The notes below the pieces were generated by a model. It saw nothing but the letters and a program-made list of their open reading frames with translations. It made no database searches and was not told where the DNA came from. This document shows positions 1 to 56,606 of a DNA stretch of 56,606 bases, in pieces. The translations under genes were made by a program, and so were the position numbers. This DNA is from Acidimicrobiia bacterium (GTDB lineage: Bacteria; Actinomycetota; Acidimicrobiia; UBA2766), in the NCBI GenBank assembly GCA_020850945.1, contig JADZDR010000062.1:1-56606 (forward strand), in the 5' to 3' direction. Numbering within the stretch: position 1 is the stretch's first letter; every line of letters starts with the position of its first letter.

Positions 1-1
1 C

Positions 2-688
2 GACCACAACCTACATTGGGTCGCGAAACGCCTGCAAAGCATGAACCTGCTCGAGGTCGTGGCCACGGCCGCCCCCGGGATCAAGGACATCCTCGTCCTC
101 GGCAAGGTCAAGCAGATGGACGCGCGCCGCGACTTCGACCTGGTCATCGTCGACGCGCCTGCCGCCGGTCACACGCTGACGTTCCTCGGCTCGGCCGCCG
201 GCATCGTGGACGCGGTGCGCGTGGGACCCGTCCTCAGCCAGGCGACCGAGGTGCAGGAGATGCTCACCGATCCGACCCGCACGAGCGTCGTCCTCGTCAC
301 GCTGCCCGAGGAGACCCCCGTGAACGAGACCGTCGAGACCGCCGACGCCCTCGTGGGACTGGGGATCCACGTCTCCGGCGTGGTCGTGAACGGCTGGTAC
401 CCCGAAGGGAACGCCGTCGACCTCGCCGAGGTGCACGACCTCGCCGACCGCGCCGGGGTCGTGATGCCCGAGGACGAGGCGGTCGCCCTCGTGCGCGCCT
501 CGGAGTTCCGGGCGATGCGCCACAGCCTGCAGCAACGCCAGATGGACCGCCTCGAGGACATGCTCGCCCTGCCGTTCGCACGACTGCCGTTCCTCTTCAC
601 GGCGTCGCTCGGCCGGGCCGAGATCGAGGCGCTCTGCGACGTCTTCACGGGGCATGCGGACGCCGTCGACGTTGGGGCAGCGGGATGA
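2..688 (+). CDS. ArsA-like anion-transporting ATPase, first of a pair (5' end outside window)
   Basis: The reading frame enters from the left edge, so only the last 228 codons are visible and the nucleotide-binding P-loop is missing. The visible part carries the ArsA/GET3-type switch II region (DLVIVDAPAAGH) and a GVVVNG strand typical of the SIMIBI fold. The stop overlaps the start of the next ArsA-like gene by an ATGA junction, so the two are translationally coupled. Paired ArsA-like ATPases of this kind are known in actinobacteria (mycobacterial Rv3679-Rv3680) and act as a cytoplasmic two-subunit ATPase. No arsB or arsR is visible, so a role in arsenite export is not indicated. Family assignment is firm; physiological role is unknown. 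Confidence 0.85.
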   Translation, partial: DHNLHWVAKRLQSMNLLEVVATAAPGIKDILVLGKVKQMDARRDFDLVIVDAPAAGHTLTFLGSAAGIVDAVRVGPVLSQATEVQEMLTDPTRTSVVLVTLPEETPVNETVETADALVGLGIHVSGVVVNGWYPEGNAVDLAEVHDLADRAGVVMPEDEAVALVRASEFRAMRHSLQQRQMDRLEDMLALPFARLPFLFTASLGRAEIEALCDVFTGHADAVDVGAAG

Positions 689-1839
689 CCGAGTCGCTCG
701 CGGACATCGTGGCGCACAGACGGACCCTGATCATCTGCGGTTCGGGGGGTGTCGGCAAGACGACCACGGCCGCCGTGCTCGCCATGCACGCCGCCCGTCT
801 CGGCCGCAGCGCCGTGGTCGTGACGATCGATCCGGCCCGACGCCTCGCCCAGGCGCTCGGCCTCGAGGAGCTCGGCAACATTCCCCGCCTCATCGACCCC
901 GAGCTCTGGGATCCGGCCGGGACGCGACTGCCGGGCGGGCAGCTCTCGGCCGTGATGCTCGACGCCAAGTCCACGTTCGACAACCTCGTGATGAAGTACG
1001 CGTCCGGGCCGGACCAGGCGGAGCGCATCCTCTCCAACACCTTCTACCGCAACATCTCCTCGGCCCTTTCGGGCACGCAGGAGTACATGGCGATGGAGAA
1101 GCTGTACGAGCTACACGAGGAAGGCGAGAACGACTTCGTGGTGGTGGACACACCGCCGAGCCGCAACGCGCTCGACTTCCTCGAGGCCCCGGATCGCCTC
1201 ACGCGCTTCCTCGAAGGGCGGGTCTTCCGCATCCTCTCCGCCCCGGCCCGGCGTGGCATGAAGGTCGTGAACAAGGCGGCGCGGCTCTTCCTGCGCACGA
1301 TCGCCCGCGTGCTGGGCAGTGAGGTCCTCGAGGACACGATGGACTTCTTCGCCGCATTCGAGGGGATGTACGAGGGATTCCACGACAGGGCCGCCCGCGT
1401 GCGCGAGCTCCTCGATGACGAGGGTACGGCGTTCTGCGTCATCGCCTCACCGCGCCGCGACGCCCTCGCCGAGGCCGAGTTCTTCGCCCGCCAGCTCGGC
1501 ACGATGGACCACCCCGTGTCGGCCGCGATCGTGAACCGCATGCATCCGAGCTTCGTGCCCTCACTCGCCGAAGCGACGCGGCTGCGCGCAGAGACGCTCG
1601 GTTCGAGGCAGGATCCGGCCAGCATCCGTCTCGCCGACCTCTATGCCAACCTCGCCGCCTTCCAGGACGTGGCGGCCCGCGAGGACGCCGAGCTCGGCGG
1701 CCTCCGGGAGCTCATCGCGCCCGTGCCTCTCGCCAAGGTCGCCTTCCTGAGCGACGACGTGCACGACTTTGCGACACTGCAGCACCTCGAAGAGAATCTG
1801 TTTCCCGAGAGTCCGTCCCCTGTCCGGCAAGGAGCCTGA
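685..1839 (+). CDS. ArsA-like ATPase, second of a pair
   Basis: 384 residues, close to the length of mycobacterial Rv3680. A deviant Walker A loop GSGGVGKT sits at residues 19-26, and the switch II motif VVVDTPPS lies around residues 152-158, with Asp155 as the expected metal or water contact. The start at 685 is chosen because its ATG overlaps the upstream stop (ATGA) and the P-loop follows at the usual distance; the frame is open further upstream but only as antisense-like sequence. A receiver-domain gene follows 3 nt downstream, so the three genes probably form an operon. The family couples ATP hydrolysis to conformational change in a dimer; the partner or cargo cannot be told from sequence. 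Confidence 0.88.
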   Translation: MTESLADIVAHRRTLIICGSGGVGKTTTAAVLAMHAARLGRSAVVVTIDPARRLAQALGLEELGNIPRLIDPELWDPAGTRLPGGQLSAVMLDAKSTFDNLVMKYASGPDQAERILSNTFYRNISSALSGTQEYMAMEKLYELHEEGENDFVVVDTPPSRNALDFLEAPDRLTRFLEGRVFRILSAPARRGMKVVNKAARLFLRTIARVLGSEVLEDTMDFFAAFEGMYEGFHDRAARVRELLDDEGTAFCVIASPRRDALAEAEFFARQLGTMDHPVSAAIVNRMHPSFVPSLAEATRLRAETLGSRQDPASIRLADLYANLAAFQDVAAREDAELGGLRELIAPVPLAKVAFLSDDVHDFATLQHLEENLFPESPSPVRQGA

Positions 1840-1842
1840 CCG

Positions 1843-2397
1843 ATGAGCATCGTCCTTGTTGTCACTGACGCCGACTGGTTGCGTGACGAGGTGGTGGGCA
1901 CGCTCGCCCGGCGGGGGTTGGAGACGATCTCCACCGCCGACAGCCGGTCCGTCGTGACGATCTGTGACGACGAGGGACCCGAGCTGATCGTCTGCGACAG
2001 CCAGGTGGGCTCGAAGGGCTTCATGGCCGTCTGCCGCGCGGTGCGATCGGCCGAGTCGCAGGGCCGGATCCCGCCCGTCCGCTTCCTCGCCCTCCTCGAC
2101 CGCCGCCCCGACATCTCGATGGCGAGACGGGCGGACGCGGACGCCTGGCTCGTGAAGCCGTACGAGCCGGCGGCACTGCGCTGGACCGCGGACGTGCTCC
2201 TCGCCGACGAGGACTGGGACGAGGAGACTCTCGAGGCCGAGCTGCGCGGTGAGCTTCAGACATCCGAGCCGGACGAGGCTCCCGAGGCCGATGCCGAGTC
2301 GGAGCTCGCGCTCGATGTGGACGCCGACGAGGAAGCCTCCGCCGGAGACGACGACGCCGACGAAGAAGCCTCCGCCGGAGACGACGACGAGGCGTGA
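1843..2397 (+). CDS. Response-regulator receiver domain protein with acidic repeat tail
   Basis: 184 residues. The first ~120 form a CheY-like receiver domain: acidic pocket Asp9/Asp11, likely phospho-acceptor Asp52 in LIVCDS, and the conserved Lys105-Pro106. No DNA-binding or enzymatic output domain follows. Residues ~125-184 are an acidic low-complexity tail with two copies of DADEEASAGDD encoded by a 33-bp tandem repeat. It begins 3 nt after the ArsA-like gene, implying co-transcription. Single-domain receivers usually signal by protein contact; a link to the ATPase pair is inference from position only. The 3' 142 nt overlap the coding sequence of the convergent PAP2 gene. Confidence 0.8.
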   Translation: MSIVLVVTDADWLRDEVVGTLARRGLETISTADSRSVVTICDDEGPELIVCDSQVGSKGFMAVCRAVRSAESQGRIPPVRFLALLDRRPDISMARRADADAWLVKPYEPAALRWTADVLLADEDWDEETLEAELRGELQTSEPDEAPEADAESELALDVDADEEASAGDDDADEEASAGDDDEA

Positions 2398-3050
2398 CGT
2401 GCCCACGCGTCGACGACGAGGAAGGTCCCGACTGCGGCCAGAGTACCGAGGAGCGCACCCCCGATCACGTCGCTGAGCCAGTGGGCGTGGAGGTACGTGC
2501 GGCTCCACGCCATGAGTCCGATATAGGCGATGGCCACGACCTTCCAAGGCACACGCCTCGACCCGGGCGCGGTGAAGATGAGCACCAGGGCGAGGGCGAA
2601 CGTGGTGGCCGCGGTCACGTGCCCGGACGGAAAGGCCGCCCTCGTCGTCATGACGAGCTGTCCGGGCGGCCTCACCCGGTCGAACGCGGGTTTGGCGAGG
2701 AGGACGGTCACCTCGGACAGGGTGATCGCCACGACCCAGCCGACGAGGGCTGCGTACCGGCGCCGCACGACGAGCAAGACCGCGACACCGACACCGACGG
2801 GTGTCATCACGATGCTGCTCCCGACGTAGGCGAGGAACCTCGCGAATCCGACGAGGATCGGCACCTCCAACGCCCACATCCATGCGTTCCAGACGTCGTC
2901 TACCTCCTGAACCCAGGCACGCCCCGCCGGGACTGCGACGAGCACGGCAAGAAGGGTGAATCCGACTCCTGCCGCGAGCGTGAGCCGCGCGTCTACGCGC
3001 CGGTGGCCGAGGAACGCGGGCCTGCGCTGGTCGATTCCGTCCCTTTCCAC
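2256..3050 (-). CDS. PAP2-family membrane phosphatase
   Basis: 264 residues. All three phosphatidic-acid-phosphatase signatures are present: K120 to R127-P128 (KX6RP), PSGH at 141-144, and SRTYLHAHW with His190 and Asp194. Several hydrophobic segments (about 24-42, 63-95, 99-117, 146-160, 171-183, 196-214) indicate a polytopic membrane protein. The family hydrolyses lipid phosphates or undecaprenyl pyrophosphate at the membrane surface; the substrate here is not known. Residues ~220-264 are a Ser/Ala-rich tail lying antisense to the acidic tail of the receiver protein, an unusual 142-nt convergent coding overlap. An earlier real stop in this frame was not seen. Confidence 0.85.
   Translation of the reverse strand: MERDGIDQRRPAFLGHRRVDARLTLAAGVGFTLLAVLVAVPAGRAWVQEVDDVWNAWMWALEVPILVGFARFLAYVGSSIVMTPVGVGVAVLLVVRRRYAALVGWVVAITLSEVTVLLAKPAFDRVRPPGQLVMTTRAAFPSGHVTAATTFALALVLIFTAPGSRRVPWKVVAIAYIGLMAWSRTYLHAHWLSDVIGGALLGTLAAVGTFLVVDAWARHASSSSPAEASSSASSSPAEASSSASTSSASSDSASASGASSGSDV
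2320..2385 (+). repeat. Two tandem 33-bp coding repeats
   Basis: Copies at 2320-2352 and 2353-2385 differ by one visible base (gag/gaa codon). On the plus strand they encode DADEEASAGDD twice; on the minus strand they encode part of the Ser/Ala-rich tail of the PAP2 protein. Each copy contains the short inverted repeat CTCCG-C-CGGAG, so the pair could also form hairpins at the 3' ends of the two convergent transcripts. Confidence 0.9.
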
Positions 3051-3094
3051 AGTGGGGCTATTGTGGGCGAGTTCGCATTCCGGATGCGAGTCGT

Positions 3095-3169
3095 CGGGAC
3101 GTGGCGCAGTTTGGTTAGCGCGCAGCGTTCGGGACGCTGAGGTCGCGGGTTCAAATCCCGCCGTCCCGA
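3095..3169 (+). tRNA. tRNA-Pro(CGG)
   Basis: Full cloverleaf by eye: acceptor CGGGACG pairs with CGTCCCG, anticodon stem CAGCG/CGCTG with loop TTCGGGA (anticodon CGG), T arm GCGGG-TTCAAAT-CCCGC and discriminator A. The 3' CCA is not encoded (CTCA follows). It sits between the PAP2 start and the end of the PadR-like gene. Confidence 0.95.
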
Positions 3170-3188
3170 CTCACTCACCTCGCCTCGC

Positions 3189-3689
3189 TCAGGCCTTCTC
3201 CTCGAGGATCGGATTCGAGAGCAGATCGAGCGTGACGAGTTCGAGCGCGCGGTGCGTCGCAGCCACGCGGGGTGGCACGATCTCGAGGAGGGCGGCGAGG
3301 ATGGCCTCGCCGTCGGCGGTGATCGAGTACGTGCGCTTCTTGCGGGTCGCTCCCTCCTCCCATTCGCCCTCGAGCCAGCCGCGCTTCTCGAGCTTCTTGA
3401 GAAGGGAATAGACGCCGCCTGACGAAGGCTCCCAGAGACCCTCCGTGCGCAACTCGATCTCACGGATGATCTCGTTGCCGTGGCGAGGCTGGAGCGACAC
3501 GAGATGCAGGACGAAGAGCGGCAGGAAACCCCGCGAGAGCACCTCGTTGAGGAGCTCTCCCGCATCGGCGAGATCCCGCAACTGCGCGACCTTGGCCTTG
3601 CCCTCCGCCTCGATGCGCGAGATCTCGCTGCGGATCGCGTCCGATTCGAGGAGGCTCTGGGCGGAGGTGTCAGCCTTCTTCTTCGCCAT
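3189..3689 (-). CDS. PadR-family transcriptional regulator
   Basis: 166 residues. Residues ~55-130 match the PadR winged helix: a FVLHLVS..PRHGNEI helix-turn-helix, then SSGGVYSLLKKLEKRGWLEGEWE and a basic RKKRTYSIT wing strand. The N-terminal ~45 residues are charged and probably helical, longer than in the shortest PadR proteins. PadR proteins usually repress a neighbouring gene and release on binding a small molecule. It is divergent from the hemolysin-III-like gene across ~79 nt, so that gene (and its own promoter) is the first target to consider; this is inference. No ligand can be named. Confidence 0.88.
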   Translation of the reverse strand: MAKKKADTSAQSLLESDAIRSEISRIEAEGKAKVAQLRDLADAGELLNEVLSRGFLPLFVLHLVSLQPRHGNEIIREIELRTEGLWEPSSGGVYSLLKKLEKRGWLEGEWEEGATRKKRTYSITADGEAILAALLEIVPPRVAATHRALELVTLDLLSNPILEEKA

Positions 3690-3722
3690 CGTCCGCGAAT
3701 CTACTCGCGTCTAATCTCTTGA

Positions 3723-3728
3723 TACAAT
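3723..3728 (+). promoter_or_regulatory. Candidate -10 box for the hemolysin-III-like gene
   Basis: TACAAT is a near-consensus -10 in the divergent gap with the PadR gene. It overlaps the first possible ATG (3727) of the downstream frame, which argues that translation starts at the later ATG at 3769, preceded by GGGAG at 3757-3761. No clear -35 was seen. Confidence 0.45.
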
Positions 3729-3768
3729 GGTTAGTAGTAAGGATTTCGACCAAGATGGGAGCCAGGGT

Positions 3769-4434
3769 ATGAGCACCGCGACCGACGTGGGCGGGGACGC
3801 GCCGGTGAAGCCGACGTGGCGGGGACGCATCCACCAGGTCTCGGCCTTCGTGGCGGTCCCCCTCGGCCTCGCCCTCGTGGCCATAGCCCACACAGGCATC
3901 GCCCGCGTAGCCGCGATCGTCTACGCCACGTCACTCGTCGCACTCTTCGCGACCAGCGCCACGTACCACAGGGTCACGTGGTCGCCGCAGGCGCGTCGCG
4001 TCATGAAGCGCCTCGACCACTCGATGATCTACGTGCTCATCGCGGGCTCCTACACGCCGTTCGCCCTCCTCGTCCTCGACGGGGCGTGGGCGACCGCGAT
4101 CCTCGTCACCGTGTGGACGGGCGCCGTGATCGGCATCGTGCTCAAGCTCGTCATGATCGAGAAGCTCGGCGGCCTCGGCGTGGCCCTCTACATCGCGCTC
4201 GGTTGGGTCGCCCTCATCGCCCTCCCCCAGATCGTCGCCGGCCTGAACGGCGTCGAGACGGCGATGCTCGTGACCGGCGGCATCCTCTACACCGTGGGTG
4301 CGATCCTCTTCGTGACGCACTGGCCGAATCCCAGGCCCGGCGTGTTCGGCTACCACGAGGTCTGGCACTCGTTCGTGGCGTGCGCCGGCCTCTGTCACTA
4401 CGTCCTGGTCTTCCAGATCCTCACCAGAGTCTGA
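3769..4434 (+). CDS. Hemolysin III / PAQR-like membrane protein
   Basis: 221 residues from the ATG at 3769 (GGGAG 7 nt upstream); an in-frame ATG at 3727 overlaps a likely -10 box and is disfavoured. About seven hydrophobic helices and the family's conserved histidines are visible: SATYH, RLDHSMIYVLIAGSYTP, and the C-terminal HEVWHSF...CHYV. These histidines form the zinc site in the PAQR/hemolysin III fold. Bacterial members are integral inner-membrane proteins, often called hemolysins on the basis of one Bacillus protein; a real haemolytic function should not be assumed. Divergent from a PadR regulator that may control it. Confidence 0.85.
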   Translation: MSTATDVGGDAPVKPTWRGRIHQVSAFVAVPLGLALVAIAHTGIARVAAIVYATSLVALFATSATYHRVTWSPQARRVMKRLDHSMIYVLIAGSYTPFALLVLDGAWATAILVTVWTGAVIGIVLKLVMIEKLGGLGVALYIALGWVALIALPQIVAGLNGVETAMLVTGGILYTVGAILFVTHWPNPRPGVFGYHEVWHSFVACAGLCHYVLVFQILTRV

Positions 4435-4487
4435 TTCCGGTCGTGGCGGGAAGCCGGGGCCGGTTCGGAGTCCGCTGACGGGGCCCC

Positions 4488-5678
4488 TCAGCCCGTGAGG
4501 GCGCGGGCGATGATTCCGCGCTGGATCTCGTTCGTCCCCTCCCAGATCTGATACACCTTCGCGTCCCGGTACCACTTCTCCGTGGGGTGGTCGCGCATGT
4601 AGCCGTGCCCGCCGAGGACCTGGAGAGCCTCCTGCGTGACTGCGACGGCGACATCGCCGGCGAAGCACTTCGCCATCGAACCCTCGGCGCGGGCCAGCGG
4701 CTGGCCCGAGTCGACCATCCAACCCGCCCGCCACAGCAGGAGCCGGGCAGCATCGATCGACATCGCCATGTCGGCGAGCTTGTGGGCGACCGCCTGGTGG
4801 GCGACGATGGGTTCGCCGAAGCTCTCACGCACGCCTGCGTACTCGAGCGCGTACTCGTACGCGGCCCGGGCGAGGCCGACCGCGGTCGCCGCGTACGTCA
4901 TGCGCGAGTACTGGAGGAGCATGAGCGGATTCGCCTTCCCGAGCGGACCCGAAGAGCCACTTGCCGTGTCGGTCGGCTCGCCGCCGAGACGACACTCGGC
5001 AGGCACGCGGCATTCCTCGAGGACCACCTCCGCCGTGTGGGACGCGCGCACACCGAGCTTCGCCTCCACCTTGCCCATACGAAGGCCGGGTGTCCCCTTC
5101 TCGACGATGAACGCCGCCATCCCACCCCAGCCCGCACCGGGTGTGTCGACCGCGAACACGATGTGCACGTCTGCGATCCCCCCGTTCGTGATGAAGCACT
5201 TCGTGCCGTTCAACACGTAGGAGTCGCCGTCACGGTTGTAGGTCGTGCGCATCGCGGCCACATCCGAGCCGCCCTGGGGCTCGGTTATGCAGACGGCACC
5301 GAGGTGCACCGTGGCCGCGTCGCAGAACATCGGGATGTACCGGAGTCGCTGCTCCTCCGTGCCGAGGGCGAGGATCGGACCGGACGCGTACACCGACGAG
5401 CCGATCGTCGTCGCGATGGCCGCGCACCCCCACGCGAGCTCCTCCATGACGACGAAGTTCGCGATGCCGACGAGGCCGCCCGGCACGCCGCCGCCGCCGT
5501 ACACCTCGGGCAGGCCGAAGCTGAGGAGGCCGATCTCGTTCGCCTTCTCGAGGACAGGCCAGGGCAATTCGCCGGCCTCGTCATAGTGGGCGGCGACAGG
5601 TCTGATCTCGTTCTCCGCGAAGTCGTGCGCGAGGCTGCGCATCTCCTCCTGCTCCGGCGTCAACGAGAGATCGACCAC
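4488..5678 (-). CDS. Acyl-CoA dehydrogenase
   Basis: 396 residues, the normal length. Seen: N-terminal helical domain starting at LSLTPEQEEMRS, the beta-domain signature CITEPQGGSDVAAM, and the C-terminal helical domain ending in YQIWEGTNEIQRGIIAR. Glu380 in that motif aligns with the catalytic base of the short- and medium-chain enzymes. It would perform FAD-dependent alpha,beta-oxidation of an acyl-CoA in the cytosol, passing electrons to ETF. Chain-length preference cannot be read. The GTG start has a GAGGGG ribosome site and overlaps the end of the upstream hydrolase gene by 19 bp, so the two are co-transcribed. Confidence 0.92.
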   Translation of the reverse strand: MVDLSLTPEQEEMRSLAHDFAENEIRPVAAHYDEAGELPWPVLEKANEIGLLSFGLPEVYGGGGVPGGLVGIANFVVMEELAWGCAAIATTIGSSVYASGPILALGTEEQRLRYIPMFCDAATVHLGAVCITEPQGGSDVAAMRTTYNRDGDSYVLNGTKCFITNGGIADVHIVFAVDTPGAGWGGMAAFIVEKGTPGLRMGKVEAKLGVRASHTAEVVLEECRVPAECRLGGEPTDTASGSSGPLGKANPLMLLQYSRMTYAATAVGLARAAYEYALEYAGVRESFGEPIVAHQAVAHKLADMAMSIDAARLLLWRAGWMVDSGQPLARAEGSMAKCFAGDVAVAVTQEALQVLGGHGYMRDHPTEKWYRDAKVYQIWEGTNEIQRGIIARALTG

Positions 5679-6838
5679 TGGCCCCTCGAGGTGCTGCGGC
5701 GGTCAGCACAGCGCGTCGCCGCCCCGCCGATACGGATCATGCGCATGTCACCGAGAGGGGTCCCCGCCACCCGGTTGAGGACGAGGGCGACCGCGAGTTG
5801 CCGCTTCGGATCCGCCCACGCACCCGAGCCACCGTATCCCCAATGCCCGAACGCGGCCGGATGGAAACCGGCGCTCGTCGCGACCGAGTGGTAGCCGAGG
5901 CGCCACATCATGGGCGCGAACACGACGAGGTCACGTCGCCTGTTCTGGACCTGCGACAACGTCCGCACCGTCTCGGGCGAGACGATCTGCACGCCGTCGA
6001 TCGAGCCCCCGCACGCGAGGACGGCATAGAGGCGGGCGAGCGAGCGAGCGGTGAACACCCCGTTCGCACCCGGGATCTCGGCACCGACGGCATCCTCGGA
6101 CCAGAGCACGTCGAGCACACCGTCGGGCAGGAGGGCGTCCGCGACGTGCTGCGTGGCGGGCGTGCGCATGAGCCACTCGGCGAGGCGGTCCGACCCGAGG
6201 TAGGCGGGGAGGCGCGTGAGTTGGGCGACTCGACGGCGCTGATCCTCGGGCACGCCGATGTAGAGGCCGTCGAGACCGAGTGGTGCGGCCAGCTCGACCT
6301 GCACGAACTCCCCGATCGACTTGCCCGAGACCCGGCGCACGATCTCGCCCACGAGCCAGCCGAACGTGATCCCCTGATAGCCGTTCGCGGTTCCCGGCCG
6401 ATAGCGGGGGGTCTGGGCGGCGAGGGCGTCGACCATGTGCTGCCACTCGAGCATGCTGCTCGCGTGGTCGACGAGCGTACGGAGCGGGTGCAGGCCCGAT
6501 TCGTGACTCAGGAGGTGCCGGATCGTGATCTCCTCCTTGCCCGCCACGCCGAACTCGGGCCAGTACGTGGCGACGGGCGCGTCGTAGTCGACGAGACCAC
6601 GGTCGGCGAGGACGTGGAGCGCAGTCGACGTCACACCCTTGGTCGTGGAGAAGGAGAGGGCCATCGTGTCCTGCTCCCACGGATCCCCCGACGCGTTGCG
6701 GTCTCCACCCCAGACATCGACGACGAGCTCCCCTGCCTGGTAGACGCAGACTGCCGCCCCGCCCACGCGCTGTGTGCGGAGTTGGCGGGCGAGCTCGCTG
6801 CCCACGGCGGAGAAGTCCGGATGTACGTAACCCTCCAC
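5660..6838 (-). CDS. Serine hydrolase of the beta-lactamase / EstB family
   Basis: 392 residues from a GTG at 6838 with GGAG 5 nt upstream; a longer TTG start at 6892 is possible but has no ribosome site, and the family N-terminus (GYVHPDFSAVG) begins right at the GTG. The class C beta-lactamase-like nucleophile motif STTK is at residues 64-67, a Tyr-containing motif NGYQGITFGWL follows, and HWGYGG near the C-terminus stands in for the KTG box. No signal peptide is seen, so it is probably cytoplasmic. Such proteins are mostly esterases or lactonases. Its overlap with an acyl-CoA dehydrogenase suggests a catabolic role, which is inference. Confidence 0.82.
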   Translation of the reverse strand: MEGYVHPDFSAVGSELARQLRTQRVGGAAVCVYQAGELVVDVWGGDRNASGDPWEQDTMALSFSTTKGVTSTALHVLADRGLVDYDAPVATYWPEFGVAGKEEITIRHLLSHESGLHPLRTLVDHASSMLEWQHMVDALAAQTPRYRPGTANGYQGITFGWLVGEIVRRVSGKSIGEFVQVELAAPLGLDGLYIGVPEDQRRRVAQLTRLPAYLGSDRLAEWLMRTPATQHVADALLPDGVLDVLWSEDAVGAEIPGANGVFTARSLARLYAVLACGGSIDGVQIVSPETVRTLSQVQNRRRDLVVFAPMMWRLGYHSVATSAGFHPAAFGHWGYGGSGAWADPKRQLAVALVLNRVAGTPLGDMRMIRIGGAATRCADRRSTSRGQWSISR

Positions 6839-6932
6839 TGCGTCTCCGTTCCCTCTCGATACCGGCTCGTTGTGGACGACCCGCCCATTCAACTCCGCCC
6901 GTCCGGCGTCGATCCACCCGCGCCCCGGGGGC

Positions 6933-7991
6933 TCAGCCGAGCAGACCCCGCTCGAGCATCACCTCGGCGATCTGCACACAGTTGAGGGCAGCGCCCTTGC
7001 GCAGGTTGTCGGCCACGACGAAGAGGTCGATGGTGTTGGGACGCGTCTCGTCGTCACGGAGGCGGCCCACATGGCTGCCGTCGACTCCCGCCACCTCGAG
7101 CGGGGTCTTGTAGTCGTCGTGAGCCTTGGCGAGCACGACGCCGGGGGCGTCCCGCAGGAGGGCACCGGCGCGGGCGGCAGACATCTCGGTGCCGAACTCG
7201 GCGTTGAGGGCAGCGGCGTGACCGCACACGACGGGAACCCGCACGCACGTCGCCGCGACCTCGAGATCCGGGCGCTCGAGGATCTTGCGGCTCTCGTCGA
7301 CCAGCTTGCGCTCCTCCTTGGTCTCCTCCGTCCCGTCACCGACGAACGCGTCGCATGCGGGAATCACGTTGAAGGCGATGGGTCGCGGGTACGTGTCCTG
7401 ACGCGCCTCGACGGCTTCGAGGCCGCTGCGGCGCAGTACCGGGATGTCTCCTCCGAAGGCCCGGATCTCCGTGTCGAGCGCGTCGAGGCCGGCCCGCCCC
7501 GAACCCGAGACGGCCTGGAAGGTCGTGACTACTACGCGCCGCAGCTCCGCCGCGGTGTCGAGAGGCTTGAGGACGGGCATGATGCCCATCGTCGTGCAAT
7601 TCGGGTTGGAGACGATGCCCGCGTGCGAATCCAAGGCATGCGGGTTGACCTCCGCCACGACGAGCGGGACTTTCTCGTCCATCCGCCACGCGGACGAGTT
7701 GTCGACGACTATTGCTCCTTCGGAGACGGCACGGGGTGCCCAGTCCCGCGAGATGGGCGATTCGACCTCCATGAGAACGAGGTCGGTCCCCTCGAAGCAC
7801 CCGCGTGCGAGGACTTCGACGTGGCATGTGCGGTCGCGCCACACCACGGCCCGGCCCTCGGACCGAGGCGACGCGAAGAGGCGCAGCTCTCCCACGGGGA
7901 AATCCCGCTCGTCCAGGATGCGCAGCATCTCGGCACCGACGACACCGGTGGCGCCCACGACCGCGACGTCGATCGGCCCCGTGCCGGTCAC
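6933..7991 (-). CDS. asd: Aspartate-semialdehyde dehydrogenase
   Basis: 352 residues. The NADP-binding loop GATGVVG lies at residues 13-19, and the catalytic cysteine is Cys132 in SNPNCTT. A further conserved stretch [11 protein letters not shown] is present. The enzyme reduces aspartyl phosphate to aspartate semialdehyde, the branch point to lysine/diaminopimelate, threonine and methionine. Its ATG overlaps the lysC stop (ATGA), the classic lysC-asd operon of actinobacteria, so the product of one enzyme feeds the next. Near-certain assignment. Confidence 0.96.
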
Positions 7992-8479
7992 ACGTCACTC
8001 CCGGGCGCGTCGAGCTCGAAGCTCTCGTGCACGGCGTGGAGGGCGCGGTCGAGATCGGCCTCTTTGATCACGCAGGACACGCGGATCGTGGACGTGGAGA
8101 TCATCTCGATGTTGACTTCGGCCGCGGCAAGGGCGGCGAACATCCGGGCAGCCACTCCGGGATGGGTCTTCATGCCTGCACCCACGAGGCTGATCTTCGC
8201 GATGTCGTCCTCCACGTCGAAGCCGGCCGCGTCGAGCTCGGCACAGAGGGCTTCGATGACCTCGCCGGCGGTGACGAGGTCGCCGCGGGGCAACGTGAAC
8301 GACACGTCGGTGTGCCCGTGGGACGAGACGTTCTGCACGATCATGTCGACGTTGATCGCCTCCCCCGCGAGTGCCGTGAAGATCCGGGACGCGACACCGG
8401 GACGGTCGGGAACCGCCTTGATCGTCATCTTCGCCTCCGTTGCGTCGTGCGCAACTCCGGAGATGATCGCCTGTTCCAT
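7988..8479 (-). CDS. lysC: Aspartate kinase beta subunit from an internal lysC start
   Basis: An in-frame ATG at 8479, preceded by AGGAG about 9 nt upstream, would give a 163-residue protein starting [18 protein letters not shown] and covering just the two ACT domains. This is the same place, with similar sequence, where the corynebacterial lysC beta subunit starts; there alpha and beta form an alpha2beta2 enzyme with inhibitor sites at the interface. The start and ribosome site are seen; the separate protein is inferred from the family. Confidence 0.6.
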
Positions 8480-9217
8480 CTGCTCTGTCTCCTCGGTCAC
8501 CCACGTGCCGGCCTCGTTCGTGAAACTCGACCGCACGTGGATCGGGACGCCGTGGTTCCGCGCGTACTCGACAGAACGCACCTGGAGCACGCGGGCGCCC
8601 GACGCCGACAATTCCAGCATCTCCTCGTAGCTGATCGCATCGAGTTTGCGGGCGCGGGGGACCCGCCTCGGATCCGCCGTGTAGACACCGTCCACGTCGG
8701 TGTAGATCTCGCACACGTCGGCCCCGACCGCGGCGGCAATGGCGACGGCACTCGTGTCCGATCCGCCCCGGCCGAGAGTCGTGATGTCAGCCGTGGTCGA
8801 GACCCCCTGGAAGCCGGCCACGACGCTGATCTTCTGATCGCGGATGGCCTCCCGGATGCGTGCACCCTTCACCTCGAGGATCCGCGCCTTGCCGTGGATC
8901 GTGTCTGTCACGATGCCCGCCTGGGAGCCGGTGAAGCTGACAGCCTCGAACCCCAGATCGATGATCGCCATGCAGAGGAGAGCGATCGAGATCCGCTCGC
9001 CTGCGGTGAGGAGCATGTCGAGCTCGCGCGGCTCGGGATGCGCCGCCACCTTCGTGGCGAGGTCCAGGAGGTCGTCCGTCGTCCCCCCCATGGCACTCAC
9101 GATGACGACGACATCGTTGCCGGCCTTCCGGGTCGAGACGACGCGATCGGCGACCGCCCGGATGCGTTCCGGATCGGCAACGGACGTACCACCGTATTTC
9201 TGGACGACTACGCCCAA
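7988..9217 (-). CDS. lysC: Aspartate kinase (alpha subunit)
   Basis: 409 residues from a TTG start at 9217, chosen because GGGAG lies 5 nt upstream and the kinase motif QKYGGTS begins at residue 6; the frame stays open upstream without a ribosome site. The N-terminal ~240 residues are the amino-acid kinase domain (KYGGTS, then [13 protein letters not shown]). The C-terminal ~165 residues hold two ACT domains for allosteric control, usually by lysine and/or threonine. It phosphorylates aspartate as the first step of the aspartate family pathway. Translationally coupled to asd. An internal start probably yields a separate beta subunit (see 7988-8479). Confidence 0.95.
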
Positions 9218-9281
9218 GAGGGCTCCCGGGATCAGGATTCGATCACACGGTAGCCGCCACGCACACGGGCGGCCCAGGTGC

Positions 9282-10646
9282 TCAGTAGACGTTGGGCTTG
9301 CGCGGTGCCCGCTGCACGGGAACGGGATCGGGCGTCTGCGGGGGCACGACAACCGGAGGTGGCTGCGTGGTCGGTGTCGTCGACGAGCCGGGCTGTCCCG
9401 GGGTCGCTGCGCCCGCCCCGGTGCCGAGCTGGCGACCGAGAGACGCGATCATGGCCTGCTCCGTCGCCTTCAGGATCGGATACGGGTTGATGGCAGGAGC
9501 CTCACGGCCACCCGGGTGGATCTCGTAGTGCACGTGATCGGGGGTCGTGCGGGCGTTCCCGGTGTTCCCACAGAAGCCGAGGATCTGGCCCGCCGTGACC
9601 TGCACGCCGTTCGCGATGCCGGGTCCGTAGCCATCGAGGTGGGCGTAGTAGTACGCGGTGCCTGCGGCGCTGATGAGCCAGAACGACTTGCCGCCGAGGC
9701 CGCGTTCCCGCACATCTTCGACACGGCCGGCTTCGGATGCCCGCAGCGGGGATCCCTTCACGCAGAAGATGTCGTTCCCCTGGTGGGGATGGGGGGGCGG
9801 TCCTGCCCGGTAGTCACCGAAGTCGTCGGAGTACGTGAACGGGGCAGACACGGGGAACACGAATCCGTTCACGACGATCGTCTGCTGACTCGGCAGCGAC
9901 GCGAGGACCCCGACCATCTGGTTGAGCTTGCCGCCGAGTTGCGACTGGGATTGCTCCATCTCGGCGATCTTCTGCCGCTGCTGCTTGCGGAGGGTACCGA
10001 GTTGCTCCTGCTGCTGCTCGAGGGCGACCTTCTGCTCTTCAAGCCGTTCGATCTTCGTCTGATCACCCGAGTTCGCCTCGGCGAGGAAACGGACCCGGGA
10101 AAGGAAGTCGCTCGGCGAGTCGGCATCGAGGAGGACGCTCACGTACGTGGTGTCACCCTTGTAGGCGGCCACGGCCCGCTGTCGCACACCCTCCCGATAC
10201 CCCTCGAGCTTGTGGAGGACATCCTCGATCATCCCGTTCACGTTCTCGACGTCGAGGTCGAGCTCGTCGAGGACCTTGCGGGCTTCTGCCATCTGGTTGG
10301 CCAGCGCATCGGCCTCCGCCTGGAGCTGGGCGAGGCGCTGCTGCTGCTGCTGCTGGAGGAGGAGGAGGTTGTCCTGGGGGTTCACGCCCGGCTGTGGTGC
10401 CGACGGCGGTGCGGGCGTCAGAGTCGTGGGCGGACCGGGCTCCTCGGGGGACGTGGGCGGCGCCGGTGGGAGCGTGGTCGTGGTCGTGGACGTCGTAGTC
10501 GTGGTCGTCTGTTCCTGCGCCGACGCCACGGCGGGCACGAACGCAGCTCCGGCAAGGGACGCCGACACGGCGACAGCCGCGAGAAGGCGCGTGCGAACGC
10601 GCGTCCGGACCGGAGTCCCGAACTCCGCTCGGTTGCGACCTGCCAC
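9282..10646 (-). CDS. Secreted M23-family (LytM-like) peptidase with coiled coil
   Basis: 454 residues from a GTG at 10646 with AGGGAG 5 nt upstream; an alternative GTG at 10691 adds 15 residues. A signal peptide ending near VASAQEQ is followed by a Thr-rich linker and a Pro-rich stretch, then a Gln-rich coiled coil (~80-260) and an M23 domain. The zinc ligands are visible: His288 and Asp292 in HPHQGND and the HVH motif (His371/His373). The coiled-coil plus LytM layout is that of EnvC/NlpD-like division hydrolases or their activators; with the full zinc site this one may be an active endopeptidase acting on peptidoglycan cross-links. It precedes lysC by 64 nt. Confidence 0.88.
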
Positions 10647-10712
10647 CCTCGCTCCCTGTATCTCCGCTTCGGTCACCACAACGCCACTCACCGGTCTTAT
10701 CGGCGTGTCGCC

Positions 10713-10734
10713 GCATAGTTCTTGCGCCCTATGC
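10713..10734. promoter_or_regulatory. Possible operator palindrome upstream of the M23 peptidase
   Basis: Perfect inverted repeat GCATAG-N10-CTATGC, 67 bp upstream of the chosen M23 start. The size and spacing suit a dimeric regulator, but no regulator is known for it and chance is possible. Confidence 0.3.
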
Positions 10735-10936
10735 AGATGCCCTGCCCAGCTGGGTCTCCGGGGTAGACAACGGGCACCACGGCACGTCTGCCGGCCGTTA
10801 CGCGACAGGCTGAGCTTCGACCGCGCAAAGCCGATGTCCTGCGTGCAGAGTCCTCACGCCAACTGAGAATCGTCTGTGAGCCGCCCTTCTCGCCGTGCAG
10901 CCGGTTTCAGTCGGTTCGACACGGAGACAAGCACGT

Positions 10937-10980
10937 GGCGGGTCCGTCTGCAAGTAGGCGGGTCCGTCTCCCACCCGCCT
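10937..10980. repeat. Direct repeat and hairpin upstream of the cyclophilin gene
   Basis: GGCGGGTCCGTCT occurs at 10937-10949 and again at 10957-10969, exactly 20 bp apart (about two helical turns). The second copy also forms the left side of a perfect 7-bp inverted repeat, AGGCGGG (10956-10962) with CCCGCCT (10974-10980). It could be a pair of operator sites or a hairpin in the leader; function unknown. Confidence 0.5.
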
Positions 10981-11003
10981 GGGCACCTGCAGTCATCGGC
11001 GGC

Positions 11004-11009
11004 CATAAT
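11004..11009 (+). promoter_or_regulatory. Candidate -10 box, near-leaderless cyclophilin transcript
   Basis: CATAAT ends 8 nt before the ATG of the cyclophilin gene, and no purine-rich ribosome site lies between them. This geometry predicts a transcript starting at or very near the start codon. Confidence 0.4.
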
Positions 11010-11017
11010 CGTGACCC

Positions 11018-11833
11018 ATGGCGAAGTCGAAGAAATCCCAGGCCCGGGCCCGCCGCACCCAAGCCCGTGAGGTAGCCCAGGCCCGCCAGCGCAAGGCTCG
11101 GACGAAGTTGATCAGTTCGGTCCTCGTCCTGGTGCTGATCGTGGGCATCCTCGGGTCGTCCGTCTTCGTCTTCCTCGCGACAAGGTCGGATGAAGCGGCC
11201 GACTCGACGACGACCACGTCGACGACGACCACCGCCCCCCCGAATCCCTGCCCGCCGGCTGAGATGCCGCCTCGCAAGGACGTGGCGTTAGAGGCGCCTT
11301 CGTTCGAGGACGACCCCCAGATCGACCCGGACAAGACGTACACCGTCGTCATGGCCACGTCCTGCGGGGACATGACGTTCGCACTCGACCCCGTGAACGC
11401 GCCCGAGGACGTGAACAACTTCGTGTATCTCGCGAACCAGGGCTTCTTCGACGGCACGATCTTCCACAGGGTGATCAACGGCTTCATGATCCAGGGCGGC
11501 GACCCCATGGGTCCCGACCCCACTCGCGCCGGTATGGGCGGGCCGGGATACCAGTACACCGGCAGCACCCCCCCTCCACCGGCGGACGGATCCAGCACCT
11601 ACCAGGTGGGGAGCCTCGCCATGGCCAACTCGGAGGGGCCGTCCACGAACAGCAGCCAGTTCTTCGTCGTGTCCGGACCGCAGGGTGAAGCGCTCCCCCC
11701 GAACTACTCGCTGTTCGGCCAGATGACGGCCGGCCTGGACGTCCTCGACAGGATCCAGAACGTCCCCACGAACGAGAAGGACTACCCCGTGTCACCTGTC
11801 GTGGTGAACACGGTCACCGTCACGGAATCGTGA
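11018..11833 (+). CDS. Membrane-anchored cyclophilin-type peptidyl-prolyl isomerase
   Basis: 271 residues. A very basic N-terminus (~1-30) and one transmembrane helix (~31-53) are followed by a Thr-rich linker (TTTTSTTTT) and a cyclophilin domain (~105-271). Active-site motifs are seen: FHRVINGFMIQGGDP (catalytic Arg), SLAMAN and NSSQFFV. It would catalyse proline cis-trans isomerisation on the outer face of the membrane, assisting folding of exported proteins. Compared with mycobacterial PpiB the layout (basic tail, membrane helix, Thr linker, catalytic domain) is similar. It appears to be monocistronic and near-leaderless. Confidence 0.92.
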   Translation: MAKSKKSQARARRTQAREVAQARQRKARTKLISSVLVLVLIVGILGSSVFVFLATRSDEAADSTTTTSTTTTAPPNPCPPAEMPPRKDVALEAPSFEDDPQIDPDKTYTVVMATSCGDMTFALDPVNAPEDVNNFVYLANQGFFDGTIFHRVINGFMIQGGDPMGPDPTRAGMGGPGYQYTGSTPPPPADGSSTYQVGSLAMANSEGPSTNSSQFFVVSGPQGEALPPNYSLFGQMTAGLDVLDRIQNVPTNEKDYPVSPVVVNTVTVTES

Positions 11834-11884
11834 CTCTGCCCCGCCCAACTGAATCCGACCCCGCGGACGTCCGATAACCGATCC

Positions 11885-13576
11885 GTGGCCAGATTGTCGG
11901 GCCGAGGCCTCTTGGACGAACAACGCGCGGCGTTCCAGATCCGCCCGGACGCGTTCGCGCGGCTGTCGGGCCTCCTCCGCCTTGCGATCGCGGGGATGAT
12001 CGTGCTGCCCACGGTGGTCGTCTCGGGCTGGGAGGCGGTGGGGCGCGTCTGGGTCGTGGCGGGGACCCTCGCCGGCCTCGGTGTCGTCGCCTTGCTCGTC
12101 CAGCCTCTCCTTGCCCGGACCGACCCCGCGCGTCCTCACTACGCCGACAGGGACGGGGGGAGGCGGTCGAGCCGGCGGCGGCGGACCCTCTGGACCACCC
12201 TCGTCGTCTCGCTCGTGGCGGCAGATGCGGTGGCCGTCCTTCTCGCCGTGATGTGGAGCCCGCAACCCGCCCTCGCGTTCGGGGCCTTCTTCCTCGTCAT
12301 GCTGGAGCTCGCCGTCGTGTCGTCACCCTGGTGGACGGTGGCCTTCTCCGTCGCGGTCACGATCGGAGGTGTCGGCCTCGTTGTCATCGCGGCCGGGGAC
12401 GGATCGTCCGAGGCGTGGGATCTCGTCACGGCAGAGGCGGCACGTGTCGGGGCACTCGGCCTCGTCCTCGTCCTCTTCTCGCTCGCCTTCTCGCATCTGC
12501 TGGCCGGGGAGTTGCGCAGTCGCGAGGAGGACAGCGCCCGTATCGGCGAGCTCGAGAGGCATGTGACGGCGATGTCCGTCACGTTCGACGCGATCGCGCG
12601 CGGGGACCTGCGGGCACGCGACGTGCGACCGTCACAGACTGTCTACGTGCTCGACGAGGGGATGGCGTCACTCATGGCGGACCTCGCTGACTCCTCCGAG
12701 TCGATGCGGCGTGAGCTCGCCACCCTCCTCACCGACGTGCGACACACCGGGGAGCAGATCGCGTCTGCGGCGGACCGCCTGCGCAAGACCGCGCAGACCG
12801 AGGCCGAGGCATCCCAGGTGCAGGCTGCGGCCGTGACCCAGACGAACAGCACTACCCGGGAGCTCGCCGCGACGGCGGCCACGGTCGCGCTCAACACGGC
12901 CTCGGTCGCACAGTTCGCCGACGAGACCTCGGCGATGGCGGTGCACGGGCGGGATGCCGTGGCACACTCGATGGACGGGCTCGATCGCATCGCCGCACGT
13001 GTCGATGCCATCGCCACCCGCACGGGACGCATGGGGGAGGTCTCCGAGGAGATCGGGGCGATCCTCGACATGATCGAGGAGCTCGCAGACGAGACGGCCC
13101 TCCTCTCCCTGAACGCGGCGATCGAGGCCGCGCGTGCCGGCGAGCACGGACGGGGGTTCGCGGTCGTCGCCGAGGAGATCCGCAAGCTCGCCGACAGGTC
13201 GATGGCTGCGACTCGTGACATCCAGGAGCTCATCTCCGAGGTCCGCGTCGAGGCGCAGGCATCCATCGAGGCATCCGACGCGGGCATCGAGGAGGTGGCG
13301 GCGGGCGCGGGGATCGTGCACGAGGTTGGTGATGCGCTGGAGCGGATCACGGACATGGCGATGCAGACCTCCAATGCCGCGCGCGAGATCTCCACCGCGA
13401 CGTCACAGCAGCGCGCGGCATCCGACCAGGTTGCCGATGCGATGTCCGCCGTCGCGGCCACGACGACGAGCTATGCCGAGACGGCACACGATTCTGCCCA
13501 GTCCGCGGCGGGTCTCAGCCGGCTCGCCGCCCAACTCCAGGAAACCCTCACACGCTTTCGTGTGGAGGACGACTGA
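11885..13576 (+). CDS. Methyl-accepting chemotaxis-like membrane protein without a periplasmic sensor
   Basis: 563 residues from a GTG; no clear ribosome site, so the exact start is uncertain. About six hydrophobic helices lie in the first 206 residues with only short loops, followed by a linker and a long coiled coil. The highly conserved MCP signalling tip ([20 protein letters not shown], then [13 protein letters not shown]) lies around residues 404-437. MCPs pass signals to CheA/CheW; no che or flagellar gene is present here, so its partner is unknown. The lack of a sizeable extracytoplasmic loop means any ligand must be sensed by the membrane bundle or the cytoplasm. Confidence 0.85.
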
Positions 13577-13629
13577 GAGACCCGGGCGTTCCGGGCCTGT
13601 CCCATTGGGCGGCATATCCGGCGGAAATC

Positions 13630-13635
13630 TAGACT
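13630..13635 (+). promoter_or_regulatory. Candidate -10 box for the 3-hydroxyacyl-CoA dehydrogenase gene
   Basis: TAGACT within CTAGACTCG, 30 nt before the ATG. The identical nonamer lies before the thiolase gene (39461-39469), where TAGACT is 23 nt before the start. A shared promoter type is possible; no matching -35 is evident. Confidence 0.35.
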
Positions 13636-13665
13636 CGACGGTCAATTCCCCCCCCGAGGACGGAC

Positions 13666-14520
13666 ATGAGCGAGATCAAGCGTGTGGGTGTCATCGGCTC
13701 CGGCCAGATGGGCTCCGGCATAGTCCAGGTCGCGGCCCAGAGCGGATACGACGTGGTCCTGCGCAGCCGCAGCAGCGCCACGGCCGAAGGCTGCGTCGCC
13801 GGTGTCGAGAAAGCTCTCACGAAGCTCGTGGAGAAAGGGAAGATCGAGGAGTCCGCCGCCAAGGAGGCGATCGGGCGCATCACGCCGACGGAGAACCTCC
13901 ACGAGCTCGAGGCCTGTGACCTCGTCATCGAATCAGTGGTCGAGGACATCGAGGTCAAGCGCAACCTCTTCGACGAGCTCGACCGCTTCTGCAAGCCCGA
14001 GGCGATCCTCGCCACCAACACGTCGACCCTCTCCGTGACGGAGCTCGCCGTCAAGACCGCCCGGCCCCAGAACGTGGTCGGCATCCACTTCTTCAACCCT
14101 GCTCCCGTGATGAGCCTGGTCGAAGTCGTCCAATCCCTCACCACGGATCCCGCAGTCGTCGAGACCGCGCGGGCGTTCGCCGAATCCTGCGGCAAGGGGC
14201 CCGTCGTCGTGAAGGACCGAGCCGGATTCATCGTGAACGCACTCCTGTTCCCGTACCTGAACAGCGCCGTGCGGCTCCTCGAGAACGGGCTCGCATCCCG
14301 CGATGACATCGACGCCGCGATGAAAGGCGGCTGCGGCTTCCCGATGGGGCCGTTCCAACTCCTCGACCTTGTCGGGCTCGACACGTCCGTCGCGATCCTC
14401 GATGCCCTCTTCGAGGAGTACGGGGATCCGTCGATGCGGGTCCATCCACTCCTCAAGCGCATGGTCGCGGCCGACCGGCTCGGCCGCAAGACCGGCGCCG
14501 GCTTCTACGACTACGACTGA
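13666..14520 (+). CDS. 3-hydroxybutyryl-CoA dehydrogenase
   Basis: 284 residues, the usual length for the monofunctional enzyme (Hbd/FadB2). The N-terminal Rossmann domain has GSGQMGSGIVQVAAQ (~9-23), the middle has GIHFFNPAPVMSLVEVV with the catalytic His, and the C-terminal helical domain ends in DRLGRKTGAGFYDYD. It oxidises or reduces 3-hydroxybutyryl-CoA / acetoacetyl-CoA with NAD(P). Together with the thiolase and crotonyl-CoA carboxylase/reductase elsewhere in the window it could supply C4 units for the ethylmalonyl-CoA route or for storage polymer; that pathway link is inference. A GAGGACGG ribosome site precedes the ATG. Confidence 0.93.
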   Translation: MSEIKRVGVIGSGQMGSGIVQVAAQSGYDVVLRSRSSATAEGCVAGVEKALTKLVEKGKIEESAAKEAIGRITPTENLHELEACDLVIESVVEDIEVKRNLFDELDRFCKPEAILATNTSTLSVTELAVKTARPQNVVGIHFFNPAPVMSLVEVVQSLTTDPAVVETARAFAESCGKGPVVVKDRAGFIVNALLFPYLNSAVRLLENGLASRDDIDAAMKGGCGFPMGPFQLLDLVGLDTSVAILDALFEEYGDPSMRVHPLLKRMVAADRLGRKTGAGFYDYD

Positions 14521-14531
14521 GGCGTACCCAC

Positions 14532-14993
14532 GTGCGACGTTCCCTCCTGCCGCTGGGTCTCATCTGCATCGTCCTCGGCCTTCTCGCGGCCGCGTGCGCC
14601 AACAAGCCGGGTGCCGCACAGGAACCGGTGAAGCTGACCGAATCCGACAACCACCACCGCGTCGAGCTCGCCGAGGGTCAGGTTCTCGAGATCGTCCTCC
14701 CCGAGAACCCCTCCACCGGATACCACTGGGAAGTCCAGTCCTACGACGCCGACATCCTCGAGCCGCTCGGCAGCGGTACCTACACGCCGTCCGCGCGCAG
14801 CGAGGGCAGCGTCGGCGCCGGCGGTGAGATCGAGCTCCGGTTCAAGGCCCTGCGCCCGGGTGAGACAGACCTCGTGCTCGGCAACTTCCCACCGGGCGAA
14901 GACAAGCCCGAGGACACCTTCTTCGAAGTCTCCGTAACGGTCACTTCCGCCTCGCAGACGTCAGGGCAGGGGGAAGAAGGTTCCGGCCACTGA
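14532..14993 (+). CDS. Lipoprotein with chagasin-like (I42) protease-inhibitor domain
   Basis: 153 residues from a GTG, 11 nt after the dehydrogenase stop. A lipoprotein signal peptide ends at LAAAC (Cys ~22). The mature part contains NPSTGYHWEV, then GAGGEIELRFKALRPG, the loops that define chagasin/ICP inhibitors of papain-like cysteine proteases. The motifs are seen; inhibitory activity is inferred from the family. Its partner protease is not in the window. It may be read from the same transcript as the upstream dehydrogenase, though no functional link is obvious. It converges with the epimerase gene, leaving 5 bp between stops. Confidence 0.82.
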   Translation: MRRSLLPLGLICIVLGLLAAACANKPGAAQEPVKLTESDNHHRVELAEGQVLEIVLPENPSTGYHWEVQSYDADILEPLGSGTYTPSARSEGSVGAGGEIELRFKALRPGETDLVLGNFPPGEDKPEDTFFEVSVTVTSASQTSGQGEEGSGH

Positions 14994-14998
14994 GCCTG

Positions 14999-15973
14999 TC
15001 AGGCCGCGCGCGCCCGCACACGGCGCCGCATGGGGTTCACAGGTCTGCGCCGTGACACCGCGACGAGCTCCGTGACGCACCGGGCGCTGTCGCTCTGGGG
15101 CTGCCAGCCCGCCCCGGCCGCAGCCTCCGTCCCGAGCACGTGGGGATCGACGAGCACATCCCACTCTCCCGGCTGGAAGGGCGTGAGGCCTGCCTTCCAG
15201 GCGAAGTCGGCCAGACCGACGAGCGCGTCGAGGGGGAGGAGGAGCTCGCGCAGTCCCGTGAGCCGGACGAGATCGTCCCGGTCGACAGGGTCCGAGGCGG
15301 CGAGGTTGAAAGTGCCGGGATCCGCATCGAGACCGAAGTGGACGAGAGCTCGTACGAGGTCGTCCTCGTGAAGGAGTTGAAGCACGGGTCGGTGGCCCCG
15401 CGCAGTCGGGAGGAATCGGGACAGGAGCCGACGTGCGAGGAAGCCGGACGGCCGCCGGCCCAAGACTGGCGCAGGTCGCAGAACCGTCACGCCGCGCGCG
15501 CCGCGCTCGGGCCAGTCCCGCAGGATCGCTTCGCACTCGGCCTTGTGCTCCGCATACGAGAAGGCGTGGGAGGGACGCAGCAGTGCCGTCTCCGACACGG
15601 GACTCGTGAGGTCGTGATGCGACCCGTACACGTACCCGCTCGAGACGTGGACGAGACGCTCGACTCCTGCCCCGGCAACGGCATCGAGCAGGTTCCGGAA
15701 CCCACCCACGTTGACGTCGCGCATGAGGCGCTCGTCCCGCATCGCCTCGACACAGAACGCGAGATGCACGACGGTGTCACAGCCCTTCAGAGCGCGCGCG
15801 ATCTCCGGGTCGCGGATGTCGAGCGCGTGGAACTCGAGTTTCCGGGTACGGGACGGGACGTCGCGGCAGTCGATCCCGACCACGCGGCTCACGTCGGACC
15901 GCCGCTCGAGTGCCGCGCACAGGGCGGCGCCCGCCTGCCCCGCCACACCTGTGACGGCCACATGCCTGCCCAC
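14999..15973 (-). CDS. NAD-dependent epimerase/dehydratase (extended SDR)
   Basis: 324 residues from the GTG at 15973, which has GGAGG 8 nt upstream; a GTG three codons earlier abuts that site and is less likely. The nucleotide-binding loop is a variant, VTGVAGQAG, near the N-terminus, and the catalytic pair is in YAEHK after a HVSSGYVYG strand. The family acts on nucleotide sugars or similar substrates, but no sugar-specific neighbours are present, so the substrate cannot be assigned. Confidence 0.82.
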   Translation of the reverse strand: MGRHVAVTGVAGQAGAALCAALERRSDVSRVVGIDCRDVPSRTRKLEFHALDIRDPEIARALKGCDTVVHLAFCVEAMRDERLMRDVNVGGFRNLLDAVAGAGVERLVHVSSGYVYGSHHDLTSPVSETALLRPSHAFSYAEHKAECEAILRDWPERGARGVTVLRPAPVLGRRPSGFLARRLLSRFLPTARGHRPVLQLLHEDDLVRALVHFGLDADPGTFNLAASDPVDRDDLVRLTGLRELLLPLDALVGLADFAWKAGLTPFQPGEWDVLVDPHVLGTEAAAGAGWQPQSDSARCVTELVAVSRRRPVNPMRRRVRARAA

Positions 15974-16056
15974 TCCACTCACCTCCCCCGCTGGCTCGTG
16001 CCGATCAGGTTAGTGAGCGGTCGTGGCCCACCGGTGTACTCCCACTTCCGGCACGC

Positions 16057-17262
16057 TCATGTCACCCCTCCCGCCCGGAGACGTTCGATCTCGTCGTCGT
16101 CGAATCCGAGCTCGCGCAAAATCGCTGCCGTGTCACTCGACATGGGCCGTCCCGCGAACCGCACGGCGCCGGGTGTGGCAGAGAGGCGCGGGAACACACT
16201 CTGCATGGACAGGTCGCCGAGCTCGGGGTCACGGACAGTCACTAGGGATTCGCGAGCCCTGTAGTGCGGATCCTCGAACAGCCCCGCCATGTCGTGGCTG
16301 GGCGCGGCCGCCGCCTCGTGCGCTTCGAAGGCTGCGAGGACCTCATCGAGTGCGTGGGCCCGGATCCAGGTGCCGATCACGTCGTCCAGGGCATCGATGT
16401 TCTCGATGCGCCCCAGGTTGTGCGAAAAACGCGGATCGGCGAAGAGCTCGGGGCGGCCGATCGCCGCGAAGATCCGCTCGGCGATCGACTGCGACGAGCC
16501 CGACACGGCGACATGGTGTCCGTCACGCGTCCGGTACGTGTTGCGGGGCGCGGTGAAGCCGATGCGGCTGCCCTGCCTCGTCTGCATCTCCCTGTTCTGC
16601 TGCCAGTGCGACGGAAGCGGGCCGAGTATCCCGAACAGCGACTCGTAGAGGGCGGCGTCGATGACCTGCCCTGGCCCACCGTGCACGTCCCTGTGATAGA
16701 GAGCGACCATGACGGCGTAGGCCCCACACCACCCGGTCAACTCGTCGGCAAGCGCGATCGGCGGCAGCAACGGGGGACGGTCCTCGTACCCGGTGAGCTC
16801 GGCATAGCCGGAGTACGCCTCGGCGAGTGTGCCGAAGCCCGGCTTGTCACGATTCGGACCGGTCTGGCCGTAACCGGTCACGCGCAGGACGACGAGCCCC
16901 GGATTGCGGGCATGGAGCACGTCGGGCCCGATCCCGAGCCGCTCGAGTGTGCCGGGACGGAAGTTCTCGATCAGGACGTCGGCGCTCTCGGCGAGCCTGA
17001 GGAGCACGTCGACTCCGTCGGAGTTCTTCAGATCGAGGGTGATCGGCCGCTTGTTGCGGGCGATCACCTTCCACCACAGGCTCACGTCGTCCCTCCGGAA
17101 CTCGAAGTCCCGAATCGGGTCGCCGGTGACGGGTCTCTCGACCTTCGTCACGTCGGCACCGAAGTCGCCGAGGATCCGCGCGGCCGTGGGACCGGCGACG
17201 AGCGTGGCCATGTCGATCACACGCACACCCTCCAGGGGAAGGCGCGGGGCTGGGCTTTCCAC
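16057..17262 (-). CDS. CoA-transferase family III (CaiB/BaiF)
   Basis: 401 residues. The start is the GTG at 17262 just before PRLPLEGVRVIDMATLVAGP, the normal family N-terminus; the frame is open for another 283 codons upstream but that stretch is antisense to the methyltransferase gene. Seen: NKRPITLDLK, LIENFRPGTLERLG and the ALADELTG region that carries the catalytic aspartate. Family III enzymes transfer CoA between carboxylic acids. Substrate unknown. A TACACT hexamer ends 7 nt before the start on the minus strand, suggesting a leaderless transcript divergent from the methyltransferase. Confidence 0.9.
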   Translation of the reverse strand: MESPAPRLPLEGVRVIDMATLVAGPTAARILGDFGADVTKVERPVTGDPIRDFEFRRDDVSLWWKVIARNKRPITLDLKNSDGVDVLLRLAESADVLIENFRPGTLERLGIGPDVLHARNPGLVVLRVTGYGQTGPNRDKPGFGTLAEAYSGYAELTGYEDRPPLLPPIALADELTGWCGAYAVMVALYHRDVHGGPGQVIDAALYESLFGILGPLPSHWQQNREMQTRQGSRIGFTAPRNTYRTRDGHHVAVSGSSQSIAERIFAAIGRPELFADPRFSHNLGRIENIDALDDVIGTWIRAHALDEVLAAFEAHEAAAAPSHDMAGLFEDPHYRARESLVTVRDPELGDLSMQSVFPRLSATPGAVRFAGRPMSSDTAAILRELGFDDDEIERLRAGGVT

Positions 17263-17307
17263 GTGTCGAAGTGTACGGAGGCCCGCCGCGCGGGGCAGAC
17301 TGCGAGC

Positions 17308-17967
17308 ATGTCCGATCTCGACCTCCTCTACCGCAAGCTCGAGGCCGTCACAGGCCTGTACGCCACGCTCGATCTCGAAGCTCCCCTGCCGCCTCTTGGA
17401 GACTGGGCGATCGACCCGTTCATGGCCGTCACCATCGTGAACACGGTCCTCGACATCCGGCCTCGCCTCGTCGTCGAGTGCGGGAGCGGCGCGAGCACAG
17501 TGGTGGCGGCGGCCGCCCTGCGCCGCCTGGGAGGACGCCGTCACCTCGTGTCCGTCGAGCACAACGAGCTCTACGCCGACATCAGCCGCGGCTACCTGCG
17601 ACGCCACGACCTCGGACAGTGGGCCGAGGTGCGGGACGGACCTCTCGTGGAAGGCCCGCACGGCCTCTGGTACGACCTCTCCGCCTTCGACGTCGACCGG
17701 GAGATCGACCTCCTCCTCGTCGACGGTCCCTCGACCGAGATCGGTGTGCACGCTCGCAGACCGGCCGTTCCCGCCCTCTACGCCAAGCTCGCCCGCGATG
17801 CCCGCATCCTTGTCGATGACGCCACGCGGGAAGGTGAACAGACGGCGATCGCATCCTGGCAGAGGGACTTCCCCGACCTGGAGTTCCAGATCCTCTGGAC
17901 GCAGACCGGCTGCGGGTTCGGCATACGACGACGCGAAGTGGTTGAGGGAGCGGACGGAGCCCGCTAG
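17308..17967 (+). CDS. Class I SAM-dependent methyltransferase-like protein
   Basis: 219 residues. A motif I-like loop VVECGSGASTVVAA (~54-67) starts a Rossmann fold, with SVEHNE as the ribose-binding acidic residue and DLLLVDGPS as motif IV. This resembles the Methyltransf_24 group. No substrate-binding part can be recognised. The ATG at 17308 is preceded by CAGACT with a 6-nt gap and no ribosome site, suggesting a leaderless message. It is divergent from the CoA-transferase gene across 45 nt. Confidence 0.7.
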   Translation: MSDLDLLYRKLEAVTGLYATLDLEAPLPPLGDWAIDPFMAVTIVNTVLDIRPRLVVECGSGASTVVAAAALRRLGGRRHLVSVEHNELYADISRGYLRRHDLGQWAEVRDGPLVEGPHGLWYDLSAFDVDREIDLLLVDGPSTEIGVHARRPAVPALYAKLARDARILVDDATREGEQTAIASWQRDFPDLEFQILWTQTGCGFGIRRREVVEGADGAR

Positions 17968-18074
17968 GGTTCCGACGGCTCCCACCTCTTCCCCCGGCCG
18001 GCACAGGTTCGGCATCACGCTTCCCCCCACGTCGTCGGCTCGCGACGCCGCACGCCCGATGCAGGGGGAAGACC

Positions 18075-18362
18075 ATGCATGGCACGACACCTCGTTACGT
18101 CTCGATTCCACCCGTCGATGCCGCCGATGTCGAAATCGACAGCGGCACAGCCCGCCTCACAGTTGAACGAACGATCGTCGATCTCGTCGCTGATCTTGAT
18201 CGGGCCGAGGACCTCGATGCGGTGATCCGCACGGCGTGCCGCCACGGGCTCACGACCGCGCCCCGACTCCGGCGTCGCGCCCGCGAGCTCGCCGAGGAGC
18301 GGGATCCGCACGCGGCCGCCGTTCTCGAATCCCTCGGCCGCATCGAGACGGCGGACAACTGA
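18075..18362 (+). CDS. Small protein resembling the C-terminal part of AbiEi-type antitoxins
   Basis: 95 residues, ATG with a strong GGGGGAAG ribosome site 6 nt upstream, so it looks translated. The stretch RLTVERTIVDLVADL followed by a helical segment ending HGLTTAPRLRRRARE resembles the C-terminal domain of AbiEi/type IV antitoxin-like regulators, but the winged-helix N-terminus found there is missing. No AbiEii-like nucleotidyltransferase toxin is next to it. It could be a remnant, a stand-alone domain, or unrelated. Function not assigned. Confidence 0.6.
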   Translation: MHGTTPRYVSIPPVDAADVEIDSGTARLTVERTIVDLVADLDRAEDLDAVIRTACRHGLTTAPRLRRRARELAEERDPHAAAVLESLGRIETADN

Positions 18363-18383
18363 CCCCGGGCGTACGCTGGGTAG

Positions 18384-19217
18384 GTGGAGACACAAGCCGG
18401 CTTCGGCGGGGCACGCATCGGTATCACGGCAGCCCGCAAGGCGGAAGAGCAGGCCCGTATGGTCGCCGACCTCGGCGGTGTTCCCATCGTCGGCCCGACC
18501 CTGCAGACCGTGCCCCTTGCAGACGATCCCGAAGTGCGCAGTGCCGTGCAGGACGTCGTCTCCGAACCGCCCGATGTCGCCGTCCTTATCACAGGTGTGG
18601 GGACACGGGGTCTGGTGCAGGCCGCCACGAGCCTCGGCATGCGCGAGGCGGTGCTCGCGTCGTTGGAAGGGGCACGCCGTTTCGCGCGCGGGCCGAAGGC
18701 ACGCGCCGCCCTGCGTGAGCTCGGCCTCGACGTCGAATGGGCCCCACCCTCGGAGACGAGCGCCGAGTTGCTCGCCCACCTGCGCACCGTCGTCACACCC
18801 GGCTCGCGTGTGATGGTGCAGGCCCACGGCGAGCCGATGCCGGCGTTCCGGGATGCTCTCGCCGCGCGCGGTGCCACCGTTGTCGAGGTCCCGGTCTACA
18901 GATGGCGACCGCCCACAGACCCGACTCCGGCCCGGACCCTCGTCCGCGAGGTGGTCGCAGCCCGCGTCGACGCCGTGAGCTTCACGAGCGCCCCGTCCGT
19001 GCGGGGCCTGTTCGCGATCGCGGGGACGTTCGGTGCCGAAGGGGATCTCAGGCGGCATCTCCGCACGTGCATCCTCGCGTCCGTTGGTGACGTCACGACC
19101 GAGGCCCTCGTCGAAGCGGGCGTCGATGCGGATTTCGTTCCGTCACGACCGCGCATGGGGGTCATGTACCGGGAACTGGCCGGCCGGTGGTCGGAGCTCG
19201 TGACGTCGCGACGGTGA
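18384..19217 (+). CDS. Uroporphyrinogen-III synthase (HemD)-like protein
   Basis: 277 residues from a GTG. The two-domain HemD pattern is seen: an N-terminal GARIGITAARKAEEQARM strand-helix, an internal APPSETSAELLAHL segment, VVEVPVYRWRPP at the domain junction, and DAVSFTSAPSVRGLF near the end. HemD closes hydroxymethylbilane to uroporphyrinogen III for haem and corrinoids. No other hem gene is adjacent, so this could be a paralogue, such as the HemD-like regulators. TACGCT ends 6 nt before the GTG with no ribosome site, suggesting leaderless expression. Confidence 0.75.
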   Translation: METQAGFGGARIGITAARKAEEQARMVADLGGVPIVGPTLQTVPLADDPEVRSAVQDVVSEPPDVAVLITGVGTRGLVQAATSLGMREAVLASLEGARRFARGPKARAALRELGLDVEWAPPSETSAELLAHLRTVVTPGSRVMVQAHGEPMPAFRDALAARGATVVEVPVYRWRPPTDPTPARTLVREVVAARVDAVSFTSAPSVRGLFAIAGTFGAEGDLRRHLRTCILASVGDVTTEALVEAGVDADFVPSRPRMGVMYRELAGRWSELVTSRR

Positions 19218-19225
19218 CCTGCCGG

Positions 19226-20167
19226 TCAGGCGTCGCCGGCGGCATCCCTCGTCTCTGCATCCGTCCCCGTCATCGTGGTGTGGATGACCTCGAGGACCTC
19301 CTCCACACAGACGAAGCCGGCGAAGTGACCCTCCCCCTCCTGGACTCGCAACTCCGCATCGGGGACGCGGGAGGCGAGCCATTCACCCTGCGCCACGCTG
19401 ACGATGCCGTCGTCGCTGCCGTGCCAGAAGCGGATCGGCACCGTGATGTCCCGGACGTCGAAACCCCACGGCTGTGTGAAGACCGCCATGTCCTCGGCGA
19501 TTCCGTGTAGCCCGTTCTCGATGCCGTGCAGGATGCTGGCCGCGAACATGTCGCGAAAACCGGGGAGATCGAAGACAGGCCTGTCGCTTTCGGGACACAC
19601 ACGCTGGTAGGCACCGATCGCCCCGTAGACATATGGCTCGAGTGCCTTGGCGACGACGGTCAGGAAGACACCGAGCGGATAGCCGACGATCGGCACGATC
19701 CGGCCTCCCTCTCGCATGAGGCGGGGCAGGCCGGGCGGGACCTCAGGTCCGAGTATGGGCGCGAGGCCACCGAGGGACACCCCGATCGACACCCTGTGCG
19801 GGAGGTCGTGCGCGCAGGCGAGCACGTAGGGCCCGCCACCGGAGAGACCGACCACGGCGAACGTGTCCAGGCCGAGCGAATCGGCGAGATATTCGATGTC
19901 TGCAGGCCACGACCGGAGATCCCGCCCCCACCTGCGTGTGCTGCGTCCGAAGCCCGGCCGGTCGACCCCGATGATCCGAATGCCGCGCTCCACCGCCGTG
20001 GGGTGGGTGGCAGGGGGAAGCTGGGTGCGTGACCCGGGGGTGCCGTGGAACCAGAGGACCGGCAGCCCGTCCGGTGCGCCGAACTCGGCGTAGCCGAGAT
20101 CACGGCCGTCAGGCAGGGAGACCACGTCGTCAACGCGGGGCTCGTGGGGGAGGGAAGGTTTTCCCAT
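19226..20167 (-). CDS. Alpha/beta hydrolase
   Basis: 313 residues from the ATG at 20167; upstream frame extension is rejected as it runs through a long hairpin. Motifs: oxyanion region WFHGTPGSR, nucleophile elbow VVGLSGGGP, acid in GSDDGIVS and histidine in GEGHFAGF. No signal peptide. The alpha/beta fold and the catalytic triad are clear, but the substrate is not. Confidence 0.87.
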   Translation of the reverse strand: MGKPSLPHEPRVDDVVSLPDGRDLGYAEFGAPDGLPVLWFHGTPGSRTQLPPATHPTAVERGIRIIGVDRPGFGRSTRRWGRDLRSWPADIEYLADSLGLDTFAVVGLSGGGPYVLACAHDLPHRVSIGVSLGGLAPILGPEVPPGLPRLMREGGRIVPIVGYPLGVFLTVVAKALEPYVYGAIGAYQRVCPESDRPVFDLPGFRDMFAASILHGIENGLHGIAEDMAVFTQPWGFDVRDITVPIRFWHGSDDGIVSVAQGEWLASRVPDAELRVQEGEGHFAGFVCVEEVLEVIHTTMTGTDAETRDAAGDA

Positions 20168-20261
20168 CGGTGGTCCCAATCCTCGGTCGTTCTTGGCTAC
20201 CCAGTACAACGAAGGTACCTGCTCCGCCCACCCCGGCGAAAGCACAACGGCGGGCACGCGG

Positions 20262-20296
20262 GCGGGCCCCACGGTGGGGACGGCCGTGGGGCCCGC
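20262..20296. terminator. Strong 13-bp hairpin between two minus-strand genes
   Basis: GCGGGCCCCACGG (20262-20274) pairs perfectly with CCGTGGGGCCCGC (20284-20296) around a 9-nt loop. It lies ~120 bp downstream of the 355-residue gene and ~95 bp upstream of the hydrolase start. No T-run follows on either strand, so it is either an actinobacterial-style terminator without U-tract or another RNA structure. Confidence 0.5.
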
Positions 20297-20414
20297 GAGG
20301 CCGTGCCAGGGCGGCACACCTTGTCCGTGACTTCTGTCACGCCGTGCGGGTGGGCTGGGGAACCTCCGCTCGTGCAGCTGACTGCGTGACTCCCGATCGG
20401 CCGTGAGGGCAAGG

Positions 20415-21482
20415 TTATGAGCCCTTCACCGCCTGGCCCTCCGGTGTCCGGGAATCACAGAGCATGTGGGCGAACCGCGCCATCGCGAGGGCGCGGGCGA
20501 GATCGCCGAGACGTTCGGCTGCCCGCGAGCAGATCTCGGCACTCAGCTCGAGCTCGTACCAGGCGTGCAGATCCGAGAACACGCCCAGGGCTGTCTCGGC
20601 CTCGGTCAGGGCGCGGGCGGGATCGTCCCTGTCGAGAAGGAGGAGCCCGGCCTGCAGGTGACAGAGGGCGGTCTCGCGTACGGCTCCGAACTCGCCCAGC
20701 GTGGCGCGGGCCGCGGTGAGCTGGGCCCACGCGGTGTCGAGCTCGCCTGCGAGCCGCGCCTCCTGGGCGAGCCTGCGATCGCAGTCTGCCGCCTCGATGC
20801 GCAGGCCAAGAGCGAGGAACGCGGCCTTCGCGGCTTCGAGTCGGCTCCGTGCCCCCTGACTGCTCCCTTGTGAGGAGGCGGCCCGCGCGCGTGCGAGGTC
20901 GAGCTGTGCGTCGAAGAGAGTGTCCACGTGGGAGCGGAAACCCTCCTCGCAGGTGTCGCGGGTGAAGAGGCGACGCAAGGCCGCATCGTGCAACTCGAAG
21001 AAGCCGACAGGCAGGTCGGGGAACGGGGCATCGACTGCGACGGCGACACTCGATGTCAGTGCGAGGAGTTGGGGATCACCGCAGACCTGCAGGGAAAGCG
21101 TGTCGAGAACCCCCGTGAGGCGATGGAGGTACGCGAGGGCGGATTCGACACTCGCGCATTCCGCGAAGGCATCGGAGATACAGCGACATAGCGCCCCGAC
21201 CTCAGGTCCGACCGTGGCCAGGCCGTTCTGCGCCGACCCCAATCCCGCCACCTCGTGCACGCTGTCGAGGACACATGCGACGAGCCGGGCGGGATCGAGA
21301 CCGACGGCTCCCGCATCAGTTACCGCTCGCGCGACGCGCGACGCGACGTTGGCGACCAGGGACGGCACCAAGTTCGGGTCGGACAGCACCCAGAGGTCCT
21401 GGCCGAGCTGTTCCGCTGCGTCGCGACTTCGGTCCGGGCCGCAGAAATACCAGGACGCATCACTGGTCTGGAACGAACGCAT
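20415..21482 (-). CDS. Protein of unknown function, helical-repeat-like
   Basis: 355 residues, ATG with GAGGGGGAG upstream. I do not recognise the family. The sequence is almost entirely alpha-helical and Ala/Leu-rich; the C-terminal half (~200-340) has spaced helices such as AKAAFLALGLRIEAADCDRRLA and QAGLLLLDRDDPARALTEAETAL that look like TPR-type repeats. There are several cysteines but no metal motif, no signal peptide and no membrane helix. It stands alone between the hydrolase and DNA ligase genes. A TPR-based scaffold is a guess only. Confidence 0.7.
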   Translation of the reverse strand: MRSFQTSDASWYFCGPDRSRDAAEQLGQDLWVLSDPNLVPSLVANVASRVARAVTDAGAVGLDPARLVACVLDSVHEVAGLGSAQNGLATVGPEVGALCRCISDAFAECASVESALAYLHRLTGVLDTLSLQVCGDPQLLALTSSVAVAVDAPFPDLPVGFFELHDAALRRLFTRDTCEEGFRSHVDTLFDAQLDLARARAASSQGSSQGARSRLEAAKAAFLALGLRIEAADCDRRLAQEARLAGELDTAWAQLTAARATLGEFGAVRETALCHLQAGLLLLDRDDPARALTEAETALGVFSDLHAWYELELSAEICSRAAERLGDLARALAMARFAHMLCDSRTPEGQAVKGS

Positions 21483-21541
21483 GACTCCCCCTCGGGTTCG
21501 GTACGGGCGGGGGAAGTCGGTCGGGGGGAAGACCCCTCACC

Positions 21542-22633
21542 CTAATCGGGGTGTGTGACACGCGCGTGTCCGGCAGGTCCGAGGAGCCGGGTGAGGTCGA
21601 AGGGCGGGGGCGCCTCGAGCTGTTCGTAGGTGCACGACTCGGGATCCCGGTCCGGTCTCCACCGCACGAATCGGGCCGTGTGTCGGAAGCGCATTCCCTG
21701 CATGTGCTCGTAGCGGACTTCCACCACGCGCTCGGGCCGCAACGGCACCCACGACAGATCTCTACCAGCCGACCACCGGCTCATCCCGCCGGGCATGCGG
21801 GTCCCGTCCCACTCCCCCATGTCTCCCCAGTGGCGCCACGGATGATCATCGCCTGCCGCAAGGGCCGCCGGGCGGATCTCGTCCTCGAGTTGCTCGCGGC
21901 GGGCTGCCGAGAAGCTCGACGCGATCCCCACGTGGTGGAGTGCTCCCGACCCGTCGTAGAGCCCGAGGAGGAGCGAGCCGACACCCCCCTGTTTGTGGGG
22001 CCGCCACCCGGCGACCACACAGTCCGCGGTGCGCACGTGCTTCACCTTCGTCCAGAGGCGCTTGTTCTCGGCGTACGCGCCTCCCGCATCCTTGGCGACC
22101 ACGCCGTCGAGGCCGGCACCCTCGAGCTCGATGAACCAGCGCCGCGCGACCTCGGGGTCGCCGGTCACAGGGCTCACGTACACCTGCCCACCGCTCTGGA
22201 CGGACTCCTCGAGCTTCCGCCTGCGGTCGGCGAAGGGCCGGCTCCTGAGGTCGGTCTCGCCGAGGGCGAGAAGGTCGAACGCGACGTAGGACACGGGGGT
22301 CTCCTCGGCGAGGCGGGCGACGCGTGAATCCGCCGGGTGGATGCGCTGCTGGAGAGCCTCGAAGTCGAGTCCATCGGGCGTGACGAGGACGAGCTCGCCG
22401 TCCACGACGCACCGTTCGGGCAGCGACGCCCGCAGGGGGTCGAGGATTTCGGGGAAATAGCGGGTCAGGGGGCGTTCGTTGCGGCTGCCGAGATGGACTT
22501 CGTCGCCGTCCCTGAAGACGATGCAGCGGAACCCGTCCCACTTCGGCTCGTAGACGAGACCCTCGCCCGCGGGTACCTCGTGCGTGGCCTTGGCCAGCAT
22601 GGGCTGCACCGGGGGTCCGAAAGGCAGGTCCAT
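21542..22633 (-). CDS. ligC: ATP-dependent DNA ligase (LigC type)
   Basis: 363 residues, matching mycobacterial LigC in length and lacking the extra domains of LigB or LigD. Nucleotidyltransferase motifs: I with Lys31 in EPKWDGFR, Ia GSRNERPLTRYFP, III VVDGELVL, IV LDGVVAKD and V WTKVKH; an OB-fold domain follows. It seals nicks using ATP through a lysyl-AMP intermediate, as a back-up to NAD-dependent LigA and in some hosts in Ku-dependent end joining. No Ku or LigD is in the window. TACGCT ends 7 nt before the ATG, so the message may be leaderless. One copy of the 80-bp repeat lies 36 bp upstream. Confidence 0.92.
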   Translation of the reverse strand: MDLPFGPPVQPMLAKATHEVPAGEGLVYEPKWDGFRCIVFRDGDEVHLGSRNERPLTRYFPEILDPLRASLPERCVVDGELVLVTPDGLDFEALQQRIHPADSRVARLAEETPVSYVAFDLLALGETDLRSRPFADRRRKLEESVQSGGQVYVSPVTGDPEVARRWFIELEGAGLDGVVAKDAGGAYAENKRLWTKVKHVRTADCVVAGWRPHKQGGVGSLLLGLYDGSGALHHVGIASSFSAARREQLEDEIRPAALAAGDDHPWRHWGDMGEWDGTRMPGGMSRWSAGRDLSWVPLRPERVVEVRYEHMQGMRFRHTARFVRWRPDRDPESCTYEQLEAPPPFDLTRLLGPAGHARVTHPD

Positions 22634-22669
22634 CGGTAGCAGCGTACGCGGGGTTCCCCCCCGTGGTTC

Positions 22670-22749
22670 TTGCGCGCGACTCGCGCTATTGCGCGCGATT
22701 CGCGCTGCTGCGAGCCCAGTTCGCGCGCAAGATCGCGGTTCGCGCGCAA
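22670..22749. repeat. 80-bp four-site mirror repeat, copy A
   Basis: Two direct TTGCGCGCGA units (22670-22679, 22689-22698) are followed by two inverted TCGCGCGCAA units (22721-22730, 22740-22749). Spacing is 9, 22 and 9 nt, giving 80 bp in all and a potential ~29-bp imperfect stem with a 22-nt loop. It begins 12 nt after the stop of the carboxylase epsilon gene (minus strand). Copies B (40713-40792) and C (50042-50121) have the same layout. Confidence 0.95.
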
Positions 22750-22761
22750 GTTGTCGGGGGA

Positions 22762-23037
22762 TCAGTCAAGGACGCGGCGCCAGCTCCGCCCGTGCGGCTC
22801 GCCGGGCCAGCGTTGCAGGAGGGGTTGCCAGCCGAGCGCATGCAGGCGACCCTGCAACGCCCACTCGTCGGCTGCCGGCAGCACGCGCGACCCTGCAGCC
22901 TCTGCCTCGCGCACGACGAGCTCGACGGTGACGGCGAGAGCGGCGGCTTCCTCGTCTGTGGGGCGGCCACCCCGCACCACGCGAAAACCCGGCTGGGTGG
23001 CAGAGTCCGCGTCGGTGTGCTCGTCCGCGTCCGTCAC
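22762..23037 (-). CDS. Acyl-CoA carboxylase epsilon subunit
   Basis: 91 residues from a GTG overlapping the beta-subunit stop (GTGA). The acidic N-terminus is followed by [19 protein letters not shown], the hallmark of the actinobacterial carboxylase epsilon family, and a Trp-rich C-terminus. In actinobacteria this small subunit bridges the biotinylated alpha chain and the carboxyltransferase beta chain of acetyl-/propionyl-CoA carboxylases and raises activity. Assignment rests on the motif plus the overlap with the beta gene. The biotin-carrying alpha subunit is not in the window. Confidence 0.88.
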
Positions 23038-24686
23038 AGCGGGATGTTCCCGTGCTTGCGCCGCGGCGTCTCGGCGCGCTTCGTGGCGAGCATGCGCAAC
23101 GCCTCGTTCAGCCGCCTGCGCGTCTCCGAGGGACGGATCACCTCGTCGACGAGGCCGCGCTCGGCCGCCTTGTAGGGCGTGCAGTACTCGTCCGTGTACT
23201 CGACGATGAGCTCCTCGCGGCGCCGTTGCGGATCGGGTGCCGCTTCGATCTCGCGACGGTTGATGATGTTCACGGCGCCGCTCGCCCCCATGACCGCAAG
23301 TTCCGCCGTCGGCCACGCCATCGAGATGTCCGTGCCGATCGAACGCGCGTCGAGGACGACGTAGGCGCCGCCGTAGCTCTTGCGCACTATGACCTGGAGA
23401 CGGGGCACTGTCGCCTCGCAATAGGCGAAGAGGAGCTTGGCGCCGTGGCGGATGATCCCGCGGTACTCCTGGTCCGTGCCGGGCAGGAAGCCGGGGACGT
23501 CGACGAACGTGACGAGGGGGATGTTGAACGCGTCACACGTGCGCACGAACCGGGCGCCCTTCTCCGAGGCGTCGATGTCGAGCGTTCCCGCTAGGTGCAT
23601 CGGCTGGTTGCCGACGATCCCGACGGCTCTCCCGTCCATGCGGGCGAAACCCGTGACCAGGTTGGGGGCGAAGAGGGGTGCCACCTCGAAGAACTCGGCG
23701 TCGTCGACGACGTGGCGGATCAGCTCCTTGATGTCGTACGGCTGGTTCGAGGAGACGGGCAGGAACGAGTCGAGCTCGTCGACGAGGCGGAACGGGTCGT
23801 CGTCGGTCGGGACGACAGGTGACTCCTCGGCGTTGTTCTGGGGCAGGAAGGAGAGCAGGTAGCGCACGTCCTCGAGGCAGTGCTGCTCGTCGTCGGCGAC
23901 GAACTGGGCAACGCCGGACTTGCTCGCATGTGTGAGGGCACCGCCGAGCTCCTCCTGCGTGACCTCCTCGCCCGTGACCGTCTTGATCACGTCCGGGCCT
24001 GTGATGAACATGTGCGACGTGCCCTTGACCATGAAGATGAAGTCGGTCATGGCCGGGGAGTAGACGGCACCTCCGGCACATGGGCCCATGATCACCGAGA
24101 TCTGCGGGATCACCCCGGAGGACTGCACATTCCGATAGAAGATCTCGCCGTAGCTGGAGAGGCTCACGACCCCCTCCTGGATGCGGGCACCCCCGGAGTC
24201 GTTGAGACCCACGATCGGAGCGCCGACGGACGCCGCGATCTCCATCACCTTGCAGATCTTGTCGCTCATGACCTCGCCGAGGCTGCCGCCGAAGACGGTG
24301 AAGTCCTGGGCGAACACGAAGACCTTGCGGCCGTCGATGAGTCCCCATCCCGTGACCACGGCGTCACCGACCGGGAACTTCGTGTTCGCGTCGGTGCCCG
24401 TCCCCTGGTGGCGGGCGAGGGAGTCGATCTCGATGAAGGACCCCTCGTCGAGCAGGATCTCGATGCGCTCGCGCGCCGTGAGCTTGCCCCGCGCGTGCTG
24501 CTTGTCGACCGCCGTCTTGCTCGCGTGGTGCTCCGCCTCATAGCGGCGCTCTTCGAGATCGGCGGACTTGTCCGCGGGCGTGCCGAGACGCGGCTGTGGC
24601 GGGGCCTCAGCCCCGCCACCGGGTCCACTCCCGTGAGCCGTGTCGTTCTGTGTGTGGACAGGAGCCTCGCCGTTTGCTTCCGTCAT
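23034..24686 (-). CDS. Acyl-CoA (propionyl/acetyl-CoA) carboxylase beta subunit
   Basis: 550 residues from the ATG at 24686; a longer open frame upstream is not coding-like. The first ~45 residues are a low-complexity extension, then the carboxyltransferase fold: [46 protein letters not shown] (oxyanion/biotin site), [13 protein letters not shown], and in the second half [14 protein letters not shown] and [11 protein letters not shown]. It transfers CO2 from carboxybiotin to acyl-CoA, giving malonyl- or methylmalonyl-CoA. The epsilon gene overlaps its 3' end. A TAGCCT hexamer 8 nt upstream hints at a leaderless start. Confidence 0.94.
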
Positions 24687-24717
24687 GGGGGGCGAGGCTA
24701 CCCGACGTGCCTCGGTA

Positions 24718-25155
24718 TCAACCGATCGTGAAGCCGCCCGCGTCGAGCTGGCCGACGATGGCTCCCGGGTCCGATCCCCAGACGAAGGACCCGCCGGTCG
24801 CGAGCTGGATCGAGACCGGGCTGATCTCGACGTACTTCGGACCGCCGACCACGATCTGGATACCCGAGAGGGCGAACTCGTAGCCCTCGTCGGGGCTGTG
24901 GACGAGTCCGATCGTGAGGCCGCCCGCACCGTTCACCTTCACACCGCCGAAGCAGACGATGTCGAGGAGACACGTGAGCTTCACGTCGATGTCACCCGTG
25001 ACGGGGTTGCCGTCCTGGGTCCCTGTGTAGGTGCCGCTGCCCGTGACCTCCTTGGATTCGAAGTCGAGGGCGCCGGCACGTGGTGCGACGGCGAGAAGAG
25101 CGGCTGCGATCAGGGCGACGAGCGCGCCACGGCGCAGAAGGCGGGTTCGTTTCAT
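24718..25155 (-). CDS. Small secreted protein of unknown function
   Basis: 145 residues with a classic signal peptide (basic start, hydrophobic core, cleavage near PRAGALDF). The ATG has GGGAGGAC upstream. The mature part looks beta-rich and contains two cysteines ([12 protein letters not shown]) that could form a disulphide, then a repeated [10 protein letters not shown] / VSIQLATGG pattern. No family recognised. It has its own good promoter (25217-25246), so it is likely monocistronic. Confidence 0.75.
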
Positions 25156-25216
25156 CTTGTCCTCCCAGTCTGATGATGAACCGTGACGACCGGTGCCGAC
25201 GCCACGTGTACGGAGG

Positions 25217-25246
25217 AGTGTAAGCAGGCCGATCCCGACATGTAAA
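25217..25246 (-). promoter_or_regulatory. Promoter of the small secreted protein gene
   Basis: On the minus strand a -35 TTTACA (25241-25246) and -10 TACACT (25217-25222) are separated by 18 nt. The predicted start gives a leader of roughly 55 nt carrying the GGGAGG ribosome site. One of the clearest sigma-70-type promoters in the window. Confidence 0.55.
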
Positions 25247-25307
25247 TCCCACGCGAGGGGATTCGTGGACGTGCGGGATCGAGGTGGGACTGTCGGTGGG
25301 GGTGTCC

Positions 25308-26681
25308 TCACGCCTCGCGCTGGAACAGGGTGATCGCGTCGTAGTGCCTCTCGCGCATCGCGGCGTCGGTCACGCCCCGACCGGCCTCCGCCGCGAGCAC
25401 GCGGATGCCGATCTTGCCTTCGGCCATGTTCCTGTGGACCTGCCACGCAGCCTCGTCGACCTCCTCGAGCGGGAAGCTGCGGGACATGATCGGGTGGACC
25501 ATCCCCTTGCAGGCGAGGCGGTTCGCCTCCCATGCCTCCTTGTAGTTGGCGAAATGGGATCCGATGATCCGCTTCAGGTTCATCCAGAGGTAGCGATTGT
25601 CGTACTCGTGCATGAAGCCGCTCGTGGATGCGCACGTCACGATCGTGCCGCCACGCTTGGCCACGAACACCGACGCGCCGAAGGTCTGGCGGCCCGGGTG
25701 CTCGTAGACGATGTCGGGATCCTCGCCGTCCGTGAGCTCACGCACGGCCTTGCCGAGTGCGACCCACGCCTTGGTGTCCTGCTTCGTGCCGGCGTCGTCC
25801 CACACGGACGGAAGGTCGCGTCGGTTGACGACGCGTTCGCAGCCGAGGGCCTTCGCGAGGCCGACCCGCTTCTCCGAGCTCACGACCCCGACGGGGATGC
25901 CGCCGCCGTTGCGGACGTACTGGACGGCGAAGCCGCCCAGCCCGCCGGTCGCGCCCCAGATGAGGACCACGTCCCCTTGCTTCATGCGGGCACCGTTCGC
26001 GCCCACGAGCATCCGGTACGCGGTGCAGGAGACGAGGGGCATCGACGCCGCCTCCTCCCACGTGAGATGACGGGGCTTGGGCATGAGTTGGTTGGCCTTT
26101 ACGAGGGCGACGTCGGCGAGGCCGCCGAAGTTCGTCTCGAAACCCCAGATCCCCTCCCCCGTGTCCATCATCGAGTCGTCGTGACCCTCGGGGCCCTCAA
26201 GCGTGACGTCGTTGCAGTGGACGACCACCCTGTCACCCGGCTTCCACTTCGTGACGCCGGGTCCGACCCGCAACACGACGGCGGCAGCGTCGGACCCCAT
26301 GATGTGGTACGGGAGGTCGTGGCGGGCGGCGAGGGCACTGGCACGGCCTCGCCTCTCCAGGAAGTTGAACGTGGGAAGGGGCTCGAAGATCGACGTCCAC
26401 ACCGTGTTGAAGTTGATGGCGGATGCCATGACCGCGACGAGAGCCTCGTTCGGCCCCAGCTCGGGGAGGGGCACCTCGTCGATGTGGACGCTCTTGCGGG
26501 GGTCCTTCTCCTCGCTCGGGATCCCCTCGAACATGCCGATCTCGTCCTTGTGCACCGTGGCGGCACGCATCGACTCGGGCAGGGGCAGGGAGGCGAACGT
26601 CTCGTCCGAAGCGTCCGATTCGATCGCGTCGACGATGTCGCGAAGCTCACTCGCGATGCGGGGCGAGACGTCTTCGGTCAT
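25308..26681 (-). CDS. ccr: Crotonyl-CoA carboxylase/reductase
   Basis: 457 residues; ATG with GGGAGG 6 nt upstream. It belongs to the MDR superfamily with an NADPH loop IWGATGGLGGFA (~241-252). The four CO2-binding residues known from the Kitasatospora enzyme (Asn81, Phe170, Glu171, His365) all fall at a constant +11 offset here: Asn92, Phe181 and Glu182 in WGFETNFGG, and His376 in GSHFANY. This supports true carboxylating activity rather than a plain crotonyl-CoA reductase. It turns crotonyl-CoA, CO2 and NADPH into ethylmalonyl-CoA, for the ethylmalonyl-CoA pathway or for polyketide extender units. The mutase and epimerase of that pathway are not here. Confidence 0.93.
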   Translation of the reverse strand: MTEDVSPRIASELRDIVDAIESDASDETFASLPLPESMRAATVHKDEIGMFEGIPSEEKDPRKSVHIDEVPLPELGPNEALVAVMASAINFNTVWTSIFEPLPTFNFLERRGRASALAARHDLPYHIMGSDAAAVVLRVGPGVTKWKPGDRVVVHCNDVTLEGPEGHDDSMMDTGEGIWGFETNFGGLADVALVKANQLMPKPRHLTWEEAASMPLVSCTAYRMLVGANGARMKQGDVVLIWGATGGLGGFAVQYVRNGGGIPVGVVSSEKRVGLAKALGCERVVNRRDLPSVWDDAGTKQDTKAWVALGKAVRELTDGEDPDIVYEHPGRQTFGASVFVAKRGGTIVTCASTSGFMHEYDNRYLWMNLKRIIGSHFANYKEAWEANRLACKGMVHPIMSRSFPLEEVDEAAWQVHRNMAEGKIGIRVLAAEAGRGVTDAAMRERHYDAITLFQREA

Positions 26682-26768
26682 GAGAACCTCCCGGGCGCTT
26701 GAAACGTGGCCGTCCATCGTAGGAGAGCGGCCCCTGGAGTGCAGCACGCCTGGCGCCGCCTCCGAATG

Positions 26769-27596
26769 TCAGGACAGAAGGCGGTCGCGAAAGAGGGCGA
26801 GGACGCGGTCGAGCGCATCCCGGGTCGGGTGACCGGGCACGTCCTGCAGATCTTCTGTGAGGACGGAGTGGGCACCCTTCCGATTGCCGTACGGGTTCCC
26901 CGGCGACGAGTCGATCTCGACGGCGACGAAGTTGTCGCCGAGCTCCTCGCGCAGGCGCGCGAACCGCTCCGGGGGGACGGCCGGGTCATTCGTGAAGCGG
27001 AGCCCGAGCACGCACAGCTCGGGATCGGCCCCACACCGCGCGCGGACACGAGCCAGGTCCGGCGCGTCGAGCCCGAGGTCCCGCTTCGCCTTGCCCGACA
27101 GGGGGAGGGGGAGGGACGGCTGCGACAGGACAGGGGCGATCACCGCTTCGTCGACCATCATCGCGAGGGCGAATCCACCCGTGAGGCACATGCCGACCAC
27201 GCCCACGCCCGGGCCGCCACAACGATCGTGCTCGTGCCGGGCGAGCGCCTTGAGCCACTCGACGACGGGACTCGTCCGCCCCGACGCGAGCAGAGTGAAC
27301 TCCCGCGACACGCACGCCCACGACATCGTCTGGAGGATGTAGCCGGCGGACGGAGCCTTCCCCACACGGCCGAAGAGGTGCGGTACTACGGCCGTCGCCC
27401 CGACATCGACCACGCGCCGGGCGAAATCCGCGACGCGTGGCGTGATGCCGGGCACCTCGCTCACGACGAGCACCGCCGGCCCCTCCCCCTTGCGCAAGAC
27501 CGTCCGCGTCTTCCCGCCCTCGCCGTCGGGATACGTGAACGAATCGCGGGCGAAGTCCGCCAGCGTGTCTTCCTCCTGAGACTCCGAGCGCCCCAC
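26769..27596 (-). CDS. Dienelactone hydrolase-like protein
   Basis: 275 residues from a GTG at 27596 with AGAGAGGGGGA upstream. The nucleophile motif GMCLTGGFA has a cysteine as in dienelactone hydrolases, and the C-terminal GNRKGAHSVL supplies the histidine. The fold is alpha/beta hydrolase with VLVVSEVPGI at the oxyanion strand. The true substrate is open; many such proteins are not part of chloroaromatic pathways, and no such pathway is nearby. It is transcribed away from dtd. Confidence 0.82.
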   Translation of the reverse strand: MGRSESQEEDTLADFARDSFTYPDGEGGKTRTVLRKGEGPAVLVVSEVPGITPRVADFARRVVDVGATAVVPHLFGRVGKAPSAGYILQTMSWACVSREFTLLASGRTSPVVEWLKALARHEHDRCGGPGVGVVGMCLTGGFALAMMVDEAVIAPVLSQPSLPLPLSGKAKRDLGLDAPDLARVRARCGADPELCVLGLRFTNDPAVPPERFARLREELGDNFVAVEIDSSPGNPYGNRKGAHSVLTEDLQDVPGHPTRDALDRVLALFRDRLLS

Positions 27597-27697
27597 GGGT
27601 CCCCCTCTCTGCTTCCACCGTGTGGGCAAGGAGCCTATTCGAGACACGCCGACGCACAAGGGGGCCCCCTTCGTCGCAGAGCCGGTAACGTGCCGGG

Positions 27698-28162
27698 ATG
27701 CGAGTCGTGTTGCAGCGCGTGCGGCGGGCCGCCGTCTCCGTCGGCGGCGAGGTCGTGGGGAGCATCGGCACCGGCCTCGTCGCCTTGGTCGGCGTCGCGG
27801 GCGGTGACGTCACCACCGACGCGGCTGCTCTCGCCACGAAGACGGCCGACATGCGCCTCTTCCCGAATCCTGGTGCACCCGACGACAGACCTATGGACGT
27901 CCCGCTCGCAGCAGTGCAGGGCGCGGTCCTCGCCGTGAGCCAGTTCACCCTCTGCGCCGACACCTCGCGGGGCCGCCGCCCGAGCTTCACGCGAGCCGCG
28001 TCTCCGGACGCAGCACGTCCGATCTTCGACGCCTACTGCGCGACGCTGCAGGACCGCGACATCCGGGTGGAGACCGGGGTGTTCGGTGCGCACATGGAGG
28101 TCGACATCCTCAACGACGGACCGGTGACGATCGTTCTCGACTCGGAGGTGCATCGCGGATAG
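27698..28162 (+). CDS. dtd: D-aminoacyl-tRNA deacylase
   Basis: 154 residues, full length. Starts MRVVLQRV; the two active-site motifs SQFTLCADT and NDGPVTI are present. The enzyme removes D-amino acids (and glycine from tRNA-Ala) from mischarged tRNA. TAACGT ends 6 nt before the ATG and there is no ribosome site, so the mRNA is probably leaderless. The last 53 nt overlap, on the opposite strand, the end of the small membrane protein gene. Confidence 0.95.
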   Translation: MRVVLQRVRRAAVSVGGEVVGSIGTGLVALVGVAGGDVTTDAAALATKTADMRLFPNPGAPDDRPMDVPLAAVQGAVLAVSQFTLCADTSRGRRPSFTRAASPDAARPIFDAYCATLQDRDIRVETGVFGAHMEVDILNDGPVTIVLDSEVHRG

Positions 28163-28382
28163 GCGCCCGTGAGGCCGTCACGAACCTCACCACGAGCACG
28201 ACGGATGAGAGGTAGGCCGTGACGGTGAGGACGGCCAGAAGGAGGAACCAGAGGACGGCAGCCGCAGGCGCGTCTTCGACAAGGGCGACTCCCGCCCAGA
28301 TCCCCAAACCTGCCACGGCCGCGGCCACGATCATGCCGATCGTCCCCGACAGCATCTGTGCCTTCTCCTGTCGCACATCCAT
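28110..28382 (-). CDS. Small two-helix membrane protein
   Basis: 90 residues from the ATG at 28382, or 81 from an ATG at 28355 that has AGGAG ~10 nt upstream. Two hydrophobic helices (~11-35 and ~42-68) and a basic, Arg-rich C-terminus. No recognised family. The 3' end overlaps dtd convergently by 53 nt. If it is not real, the gap from dtd to the S9 peptidase gene (28163-28542) would hold no gene. Confidence 0.55.
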   Translation of the reverse strand: MDVRQEKAQMLSGTIGMIVAAAVAGLGIWAGVALVEDAPAAAVLWFLLLAVLTVTAYLSSVVLVVRFVTASRAPIRDAPPSRERSSPVRR

Positions 28383-28542
28383 CCCCGAGTTCGGTCCCGA
28401 GCCACACGGGACATTGGGGATCGACTACCCCCGAGTGCCCAGCCCGTGGACGGGCAGAACACCAGCGTCGGTTTTGTCCATTTTATCCGACCAACAGTAT
28501 TGACAGGGGAGGCCCCCTCATGTCAACGACCCTCCGCCCGTC

Positions 28543-30675
28543 TCACAGAGAGCTCTGCAAGATGTCGGTGATGAAGGCAGCCGTCACCTCGGCGAGGCGG
28601 ATCGTGATCTCCTCGTCGTCGGCCATGTGGGACATACCGGCGAGAGGTAGGACCGAATGCGCGATGCCGGCCCGCAAGAGCGCGTCGCTCAACCTGAGTG
28701 TGTGCCGCACGAAGACGTTGTCGTCCGCCGTCCCGTGCACGAGCAGGAGCGGCCTGTCCACCCCCGCGGCCATATCGTCGAGGAGGCTCGAACGCCGATA
28801 GGCGTCGGGGTACTCCTCGGGCAGCCCGAGGTATCGCTCCGTGTAGTGCGTGTCGTAGTCGCGCCAGTCCGTGACCGGCGCCCCCGCCACCGCGCCGCGG
28901 AACAGGTCGGGCCGACGCAGGACGCACAGCGCCGCCATGTAGCCACCGAAGGACCAGCCGCGCACCACCACCCGGTCCGGATCGAGCTCGGGGAACATGG
29001 CACAGACCGCCTCGAGGCCGTCCGTCTGGTCCTCGAGGGTCACCCCGGCCAGGTCCCCACGCAGGGCCCGTTCCCAATCACGCCCTCGCGCCGGTGTCCC
29101 CCGCCCATCGATCGTGACCACCGCGACGGAGGCGTACTCGGCGAACCAGCGGGCGAGGACGAGGTCGTCCCGCGACGCGAGCACCCGCTGCACATGTGGC
29201 CCCGCATACACGTCGAGGAGGACGGGCACGGATGCGGTCTCCCCGGTGGCCGACGACGGGATCACTACGGAGGCACGCAGCTCTCTGTGGCCGACCGTGA
29301 CGATCCGGGCGTCGGGCTCGAACGCCGGTTCCTCAGCGACACTCCTGATGGTTCGCCATGCCTCGGATCCCCGCCGCCACCGCACCGAAGGGCTCGCTGT
29401 CAGGGACGTGAACGTGACGACGTCGGTGTCCGGGCTGCCCGCCCACGTCGCCAAGCCGGGCCGTGACTCGACCCACTCGACCGAGCCGTCCCGCAGCGAG
29501 ACACGGGCGACCCCCTCCTCGGTGGGCTCCGCCGCCGCGATGACGACGGCCGTGTCGTTCGTGACTGCGACCACGCGCCGGAGACCCAGGTCCGGGCCCG
29601 TCATGTCCCGCCGCATCCCGGCGCGGTCGACGAGTTGGAGTACGGGATGTCCCGCGGTCTCGCTCACCCAGGCGAGTGCCGTGCCGTCCGGAAGCCAGCG
29701 GAGCGGTCCGGCAGGCAGGTTGAGCCATGCGGAATCCCGCTCCTCGAGGAGAACCGACGTCGTCCCGCTCACGGTGTCGACGGTCAGGACACGCTCACAC
29801 TGCTGGCGGCGATCCTGGACGAGGAGTGTGAGCGGGGCCGCCGCCGGCCACACGACCTTCGCGAGGTAGGGGAACTCCTCACGGTCCCACACGACGTCCA
29901 CACGTTCACCGGAGTCGACCGAGAACACGGCGAGTGACACGTCGGCGTTGGGTTTGCCGGGACGCGGGTACGGCCACGCCCGGGGCACTCCCCCCGGATT
30001 CGCGATGTCGGTCAGCCACCACGTCTCTACGTCACTCGTATCCACGCGGGCACAGGCGATGGCCGTCCCGTCCGGAGACCACCAGTAGCCGTCGAGCCGC
30101 CCCATCTCCTCGCGGGCGATGTACTCGGCGACACCCCACGATACGTCCGCAGTCTGAGGCAATGTGAGACGTCGCGGCGGGGAATCGCCGTCCCCGACGA
30201 AGAGGTCGCCCGTATGGACGAACGCGACACGGTCACCGGCCGGGTTCGGTTTCACATCGGTCGCACCCTCGGGCAGGTCGGGTGCGAACACGACGTTGCC
30301 GTCGAGCGAGAGGACGAAGAGGCGGCCCGCGAGTGGCACGGAGACGAGCATGTCGTCGGCGCAGAGCCCGAAGCCCGTTATCCCCGTTGTGCGCAGGCGA
30401 AGGCGTTCTCGCCTCTCCCGCTCCTCTGGCGTGGCCACGACGGGATCCTGCAGGAGATCCGCCGCCGACGCGAGACAGCATTCCTCGCCGGTTTCGGGAT
30501 CGACGGCCCAAAGACGGCCTTCGGGGTCTCGCGCCCCGGATCGCACGAAGAGGAGCGTGCCGTCACCCGCGACCTGTGTCGCCGTGGGACGACCCAGGCT
30601 GTAGCGGCGTGTGCGGGCGAGTTGGAGAAGGAACTCGCGGCCCTCCACCGGGACGGCGTACCGACTGTCGTTCAT
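28543..30675 (-). CDS. Prolyl oligopeptidase family (S9, DPP-IV-like) peptidase
   Basis: 710 residues from the ATG at 30675; an upstream alternative at 30720 adds 15 residues. The N-terminal ~450 residues form the beta-propeller typical of DPP-IV (repeated blades such as YWWSPDGTAIACARVD). The C-terminal hydrolase has the nucleophile Ser575 in GWSFGGYMA, the acid in HGTADDNVF and the His in AGMSHMADD. No signal peptide, so it acts in the cytosol on oligopeptides. DPP-IV members cut X-Pro dipeptides; the exact specificity is unproven. It follows the helicase gene by 77 nt on the same strand. Confidence 0.92.
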   Translation of the reverse strand: MNDSRYAVPVEGREFLLQLARTRRYSLGRPTATQVAGDGTLLFVRSGARDPEGRLWAVDPETGEECCLASAADLLQDPVVATPEERERRERLRLRTTGITGFGLCADDMLVSVPLAGRLFVLSLDGNVVFAPDLPEGATDVKPNPAGDRVAFVHTGDLFVGDGDSPPRRLTLPQTADVSWGVAEYIAREEMGRLDGYWWSPDGTAIACARVDTSDVETWWLTDIANPGGVPRAWPYPRPGKPNADVSLAVFSVDSGERVDVVWDREEFPYLAKVVWPAAAPLTLLVQDRRQQCERVLTVDTVSGTTSVLLEERDSAWLNLPAGPLRWLPDGTALAWVSETAGHPVLQLVDRAGMRRDMTGPDLGLRRVVAVTNDTAVVIAAAEPTEEGVARVSLRDGSVEWVESRPGLATWAGSPDTDVVTFTSLTASPSVRWRRGSEAWRTIRSVAEEPAFEPDARIVTVGHRELRASVVIPSSATGETASVPVLLDVYAGPHVQRVLASRDDLVLARWFAEYASVAVVTIDGRGTPARGRDWERALRGDLAGVTLEDQTDGLEAVCAMFPELDPDRVVVRGWSFGGYMAALCVLRRPDLFRGAVAGAPVTDWRDYDTHYTERYLGLPEEYPDAYRRSSLLDDMAAGVDRPLLLVHGTADDNVFVRHTLRLSDALLRAGIAHSVLPLAGMSHMADDEEITIRLAEVTAAFITDILQSSL

Positions 30676-30752
30676 GGGGTGCCGAGGATATTCGGAACGT
30701 CCCACCCCCAGCGCACCCACGAGTTGGGCTCGCCACCTCGGCCGTCGGCCCG

Positions 30753-33700
30753 TCAGCCGGTCCCCGGGGGAAAGGCATGCACACCCAGTTGCTCGAGACG
30801 TGACCAGAGCTTGGCGAGCGTGGCCGCCTCGTCACGGTGGAACTCGCTGCCCCGCACTTGGTGGAAGCGCCAGCCGAGACGCTCGAGGACCTCCCGCCGT
30901 CTGCGGTCCTCCGTCCAGCCCACCGATCCACGCGACGGGCCCGCGACCTCCACGGCGAGCCGGCCACGCTGACCTTCGACCACGAGATCGAGACAGAGGC
31001 GTCCGACCTGATGGTGTGACCTCACGCAGTAGCCCCGTGCCGTGATCGTCTGTGCGAGCCTGCGCTCGAGGTCCGTCGCGTGCGCGATGTCCGTTACGTC
31101 GTCCTGCAGGGTGTGGCCCCCGTCCGCGAAGAACCGCACGAGTTGCCCCCGCACGTCGTGGGGATGGAGCTGGTCGCCGGAAACCGAGTGGAACAGCCAG
31201 ACCTGGTCACGGGCGCGACTCGCCGCCACGTTCACGCTCTGGCGGTCCATGTCCTCGATGAAGGGCCGGTTCGTGAGTCCGTCGTCGTCGCGGGCGACAA
31301 CCATGGATATGAAGATGACGTCGCGTTGATCCCCCTGGAACTGATACGGGTCGCCGCAGCGGAGACGGCGCCTGTTCATCTCGGCTTCACCGAGCCGCGC
31401 GATGAGCGCCTCCTCGATGGTGTGGGCCTGCTCATCGCCGAGAAGCGACACGACCCCCATCGTGCGCCCCTCGTACGCCGGGTCGGAACAGAGCGTCGCG
31501 ATCAGCTCCACGATCTCGGCTGCCTCCGTCGGGTTTCTGTTGGAGCCGGTGAGGCGGAACCCGTCAGGTACGAACCTCGACACGATCGGCACCCAGTCCG
31601 GGTCCGAGTTCCGCTCCCGCAACGCCAGGATGCGGCCGTCGTATGCGAGGTCGTTCGCGAACGAGATGATCTCGGGCAGGCACCGGAAGTGCTCACGGAG
31701 CACGATCGCGCCCCGGCACGATCGCTTCGCGACGTCGTAGAGGCTGGCATGCGGCTCGAGGAGGGACGCGTGAGGCAGGTCGGGGACGAGGCGGCGGATC
31801 TCGTTCTGAATTGCCCCATCGTCGACCACGACGGTCTGAGGCGACATCTGCATGTCGTCTCCGACGACAACCACCTTCTTGCCCAGGCTCAACGCCGCCA
31901 TGCTGAAGAGGTCGCATTGGCTCGACTCGTCGACGATCACGACGTCGAACGCCTCAGCAGCAGGATCGAACACGTCGACCAGCCTGTACATCGGCATGAT
32001 CCAGGCGGGAATGGCCTCGACTGCGTCACGCATGGCCGCCTCGGCTTCCGCCCGCCACGCCGAGAGGGTGGGGCCCTCGGCAGCACGCGCGCGCTGCAGG
32101 GCTTGGACCCACCCTGCCAGGGACCGGGAACGGATCTCGGTCATCCCCTCGGACACGTGCAACCAGGCCGACGTCTCGACGAGCGCGCGCGTGCAGGAGA
32201 GGACACCCGCCCGGCTGTCCTCGAAGCGGGCCTCGAGTTGGACGGGGTCGTCCGCTTCGACGAGCCGTCTCAACCACGTGTCCGCCTGCCGCCACTGCCA
32301 CAGCCCGTCGAGGTCGGACGGATCGCCACAGGTGGCGTGGTCTCCCCGGTCGGCTGCTATGCGGGCCGCCCACACGGGCGCGGTCTCCGACAGGCGCCGC
32401 CCCAGCTCGTCGGCCTCGAAGATGCGCATGCGCAGCCCGCTGAGGCGGACCACCTCCGCATGCGTGAGCTCCCACGCCTCCGCGTCCCGCCCCGAGAGCG
32501 CGCGTGCGAGCGCGGCGAACAGGGGTGAGGATTCCTCGTAGGAACCCTCGGTGCGCAGAACGTCGGCCAGAGCTTCGAGCTCCGCGGACACGAGGTTGCA
32601 CTCGCGGCGGGCAAACGCCGCATCAAGGGCGGCTCCGACCCGCTCGATCTCGGCAGTCCCGCAACGGTCGGGAACGACGACACCGAGACGCACGAGCCGA
32701 TCCCGCAGGTCTGGCCAGCCGCTCCTCTCCCAGTCGAGCACCTCGGCGAGTTGGGCAATGCACTCCCCGACACTCTGTTCGGGGAACTCGACATGATCTC
32801 CGATCTGGGGTCCACCTACTCTGCGCACATCGTGATTCCAGCGGTTGCGCAACTCGTAGCGTCGGTGCGCGAGGCGCAGAGCGCCGAGGAGCAGGTCATA
32901 GTCCGCGACGCTGTGCGGCTGCCTGCCGTCCACGCTGCAGCACTCCCGCACCTCCCGTAACTCCCGACTCATGAGGATCTGGAATCGCTTCGGCTCCTCC
33001 TCACGCCGTCGCAGCTCCTGGAGATGGGCACCGAGCTGGGGGTTCGGTACGTGTGTTCCTCCGGGCAGGGTTATCTGGCGCTCGGCGAGCATGGTGCGAA
33101 GGTGCACGATCTCGGCGATGGACTCGCGGATCGAAGCGACGAAGGCGTCCCAGCCCGAGATCAGTTCCGGGACGGAGGCGACTTCGCGGCCGATCACGTC
33201 GAGCCAGGCCACTCCCACGCCGGCGAGGCGGTCCCGCGCCCGGCTCACCCCCGCCGCGAGGTCACGGAGCGAATCGGCAGAGGTCCCGTCGACGGCATCC
33301 CACGTCGTGACCAGACCATTCGCCGCCGCCAGTCGCTGCTCGAGCATCGCGAGGAGCCCGACCTTGCGCCCGAATGTCGGCCCGTCCGGGATGCTCCCCC
33401 AGTCGGGCAGGTGGCGGATCCCCTCGAGACGGTCCTCGGGGTCGACGGCCGCGCAGAGCTCGAAGTAACGCACGATCTCTCCGCGCGTGAGTGGGCATGC
33501 CTCGTCGGGGGAGAGTGCGTCGGGAATGAGGCCGAACCGATCCTCGTACATGGCGAGCCACTGCGCGGTCTCGGCGGGACTCATGTCGCGATCGCCCAGG
33601 ATGTACACGAGGGCCTCACGCCGATCCACGGCCTCGAGGCGTCTTCTCATCTCGTCCGTGTCGCGCAGGTGTCCATCGAGCTCACCTTCGAGGGCGACGA

Positions 33701-35096
33701 TCCGGGCACGCGCCCCGGCCGTGTCGAACGCGGCCACGTTGTCCTGGATCGATTCGACCGATCTCTCGATCTGTTCGAGCGCCTGCGTGGACGACCCGAG
33801 AACGGACACGCACAGGGGCCGGATCTCCTCGGGCACCATGTCCCGCAGGATCTCGAGCGGCTGCTGCTTGAAGGACGTGATGAGCACGCGCTTGCCGTGT
33901 GCGAGGAGATGCGAGGTGAGGTTCGCGATCGTGTGTGTCTTGCCAGTGCCGGGCGGTCCCTGCACGGTGACCATGTCGTTGTCGCCGAGTCGACGGGCGA
34001 TCTCGTCCTGCTCCGCGTTCGAGGGCAGGGGCAGGAGGAGCCGGGACGCGATCTCGGCCCATTCCGTGGAGGCTTCCTCGGTCCCGTCGGCTGTCTCGAT
34101 GAGGACCGCGCGGAGGGGCGGCGGTACGGGGTGGCCGTCCACGATGAGCTCGCGCATGCGCTCGAAGAAGCGCGTGTACTGCGGGACTCGCCTGCGCACG
34201 AAGAGGAGGGAGCGCGTGGTGACGACAGGGGTCTCACTCGGAATCGCAGGATCCCCGACGGTGATCTCCCCTCCATCCGCGAGGGCAGCGAGGAGGTCCC
34301 TGTGGTACGGCTCCATCTGCTCGCTGTCCCACACGTCCGGCGCGTGTTCCCTGAACCGGTCCCGGAGACGGTTGAGGCGTGCGGCAACCTCGGCCGAGGA
34401 GCACTCCGGCAGGCCGCGCAGGAAGTCGACATCGAGCACGGATGCGCCGTCGGCGGAGACGTCGATCTCGCCGCTGTCCGCGTTGAACGACAGTGAACAG
34501 GGTGTGAGCACGGTGGGGGAGCGGATCGCCTCGCTGCCCACCTTCCACGTGAGGAAACCGTGGCCCCAGAGCAACTCGAACTCCGAGTCCTGGCGCAGGA
34601 GCCGGAGGTGGAGATCGAAGAGATCCTGGTACAGGCTGCGAGCCGTGTTGGCGTGTTTGGCACGTTCGGCCCACGGATCCCACTCGTCCGCGAGCCAGAT
34701 GCGCAGCCGCGCCTCGAGATCGTCGACGTCGGTCACGTCGAGACCGAACTTGGCGACCCAACCCTCGACAAAGGCAGGGCGGACGGCGGGATCGCCGAAA
34801 TGCCGGTCGAGGACTGCGTCGAGCTTCGCGGGCGGGTTGGGCGGAACCGGAATCGGCACCGTGTTCACGCTGAGCCACGGTCCATGCGGCTCCGGGCGGA
34901 GGCGGCATGCAGAGTGGGCAGGGAAGTCCGACTCCCACCACCGCCGATCGTCATGGTGGGCCACGTCGCGCACGGGTACATCCCGCAACGCGTGCTGGCC
35001 GCGCAGGTAGTCGAAGAACCGCACAGCGCGGTCCCGCAGATCTGCGGGTGTCTGTGGAAGATCCTGCGCCCTGAACTGGGCCTTGAAGCTCTCCAC
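30753..35096 (-). CDS. Large SF1 (Upf1-like, COG1112-type) helicase with C-terminal nuclease-like domain
   Basis: 1447 residues from a GTG with AGGGGGG 6 nt upstream. Residues 1-360 are an unassigned N-terminal region. Walker A GPPGTGKT begins at residue 380; a long helical insert follows to ~1040; then Walker B VVIVDESSQ (Asp1056-Glu1057), GDDMQMSPQ, LREHFRCLPE, QFQGDQRDV and VNVAASRARDQV complete an SF1B motor. Residues ~1340-1447 resemble the MTES_1575/Vsr-like restriction-endonuclease fold: Asp1370 in LDLVV, Glu1383 in AVEVAG, and VLERLGWRFHQV. The family's usual ECDG motif reads EVAG here, so cleavage may be lost or altered. Similar fusions occur in anti-phage islands, but this one stands among metabolic genes. 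A role in defence or nucleic-acid processing is inference. Confidence 0.85.
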   Translation of the reverse strand: MESFKAQFRAQDLPQTPADLRDRAVRFFDYLRGQHALRDVPVRDVAHHDDRRWWESDFPAHSACRLRPEPHGPWLSVNTVPIPVPPNPPAKLDAVLDRHFGDPAVRPAFVEGWVAKFGLDVTDVDDLEARLRIWLADEWDPWAERAKHANTARSLYQDLFDLHLRLLRQDSEFELLWGHGFLTWKVGSEAIRSPTVLTPCSLSFNADSGEIDVSADGASVLDVDFLRGLPECSSAEVAARLNRLRDRFREHAPDVWDSEQMEPYHRDLLAALADGGEITVGDPAIPSETPVVTTRSLLFVRRRVPQYTRFFERMRELIVDGHPVPPPLRAVLIETADGTEEASTEWAEIASRLLLPLPSNAEQDEIARRLGDNDMVTVQGPPGTGKTHTIANLTSHLLAHGKRVLITSFKQQPLEILRDMVPEEIRPLCVSVLGSSTQALEQIERSVESIQDNVAAFDTAGARARIVALEGELDGHLRDTDEMRRRLEAVDRREALVYILGDRDMSPAETAQWLAMYEDRFGLIPDALSPDEACPLTRGEIVRYFELCAAVDPEDRLEGIRHLPDWGSIPDGPTFGRKVGLLAMLEQRLAAANGLVTTWDAVDGTSADSLRDLAAGVSRARDRLAGVGVAWLDVIGREVASVPELISGWDAFVASIRESIAEIVHLRTMLAERQITLPGGTHVPNPQLGAHLQELRRREEEPKRFQILMSRELREVRECCSVDGRQPHSVADYDLLLGALRLAHRRYELRNRWNHDVRRVGGPQIGDHVEFPEQSVGECIAQLAEVLDWERSGWPDLRDRLVRLGVVVPDRCGTAEIERVGAALDAAFARRECNLVSAELEALADVLRTEGSYEESSPLFAALARALSGRDAEAWELTHAEVVRLSGLRMRIFEADELGRRLSETAPVWAARIAADRGDHATCGDPSDLDGLWQWRQADTWLRRLVEADDPVQLEARFEDSRAGVLSCTRALVETSAWLHVSEGMTEIRSRSLAGWVQALQRARAAEGPTLSAWRAEAEAAMRDAVEAIPAWIMPMYRLVDVFDPAAEAFDVVIVDESSQCDLFSMAALSLGKKVVVVGDDMQMSPQTVVVDDGAIQNEIRRLVPDLPHASLLEPHASLYDVAKRSCRGAIVLREHFRCLPEIISFANDLAYDGRILALRERNSDPDWVPIVSRFVPDGFRLTGSNRNPTEAAEIVELIATLCSDPAYEGRTMGVVSLLGDEQAHTIEEALIARLGEAEMNRRRLRCGDPYQFQGDQRDVIFISMVVARDDDGLTNRPFIEDMDRQSVNVAASRARDQVWLFHSVSGDQLHPHDVRGQLVRFFADGGHTLQDDVTDIAHATDLERRLAQTITARGYCVRSHHQVGRLCLDLVVEGQRGRLAVEVAGPSRGSVGWTEDRRRREVLERLGWRFHQVRGSEFHRDEAATLAKLWSRLEQLGVHAFPPGTG

Positions 35097-35291
35097 CAGA
35101 GCCCCCCTGGCCTTCTCGTCGATCCATCGACCTCGGTGTCGGCAGGGGAACAGGGTGGAACGCAGTCAGGCCCCACCCGAGAGGCCTCCCGTCCCGGCCT
35201 CGTTCACACGAGGTCGTCAGCCCGATTCCCCAGTCGGAACCAGGTTCGGCATCGGGGCAGGCAACTCCTGCGGGAACCCGTTCCGATCCGG

Positions 35292-36938
35292 TCAGTCCGC
35301 GACAAGCCGCTCCCGCGCCCACGCGTAGTCGGGCTTGCCCATCTGATTGCGCCGGATCGCGGGGGACGAGACCCATCGTTTCGGGATCTTGTAGCCGGCC
35401 AGTTGCGTGCGGAGATGCGCCTCGAGAACGTCCCAGCCGACTTCGCGACCGTCTCGGACGGCCACGACCGCACCCACGGCCTCACCCCAACGCGGGTGCG
35501 TGAATCCGGCAACGAGCGCGTCCTCTACGGCAGGGTGAGACTTGAGGACCTGTTCGACCTCCTCCGGATACACCTTCTCCCCGCCCGTGTTGATACAGAA
35601 GCTCCCCCTTCCCAGGAGGAGGATCTCGCCGTCTGCAGTCCGCACAGCCTGGTCGCCCGGGATGGAACAGCGCACACCGTCCACGACCGGGAAGGTGGCC
35701 TCGGTCTTGACGGGGTCCTTGTAGTAGCCGAGCGGCACGCGTCCTCTCTGGGCAAGCCAGCCGACCTCCCCCACGTCTGCCCGCCTGTACGGCACGTCGA
35801 GTGAGAGGACGTCGGCCGTCGGCTCGAGCGCGAACCGCTGCGCACCGGCCGTGTCGGGTGGCCGATCGCACGTGGACTCGTTCATGGCCGTGGCGCCCGA
35901 CTCCGACGAGCCGACCGTGTCGAGGATGCGCAGGCGCGGGATCCGGTCGAGAAGGGCCGCTTTGCGTGCCGGAGACGCGATCGCGCCGCTGCTCATCACG
36001 AACCGCAGGGACGACACGTCGTAGTCGCCGCGTTCGAGCTCGTCGACGAGGGGCCCCAGGAACGCGTCTCCGATCAACTGGAGGTATACGACACGCTCTG
36101 CCTCGACGGTCGACCAGATGCCCGCAGGGTCGAGGTGGTCCGGGGAGGGAGGCAGGACGAGTGTGCCCCCCTGCAGGAGGATCACGAATGCCGCCCAGTG
36201 GCCGCCGCCGTGCATGAACGGGGACGACGCGATCCCGGGCAGAGGACGACTCCCGACCGCCCGCGCGACTGCATCCGCGGGCGTGCGGAAGCCGCGGAGC
36301 GCCCCGCCGAGGGCCGCGAAGTACCAGTCCTCCTGCCGCCACACGGCGCCCTTGGGCCATCCCGTCGTACCACCCGTGTAGAGGATGTACCTGTCGTCAC
36401 CCGTCGCCTCGGGCAGGGAGACCGCCGGGGCGGGGGCGTCGAGCAGGTCCGCGAGGGCAACGGAGCCGTCGAGGGGGGGTGCCGGCGAGCCGTCGTCGAC
36501 GTGGAAGAGGGCGGGTGCGGCGCCGCACATCTCGATCGCGTCGGCGAGCTCGGACCCGAAACGCGTCTGGTAGACCACCGCACGCAGATCGGCGTTCTCG
36601 ATGACGTACGCGAGCTCGGCTGCCGTGTACCGGTAGTTGACGTTGACCGGCACGAGGCGTGCGCGGAAACAGGCTGCCATCGTCTCGATGTACTCGGGGC
36701 AGTTGCCGCAGAGGAGGCCGACGTGGTCCTGCACGGACCCGATGCGCGCGTCCAGAGTCGCGATGTGAGCCGTGTCCCCCCGACACGCGAGCCCCGCCGC
36801 CACGAGCCCGGCGGCGAGACGCGACGTCCGTGCGTCGAGCTCACGCCACGTCGTGCGCGTCTCCGGTGTGACGATCGCGAGCCGGTCGGGCAGCCCACGC
36901 GCGATCCCGGTGACGAGATCCGAGATGCAGAACTCCAT
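35292..36938 (-). CDS. Acyl-CoA synthetase (AMP-binding, FadD-like)
   Basis: 548 residues from the ATG at 36938. Motif A3 YILYTGGTTGWPKGAVW is clear; the A5-like region is TVGSSESGA, the hinge GRGSFCINTGGEKVYPEEVE, and the C-terminal lysine lies in RRNQMGKPDY. It activates a carboxylic acid to the acyl-adenylate and then the CoA thioester. The substrate is not determinable. The gap to the helicase gene (35097-35291) holds no recognised gene or clear terminator. Confidence 0.92.
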   Translation of the reverse strand: MEFCISDLVTGIARGLPDRLAIVTPETRTTWRELDARTSRLAAGLVAAGLACRGDTAHIATLDARIGSVQDHVGLLCGNCPEYIETMAACFRARLVPVNVNYRYTAAELAYVIENADLRAVVYQTRFGSELADAIEMCGAAPALFHVDDGSPAPPLDGSVALADLLDAPAPAVSLPEATGDDRYILYTGGTTGWPKGAVWRQEDWYFAALGGALRGFRTPADAVARAVGSRPLPGIASSPFMHGGGHWAAFVILLQGGTLVLPPSPDHLDPAGIWSTVEAERVVYLQLIGDAFLGPLVDELERGDYDVSSLRFVMSSGAIASPARKAALLDRIPRLRILDTVGSSESGATAMNESTCDRPPDTAGAQRFALEPTADVLSLDVPYRRADVGEVGWLAQRGRVPLGYYKDPVKTEATFPVVDGVRCSIPGDQAVRTADGEILLLGRGSFCINTGGEKVYPEEVEQVLKSHPAVEDALVAGFTHPRWGEAVGAVVAVRDGREVGWDVLEAHLRTQLAGYKIPKRWVSSPAIRRNQMGKPDYAWARERLVAD

Positions 36939-37039
36939 GGCAGCGGAGCGTACGACACCTCGCACGCGTGCGCACGAACGCTTGATTTCCGGCCGGTGCT
37001 GCCGATCATGTCCCAGGGAGGAAGGCCCGGGGTGAAACG

Positions 37040-37579
37040 ATGCGAGACAGAGCTTGGCGCGACGCGCCATCAGACAGGGAACGCTGTCCGGCCGAGACGG
37101 ACCTCACGCTCGCGGCCATGGCGGGGTTCGTGGTCGGGTTCCTGATCATCGTCGGCCTCGCCCTGTGGGCGACTCGACCCGTGCCTGCCCCGACGCGTTC
37201 GGACGGGCTCCTCTCGGCCGTGCCGGGACGTGCGACGTTCGAGGTCGCGGCGCTCGATGCGCTGGTTGCACTCTCCAGGACGCGCCCCGCCGGCGAACCG
37301 ACCGCGACGACGATCGGCTCGTGGGGCGGTGACTACCTCGAGGAGGGGGTCGCCACGGCTCGTGAGACGTTGGCGTTCCACGCAGCCCCGGTCGAGGTGC
37401 AGGAGGTCCGGGACCACCTCGTGCAGGCCCTCGACAGTTACATGGTCGCAGTGGCTGCCGCCCGGTCCTGCGTCACGGAGCAGACGGCCGCGTGTCGGCC
37501 CCAGCTCGGCGACCTGCGCGACGTGGCGGCAGAGGTGGACCGCCTCGCAGGCGACCTCCGCCTCTTCCTCTTCGGCTGA
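37040..37579 (+). CDS. Single-pass membrane protein of unknown function
   Basis: 179 residues; ATG preceded by GGGGTGA. One hydrophobic helix (~24-45), then an Ala/Arg-rich, mostly helical extracytoplasmic or cytoplasmic domain with two cysteines (SCVTEQTAACRP). No family recognised. It converges with glnB, leaving 9 bp between stops. Confidence 0.65.
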   Translation: MRDRAWRDAPSDRERCPAETDLTLAAMAGFVVGFLIIVGLALWATRPVPAPTRSDGLLSAVPGRATFEVAALDALVALSRTRPAGEPTATTIGSWGGDYLEEGVATARETLAFHAAPVEVQEVRDHLVQALDSYMVAVAAARSCVTEQTAACRPQLGDLRDVAAEVDRLAGDLRLFLFG

Positions 37580-37588
37580 TCCGGCTGT

Positions 37589-37930
<342 letters not shown>

Positions 37931-37986
37931 TCAATCCTCTCCCTCTCGGACGTGCAGCCACACGCCCGTCGCAACACCGTGGTCGT

Positions 37987-39318
37987 TCACTCGTCCACAC
38001 TCCTCGTGACCCCGCCGGATTCCCCGGCGTCACCTCGCCCGGATGCCGTTGCTGCCTCGGCGACGATACCCGCCAGACCTGTGACCTGACCTGCCTCCGC
38101 CTCGTCGAAGATGTAGCCGGATTCGGAGTGCTGGCTCAGGTCGAGCCCGACGACCTCGTCGTCCTCCTCGACCCGCAGACCGACCGTCCAGTCGGCGATC
38201 TTGGCGATCACGAAGCTCACGATCAGGGAGTAGACGATGACGATGCCCGCGCCCGCCGCCTGTCGGCCGAGTTGTTCGAGGCTCCCCCCCACGCCGTCGT
38301 TGAGCACAGGGAGGACGAGCAGACCGGTGAGCAGCGCCCCGAGCAGGCCACCGACGAAGTGCACACCGACCACGTCCAGCGAGTCGTCGTACTTGAAACG
38401 GGTCTTGAGCTGGATCGCGAGGTAGCAGACGACGCCTGCACCGAGGCCGATGATGACGGCACCGCGGATGCCGACGAAACCCGCTGCCGGCGTGATCGCG
38501 ACGAGACCCGCCACGGCACCGGTCGCCGCCCCCAAAGTCGTGGGGCGGCCGTCTCTGACCCACTCGGTGAAGGTCCAGGCGAGAACGGCGACACCTGTCG
38601 CCACCTGCGTCGTGATGAACGCGTTGAGGGCGACACCGTTGGCACCGAGCGCGGACCCGGCGTTGAAGCCGAACCAGCCGAACCAGAGGATGCCCGCGCC
38701 GAGCGCGGTCAGGACGATGCTGTGGGGTGGCATGCCGCGCTGGGGCCAACCCTTCCGCGGCCCGAGGACTATCGCCATCACGAGGGCGGCGATGCCGGCG
38801 TTGATGTGGACGACGGTGCCCCCGGCGAAGTCGAGTGCGCCGATCTGCTCGCCGATGAAGCCGCCCCCCCACACCCAGTGGGCCACGACGGGATAGACGA
38901 AGATCGACCACAGGGCGGTGAAGAGCATGAAGCCCGAGAACTTGATGCGCTCGGCGAAGGCGCCGATGATCAGGGCCGGAGTGATGATGGCGAACATCAT
39001 CTGGTAGATGAACGAGACGCCGACGTGCTCGGCAACGCTCGCGGGTGTGAGGACGTCGAGGCCGCGGGCGAAGTAGTACGTGGACGGGTTGCCGAAGAGC
39101 TTCCAATCTCCCGGACCGATCGGATCACCGAACGCGATCGTGTAACCGACGACCACCCAGATCAGGGTGACGAGGCCCATGCACATGAAGACGTGCATGA
39201 TGATCGAGAGCACGTTCTTCTGACGCACGAGCCCCCCGTAGAACATGGCGAGTCCGGGCGACATGAAGAGCACGAGCGCGCTCGACACGAGCATCCAGGC
39301 GAGATCTCCGGTATCCAT
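37987..39318 (-). CDS. amtB: Ammonium transporter
   Basis: 443 residues from the ATG at 39318 with GGAGG upstream. About eleven membrane helices. The twin pore histidines are visible in GTVVHINAG and VVGVHFVGG, and the periplasmic Phe/Trp gate region WGGGFIGEQ is present. No cleavable signal peptide is obvious, starting with DLAWMLVSSALVLFM. The C-terminal cytoplasmic tail (~400-443) is acidic and longer than in E. coli AmtB. It conducts ammonium across the cytoplasmic membrane and is gated by the PII protein encoded next in the operon. Confidence 0.95.
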   Translation of the reverse strand: MDTGDLAWMLVSSALVLFMSPGLAMFYGGLVRQKNVLSIIMHVFMCMGLVTLIWVVVGYTIAFGDPIGPGDWKLFGNPSTYYFARGLDVLTPASVAEHVGVSFIYQMMFAIITPALIIGAFAERIKFSGFMLFTALWSIFVYPVVAHWVWGGGFIGEQIGALDFAGGTVVHINAGIAALVMAIVLGPRKGWPQRGMPPHSIVLTALGAGILWFGWFGFNAGSALGANGVALNAFITTQVATGVAVLAWTFTEWVRDGRPTTLGAATGAVAGLVAITPAAGFVGIRGAVIIGLGAGVVCYLAIQLKTRFKYDDSLDVVGVHFVGGLLGALLTGLLVLPVLNDGVGGSLEQLGRQAAGAGIVIVYSLIVSFVIAKIADWTVGLRVEEDDEVVGLDLSQHSESGYIFDEAEAGQVTGLAGIVAEAATASGRGDAGESGGVTRSVDE

Positions 39319-39461
39319 TCCAATCCTCCGCCGTGCTGTCCGGGCGACGGGCGCCCGAGGTGGCCGCAGGCAGGATATGAGGAACGGATGCATTCGCGCC
39401 ACAACCGATGCGTGTGGAGACGCGCGCGCCGGCGGGATGGGTACACGGCGGGGGCTCTCCC

Positions 39462-39467
39462 TAGACT
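39462..39467 (+). promoter_or_regulatory. Candidate -10 box for the thiolase gene
   Basis: TAGACT within CTAGACTCG, in the divergent region between amtB and the thiolase gene, 23 nt before the ATG and followed by AGGAGG. The same nonamer precedes the 3-hydroxybutyryl-CoA dehydrogenase gene at 13629-13637. Confidence 0.4.
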
Positions 39468-39490
39468 CGGATCGCAGGAGGTTTCCCATC

Positions 39491-40678
39491 ATGTCCAAGA
39501 CCGTCATCGTCAGCGGCGCGCGCACACCGATCGGCAAGATGCAGGGTGCCCTCGCCGGATTCTCCGCTTCAGACCTGGGCGGCATCGCCATCAAGGCGGC
39601 TCTCGAACGCGCCGGCCTGGACGGCGAACAGGTGGACTACGTGATCCTCGGCCAGGTGCTCCAGGCAGGCCAGGGCCAGAACCCGGCCCGCCCCGCTGCC
39701 GTCGGAGGCGGCATCCCGATGACCGTCCCCTCGATCACCGTCAACAAGGTCTGCCTCTCGGGCATCAACGCTCTCGCCCTGGCCGACCAGCTGATCCGTC
39801 TCGGAGAGTGTGACGTGGTCGTCGCCGGCGGCATGGAGTCGATGACGAACGCCCCGTATCTCCTCAAGAAGGCACGTGCCGGCTACCGGTACGGGAACGA
39901 CACGATCTACGACTCCCTGGCCGACGACGGCCTCTACTGCACGTTCGACCAGAAGGCGATGGGACACGCCACGGACGAGTACAACTCGGACTGGTCGTTC
40001 GGCCGCGCCGAACAGGACGAGTTCTCCGCTCGCAGCCACGAGCTCGCTGCCGCCGCCCAGAAGAACGGGGCCTTCGAGGACGAGATCGTCCCCGTGGAGG
40101 TGCCCCAGCGCAAGGGTGATCCCGTGATCTTCGACACGGACGAGGGCGTGCGTCCGGGAACCACGGCCGAGACCCTCGGCAAGCTCCCGCCTGCGTTCAT
40201 CCGGGACGGCGGCACGATAACGGCCGGGAACGCCTCGCAGATCTCCGATGGGGCATGTGCCCTGGTGCTCGTGAGCGAAGACAAGGCGAAGGAGCTCGGC
40301 CTCCCAATCCTGGGCGAGATCGTGGCGCACGGCCAGATCGCGGGCGCAGGACCCGCGCTGCACTCGATGCCGGCCGCGGCGATCACGAAGGCTCTCGAGA
40401 AGGCCGGCCTGTCGATCGACGACATCGACCTCTTCGAGGTGAACGAAGCGTTCGCCGCCGTCTCGCTCGCCGCGCTCGAGGAGCTCGGCGTGCCCGCCGA
40501 GAAGCTCAACGTCAACGGCGGCGCTGTGGCGCTCGGCCACCCCATCGGCATGAGCGGCGCCCGCATCGTCCTCCACGGCCTCTTCGAACAGCGCCGCCGC
40601 GGCGGGGGGCTCGTCGCCGCCGGCATCTGCGGCGGGGGTGGCCAGGGTGACGCCCTGATCGTTCGCGCCCTCCCCTGA
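39491..40678 (+). CDS. Acetyl-CoA C-acetyltransferase (thiolase)
   Basis: 395 residues; ATG with AGGAGG 7 nt upstream. Nucleophile Cys88 in NKVCLSG; the other active-site motifs are NEAFA, GGAVALGHPIGMSGAR and CGGGGQGDA. The size and motifs fit biosynthetic thiolases (AtoB/PhaA), which condense two acetyl-CoA, or the reverse in beta-oxidation. With the 3-hydroxybutyryl-CoA dehydrogenase and Ccr elsewhere in the window it could form a C4 route; only the crotonase step is missing. A copy of the 80-bp repeat lies between its stop and that of recR. Confidence 0.94.
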   Translation: MSKTVIVSGARTPIGKMQGALAGFSASDLGGIAIKAALERAGLDGEQVDYVILGQVLQAGQGQNPARPAAVGGGIPMTVPSITVNKVCLSGINALALADQLIRLGECDVVVAGGMESMTNAPYLLKKARAGYRYGNDTIYDSLADDGLYCTFDQKAMGHATDEYNSDWSFGRAEQDEFSARSHELAAAAQKNGAFEDEIVPVEVPQRKGDPVIFDTDEGVRPGTTAETLGKLPPAFIRDGGTITAGNASQISDGACALVLVSEDKAKELGLPILGEIVAHGQIAGAGPALHSMPAAAITKALEKAGLSIDDIDLFEVNEAFAAVSLAALEELGVPAEKLNVNGGAVALGHPIGMSGARIVLHGLFEQRRRGGGLVAAGICGGGGQGDALIVRALP

Positions 40679-40712
40679 GGCCTCGGCCGAGAGGGTGGGC
40701 CCTCCCCCCTTC

Positions 40713-40792
40713 TTGCGCGCGAAACGCGTTGTTGCGCGCGAAGCGCACTTGAGCGAGCGTGATTCGCGCGCAAGTTCGCGGTTCGCGCGCAA
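40713..40792. repeat. 80-bp four-site mirror repeat, copy B
   Basis: TTGCGCGCGA units at 40713-40722 and 40732-40741, inverted TCGCGCGCAA units at 40764-40773 and 40783-40792; spacing 9, 22 and 9 nt as in copy A. It lies between the convergent thiolase and recR genes and begins 12 nt after the recR stop, the same distance as copy A from its gene. A G/C box (GGGTGGGCCC) and TTC flank the left end. Confidence 0.95.
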
Positions 40793-40804
40793 GTTCGAGG
40801 CGGT

Positions 40805-41422
40805 TCAGAGGGAGTGACGCCCGGCGAGGGCGCGTCCGAGCGTGACCTCATCTGCGTATTCGAGGTCGCCGCCGACCGGCAGACCCGACGCGATGCGGCT
40901 CACGGCGAGATCGCTGCGGTCGAGGGTCTGGAGCTCCCGGAGGAGGTAGGCGGCGGTCGCCTCGCCGTCGACGGTCGGGTTCGTGCAGAGGATGACCTCC
41001 TGCACCTCGTACGTGCCGTTGGGCTCGACGGCGGTCACGCGCTCCATCAACTCACGCACGCGGAGACGCTCGGGTGTGATCCCGTCGAGTGGGCTGAGTG
41101 CTCCGCCGAGGACGTGGTAGAGACCGTTGAACTCGTGTGTGCGTTCGAGCGCGACGACGTCGCGCGCCTCCTCGACCACGCAGATGGCAGAAGGGTCCCG
41201 CTTCGGGTTCGCACAGATGCGGCAGAGCTCACCCGCGGCCACGTTGTGGCAGCGCGTGCAGAAACCCACCTTCTCGAGGGCGAGGAGCGCGTGCGCGAAG
41301 CGCTCGATGTCGACCCGCTCCACACCGAGGAGGTGGAACACGAGCCGCTGCGCCGACTTCGGTCCGATGCCGGGTAGGCGGCCGAACTCGTCGATCAGAT
41401 CCTGAACCGGGCCCTCGTACAC
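40805..41422 (-). CDS. recR: Recombination protein RecR
   Basis: 205 residues from a GTG with GGAGG upstream; the frame stays open upstream without coding signal. Contains the helix-hairpin-helix ([17 protein letters not shown]), the four-cysteine zinc finger [16 protein letters not shown], and the Toprim motif [14 protein letters not shown]. RecR works with RecO/RecF to load RecA at gaps. It is third in a dnaX-ybaB-recR cluster, an order widely conserved in bacteria. Confidence 0.96.
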
Positions 41423-41441
41423 TTCCGACCTCCGGTCCGTA

Positions 41442-41888
41442 TCAGGAGCCCATGAGGCCACCGAGATCCAGCCCGAGGCCGGCACCGAGCCCGCCGAGAT
41501 CGAGGCCGCCCGTGATCGAGCCCATGCGCTCCTCAGCCGTCTGCTTGGCAAGGCGCAGAGCCTCGTTCACACCGGCGACGATCAGGTCCTGGAGCATGTC
41601 GACGTCGTCGGGGTCGACCGCGTCGGGATCGATCTCGACGGCCACGACCTCCTGGTTGCAGGTCACTACGACCTTGACGATGCCACCCCCCACGGTCGCC
41701 TCGACCGTCTCGTCGCCGAGGGCCTCCTGCGTCGCCTGCATGTCGGCCTGCATCTGCTGCACCTGGGCGAGCATGTCACCCATGTCGGGCATGCCGCCCT
41801 TGGCCTTGGGTTGCATCGCCCCGCCCGCGGCCGTGCGTCGCTGTGTGCTGCCTCGCGGCTTGGGTTTCCTCGGCTTGGACTTGGCCAT
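41442..41888 (-). CDS. YbaB/EbfC nucleoid-associated protein
   Basis: 148 residues. The YbaB core starts near [16 protein letters not shown] and contains [21 protein letters not shown]. Compared with the ~105-residue E. coli protein it has an extra Lys/Arg/Pro-rich N-terminal ~30 residues and a Gly/Leu-rich tail ([18 protein letters not shown]). It binds DNA non-specifically as a dimer. Sits between dnaX and recR on one transcript, 19 nt before the recR start. Confidence 0.93.
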
Positions 41889-41929
41889 GTCCCGAGGATA
41901 GCCACCGGTGCCGAAACGCCCCCGGCCAC

Positions 41930-43717
41930 CTAGTTGTCGAGAGGGCGTTCCTCGACCACCTCGGCACCGAGCTCGGCCGTGACCAGATCGATCACGTCGT
42001 GGCCGGTCTGACCGCCGGGTGTGGAGTCCTCGACGGCGCTGAAGGTGTCCGCCACGCCGGTGTCGGTGGCTGCCGGCGGACTCGTCGACTCACCGTCGCC
42101 GCCCGGGCCCGGCACCACCCCCGCGACCGTGCCCTCGATCGTCAGAGGTGCGCCGACGACCTCCCGCGTCGCGTCCGTGAAGAGCTCGCGGGCCACGTCC
42201 TTCGTCGCCTGCTCCCTGTTGAAGGAATGCGCGAACCTGATCGTCACCTTGTCGCCCTCGAAACCGACAGGCACGCTGTCCACGAAGAACGCACCGACAC
42301 GCCGGTTGCGACTCTTGAGCGTGGACACGACGACCCCCCACAGCGCCTCGACATCGCCGAGCCCTACGGGAGTGGCACCTGTCTGCGCTTCCTCCGTCTG
42401 CACTTCGACCCGGGGGACGACCGTGTCGACCTCCTGTTGCACAGGCTCGTGGCTCTCCCGAGTCTCGGACTCCGGGCTCTCCCGCGGCTCGGAGTCCGGG
42501 CTCTCCGGCTCACTCGCGGCCTGTTCCCGCGCAGGCGCACGCGCGGCCGGAACGGCGTTGCGTTCGAGCGCCTCGACCCGCACAGCGAGGGCATCGGGGG
42601 TCGCGTCCGCTTCGGGTACGCAGATGGTGACGAGGGTCGACTCGAGCTCGATGCGTGTGTCGAGCGCCTGGGGCATCCGCGAGAGCGACTGGCCCATGAG
42701 CGAGAGGGCACGCGTGGCCCGCGCGGGTGCCCACATCCCGGCCTGCGTGGACATGCGCGCCCGATCCTCTGCGCCCGCATCGACGAGGTCGGTCGCCTCC
42801 GGTGCCACGCAACACAGGAACACGCCTCGCAGCCAGCCCGCGAACTCCCGCGCGAGGACTCGCGGGTCGATGCCGCGAGCGAGGATCTCGTGCAGGCGGG
42901 TTACGGCTGCACCCGGATCCGCGTCGACGAGGGCATCCGCCAGGGACGCGAGGTCCTCGGTGTCGAGACCGCCGAACAGGCGCTGCACATCGCCGAGGGC
43001 GACACCCCCGTCGCAGAGCGCATGCGCCTGCTCGAGCAGCCCGAGCGCGTCTCTCACGCTGCCCCGTGCCCTGCGGGCAATGGCCTCGATCGCAGGCGCC
43101 TCCACCTCCATCCCCTCCGACACCGCCACAGCCTGCAACCGCGCCGAGAGGTCCGGCACCGAGATCGGACGGAAGTCGAAGCGCTGGCAGCGTGAGAGGA
43201 TCGTCGGGATCATGCGGTCTGCGTCCGTCGTGGCAAGGACGAAGACGACATTCTCGGGTGGTTCCTCGAGAGTCTTGAGAAAGGCGCTCGCACCGTCGCG
43301 ACTCAACTGGTGGACTTCGTCGATTATGAAGACGCTGAACCGGGAGGGATCAGTCGCCGCCTGCTGCGCGCGTTCGGACAGGGCGCGCACATCGTCGATT
43401 CCCCGATGCGTCGCGGCGTCGACCTCGAGCGTGTCGAAGGAAACCCCCCGCGCGATGTCGAGGCAGCTCTCGCACTCGTTGCAGGGCTCGACCGAGGCAG
43501 GCTCGTCATCACGGACCCGGTTCCTGCAGTTGAGGGCCTTCGCGAGGAGACGTGCCGTCGTGGTCTTGCCCGTCCCACGCGGCCCACAGAACAGATACGC
43601 GTGGCCGAGCAGATCGCCCGCGACGGCGTTCTGGAGGGTGCGCGTGACATGTGACTGGCCCACGACGTCCGCGAACCTTTGAGGCCGGTATTTCCGGTAC
43701 AGCGTCTGATGCGTCAC
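41930..43717 (-). CDS. dnaX: DNA polymerase III subunit gamma/tau
   Basis: 595 residues from a GTG with GGAGGCGGA upstream. Clamp-loader ATPase: Walker A GPRGTGKT at 45-52, zinc cysteines Cys64/79/82/85, Walker B IIDEVH (Asp133-Glu134) and sensor ATTDADRMIPTILSRC. Domain III follows to ~365, then a tau-like region with an acidic Ser/Glu/Pro-rich linker (~410-450) and a C-terminal domain ending near 560. It loads the sliding clamp and links polymerase cores. No obvious slippery heptamer for a frameshifted gamma form was noticed. Confidence 0.95.
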   Translation of the reverse strand: MTHQTLYRKYRPQRFADVVGQSHVTRTLQNAVAGDLLGHAYLFCGPRGTGKTTTARLLAKALNCRNRVRDDEPASVEPCNECESCLDIARGVSFDTLEVDAATHRGIDDVRALSERAQQAATDPSRFSVFIIDEVHQLSRDGASAFLKTLEEPPENVVFVLATTDADRMIPTILSRCQRFDFRPISVPDLSARLQAVAVSEGMEVEAPAIEAIARRARGSVRDALGLLEQAHALCDGGVALGDVQRLFGGLDTEDLASLADALVDADPGAAVTRLHEILARGIDPRVLAREFAGWLRGVFLCCVAPEATDLVDAGAEDRARMSTQAGMWAPARATRALSLMGQSLSRMPQALDTRIELESTLVTICVPEADATPDALAVRVEALERNAVPAARAPAREQAASEPESPDSEPRESPESETRESHEPVQQEVDTVVPRVEVQTEEAQTGATPVGLGDVEALWGVVVSTLKSRNRRVGAFFVDSVPVGFEGDKVTIRFAHSFNREQATKDVARELFTDATREVVGAPLTIEGTVAGVVPGPGGDGESTSPPAATDTGVADTFSAVEDSTPGGQTGHDVIDLVTAELGAEVVEERPLDN

Positions 43718-43754
43718 TCCGCCTCCCGCCGGGACTCCGCGCAACAGCGGAGAA

Positions 43755-44027
43755 AAGGCGACCGTGCACCCGCCGTCGATCCTCGCTCCCCGACCGCCAC
43801 CGCAGTCCCCACTCGGGTCAGGCGCTCCTGCGGCACACGGTACGACCGCTTAGGGCTGCTTCCTCCCGGATCTGACCCGGTTCGCAGCTTCCCGTTGCGC
43901 AGGACCCGACCTTCAACGTGATCGCCACGGCTCAGCATCGGTTCGTTGTGGACCTCGGGCGGGAATTCAGCCCCTCATGAGCGGATTGGGGGTACAGGGA
44001 ACCGCTAACTCCCCGCCTAGCACGGTC
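43755..44027 (-). ncRNA. ffs: Signal recognition particle RNA, large type with Alu domain
   Basis: The S-domain core is unmistakable on the minus strand at 43816-43911: GGGTCAGATCCGGGAGGAAG followed by CAGCCCTAAGCGGTC, closed by CCTGCG/CGCAGG and GGTC/GACC. Upstream, CCGTGCTAGGCGGGGAG, TAGCGGTTCCCTGTACC and GAATTCCCGCC match the bacterial Alu domain with its TGTA loop, so the RNA is the long form. The 5' end is set from a TACACT -10 at 44034-44039; the 3' end is set at a TTTT run near 43755 and is approximate. It lies upstream of dnaX, as in many actinobacteria. Confidence 0.87.
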
Positions 44028-44033
44028 GAACGC

Positions 44034-44039
44034 AGTGTA
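44034..44039 (-). promoter_or_regulatory. Candidate -10 box of the SRP RNA gene
   Basis: TACACT on the minus strand, 6-8 nt before the first conserved bases (CCGTGC) of the SRP RNA. No good -35 was seen. Confidence 0.45.
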
Positions 44040-44086
44040 CCCACACGCCGCGGACAGGCACCCGGCCCGATCCGCACCCGCCTGCC

Positions 44087-44434
44087 TCAGGACCAGCCGA
44101 GCTCGTCGAGGCGGTCGTCGTCGATGCCGAAGTGATGGGCGATCTCGTGCAGCACGGTCTCGACGACGAGCTCGCGCAGGGCTTCGACGTCGTCCGCGGT
44201 CTCGAGATGCGGCTCACGGTAGATGAGAACCTGGTCGGGCATCTCGAGACCGTCGCCGTAGGACATCGCACCCCGGGCCGTGAGGTCGACACCCGTGTAG
44301 AGCCCGAGCAGCCCCGGCTCGTCTCCCGCCCGCGTTTCGACGCGGACGACGACGTTGTCGATGAGCTCCGCCAGATGCGGCGGTATCGTATCCAACGCAT
44401 CGACGACGAGCTCCTCGAAATCGTCGTCACTCAT
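44087..44434 (-). CDS. Zincin-like metallopeptidase family protein
   Basis: 115 residues from the ATG at 44434; an ATG at 44446 would add four residues and start only 5 nt beyond the tRNA-Ser 3' end. The zinc motif is HEIAHHFGID (His96, Glu97, His100; Asp105), preceded by DQVLIYREPHLE as in the small bacterial zincin family (DUF1025-like). Family members are probable metallopeptidases of unknown substrate. It reads away from the tRNA and toward the SRP RNA. Confidence 0.85.
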   Translation of the reverse strand: MSDDDFEELVVDALDTIPPHLAELIDNVVVRVETRAGDEPGLLGLYTGVDLTARGAMSYGDGLEMPDQVLIYREPHLETADDVEALRELVVETVLHEIAHHFGIDDDRLDELGWS

Positions 44435-44450
44435 GTGTACGGGCATGGAG

Positions 44451-44537
44451 CGGAGGGAGGGGGATTTGAACCCCCGAGGCGTTGCCGCCAACACGCTTTC
44501 CAGGCGTGCGCCATAGGCCGGACTAGGCGATCCCTCC
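44451..44537 (-). tRNA. tRNA-Ser(GGA)
   Basis: 87 nt including discriminator G. Acceptor GGAGGGA/TCCCTCC, anticodon stem CACGC/GCGTG around CTGGAAA (anticodon GGA), a long variable arm as expected for tRNA-Ser, and T arm GGGGG-TTCAAAT-CCCCC. CCA is not encoded. The 5' end is directly bordered by the 31-bp palindromic repeats. Confidence 0.94.
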
Positions 44538-44542
44538 ATCCT

Positions 44543-44615
44543 GACGTGATCGCAAGCGATCACTTCCTACGCTGACGTGATCGCAAGCGATCACTTCCTA
44601 CGCTGACGTGATCGC
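44543..44615. repeat. 31-bp tandem repeats with an 18-bp palindrome
   Basis: Two full 31-bp copies (44543-44573 and 44574-44604) and a third partial copy begin TGACGTGATCGC. Each full copy contains the perfect palindrome GTGATCGCAAGCGATCAC (44546-44563, 44577-44594); the third gives a half-site GTGATCGC (44608-44615). The block fills the gap between tRNA-Ser(GGA) on the minus strand and tadA on the plus strand, exactly where both promoters must lie. Confidence 0.95.
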
Positions 44616-44635
44616 AGGGCAGGAAGGACAATCAT

Positions 44636-45160
44636 ATGGTGCCCCAACGGGTCTGGCCTCCATCGGACTCGGACTCCCCGGACGACTCCGCCGGGTTCAC
44701 GCCCGAGATCGTAGACAGGGCGATGGGTGCCGCACTCGACGCTGCCCGTCGCGCGGCGCACGCGGGCGACGTCCCCGTCGGGGCAGCGGTGTTCACGCGG
44801 GATGCGGTCGTGGCCGTCGCCGGGAACACGCGGGAGCAGCACAGCGATCCCACCGCCCACGCCGAGATCACCGCCCTGCGGGAGGCGGCCGCGACCGCAG
44901 GCGGCTGGCGCCTCGAGGACTGTGGCATGGCCGTGACGCTCGAACCGTGCCCGATGTGTGCAGGCGCCCTCGTGAACGCCCGGCTGCGTCTTCTCGTCTA
45001 CGCCACCTCGGACCCGAAGGCGGGTGCGGCCGGCAGCCTCTACAACATCTGCCAGGACCGTCGCCTCAACCACCGGCTCGTCGTCTCGCCGGGATTTCGG
45101 GAGGAGGAGGCGGCGCGCCTCCTGTCATCCTTCTTCCTGCCCCGCCGTGGCCGCAGGTAG
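44636..45160 (+). CDS. tadA: tRNA adenosine(34) deaminase
   Basis: 174 residues; ATG with AGGAAGGA upstream. Zinc and catalytic motifs are HAE at 75-77 and PCPMC (Cys105, Cys108), as in TadA. The protein deaminates A34 of tRNA-Arg(ACG) to inosine. It has an N-terminal extension of ~20 acidic/Ser-rich residues. Generic cytosine/guanine deaminases share these motifs, but the spacing and the GSLYNICQDRRLNHR tail favour TadA. Confidence 0.92.
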   Translation: MVPQRVWPPSDSDSPDDSAGFTPEIVDRAMGAALDAARRAAHAGDVPVGAAVFTRDAVVAVAGNTREQHSDPTAHAEITALREAAATAGGWRLEDCGMAVTLEPCPMCAGALVNARLRLLVYATSDPKAGAAGSLYNICQDRRLNHRLVVSPGFREEEAARLLSSFFLPRRGRR

Positions 45161-45171
45161 GTGGCGCCAGG

Positions 45172-45354
45172 GTGAGTGTCCACAGCGACGGTAGTTCGAC
45201 GCTGAAGTCGCCCCAGAGCACAGCCCTCTGTTCCCACCACCACCGCCTCGTCCACGAAACCGGCCACCAAATCGAAGGCGACGCCGACCACACCCTCACC
45301 TTCAAACGCCCCGACAGCAAGACCATCGACGTCCGACCCCCACCACCCGTGTGA
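45172..45354 (+). pseudogene. Remnant of an HNH endonuclease (DUF222-type) gene
   Basis: An open stretch of 60 codons ending in a stop encodes ALCSHHHRLVHETGHQI followed by LTFKRPDSK, matching the last part of HNH nucleases often found behind DUF222 domains in actinobacteria. The upstream HNH half is degraded and the N-terminal domain is absent. It directly follows tadA and ends ~90 nt before a tRNA gene. A GTG at 45172 could in theory start a short peptide, but a decayed mobile-type gene is more likely. Confidence 0.65.
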
Positions 45355-45446
45355 GCGACGCCGCCTGCCCCCTGTGTTGCCTCTGACCAGCCCGCCCGAC
45401 CCCCACCGGTCTGGATTTCCGTGATCGAGTACTAGAGTCCGCCGAC

Positions 45447-45533
45447 GGAGGAGTCGCATAGTGGACTAGTGCGCGGCACTCGAAATGCCGTGGGCCCGCG
45501 AGGGCCCCGAGGGTTCAAATCCCTCCTCCTCCG
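45447..45533 (+). tRNA. tRNA-Ser(CGA)
   Basis: 87 nt: acceptor GGAGGAG/CTCCTCC, anticodon loop CTCGAAA (anticodon CGA) on a GGCA/TGCC stem, long variable arm, T arm GAGGG-TTCAAAT-CCCTC, discriminator G. Unlike the other two tRNAs here it is followed by a genomic CCA (45534-45536). Confidence 0.95.
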
Positions 45534-45546
45534 CCAAATCGCCGGC

Positions 45547-46626
45547 TCAGGGAACCCTCTCGAGCTCGAGGCCGCATTCGGCCGCGAACACGACGGGATC
45601 GCCCACGACCTCCGACGGCGCGCGGAAGCCACCCGCCAGTGACGCTCCGTCCCGGGCGAGACGGGTCACGATGCGAGTGTTGAGGATCGCCGTCGTGGCG
45701 TAGATGTCGGTCCCGGCGACGAGGGTCCGCGCTGTCTTGCCGGTGGGCGAAGTCGCTTCGACGAGGACCCCGAACGAGGTGCGCGCGCGGGCGTCGGCCC
45801 TCGGCCCCTCGGGTACCCGCTCCAGGAGTCCGCCCAGGGCACGCTGCACGGCGCCCGTCCCCAGGACCGGCCCGCCGATTCGGGAGGCCGGTCCCGCGAG
45901 CCGCGTGAGGGGCCCGGGCAGGACCGCCCACGTGCGGATCGCGGAGGCGGGAACGTGGTTGGCGATCTGCACGGCGTCTCCACCTCCGTAGGAGACCGCC
46001 CGTACGACACCCATCGGAGGAGGGAACGAGAAGGTGCGCGTGTGGACGGCGACGGCCTCGTCGGTCCACACCCCACCCTCGAACACCGGCAGGGGGCGTG
46101 CCGCTGCTTCGAGCGCGGACCGCATCGTGCCCCGTGTCGGGGCCATGTGGCGCACGAGGAGCACTGTGTCGATCCGTTCGACCGCGCCGAGCGACCGGGC
46201 CGCGAGGGCGGCACCCAGATCGTGGGGCACGTAGTCGAAGCCGGCAGCCGGCACGATCGGGGCGGCGCCTTCAGGGAACCGAGTGCGCACCTCGTGCATG
46301 AACTCCGGCTCACCTGTCGTGTCGCAGTAGGGCACGCCGAGAGCGTGGCACGCCTCGACGAGAGGCATGCCTATACGGGCGAAAGGACCCGCCGCCGACG
46401 TCACGGCCGTGGCGTCCCCGACAAGTGACTCCAGGGCTCCGGGGTCGTGCAGCGAGGCCACGCGAACCTCGGTCTTGACGGCGGGAGATGCGGCGGCGAG
46501 CTCCCGGGCGAGGCCGTCGAGCTTGGCCTCGCTTCGACCCGCGATCACGAACGGTTCGCCGATCCGGGCGAGCTCCGCGGCCACGAGACGACCCGTGAAG
46601 CCGGTGGCACCGTAGAGGACGATCAT
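45547..46626 (-). CDS. Saccharopine dehydrogenase-like / trans-acting enoyl reductase family protein
   Basis: 359 residues. The NAD(P)-binding start VLYGATGFTGRLVAAELA is clear, then FVIAGRSEAKL and AAGPFARIGMPLVEAC, the pattern of the mycobacterial trans-acting enoyl reductase and other saccharopine-dehydrogenase-like proteins. GEPEFMHEV and GFDYVPHDLGAALA also fit. Mycobacterial relatives reduce polyketide-derived lipids; that role cannot be transferred here, as no polyketide synthase is near. It is divergent from putA across 66 nt. Confidence 0.82.
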   Translation of the reverse strand: MIVLYGATGFTGRLVAAELARIGEPFVIAGRSEAKLDGLARELAAASPAVKTEVRVASLHDPGALESLVGDATAVTSAAGPFARIGMPLVEACHALGVPYCDTTGEPEFMHEVRTRFPEGAAPIVPAAGFDYVPHDLGAALAARSLGAVERIDTVLLVRHMAPTRGTMRSALEAAARPLPVFEGGVWTDEAVAVHTRTFSFPPPMGVVRAVSYGGGDAVQIANHVPASAIRTWAVLPGPLTRLAGPASRIGGPVLGTGAVQRALGGLLERVPEGPRADARARTSFGVLVEATSPTGKTARTLVAGTDIYATTAILNTRIVTRLARDGASLAGGFRAPSEVVGDPVVFAAECGLELERVP

Positions 46627-46692
46627 CGAGACGGCATCCTACGGCATCGCCTCGCGCAATGCCCCTCGCCGGCCTGCGCATAGTCTCCGGGC

Positions 46693-49600
46693 GTGACGGC
46701 CCTGGCCCGTACCGAGATCCCGGCCGGGATCCCCGAGGACTCCGTCCGGCTTGCCGGTGAGCTCCTGCGGCGTGCCCGCGAGCTCGAAACCCGAACCGAG
46801 CGCCACCATCGCTCGCGGTTCGCGGCGCTCACCGCCGACGAGGAGGGCACGCAGCTCATGACACTCCTGCTCGACCGCGCGTTCCGCCCACGTCGTCCTG
46901 AGCGTGTGGCCGGCGAGATCACCCGAACCCTGTCGGGCGGCATCCCGTCCGGACTCCGCACGACGGACAGGCTTCTCCTCGGAGGATTCGTTCGCGCCTG
47001 GCGCGTGTGGCCGCGAGCCGCTGTCGGCCTCTTCGTGCGGTACCTGCACAACACGGTCTCCGACATGGTTGTCGACACGAGCCCCCGCGGCCTCCGTCCG
47101 TACCTGCGCGCGCGGCGCGACAGGGGTGTCACCGCCAACGTGAACGTCGTGGGTGAGGCGATCCTCGGGCGCGAGGATGCCGCCCTGCGCCTCGACCGAT
47201 ACCTCGCGGCTGTGGGCGACCCCCTCGTCCCGGCCGTGGCCGTGAAGCTCTCGTCGCTCGTGCCTGGCATGACCCCGCTCTCCCAGGCGGAGACCGTGGG
47301 TGCGGCCGTGCCTGCGATCTGCCGCATGCTCGAACGCGACCCGGATGTGCGCGTGACACTCGACATGGAGGCCTATGCGGATCTCGAGCCGACACTCACG
47401 GTATACGAACGGATCCTCGCAGATCCCCGGTACACGACCGGCCGCCTCGGCGTCGCCCTCCAGGCGTACCTGCCCGATTCCCTCGCTGCCCTCGGAGAGC
47501 TCGTCGCGCTCGGCCGGCGGCGTGTGCAGGCGGGGGGTCTCCCCGCCCGTGTCCGTCTCGTGAAGGGTGCGAACCTGAGGGCGGAGGAGTTGGCGGCACG
47601 CCTCGCCGGCTGGCCTCCGGCTCCCTTCCCGTCCAAGGCCGAGACCGATGCCAACATGAAGAGGCTGGTCGCACATGCCCTCGTCGCCGCGATGGAGGGC
47701 AGTCTCGAAGTGGGGGTCGGCTCCCACAACGTCTTCGACATCGCGTTCGCCCTCACGCTCGCCTCCCACCACGGAGTCATGGGCTCACTCACGGTCGAGG
47801 TCCTGCAGGGCATGGCCGAGCCGCTCCTCCGCGCCCTCGCAGAACATCTCGGCGGCTGGTCCGGGCCGGGCGCATCACGCAGTCGCGCCGCGCCTCCCGT
47901 AGTCGTCTATGTGCCCGTGGCCGAACCGGACGAGCTCCTCGCAGCCGTCGCCTATCTCGTGCGCCGCCTCGACGAGAACACGTCACCGGAGAACTTCCTC
48001 AGGCATGCCTTCAGCATGCAGGCAGGCGATACGGCGTGGCAGCACCAGGCCGAGCTCTTCCTTCGGTCGTGCACCGATGCGCGCACGTCGCCGCGCCTCG
48101 GGTCACGCAGGCTCCAGGATCGTACGGTGGAGACCCCAGCGGCCGAGCCGCCGGACGACTCGTTCCTGAACACCCCGGACACGGATTGGACGGTGAGGCG
48201 CAATCGGGAGTGGCTCGGAATGCATCTCCGCGTCGACTCGCCCGACCTTCGTCCCCCGGAGGCGACGCTCGAGGCGGTCGACACGGCGGTGCAACGCGCT
48301 GGAGAGGACAAGGCAGGCTGGTCCGGACTACCGCTCCCCGATCGGGCTGCCGTCCTGCGCGAGGCGGCACGCGAGGTGGAACGGAGGCGCGGCGCGCTCA
48401 TCGCCCTCATGGCACACGAGGGGATGAAGACCCCGGCCGAGGCCGACCCGGAGGTGTCGGAGGCCGTCGACCTCCTCGCCTACTACGCAGGATCGCTCGA
48501 CGACCTCGCCGCCGACGGCCGCCTCTCTCTGACGCCCCGGGGCACGGTTGCCGTACTGCCGCCGTGGAACTTCCCTCTCGCCATCCCTCTCGGAGGCGTC
48601 GCCGCAGCCTTGATCGGGGGGAATCGCGTGATCCTGAAGCCGTCACCGTTCACGGTCCGCACCGCCTCCGCGGGTGTGGACGCACTTCGGGCAGCCGGGG
48701 TCCCTGGCGACGCGCTCACACTCCTCCACGGCGGCGTCGAACCGAGCGCAGCCCTCGCCGCACACGCGGGAGTCGACGCCGTCGTCTTCACGGGAAGCAC
48801 GGCGACAGCGACTCGCATCCTTGCCGCGAACCCGCACACACCGCTGCTCGCCGAGACGGGCGGCAAGAACTCCATCGTCGTGACCGCCGTGGCCGACCGC
48901 GATCTCGCGCTTGCCTCGATCCTGCGCTCCGCATTCGGACATGCCGGGCAGAAGTGCTCTGCGGCATCCCTCGTGGTCGCCGAGGCGGAGGTGTACGACG
49001 ATCCGGACTTCCGGGCGCGCCTCGTGGACGCCGCGGCCACGCTGCGTTGCGGTCCTCCCACCGATCCCGCAACCGACGTACCGCCCCTCGTGACCGGTCC
49101 CAACGCAGCCCTCCAGGGCCTCTACGACCGGCTGCCGCACGGAGAGCGCTGGGCCCTCGCGCCTCGCCGGCTCGGGCCGCGGCACTTCTCACCCGGAGTC
49201 GTCTGGGATGTGCAGGAAGGCTCCCCGACCCATCTCGAGGAGCTCTTCGGCCCCGTCGTCGGTGTCCTGCGCGCGGTCGATCTCCCCGACGCCGTGCGCC
49301 TCCAGAACGCCGGCATCTACGGCCTGACCGCCGGTCTGCAGAGTCTCGACCGCGAGGAGTGGCGCTGGTGGTCCGGCCACGTCCAGGCCGGGAACCTCTA
49401 CGTGAACAGGCCCACGACCGGTGCCGTCGTGTCCCGCCAGCCGTTCGGGGGCTGGCGGCGATCCGGGTTCGGCCCGGGCGGGAAGGCGGGAGGCCCGAAC
49501 TACGCGGCGCAGCTCGTCCATGTCGCGTCGTCGATCCGGAGCGGGGACGCCGGCTACGCGCGGCTCGCGTCCGTGGAACCCCATCGGATCGAAGGCCAGC

Positions 49601-49983
49601 GCAACGTCCTGCGATACGTGCCCGCCCCGGACGTCGTGGTGCGTGTCGAGCCCGGTGATTCGCAGGCGGTGGTGGATGCCCACCTGCGGGCGGCTGCCGC
49701 CGCCGGGTGCGAGGTGACGGTGAGCTCGTACGAGTCGGAACCCGCGGCAGCCTTCGCTGCCGGCCTCGCGGACCGCCCTCCCACGCGCGTGGTGCGGTGT
49801 GGGGCAGCCGACCCCGGTCTCGTGGAGGCGGCGACCAGGACGTGGACGTGGGTTTGCGACGACCCACCCACGCTCACGCCCCGCGACCTGCTCCCCTTCG
49901 TACGCGAGCAGACTGTGTCGATCGACACCCACCGCTACGGCTGGGTCGCGCGCGGCGCCGACCACCTCGACTGGCTCACCTGA
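46693..49983 (+). CDS. putA: Bifunctional proline dehydrogenase / P5C dehydrogenase
   Basis: 1096 residues from a GTG with TAGTCT ending 6 nt upstream, so probably leaderless. The proline dehydrogenase barrel is at ~60-440 (SDMVVDTSPRGLRPYLRAR, VKLSSLVPGM, ARVRLVKGANL) and the aldehyde dehydrogenase at ~500-960, with Glu721 in ETGGKNS and Cys755 in GQKCSAAS. There is no N-terminal DNA-binding helix, so it is not an autoregulator. The C-terminal ~130 residues are an extra domain as in long PutA types. It oxidises proline to glutamate with channelling of the intermediate. A copy of the 80-bp repeat starts 58 nt after its stop. Confidence 0.94.
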   Translation: MTALARTEIPAGIPEDSVRLAGELLRRARELETRTERHHRSRFAALTADEEGTQLMTLLLDRAFRPRRPERVAGEITRTLSGGIPSGLRTTDRLLLGGFVRAWRVWPRAAVGLFVRYLHNTVSDMVVDTSPRGLRPYLRARRDRGVTANVNVVGEAILGREDAALRLDRYLAAVGDPLVPAVAVKLSSLVPGMTPLSQAETVGAAVPAICRMLERDPDVRVTLDMEAYADLEPTLTVYERILADPRYTTGRLGVALQAYLPDSLAALGELVALGRRRVQAGGLPARVRLVKGANLRAEELAARLAGWPPAPFPSKAETDANMKRLVAHALVAAMEGSLEVGVGSHNVFDIAFALTLASHHGVMGSLTVEVLQGMAEPLLRALAEHLGGWSGPGASRSRAAPPVVVYVPVAEPDELLAAVAYLVRRLDENTSPENFLRHAFSMQAGDTAWQHQAELFLRSCTDARTSPRLGSRRLQDRTVETPAAEPPDDSFLNTPDTDWTVRRNREWLGMHLRVDSPDLRPPEATLEAVDTAVQRAGEDKAGWSGLPLPDRAAVLREAAREVERRRGALIALMAHEGMKTPAEADPEVSEAVDLLAYYAGSLDDLAADGRLSLTPRGTVAVLPPWNFPLAIPLGGVAAALIGGNRVILKPSPFTVRTASAGVDALRAAGVPGDALTLLHGGVEPSAALAAHAGVDAVVFTGSTATATRILAANPHTPLLAETGGKNSIVVTAVADRDLALASILRSAFGHAGQKCSAASLVVAEAEVYDDPDFRARLVDAAATLRCGPPTDPATDVPPLVTGPNAALQGLYDRLPHGERWALAPRRLGPRHFSPGVVWDVQEGSPTHLEELFGPVVGVLRAVDLPDAVRLQNAGIYGLTAGLQSLDREEWRWWSGHVQAGNLYVNRPTTGAVVSRQPFGGWRRSGFGPGGKAGGPNYAAQLVHVASSIRSGDAGYARLASVEPHRIEGQRNVLRYVPAPDVVVRVEPGDSQAVVDAHLRAAAAAGCEVTVSSYESEPAAAFAAGLADRPPTRVVRCGAADPGLVEAATRTWTWVCDDPPTLTPRDLLPFVREQTVSIDTHRYGWVARGADHLDWLT

Positions 49984-50041
49984 CCTGGCGTGCGCCGGTC
50001 CCCACCCGCCCGCCCTTCTCCCCGCTCGGAGCGAGCTCAAG

Positions 50042-50121
50042 TTGCGCGCGACTCGCGTTGTTGCGCGCAAGACGCGTCCGTTTGATGTCAGTTCGCGCGC
50101 AAGATGTCAGTTCGCGCGCAA
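50042..50121. repeat. 80-bp four-site mirror repeat, copy C (inverted)
   Basis: TTGCGCGCGA at 50042-50051 and the variant TTGCGCGCAA at 50061-50070, then TCGCGCGCAA at 50093-50102 and 50112-50121; spacing 9, 22 and 9 nt. The G/C box and TTC flank are on the right, so this copy is flipped relative to A and B. It lies between putA and rmuC, downstream of putA, and like A and B its box end points away from the upstream gene. Confidence 0.95.
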
Positions 50122-50196
50122 GAAGGGTGGGGCCCTCTGGCGGAGGAGGCGTCCGCGCGCCGCTTTTGTGTCACACCCCCGTGCGACAATGCCGGC

Positions 50197-51294
50197 ATGG
50201 ACAGCTTGATCCTCGTCACACTCGTCGTGATCGTGACCTTCGCCGTGGCAGCGGCTGCCTTCACGGGCGGAGTGAAGGTGGGACGCCACATCGACAACGT
50301 CGTGGACGAGAGCGCCGACACCCAGGCCCGCCACCTCGAGACCTTCGTGCGACCGCTCGCCGACGAGCTGCATCGCTTCGACGACAGGATGCAGACGATC
50401 GAGCGGGAACGAGCGGGTGCCTACGGAGCCCTGCGCGAGACGGTGCGGGCGGTCGCGGACGGCCAGCGCGCCCTGGCCGACGAGACGAAGAACCTCACCT
50501 CCGCCCTCCGGTCACCGACGGTACGGGGTCGCTGGGGTGAGCTCAGCCTCAAGCGGGTGGTCGAGCTCGCCGGCATGGTCGAGCACTGCGATTTCGACGG
50601 CCAGGTGACCGTCGGCACCGGCGACGGTCACCTGCGCCCCGACCTCGTCGTCCGGATCCCCGGCAACGCCCGTGTCGTGGTCGACGCGAAGGCGCCCCTC
50701 GAGGCGTACCTCGAAGCGATGAACGCAGCCGACGAAGACACGCGCCGTATCCACATGGACAACCACGCCCGCCACGTGCGCGGCCACATGCAGCGCCTCG
50801 CCCAGAAGAGCTACTGGGCCCAGTTCGGCGCCGAGTCCCCCGAGTTCGTGGTCCTCTACATGCCGGGTGACGCCTTCTACGCCGCCGCCCTCGAGGCCGA
50901 CCCGACACTCATCGAGGCCGGCGCGGTGAACCGCGTGATCCTCGCCACCCCCACCACGCTCATCGCCCTGTTGCGCAGCGTGGCTCACGGGTGGCGCCAG
51001 GCGAGCCTCGCCGCGAACGCACAGGCGGTGAGCGAGATCGGCCGCGAGCTGTACGGCCGCGTCGCCAAGTTCGCCGACCATCTCGCGAAGACCGGGGCCC
51101 ATCTCGGCCGGTCAGTCAAGGCCTACAACGAGGCGGTCGGCTCGCTCGAGTCCCGCGTCCTGGTCTCGATGCGCAAGCTGCACGATCTCGGTGCGGGGGA
51201 GAGCGCCGAGATCGAGCTCCCGCCACCGGTCGAGCTCCATCCGCGTGAGCTGTCCGCGGCCGAGCTGCGCGACTCTGACGCCGTCAACCTCTGA
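50197..51294 (+). CDS. rmuC: RmuC family DNA recombination protein
   Basis: 365 residues. An N-terminal hydrophobic helix (~1-25), a coiled coil to ~105, then the RmuC core: RGRWGELSLKRVVELAGMVEHCDF, LRPDLVVRIPG, VVVDAKAPLEAYLEA, FVVLYMPGDAFYAAAL. RmuC has a PD-(D/E)XK-like nuclease core and limits inversions and recombination at short repeats. The start ATG has GACAAT ending 6 nt upstream. The stop overlaps the convergent ogt gene by 11 bp. Confidence 0.92.
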   Translation: MDSLILVTLVVIVTFAVAAAAFTGGVKVGRHIDNVVDESADTQARHLETFVRPLADELHRFDDRMQTIERERAGAYGALRETVRAVADGQRALADETKNLTSALRSPTVRGRWGELSLKRVVELAGMVEHCDFDGQVTVGTGDGHLRPDLVVRIPGNARVVVDAKAPLEAYLEAMNAADEDTRRIHMDNHARHVRGHMQRLAQKSYWAQFGAESPEFVVLYMPGDAFYAAALEADPTLIEAGAVNRVILATPTTLIALLRSVAHGWRQASLAANAQAVSEIGRELYGRVAKFADHLAKTGAHLGRSVKAYNEAVGSLESRVLVSMRKLHDLGAGESAEIELPPPVELHPRELSAAELRDSDAVNL

Positions 51295-51877
51295 CGCCCA
51301 CCACGCGCGGTGGGCTGGCGGAGACGGGGGCGGCCTCGCCTGCGTCGTCCTCGGGGAGAGCGACACCCTCGAGTCGCAACAGCCTGCGCTTCGTCTCGGA
51401 TCCGTAGCGGAAGTTGCCCACGCCACCACCGGTGCGGACCACGCGATGGCAGGGCACGAGGATCGGGACCGGATTCGCGGCGAGGGCTGAGCCGACCGCG
51501 CGTACGGCCCGCGGGTGACCGATCTCGTCTGCCACCCACGCGTAGGACCTGACCTCACCGACGGGAATGCCCGCCGTGGCATGCAGAACCGACGCTTGGA
51601 AGTCCGTCACGCTTCGCAGATCCAAACGGAGATCGCCGAGGCGACCGGACTCCAAGGCGCGCTCGAGATTCCGGCCGAGCGCGCGTGTCGGGGACTCGGC
51701 GCGGACGGCGGGCCGCCCGAAGCGTGCCCTGAACTCCGTCTCGAACGACTCGGATGCGGCAACGGGTTCACAACACGACACACCGATCTCGTTGTAGGCG
51801 ACATACACGGGGCCGATCGGACTCGCGCACGTCACGTACGCGTCGGCCCCTTGCGTCGCCGGTACCACATTGCTCAT
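51284..51877 (-). CDS. ogt: Methylated-DNA--protein-cysteine methyltransferase
   Basis: 197 residues; ATG with GGAGGTGA 4 nt upstream. The acceptor Cys143 is in PILVPCHRVVRTGG, with the helix-turn-helix segment IPVGEVRSYAWVADEIG ahead and GGVGNFRYG after. It removes O6-alkyl groups from guanine in a suicide reaction. No Ada regulatory domain is fused. The extra ~20 residues at the C-terminus are disordered. It converges with rmuC. Confidence 0.94.
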   Translation of the reverse strand: MSNVVPATQGADAYVTCASPIGPVYVAYNEIGVSCCEPVAASESFETEFRARFGRPAVRAESPTRALGRNLERALESGRLGDLRLDLRSVTDFQASVLHATAGIPVGEVRSYAWVADEIGHPRAVRAVGSALAANPVPILVPCHRVVRTGGGVGNFRYGSETKRRLLRLEGVALPEDDAGEAAPVSASPPRVVGVRG

Positions 51878-52000
51878 GTCTCACCTCCGTGTTCGGCCAC
51901 TCCCGGACCTCTCCATCCTGCCCGGGGGCGCACCGCGCGCGGGGAATCGGCGAGGGGTGTCCCCGGTGGCGGCAGAGCCCGTGATCTCGAGACCAGTCGG

Positions 52001-52507
52001 TCAGGCCACCTCTCCGATCGTGGCGCACTCGGCACTCACCCACACGTCGACGTCGAAACCGGAGTCGTTGATGAACTGCACCGACCAGCCTGTGTTGCCC
52101 GCAGTCGCCGAGCTCGCGAACACCTTGTCCTTGTCACCGATGCTGCCGACCGTGTACCCGCCGCCGGTCGCGACCTCGCCCGGCTCGCACGGCGATTCGA
52201 TCGTGTGGTGTCCTGTCCCGCTGCCAACGACCTCGTGCACGGTTCGCTCCACGACGGCGAGCTGTCCGACTGGTCCGCCGTCCCTCCAACTGACGAGGGT
52301 GTCGCCGCCGTGGCATTCTGGCTCGACGTTCACGCGGATCGTGTGAGGACGAACGCGCCCGCTCGGACGTGCACAGGCATTGAAGACGTCACCGCCCTCC
52401 GCAGCGAGAGCCATCCCCCCACCCACGAGCGACGCGGTGAGGATCGACGCCAGCAGAGCCGCTGCGACTGGGGATGTGCGAAGGAACCGTGTGGTTGCCC
52501 GGATCAT
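52001..52507 (-). CDS. Secreted protein of unknown function
   Basis: 168 residues; ATG with GGAGG upstream. Signal peptide with cleavage near GGGMALAAEGG. The mature N-terminus FNACARPSGRVRP ... CHGGDTLVSW follows a pattern seen in many actinobacterial exported proteins, then a second half with ESPCEPGEVATGGGY and VWVSAECATIGE. Four cysteines could form two disulphides. No enzymatic motif. Function unknown. Confidence 0.75.
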   Translation of the reverse strand: MIRATTRFLRTSPVAAALLASILTASLVGGGMALAAEGGDVFNACARPSGRVRPHTIRVNVEPECHGGDTLVSWRDGGPVGQLAVVERTVHEVVGSGTGHHTIESPCEPGEVATGGGYTVGSIGDKDKVFASSATAGNTGWSVQFINDSGFDVDVWVSAECATIGEVA

Positions 52508-52574
52508 GTTGCCTCCGTTTTGTCTGGTCCGGGAGGGAATCTAACGACGGAGGGGGCCTCTCACAGGTCGCCTG

Positions 52575-53150
52575 TCACTCCTCGGGCTGCGCGGTGTCAC
52601 CGTCGCACGTGGCGGGGGACCAGAGGCCGCGCTCTGCGGCCGCGGCGTCCGCCTCCGCGGCACGGTACGCCTCCGTGTAGCTGTGCGGAACCGAGTACGT
52701 GTACTCGTGCGCATACCCGTCGTTGATCATCACGAGGGCGAAGTTGACGTCCTCGACCCAGACGTGGGCGAGGCGTCGCCCGTACCTGTCCACCTCGGCC
52801 TGCGTCGCATCTGCCTCGAGACGCACCTCACGGCCGGTGAGGAGTGCGTCGGCCCGATCCGACGCAGCCCGTCCGAAACACTGCACCGGCTTCGACGGAT
52901 GCGCCACCTCGGGTGTGTCGAGGCCGATCACGCGCACCGTCTCCGTTCGGCCGTCGACCGCAACCTTTGCCGTGTCCCCGTCGACGACGTCCACCACCCG
53001 GTACGGACCCTCGACCTCCCCCGCTGGCGACGCGGCCGGCGCCGCCTGTGCCGACAGCGGCGCGAAGGCGACGTCGGTGTCCGCGCGGCCGCACGCGATG
53101 AGAACCGGAACCGCGAGAAGCGCGGACACGAGGCGCCGGGTGACGGGCAT
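52575..53150 (-). CDS. SNase-like (thermonuclease) lipoprotein
   Basis: 191 residues. A lipoprotein signal ends at VLIAC (Cys20), then a ~30-residue linker and a staphylococcal-nuclease fold: VVDGDTAKV, VRVIGLDTPE, then DRYGRRLAHVWVED with the catalytic Arg/Glu region, and a C-terminal AERGLWSPATC. It is predicted to be tethered outside the membrane and to cut DNA or RNA with calcium. The active-site Asp/Arg residues look intact. Confidence 0.85.
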   Translation of the reverse strand: MPVTRRLVSALLAVPVLIACGRADTDVAFAPLSAQAAPAASPAGEVEGPYRVVDVVDGDTAKVAVDGRTETVRVIGLDTPEVAHPSKPVQCFGRAASDRADALLTGREVRLEADATQAEVDRYGRRLAHVWVEDVNFALVMINDGYAHEYTYSVPHSYTEAYRAAEADAAAAERGLWSPATCDGDTAQPEE

Positions 53151-53183
53151 GGCGCCACGTTACATGGCCTCTGTGACACGCGA

Positions 53184-54020
53184 TCAGCCGTGCGTGATCA
53201 ACTCGCCGACGTCGGCGACGATCTCGTGCAGATCGGAGATCTCGGGTTCGCCGTCACCGGGCAACGTGAGCCAGGAGATCGCGGCTGCTCCGTCACGCAG
53301 CGCCCCGATGTCCGTCTCCGACCCGTGCCCGTCCCCGTCCACCACGACGGTGGGGCGCAGGACACGGACTCCGTCCTCGTCCGTCGAGTCGTCGAAGCCC
53401 TCGATCCTGTATGGAGACCCCTCGGCCAGGGAGACCGTTCTCACACCCGTGAGGTTCGCCACGGCGCGATCCGGGACGTTCACGTTCAGGAAGACGGGGC
53501 GACGCGGAGCCACGTCGGCGATCGCCTGCAGCACGGTGCGGGCGAGGTACGCGGCCGTCTCCCAGTGCGGACCGGGCGGATCGGTCTTGGTGGCTTGCGC
53601 ACCCATGCCGAAGGCGAGCGAGACGGCGATGCCGTGCATGCCGAGCCTGGCGGCGGTCAGGGCAGCGCCGACAGTCCCCGAATGGTGCACGTCGTGGCCG
53701 GTGTTGGCCCCGAAATTCGGTCCTGACACAACGGCGTCGGGGATGTCCCCGAACACACCGCGGTGCGCGAGGAGCACGGTCATGGCGGGGGTTCCCGTCA
53801 CGCCCATCGCCGTCAGCTCCGGATGATCCTCGAACACGTGGGGCCGGATGCGGATCGCGCGGTCGGTCGATCCGGGCACGAGGATCGACGTCCCACTTCC
53901 ACTCATGTCGTGCTCGGGCGCGGCGACGACCACGTCGGTGTCGCCACCGAGCAACCTCTCGGCGAGCACGGGAATACCCGGAGCCCAGATACCGTCGTCG
54001 TTCGTACACAGAACCCGCAC
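53184..54020 (-). CDS. surE: 5'/3'-nucleotidase SurE
   Basis: 278 residues from a GTG. The metal site begins LCTNDDG (Asp8-Asp9), with the conserved SGPNFGANTG and SGTVGAA motifs. SurE removes phosphate from nucleoside monophosphates and some polyphosphates. TAGGTT lies 6 nt before the start on the minus strand, suggesting a leaderless message. A pcm gene, its common partner, is not seen. Confidence 0.94.
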   Translation of the reverse strand: MRVLCTNDDGIWAPGIPVLAERLLGGDTDVVVAAPEHDMSGSGTSILVPGSTDRAIRIRPHVFEDHPELTAMGVTGTPAMTVLLAHRGVFGDIPDAVVSGPNFGANTGHDVHHSGTVGAALTAARLGMHGIAVSLAFGMGAQATKTDPPGPHWETAAYLARTVLQAIADVAPRRPVFLNVNVPDRAVANLTGVRTVSLAEGSPYRIEGFDDSTDEDGVRVLRPTVVVDGDGHGSETDIGALRDGAAAISWLTLPGDGEPEISDLHEIVADVGELITHG

Positions 54021-54101
54021 GGGCCAAACCTACAACCGCATCCGACGGCGGCATCCGGGGATCTCTCCGATCAGGCGGGGCCTGCGGTGTTCACGTCACG
54101 T

Positions 54102-54338
54102 TCAGTCCGGCAGAACGAGTGTGAGACTGCCGTCCTCGTCCACCTCGAGCAGAGGCTCCGAGGGATCGAGCCGCTCCCTGACCACGTCGGCGACTGCCTC
54201 ACGGCGCCGGCCCCTGATCGTGAGCCGTCCACCTCTGTCGAGCCAGCCGACGGCGGCGTCGATGAGTCCGGGGCTCGGGGAATGGGCGCCTAACACGAAC
54301 AGCGGTCGCTCGTCGAGCGTCTTGTCCGTGACCCCCAT
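54102..54338 (-). CDS. Small protein of unknown function
   Basis: 78 residues; the ATG at 54338 has AGGAGG ~9 nt upstream, which supports real translation; longer frame upstream is rejected. Contains FVLGAHSPSPGLIDAAVGWLDRGGRLTIRG and an acidic C-terminus. No family recognised. A 7-bp hairpin (CGGCCGG at 54428-54434 with CCGGCCG at 54440-54446) lies in the 221-bp gap up to aroA, which otherwise holds nothing I can identify. Confidence 0.65.
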   Translation of the reverse strand: MGVTDKTLDERPLFVLGAHSPSPGLIDAAVGWLDRGGRLTIRGRRREAVADVVRERLDPSEPLLEVDEDGSLTLVLPD

Positions 54339-54559
54339 CGGTGGTCCTCCTGTTTTCAGCCGATCTGCGTCGTGGTGTGTTGCGTACTGCCAAGTCCGGC
54401 TGTCGTTCGCATCCCGGCTACACCGTCCGGCCGGACCTCCCGGCCGAAGCACTACCCGTCACTCGGGCATCCCCCTCTGGGCCGCACCGGATGCTCGTTC
54501 TCTGCCCCCTCGTACGCACCGCGGACTGTACGACCGGCACGTGTGGGCGTCAAGCAATT

Positions 54560-55861
54560 TCAAGCCGGGTGCGGCGACGTGTCGCGCAGCGAATCGAGGA
54601 CCTCGAAGTACGCGGGAAAGGTCTTGGCACAACATGCCGGATCGGCGATCCGGACGCCTTTGACAAGCAGCCCGACGAGCGCAAAGCTCATCGCCATGCG
54701 ATGGTCGTCATACGTCTCCACGGTGGCCGACCGGGGACGGGACGGGTTGACGGAGATACCGTCGGCATCGGCCCGCGCGTCGACACCGAGACGGCGCAAC
54801 TCCGCCACGGTCGCCTCGATCCGGTCCGTCTCCTTCCCGCGGATGAACCCGATGCCGGTGATGTGAGTCGGGGTTGCCGCGAAGGGGGCGATCACGGCGA
54901 GCGTCTGCGCCACGTCGGACATGTCCGACATGTCGACATCGACACCGCGCAGACCGCCGACGGCAGGCCCCTGCACGGTCGTGGACGTCTCGGTGCGTGT
55001 GACGGTGCAGCCCATGCGGGCGAGGACGTCGACGAACGCGGCGTCCCCCTGCAGTGTGGCGGAACCGAGTCCGTCGACACGCACACGGCCTCCCGTCACG
55101 GCAGCGGCGGCGAAGAAGTACGAGGCGGCGGAAGCGTCCGGCTCCACCGTGTATTGCGTCGCACGGTACACGCCGGTCGGCACGGTGAAGTGAGACGGGC
55201 TGCGACGTACTTCGATCCCGAAGCGGGTCATCGTGTCGAGTGTCATGTCGAGATAGGGACGCGACACTGCACGAGTCGTGACCGTGAGATCGAGTCCCTT
55301 GCGCATGTAGGGCCCGGCGAGGAGGAGTCCCGACACGAACTGGCTGCTCGTGTCGGCAGGCATCTCGACCCGCCCGCCCTCGAGGCCACGCGCGCTGAGC
55401 CGCACGGGGAGGGTGGCCGTGCCGGCGATGCTCTCGACCGAGCCCCCGAGGGCCGTGATCGCGTCGAGAAGGGGACCAAGGGGGCGTTCACGCATGCGGG
55501 GCACACCGTCGAGCACGAACTCGCCGTTCCCCAGGGCGAGGAGGGGGGGCAGGAAACGGGCCACGGTGCCGGCATTGCCCACAAAGAGTTCGGCGCGTGA
55601 TGCGGGTACGTCACCGCCGCGACCCTCCACGTCGAAGCGACAGTTCGCCTCGTCCGCCCGCACGCGAATCCCGATGGCATCGAGGCAGCGTGCCATGTGG
55701 CGTGTGTCGTCACCGAAGAGAGCCGAGTCGAGACGTGACGTGCCCGTCGCGAGAGCGGCGGCGACGAGGGCGCGGTTCGTGTAGCTTTTCGAGCCCGGCA
55801 CGCGCACCACCGCATCCGGTGGCCGCGGGAGCGGTTCGATCTCCACGGTGTCACTGCCCAT
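54560..55861 (-). CDS. aroA: 3-phosphoshikimate 1-carboxyvinyltransferase (EPSP synthase)
   Basis: 433 residues from the ATG at 55861; the longer frame upstream is antisense to the lipase-like gene. Signatures: VPGSKSYTNRALVAAALA, LFVGNAGTVARFL, DGVPRMRERPLGPLL, DTSSQFVSGLLLAGP, GKETDRI and DDHRMAMSF. It joins PEP to shikimate-3-phosphate, the sixth step to aromatic amino acids. Active-site Lys and Arg residues appear intact. Confidence 0.95.
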   Translation of the reverse strand: MGSDTVEIEPLPRPPDAVVRVPGSKSYTNRALVAAALATGTSRLDSALFGDDTRHMARCLDAIGIRVRADEANCRFDVEGRGGDVPASRAELFVGNAGTVARFLPPLLALGNGEFVLDGVPRMRERPLGPLLDAITALGGSVESIAGTATLPVRLSARGLEGGRVEMPADTSSQFVSGLLLAGPYMRKGLDLTVTTRAVSRPYLDMTLDTMTRFGIEVRRSPSHFTVPTGVYRATQYTVEPDASAASYFFAAAAVTGGRVRVDGLGSATLQGDAAFVDVLARMGCTVTRTETSTTVQGPAVGGLRGVDVDMSDMSDVAQTLAVIAPFAATPTHITGIGFIRGKETDRIEATVAELRRLGVDARADADGISVNPSRPRSATVETYDDHRMAMSFALVGLLVKGVRIADPACCAKTFPAYFEVLDSLRDTSPHPA

Positions 55862-55981
55862 CAGCGCATCCTGCCAGGCGCGAGGCGGTGCGTGCGCATG
55901 ATTCGCGGAGGGGTGCCCGTGTAGGCTCGTCCCGAGTGGTCGCCACGGGGAACGGCGACCGCAGGATCTGAGGGGACGAGC

Positions 55982-56606
55982 ATGAGGTGGGTGCGTGTCG
56001 TGGTGGTGGCAATCACCATCGCGTCGGTCATGTCGGGGAGTGCGCGCGTCGCGCCGGCTGCGCCACCGAACGAAGCGTCTGCAGACGGTCCGTGCGGGTC
56101 CGAACGGCACCGCTTCCACAACCCCGTGATGGGAGCACCCAGGGCCTACGTGTTTCTCCCCACGGGTGCCGAGGCCGCCCCGGTGGGGGGAGAGTGCGGT
56201 GACGCAGCCCGGCCGGTCGTGCTCTTCGCGCACGGCTACTCGGCGATGATCCCAGAGGTGTACGCGGGCCTCATCGAACATCTCGTGAGTGCCGGTTACG
56301 CCGTCGTGTACCCCGCCTACCAGTTGACGTACAACCCGACGCGCCAGTACCGGCAGGTGGAAGTGGGATTCGAGACGGCAGTGGCGAAGTTCGAGCGCCT
56401 CGACATGTCACGGCTCGGGATCCTCGGCCATTCGTTCGGGGCAGGCATGTCACCATGGCTCACGCAGTGGGCCACTGCACACGGATGGGGGACGGACGCG
56501 ATCTGGCTCGTGGCCATGATGCCGCACTTCTCCCTCAACACCGGATCCGGCGCCATCGACATCCCCGACCACACACGCGCAGCCGTGATCGCCGGCCAGA
56601 AGGACA
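55982..56606 (+). CDS. Secreted alpha/beta hydrolase, lipase/chlorophyllase-like (3' end outside window)
   Basis: 208 codons visible. ATG with GAGGGGA upstream. Signal peptide ending near SARVAPAAPP, then the oxyanion region VVLFAHGYSAM and the nucleophile elbow GILGHSFGAG with Ser151. The layout matches secreted chlorophyllase/lipase-type hydrolases; the acid and histidine are beyond the edge. Divergent from aroA across 120 nt. Confidence 0.82.
   Translation, partial: MRWVRVVVVAITIASVMSGSARVAPAAPPNEASADGPCGSERHRFHNPVMGAPRAYVFLPTGAEAAPVGGECGDAARPVVLFAHGYSAMIPEVYAGLIEHLVSAGYAVVYPAYQLTYNPTRQYRQVEVGFETAVAKFERLDMSRLGILGHSFGAGMSPWLTQWATAHGWGTDAIWLVAMMPHFSLNTGSGAIDIPDHTRAAVIAGQKD

Follow-up and report, generated by a model that had tools for sequence, protein, structure and literature searches.

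A strictly spaced, REP/BIME-like family of inverted extragenic palindromic repeats near gene ends in an Acidimicrobiia genome

What kind of element recurs, with the same internal spacing each time, at three places in the 56,606-nt contig JADZDR010000062.1 of an Acidimicrobiia bacterium (the whole stretch of DNA analysed, referred to here as the window)? The original prediction described copies at 22670-22749, 40713-40792 and 50042-50121, each built of four 10-mers with gaps of 9, 22 and 9 nt, and we re-located all three as described. Eleven of the twelve 10-mers are indeed identical, the sole deviating one being box 2 of element 3 (50061-50070), which reads TTGCGCGCAA. The term 'mirror repeat' is wrong, since the arrangement is an inverted repeat: each 29-bp arm consists of a TTGCGCGCGA box, a 9-nt loop with CGCG and a second TTGCGCGCGA box, and the two arms face in opposite directions. 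Our preferred answer, to which we give a probability of roughly 0.6, is that the elements belong to a family of genome-specific extragenic palindromic repeats, each an inverted, BIME-1-like heterodimer of REPs, acting at the ends of transcription units. The elements and their arms are as follows:

22658..22761 (limits approximate; core 22670-22749): element 1, whole, with C-tract and G-tract flanks (covariance model, column table)
22670..22698, plus strand: element 1, T-loop arm (box-9-box), 29-nt hairpin (column counts, folding)
22721..22749, minus strand: element 1, C-loop arm (column counts, folding)
40703..40804 (limits approximate; core 40713-40792): element 2, whole, between convergent thiolase and recR genes
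40713..40741, plus strand: element 2, arm with A at loop position 12 (column counts, folding)
40764..40792, minus strand: element 2, C-loop arm (column counts, folding)
50030..50131 (limits approximate; core 50042-50121): element 3, whole, the lowest-scoring of the three
50042..50070, plus strand: element 3, T-loop arm (column counts, folding)
50093..50121, minus strand: element 3, arm with C at loop position 12 and the degenerate loop ACTGACATC (column counts, arm scan)

The 10-mer alone is not unusual in the window, where it occurs 17 times with up to one mismatch against a mean of 11.6 in shuffled sequence (10 of 100 shuffles reach 17); it is the arrangement of the 10-mers, not their window-wide count, that stands out. 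Across the genome the two-box pattern gave 31 matches and its reversed control none, and with two mismatches allowed the figures were 58 and one. A covariance model trained on 22 copies recovered those 22 by construction (E down to 2e-24), and outside the training set it found seven more complete copies (E 1.3e-23 to 9.4e-19) and a partial one; together with an arm scan this puts the family at 29 complete elements and one truncated element. Scanning the genome for arms within three mismatches returned 59, which correspond to 29 pairs plus the partial element, with no separated or orphan arm at that threshold. The conserved spacing seen in the window extends to the whole genome: 9/22/9 gaps without any indel in 29 of 29 complete copies, a constant offset of 51 bp between the two closely placed, oppositely oriented arms (29/29), and, when the gap within an arm was allowed to range from 5 to 14 nt, a gap of 9 in 28 of 28 matches. 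A looser scan, which tolerated as many as 12 box mismatches, yielded 36 matches, six of them false shifted copies that were dropped from the location counts. REPs usually exceed 100 copies per genome in the portion of PMC2817692 drawn on here; 29 complete copies fall below that level, a low number that counts against a BIME-like reading.

Conservation is concentrated in the boxes. Mean pairwise identity is 0.94 for the boxes, 0.67 for the loops, 0.52 for the inner 22 nt and 0.28-0.29 outside the element, so that the boxes have been kept while the rest has drifted. The inner 22 nt are variable, as predicted (mean identity 52%), but not featureless, having a conserved CG or CGCG adjoining the boxes. 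Outside the 80 bp, conservation continues into flanking tracts, of C at one end and of G at the other, to about 101 bp altogether, an extent that, like the orientation of the copies, comes from a column table of 36 rows including the six false shifted matches; the C-tract was re-confirmed on the 29 complete copies. The columns of a 19-bp unit, a candidate for an inner mini-hairpin, are nearly invariant. At the arm feet, column counts by inspection reveal neither a GTAG nor a CGTC tag, and the inner feet are varied, with CG. Integron attC sites are imperfect palindromes with mismatches at gene 3' ends; the element resembles them in both respects and differs in its outer trinucleotides, which are mostly TTC or AAC in mixed combinations.

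The diverged inner sequences agree with the earlier view that the copies are for the most part not recent duplicates, although three closely related pairs stand out. One of these (L162/L163) is near-identical, with flanks that differ beyond about 14 nt, whilst the other two seem, by eye, to have neighbouring coding sequence in common. Such pairs bear on a second suggestion of the original prediction, that the elements are MITE-like: the ends of a non-autonomous transposon, with two transposase sites apiece and almost nothing between them. The element is, like a MITE, short, dispersed and provided with inverted ends; its arms are polar and unlike, the L162/L163 pair is near-identical within dissimilar flanks, and the best choice of boundaries for a 2-nt duplication is satisfied by 7 of 29 copies where 2.0 are expected (best of 484 choices). 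We nevertheless think this origin unlikely. Target duplications of 4-10 nt occur in at most 2 of the 29 copies, whichever of the 22 x 22 boundary choices is taken (ancient ones may have been lost by decay), the lack of separated arms means that no autonomous relative is seen in the genome, the boxes are intact even in diverged copies, and the two pairs with apparently shared coding sequence also speak against it. Plasmid and phage sequences gave no blastn match with element 1 as query, and viral contigs contained no match to the exact pattern.

The 10-mer box is almost its own reverse complement, yet it is asymmetric and nearly invariant and not a perfect palindrome. Because of this near self-complementarity each 29-bp arm is able to form its own hairpin, and two folds are open to the element: a pair of small hairpins, in which the boxes within an arm would pair with each other, or a single 80-bp hairpin, in which they would pair with boxes of the opposite arm. 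Of 58 arms, 53 fold with at least eight box-box pairs, the mean folding energy being -14.0 kcal/mol, whereas mononucleotide-shuffled arms average -8.1 (sd 2.5). Whole elements 1 and 2 are predicted to fold very stably on both strands (z -4.5 to -6.9), with weaker folding for element 3 (z -2.6 and -1.8). Not one of 21 box pairs in 22 copies has a compensatory change, so the hairpins remain a prediction, and this counts against a BIME-like reading. The two arms of an element are consistently unlike. Loop position 12 differs between them in 29 of 29 elements, arms of one element are less alike over the loop than randomly paired arms (P 1e-4) and, because the arms are unlike, loop positions pair less than in shuffles in a covariation test.

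Another candidate is an array of four helically phased sites bound by a single dedicated DNA-binding protein (a nucleoid, condensin or topology factor). Such an array would have no evolutionary or mechanistic tie to REP/BIME, and its capacity to form hairpins would be a by-product of the near-palindromic site. Nearly invariant but asymmetric boxes, the lack of indels and of orphan arms, loop positions without covariation favouring pairing, and the presence of elements between divergent genes all agree with an array of this kind. It remains a doubtful proposition: the elements are enriched between convergent genes, and palindromes with other sequences occur at gene ends both in this genome (G000) and in the genome of a sister genus (G002), suggesting that palindromy and location matter rather than one sequence.

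Location was assessed against the genes that flank each copy, which for the three elements of the window are:

21542..22633, minus strand: ATP-dependent DNA ligase gene, 5' end towards element 1 (Pfam PF01068)
22762..23421, minus strand: 219-aa ORF without a Pfam match, 3' end 12 bp from the element 1 core (missed by the gene caller's first run)
39491..40678, plus strand: thiolase gene, 3' end 34 bp from the element 2 core (Pfam, distance measurement)
40805..41551, minus strand: recR, 3' end 12 bp from the element 2 core (Pfam, distance measurement)
46693..49983, plus strand: proline dehydrogenase / aldehyde dehydrogenase gene, 3' end 58 bp from the element 3 core
50197..51294, plus strand: rmuC, start 75 bp from the element 3 core (Pfam, distance measurement)

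All 30 elements are intergenic, none being called within a gene by a crude gene caller, and they lie between 14 convergent, 12 tandem and 4 divergent gene pairs. The nearest gene 3' end is at a median of 27 bp for the 26 elements that have one. Convergent regions are in clear excess (14/30 versus 22/198 background intergenic regions of at least 30 bp; Fisher P 1.3e-5), and the excess persists without a length cut on the background (P 6e-4). For divergent regions the depletion gives P 0.14 against background regions of at least 30 bp and P 0.013 against those of at least 100 bp; three of the four divergent elements have Pfam matches in both flanking genes. In the 11 complete tandem cases the polar element has no preferred orientation (6 versus 5). 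The four divergent placements, whose depletion is not significant against the 30-bp background, and this lack of tandem orientation stand against a BIME-like reading.

A preference for gene 3' ends and the very stable folds of elements 1 and 2 on both strands might instead indicate plain bidirectional transcription terminators or 3' RNA hairpins, good terminators having been copied, and the orthologous convergent site in G002, which carries a different hairpin, would fit. We rate this as unlikely. Neither sequence nor spacing has to be fixed in a terminator, a G-tract and not a U-tract follows the stem, the fold of element 3 is weaker, loop positions show less pairing than shuffled sequence does, and three divergent locations have Pfam matches on both sides. 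The terminator and phased-array readings overlap with the preferred one, and the odds given to the several readings do not sum to one.

How far does the family extend? Searches of three other genomes of the order recovered no copy, and 395 other genomes of a phylum sample likewise yielded none. A class-wide covariance search, with stricter filters and nine candidates scored per genome, gave only weak matches, in 9 of 394 other genomes; the sites inspected are mostly single hairpins, a few (G114, G270 and G004) having repeated units. A tag-plus-stem pattern matched in 6 of 295 other genomes, four of them from one genus. We judge both sets to be analogous, not homologous, to the element. In a genome of the same genus the orthologous site lacks the element and holds other DNA, so there is no clean empty site. 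When 146 kb of G001, a genome of the same genus, were scanned de novo for inverted 11-mer arms at three or more spots, no family was found, and 365 kb of G003 gave nothing but runs of N; the lack of such a family in these two samples weighs against a BIME-like reading.

The sister genus has its own fixed-length palindrome, with 36 copies at one spacing in G002 and one each at two others. It lies 1-29 bp from gene 3' ends in 15 of 16 measured distances, and one copy occupies the orthologous convergent thiolase-recR slot with a hairpin differing from element 2; this gene-end palindrome, its thiolase-recR copy included, favours a BIME-like reading. Two further palindrome families in the genome that carries the element tolerate perfect or near-perfect palindromy. 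A tentative and rather improbable extension is that the order as a whole marks gene ends with lineage-specific, fixed-length palindromes read by a dedicated protein, with genus-specific words and spacing exact to the base pair, the arms of some families being kept unlike such that the pair is never a perfect palindrome. Of three genera, two (those of G000 and G002) are observed to use differing recognition words.

Comparison with known systems places the element close to REPs. The parts of PMC3733652 considered here describe REPs as 20-40 bp units with stems of 6-13 bp and, in some families, loops of 9-15, located for the most part close to 3' ends in convergent and tandem intergenic regions, and often heterodimers with spacers mostly of 20-100 bp and variable distances; some families are species-specific, some genomes have several, and CGTC REPs apparently have no dedicated transposase. 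Against the GTAG and CGTC REP dimers of that account, unit size, stem, loop and spacer of our element fall within the reported range, it too is a heterodimer in convergent and tandem regions close to 3' ends, and like CGTC REPs it apparently lacks a dedicated transposase; it differs in having neither tag, a spacer that is always 22 bp instead of variable, and unlike arms in 29 of 29 copies. BIME-1, in the portion of PMC2817692 drawn on, consists of two inverted, extragenic palindromic units, in E. coli the unlike REPs Y and Z2. The element shares the extragenic inverted pair of unlike palindromic units, its layout being that of two REP-like units, but its units have near-self-complementary 10-mers in common, all of its spacings are exact, it lacks the GTAG tag and its genome has no detected Y1 (RAYT-type) transposase.

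A search of the genome (estimated 98.5% complete) with PF01797 (Y1_Tnp), which matched in 5 of 14 control genomes, returned nothing, so the REP-associated transposase envisaged earlier was not found; this and the missing tag also count against a BIME-like reading. A RAYT-mobilised REPIN in the strict sense, although likewise an inverted doublet of palindromic units, fails on the features tested, Y1_Tnp and the GTAG tag, and is highly improbable.

No Rfam model matched at the elements above its gathering score; the sub-threshold matches in the window are for the most part to miRNA hairpins, the best reaching 28.3 bits where 90 is the gathering score. Literature searches with the full 10-mers gave no evidently relevant title among the matches listed, those with the box words of all palindrome families only unrelated papers, and those by topic general REP papers, none on the exact family among the matches listed. 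In the part of PMC12306157 consulted, RepRanger lists REP predictions for Actinomycetota, Acidimicrobium ferrooxidans among them. The earlier statement that no described family has this geometry therefore survives for the exact family, whose novelty is not contradicted by Rfam, blastn or the literature matches listed; the REP/BIME class is known, and the general geometry, REP heterodimers as unlike inverted hairpins 20-100 bp apart, is described in the parts of PMC3733652 considered.

The REP/BIME-like character proposed originally is thus the suggestion that best fits the 3'-end location and inverted-hairpin layout, and the family appears to be a new form of that class, built with unusual strictness, and not an unknown machine. 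In this BIME-1-like scheme a sequence-specific DNA- or RNA-binding protein would hold the boxes in most copies. The element would work where transcription units end, restricting read-through, shielding the 3' ends of RNA or releasing supercoils between convergent genes, three roles that by analogy are those reported or proposed for enterobacterial REP/BIME elements.

With this finding a deep actinobacterial order gains a REP-like family that has neither of the published tags and for which no RAYT can be detected, and so a case relevant to how such repeats can exist when that transposase is absent. The preference of REPs for heterodimers has 'no obvious explanation' according to the same parts of PMC3733652, where escape from SbcCD cleavage is suggested. 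Here the arms are unlike in every copy, a clean case in which the heterodimer effect can be counted and compared with the two other families noted above for this genome, in which perfect or near-perfect palindromes are tolerated.

The original prediction described three copies of the element in the window, and all three are present, as follows:

Element 1, 22670-22749: flanked by a 219-aa ORF and a DNA ligase gene
Element 2, 40713-40792: flanked by thiolase and recR
Element 3, 50042-50121: flanked by proline dehydrogenase and rmuC
RNA genes of the window: large bacterial SRP RNA, 43762-44025; three tRNA genes, 3095-3169, 44451-44537 and 45447-45533

These belong to a larger family. In the window's genome (3.91 Mb, 97 contigs), the two-box pattern finds 31 arms as against none for a reversed control, and a covariance model trained on 22 copies recovers 29 complete elements, seven of them outside the model's input, plus one truncated element on contig C27. 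An arm search allowing up to three mismatches gives 59 arms, which resolve into 29 pairs and the C27 arm. The exactness of spacing is borne out: the arm-to-arm offset is 51 bp in all 29 pairs and the gap within arms, when allowed to range from 5 to 14, equals 9 in 28 of 28 matches. Conservation extends to a C-tract on the left, ~9 bp from the first box, and to a G-tract on the right, ~12 bp from the last box, with little outside (from a table of 36 rows that included six false shifted matches, excluded from later analyses). Mean pairwise identity across the 29 copies is 0.94 in the boxes, 0.67 in the 9-nt loops, 0.28-0.29 outside and only 0.52 in the inner 22 nt, and it is this last value that makes the complete lack of indels notable.

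The box, TTGCGCGCGA, nearly equals its reverse complement, which allows the two boxes within an arm to pair together. This fold was computed for 53 of 58 arms, with a mean arm folding energy of -14.0 kcal/mol compared with -8.1 for mononucleotide-shuffled arms. Pairing of all four boxes between arms can also produce a single long hairpin. This is the fold predicted for elements 1 and 2 on either strand, with z from -4.5 to -6.9; the prediction for element 3 is weaker (z -2.6 and -1.8). Selection for the long hairpin should lead loop positions to covary between arms, and the opposite is observed. With 22 copies in arbitrary orientation, 500 of 500 shuffles paired as well as the real loops or better. 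In 29 copies, 158 of 261 loop pairs are Watson-Crick, against 173.9 expected, a value as low in none of 5,000 permutations (copy orientation here came from the 36-row table with its six false rows). An orientation-free test agrees: arms of the same element match at 5.45 of 9 loop positions compared with 6.03 under random pairing (P 1e-4). The P values for unlike arms are somewhat optimistic, owing to three closely related copy pairs. Loop position 12 differs between arms in 29 of 29 elements; with the T-type arm placed first, it is T, G or A there (22, 4 and 3) and C or A in the other arm (25 and 4). Since that ordering itself sorts on position 12, the evidence lies in the permutation tests and not in the position table.

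No element lies within a called gene, the calls coming from a crude codon-usage caller whose first run overlooked one neighbouring ORF. Counting the partial copy (n = 30), 14 elements lie between convergent, 12 between tandem and four between divergent genes; background intergenic regions of at least 30 bp, drawn from 400 kb (20 stretches of four element-free contigs), number 22, 128 and 48, respectively. The convergent excess gives P 1.3e-5 (6e-4 without the length cut); for the depletion of divergent sites, P is 0.14 with a minimum region length of 30 bp and 0.013 with a minimum of 100 bp. Of the four elements between divergent genes, three have Pfam matches on both flanking genes. The nearest gene 3' end lies at a median of 27 bp (26 elements having one; 22 within 60 bp, maximum 220), the median for 5' ends being 90.5 bp (16 elements flanked by one). 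A PemK/MazF-like toxin gene (stretch L166, 3652-3963) precedes the truncated element (4016-4095), which lies 52 bp downstream.

As far as described in PMC3733652, published REPs are palindromic units of 20-40 bp, often in inverted pairs and frequently heterodimers, with spacers mostly of 20-100 bp, found mainly between convergent and tandem genes near 3' ends. The element agrees with this description in layout and location, upholding the REP/BIME-like reading first proposed. It differs from GTAG/CGTC REPs in carrying neither tag, its copy number is low and no Y1 transposase was found in the window's genome. The family is therefore classed here as REP/BIME-like, as a new variant and not as a REPIN. 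The MITE-like alternative fares poorly, with no convincing target-site duplication and no orphan or separated arms. Dispersal of copies is suggested by one pair (stretches L162 and L163) in which the element is shared but the flanks differ; a further two close pairs apparently share neighbouring sequence too, as judged by eye.

The proposed search of relatives found no element in three other genomes of the same order (these also representing the genus and family). None was found with up to one mismatch in 395 other genomes of a phylum sample, which overlaps the class sample, where the covariance model gave only weak matches (9 of 394 other genomes, E 1e-5 to 8e-4). Viral contigs (exact pattern) and plasmids and phages (blastn with element 1) gave no match. 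The window's RecR has a best identity of 62-63%, its matches falling in Actinomycetota. Genome G001, of the same genus, carries other DNA and no element at the orthologous thiolase-recR junction; G002, a genome of the sister genus, has a different hairpin there, itself a member of a family of fixed spacing.

Other palindrome families, by DNA stretch
G002, CCAAACGCGGG-N28-CCCGCGTTTGG: L302, L308, L310, L311, L312, L314, L316-L319, L270-L279
Window's genome, CTGGGTACCTGAGCGGCGATATATCGCCGCTCAGGTACCCAG (examples): L171 2391-2432; L175 5004-5047; L166 6357-6402; L182 7896-7937
Window's genome, ACGTGGGCGTA-N25-TACGCCCACGT (copies include): L180 7552, 7613; L256 13746, 13807; L267 3691, 3752; L269 5505, 5567
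Class members, GTTCTNGCGCG...CGCGCNAGAAC: L218-L223, L225, L226

In the G002 family, the centre is constantly 24 nt in 15 exact copies though 10-40 was permitted, and 36 copies share one spacing, two other spacings having a single copy each (counted within stretches read, some chosen because copies were present). Tandem pairs 63-65 bp apart are frequent, many copies lie beside C- and G-rich stretches, and gene 3' ends lie 1-29 bp away in 15 of 16 measurements (12 arrays). Its inner arms are also unlike (P 0.0004; 13 distinct copies, two nearly identical). Within the window's genome, a second dispersed family, the perfect or nearly perfect palindrome CTGGGTACCTGAGCGGCGATATATCGCCGCTCAGGTACCCAG, has 56 copies within three mismatches of a 36-nt core (44 exact), none of them in the window, and is absent from three related genomes; in the stretches read it lies near gene 3' ends (six convergent, five tandem, one divergent, two at stretch edges). 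A third, ACGTGGGCGTA-N25-TACGCCCACGT, often occurs as tandem pairs 61-62 bp apart, with 11 copies (up to four mismatches, stretches read) against one or two at each of 13 other spacings. Six other genomes of the class, four in one genus, carry 50-52 nt palindromes starting GTTCTNGCGCG and ending CGCGCNAGAAC.

The unlikeness of arms could guard against long-palindrome cleavage, by analogy with the protection suggested for REP heterodimers in PMC3733652. The window's genome tolerates the CTGGGTACCTGAGCGGCGATATATCGCCGCTCAGGTACCCAG palindromes, as well as a 47-bp family in which the arms tend, if anything, towards greater likeness than random (P 0.04; 13 scan matches, of which two sit at the mismatch limit and may be due to chance), so palindrome length may be what matters. 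Diverged copies retain boxes and spacing whilst their loops and centre drift, and thus, judging from sequence, the boxes are probably read by something today in most copies. The asymmetric box is nearly invariant, despite the better folding expected of a perfect palindrome, and this points to recognition by a putative sequence-specific factor. The preference for gene 3' ends in turn points to a role at the ends of transcription units, for which termination, protection of RNA 3' ends or relief of supercoiling between converging genes would be candidates.
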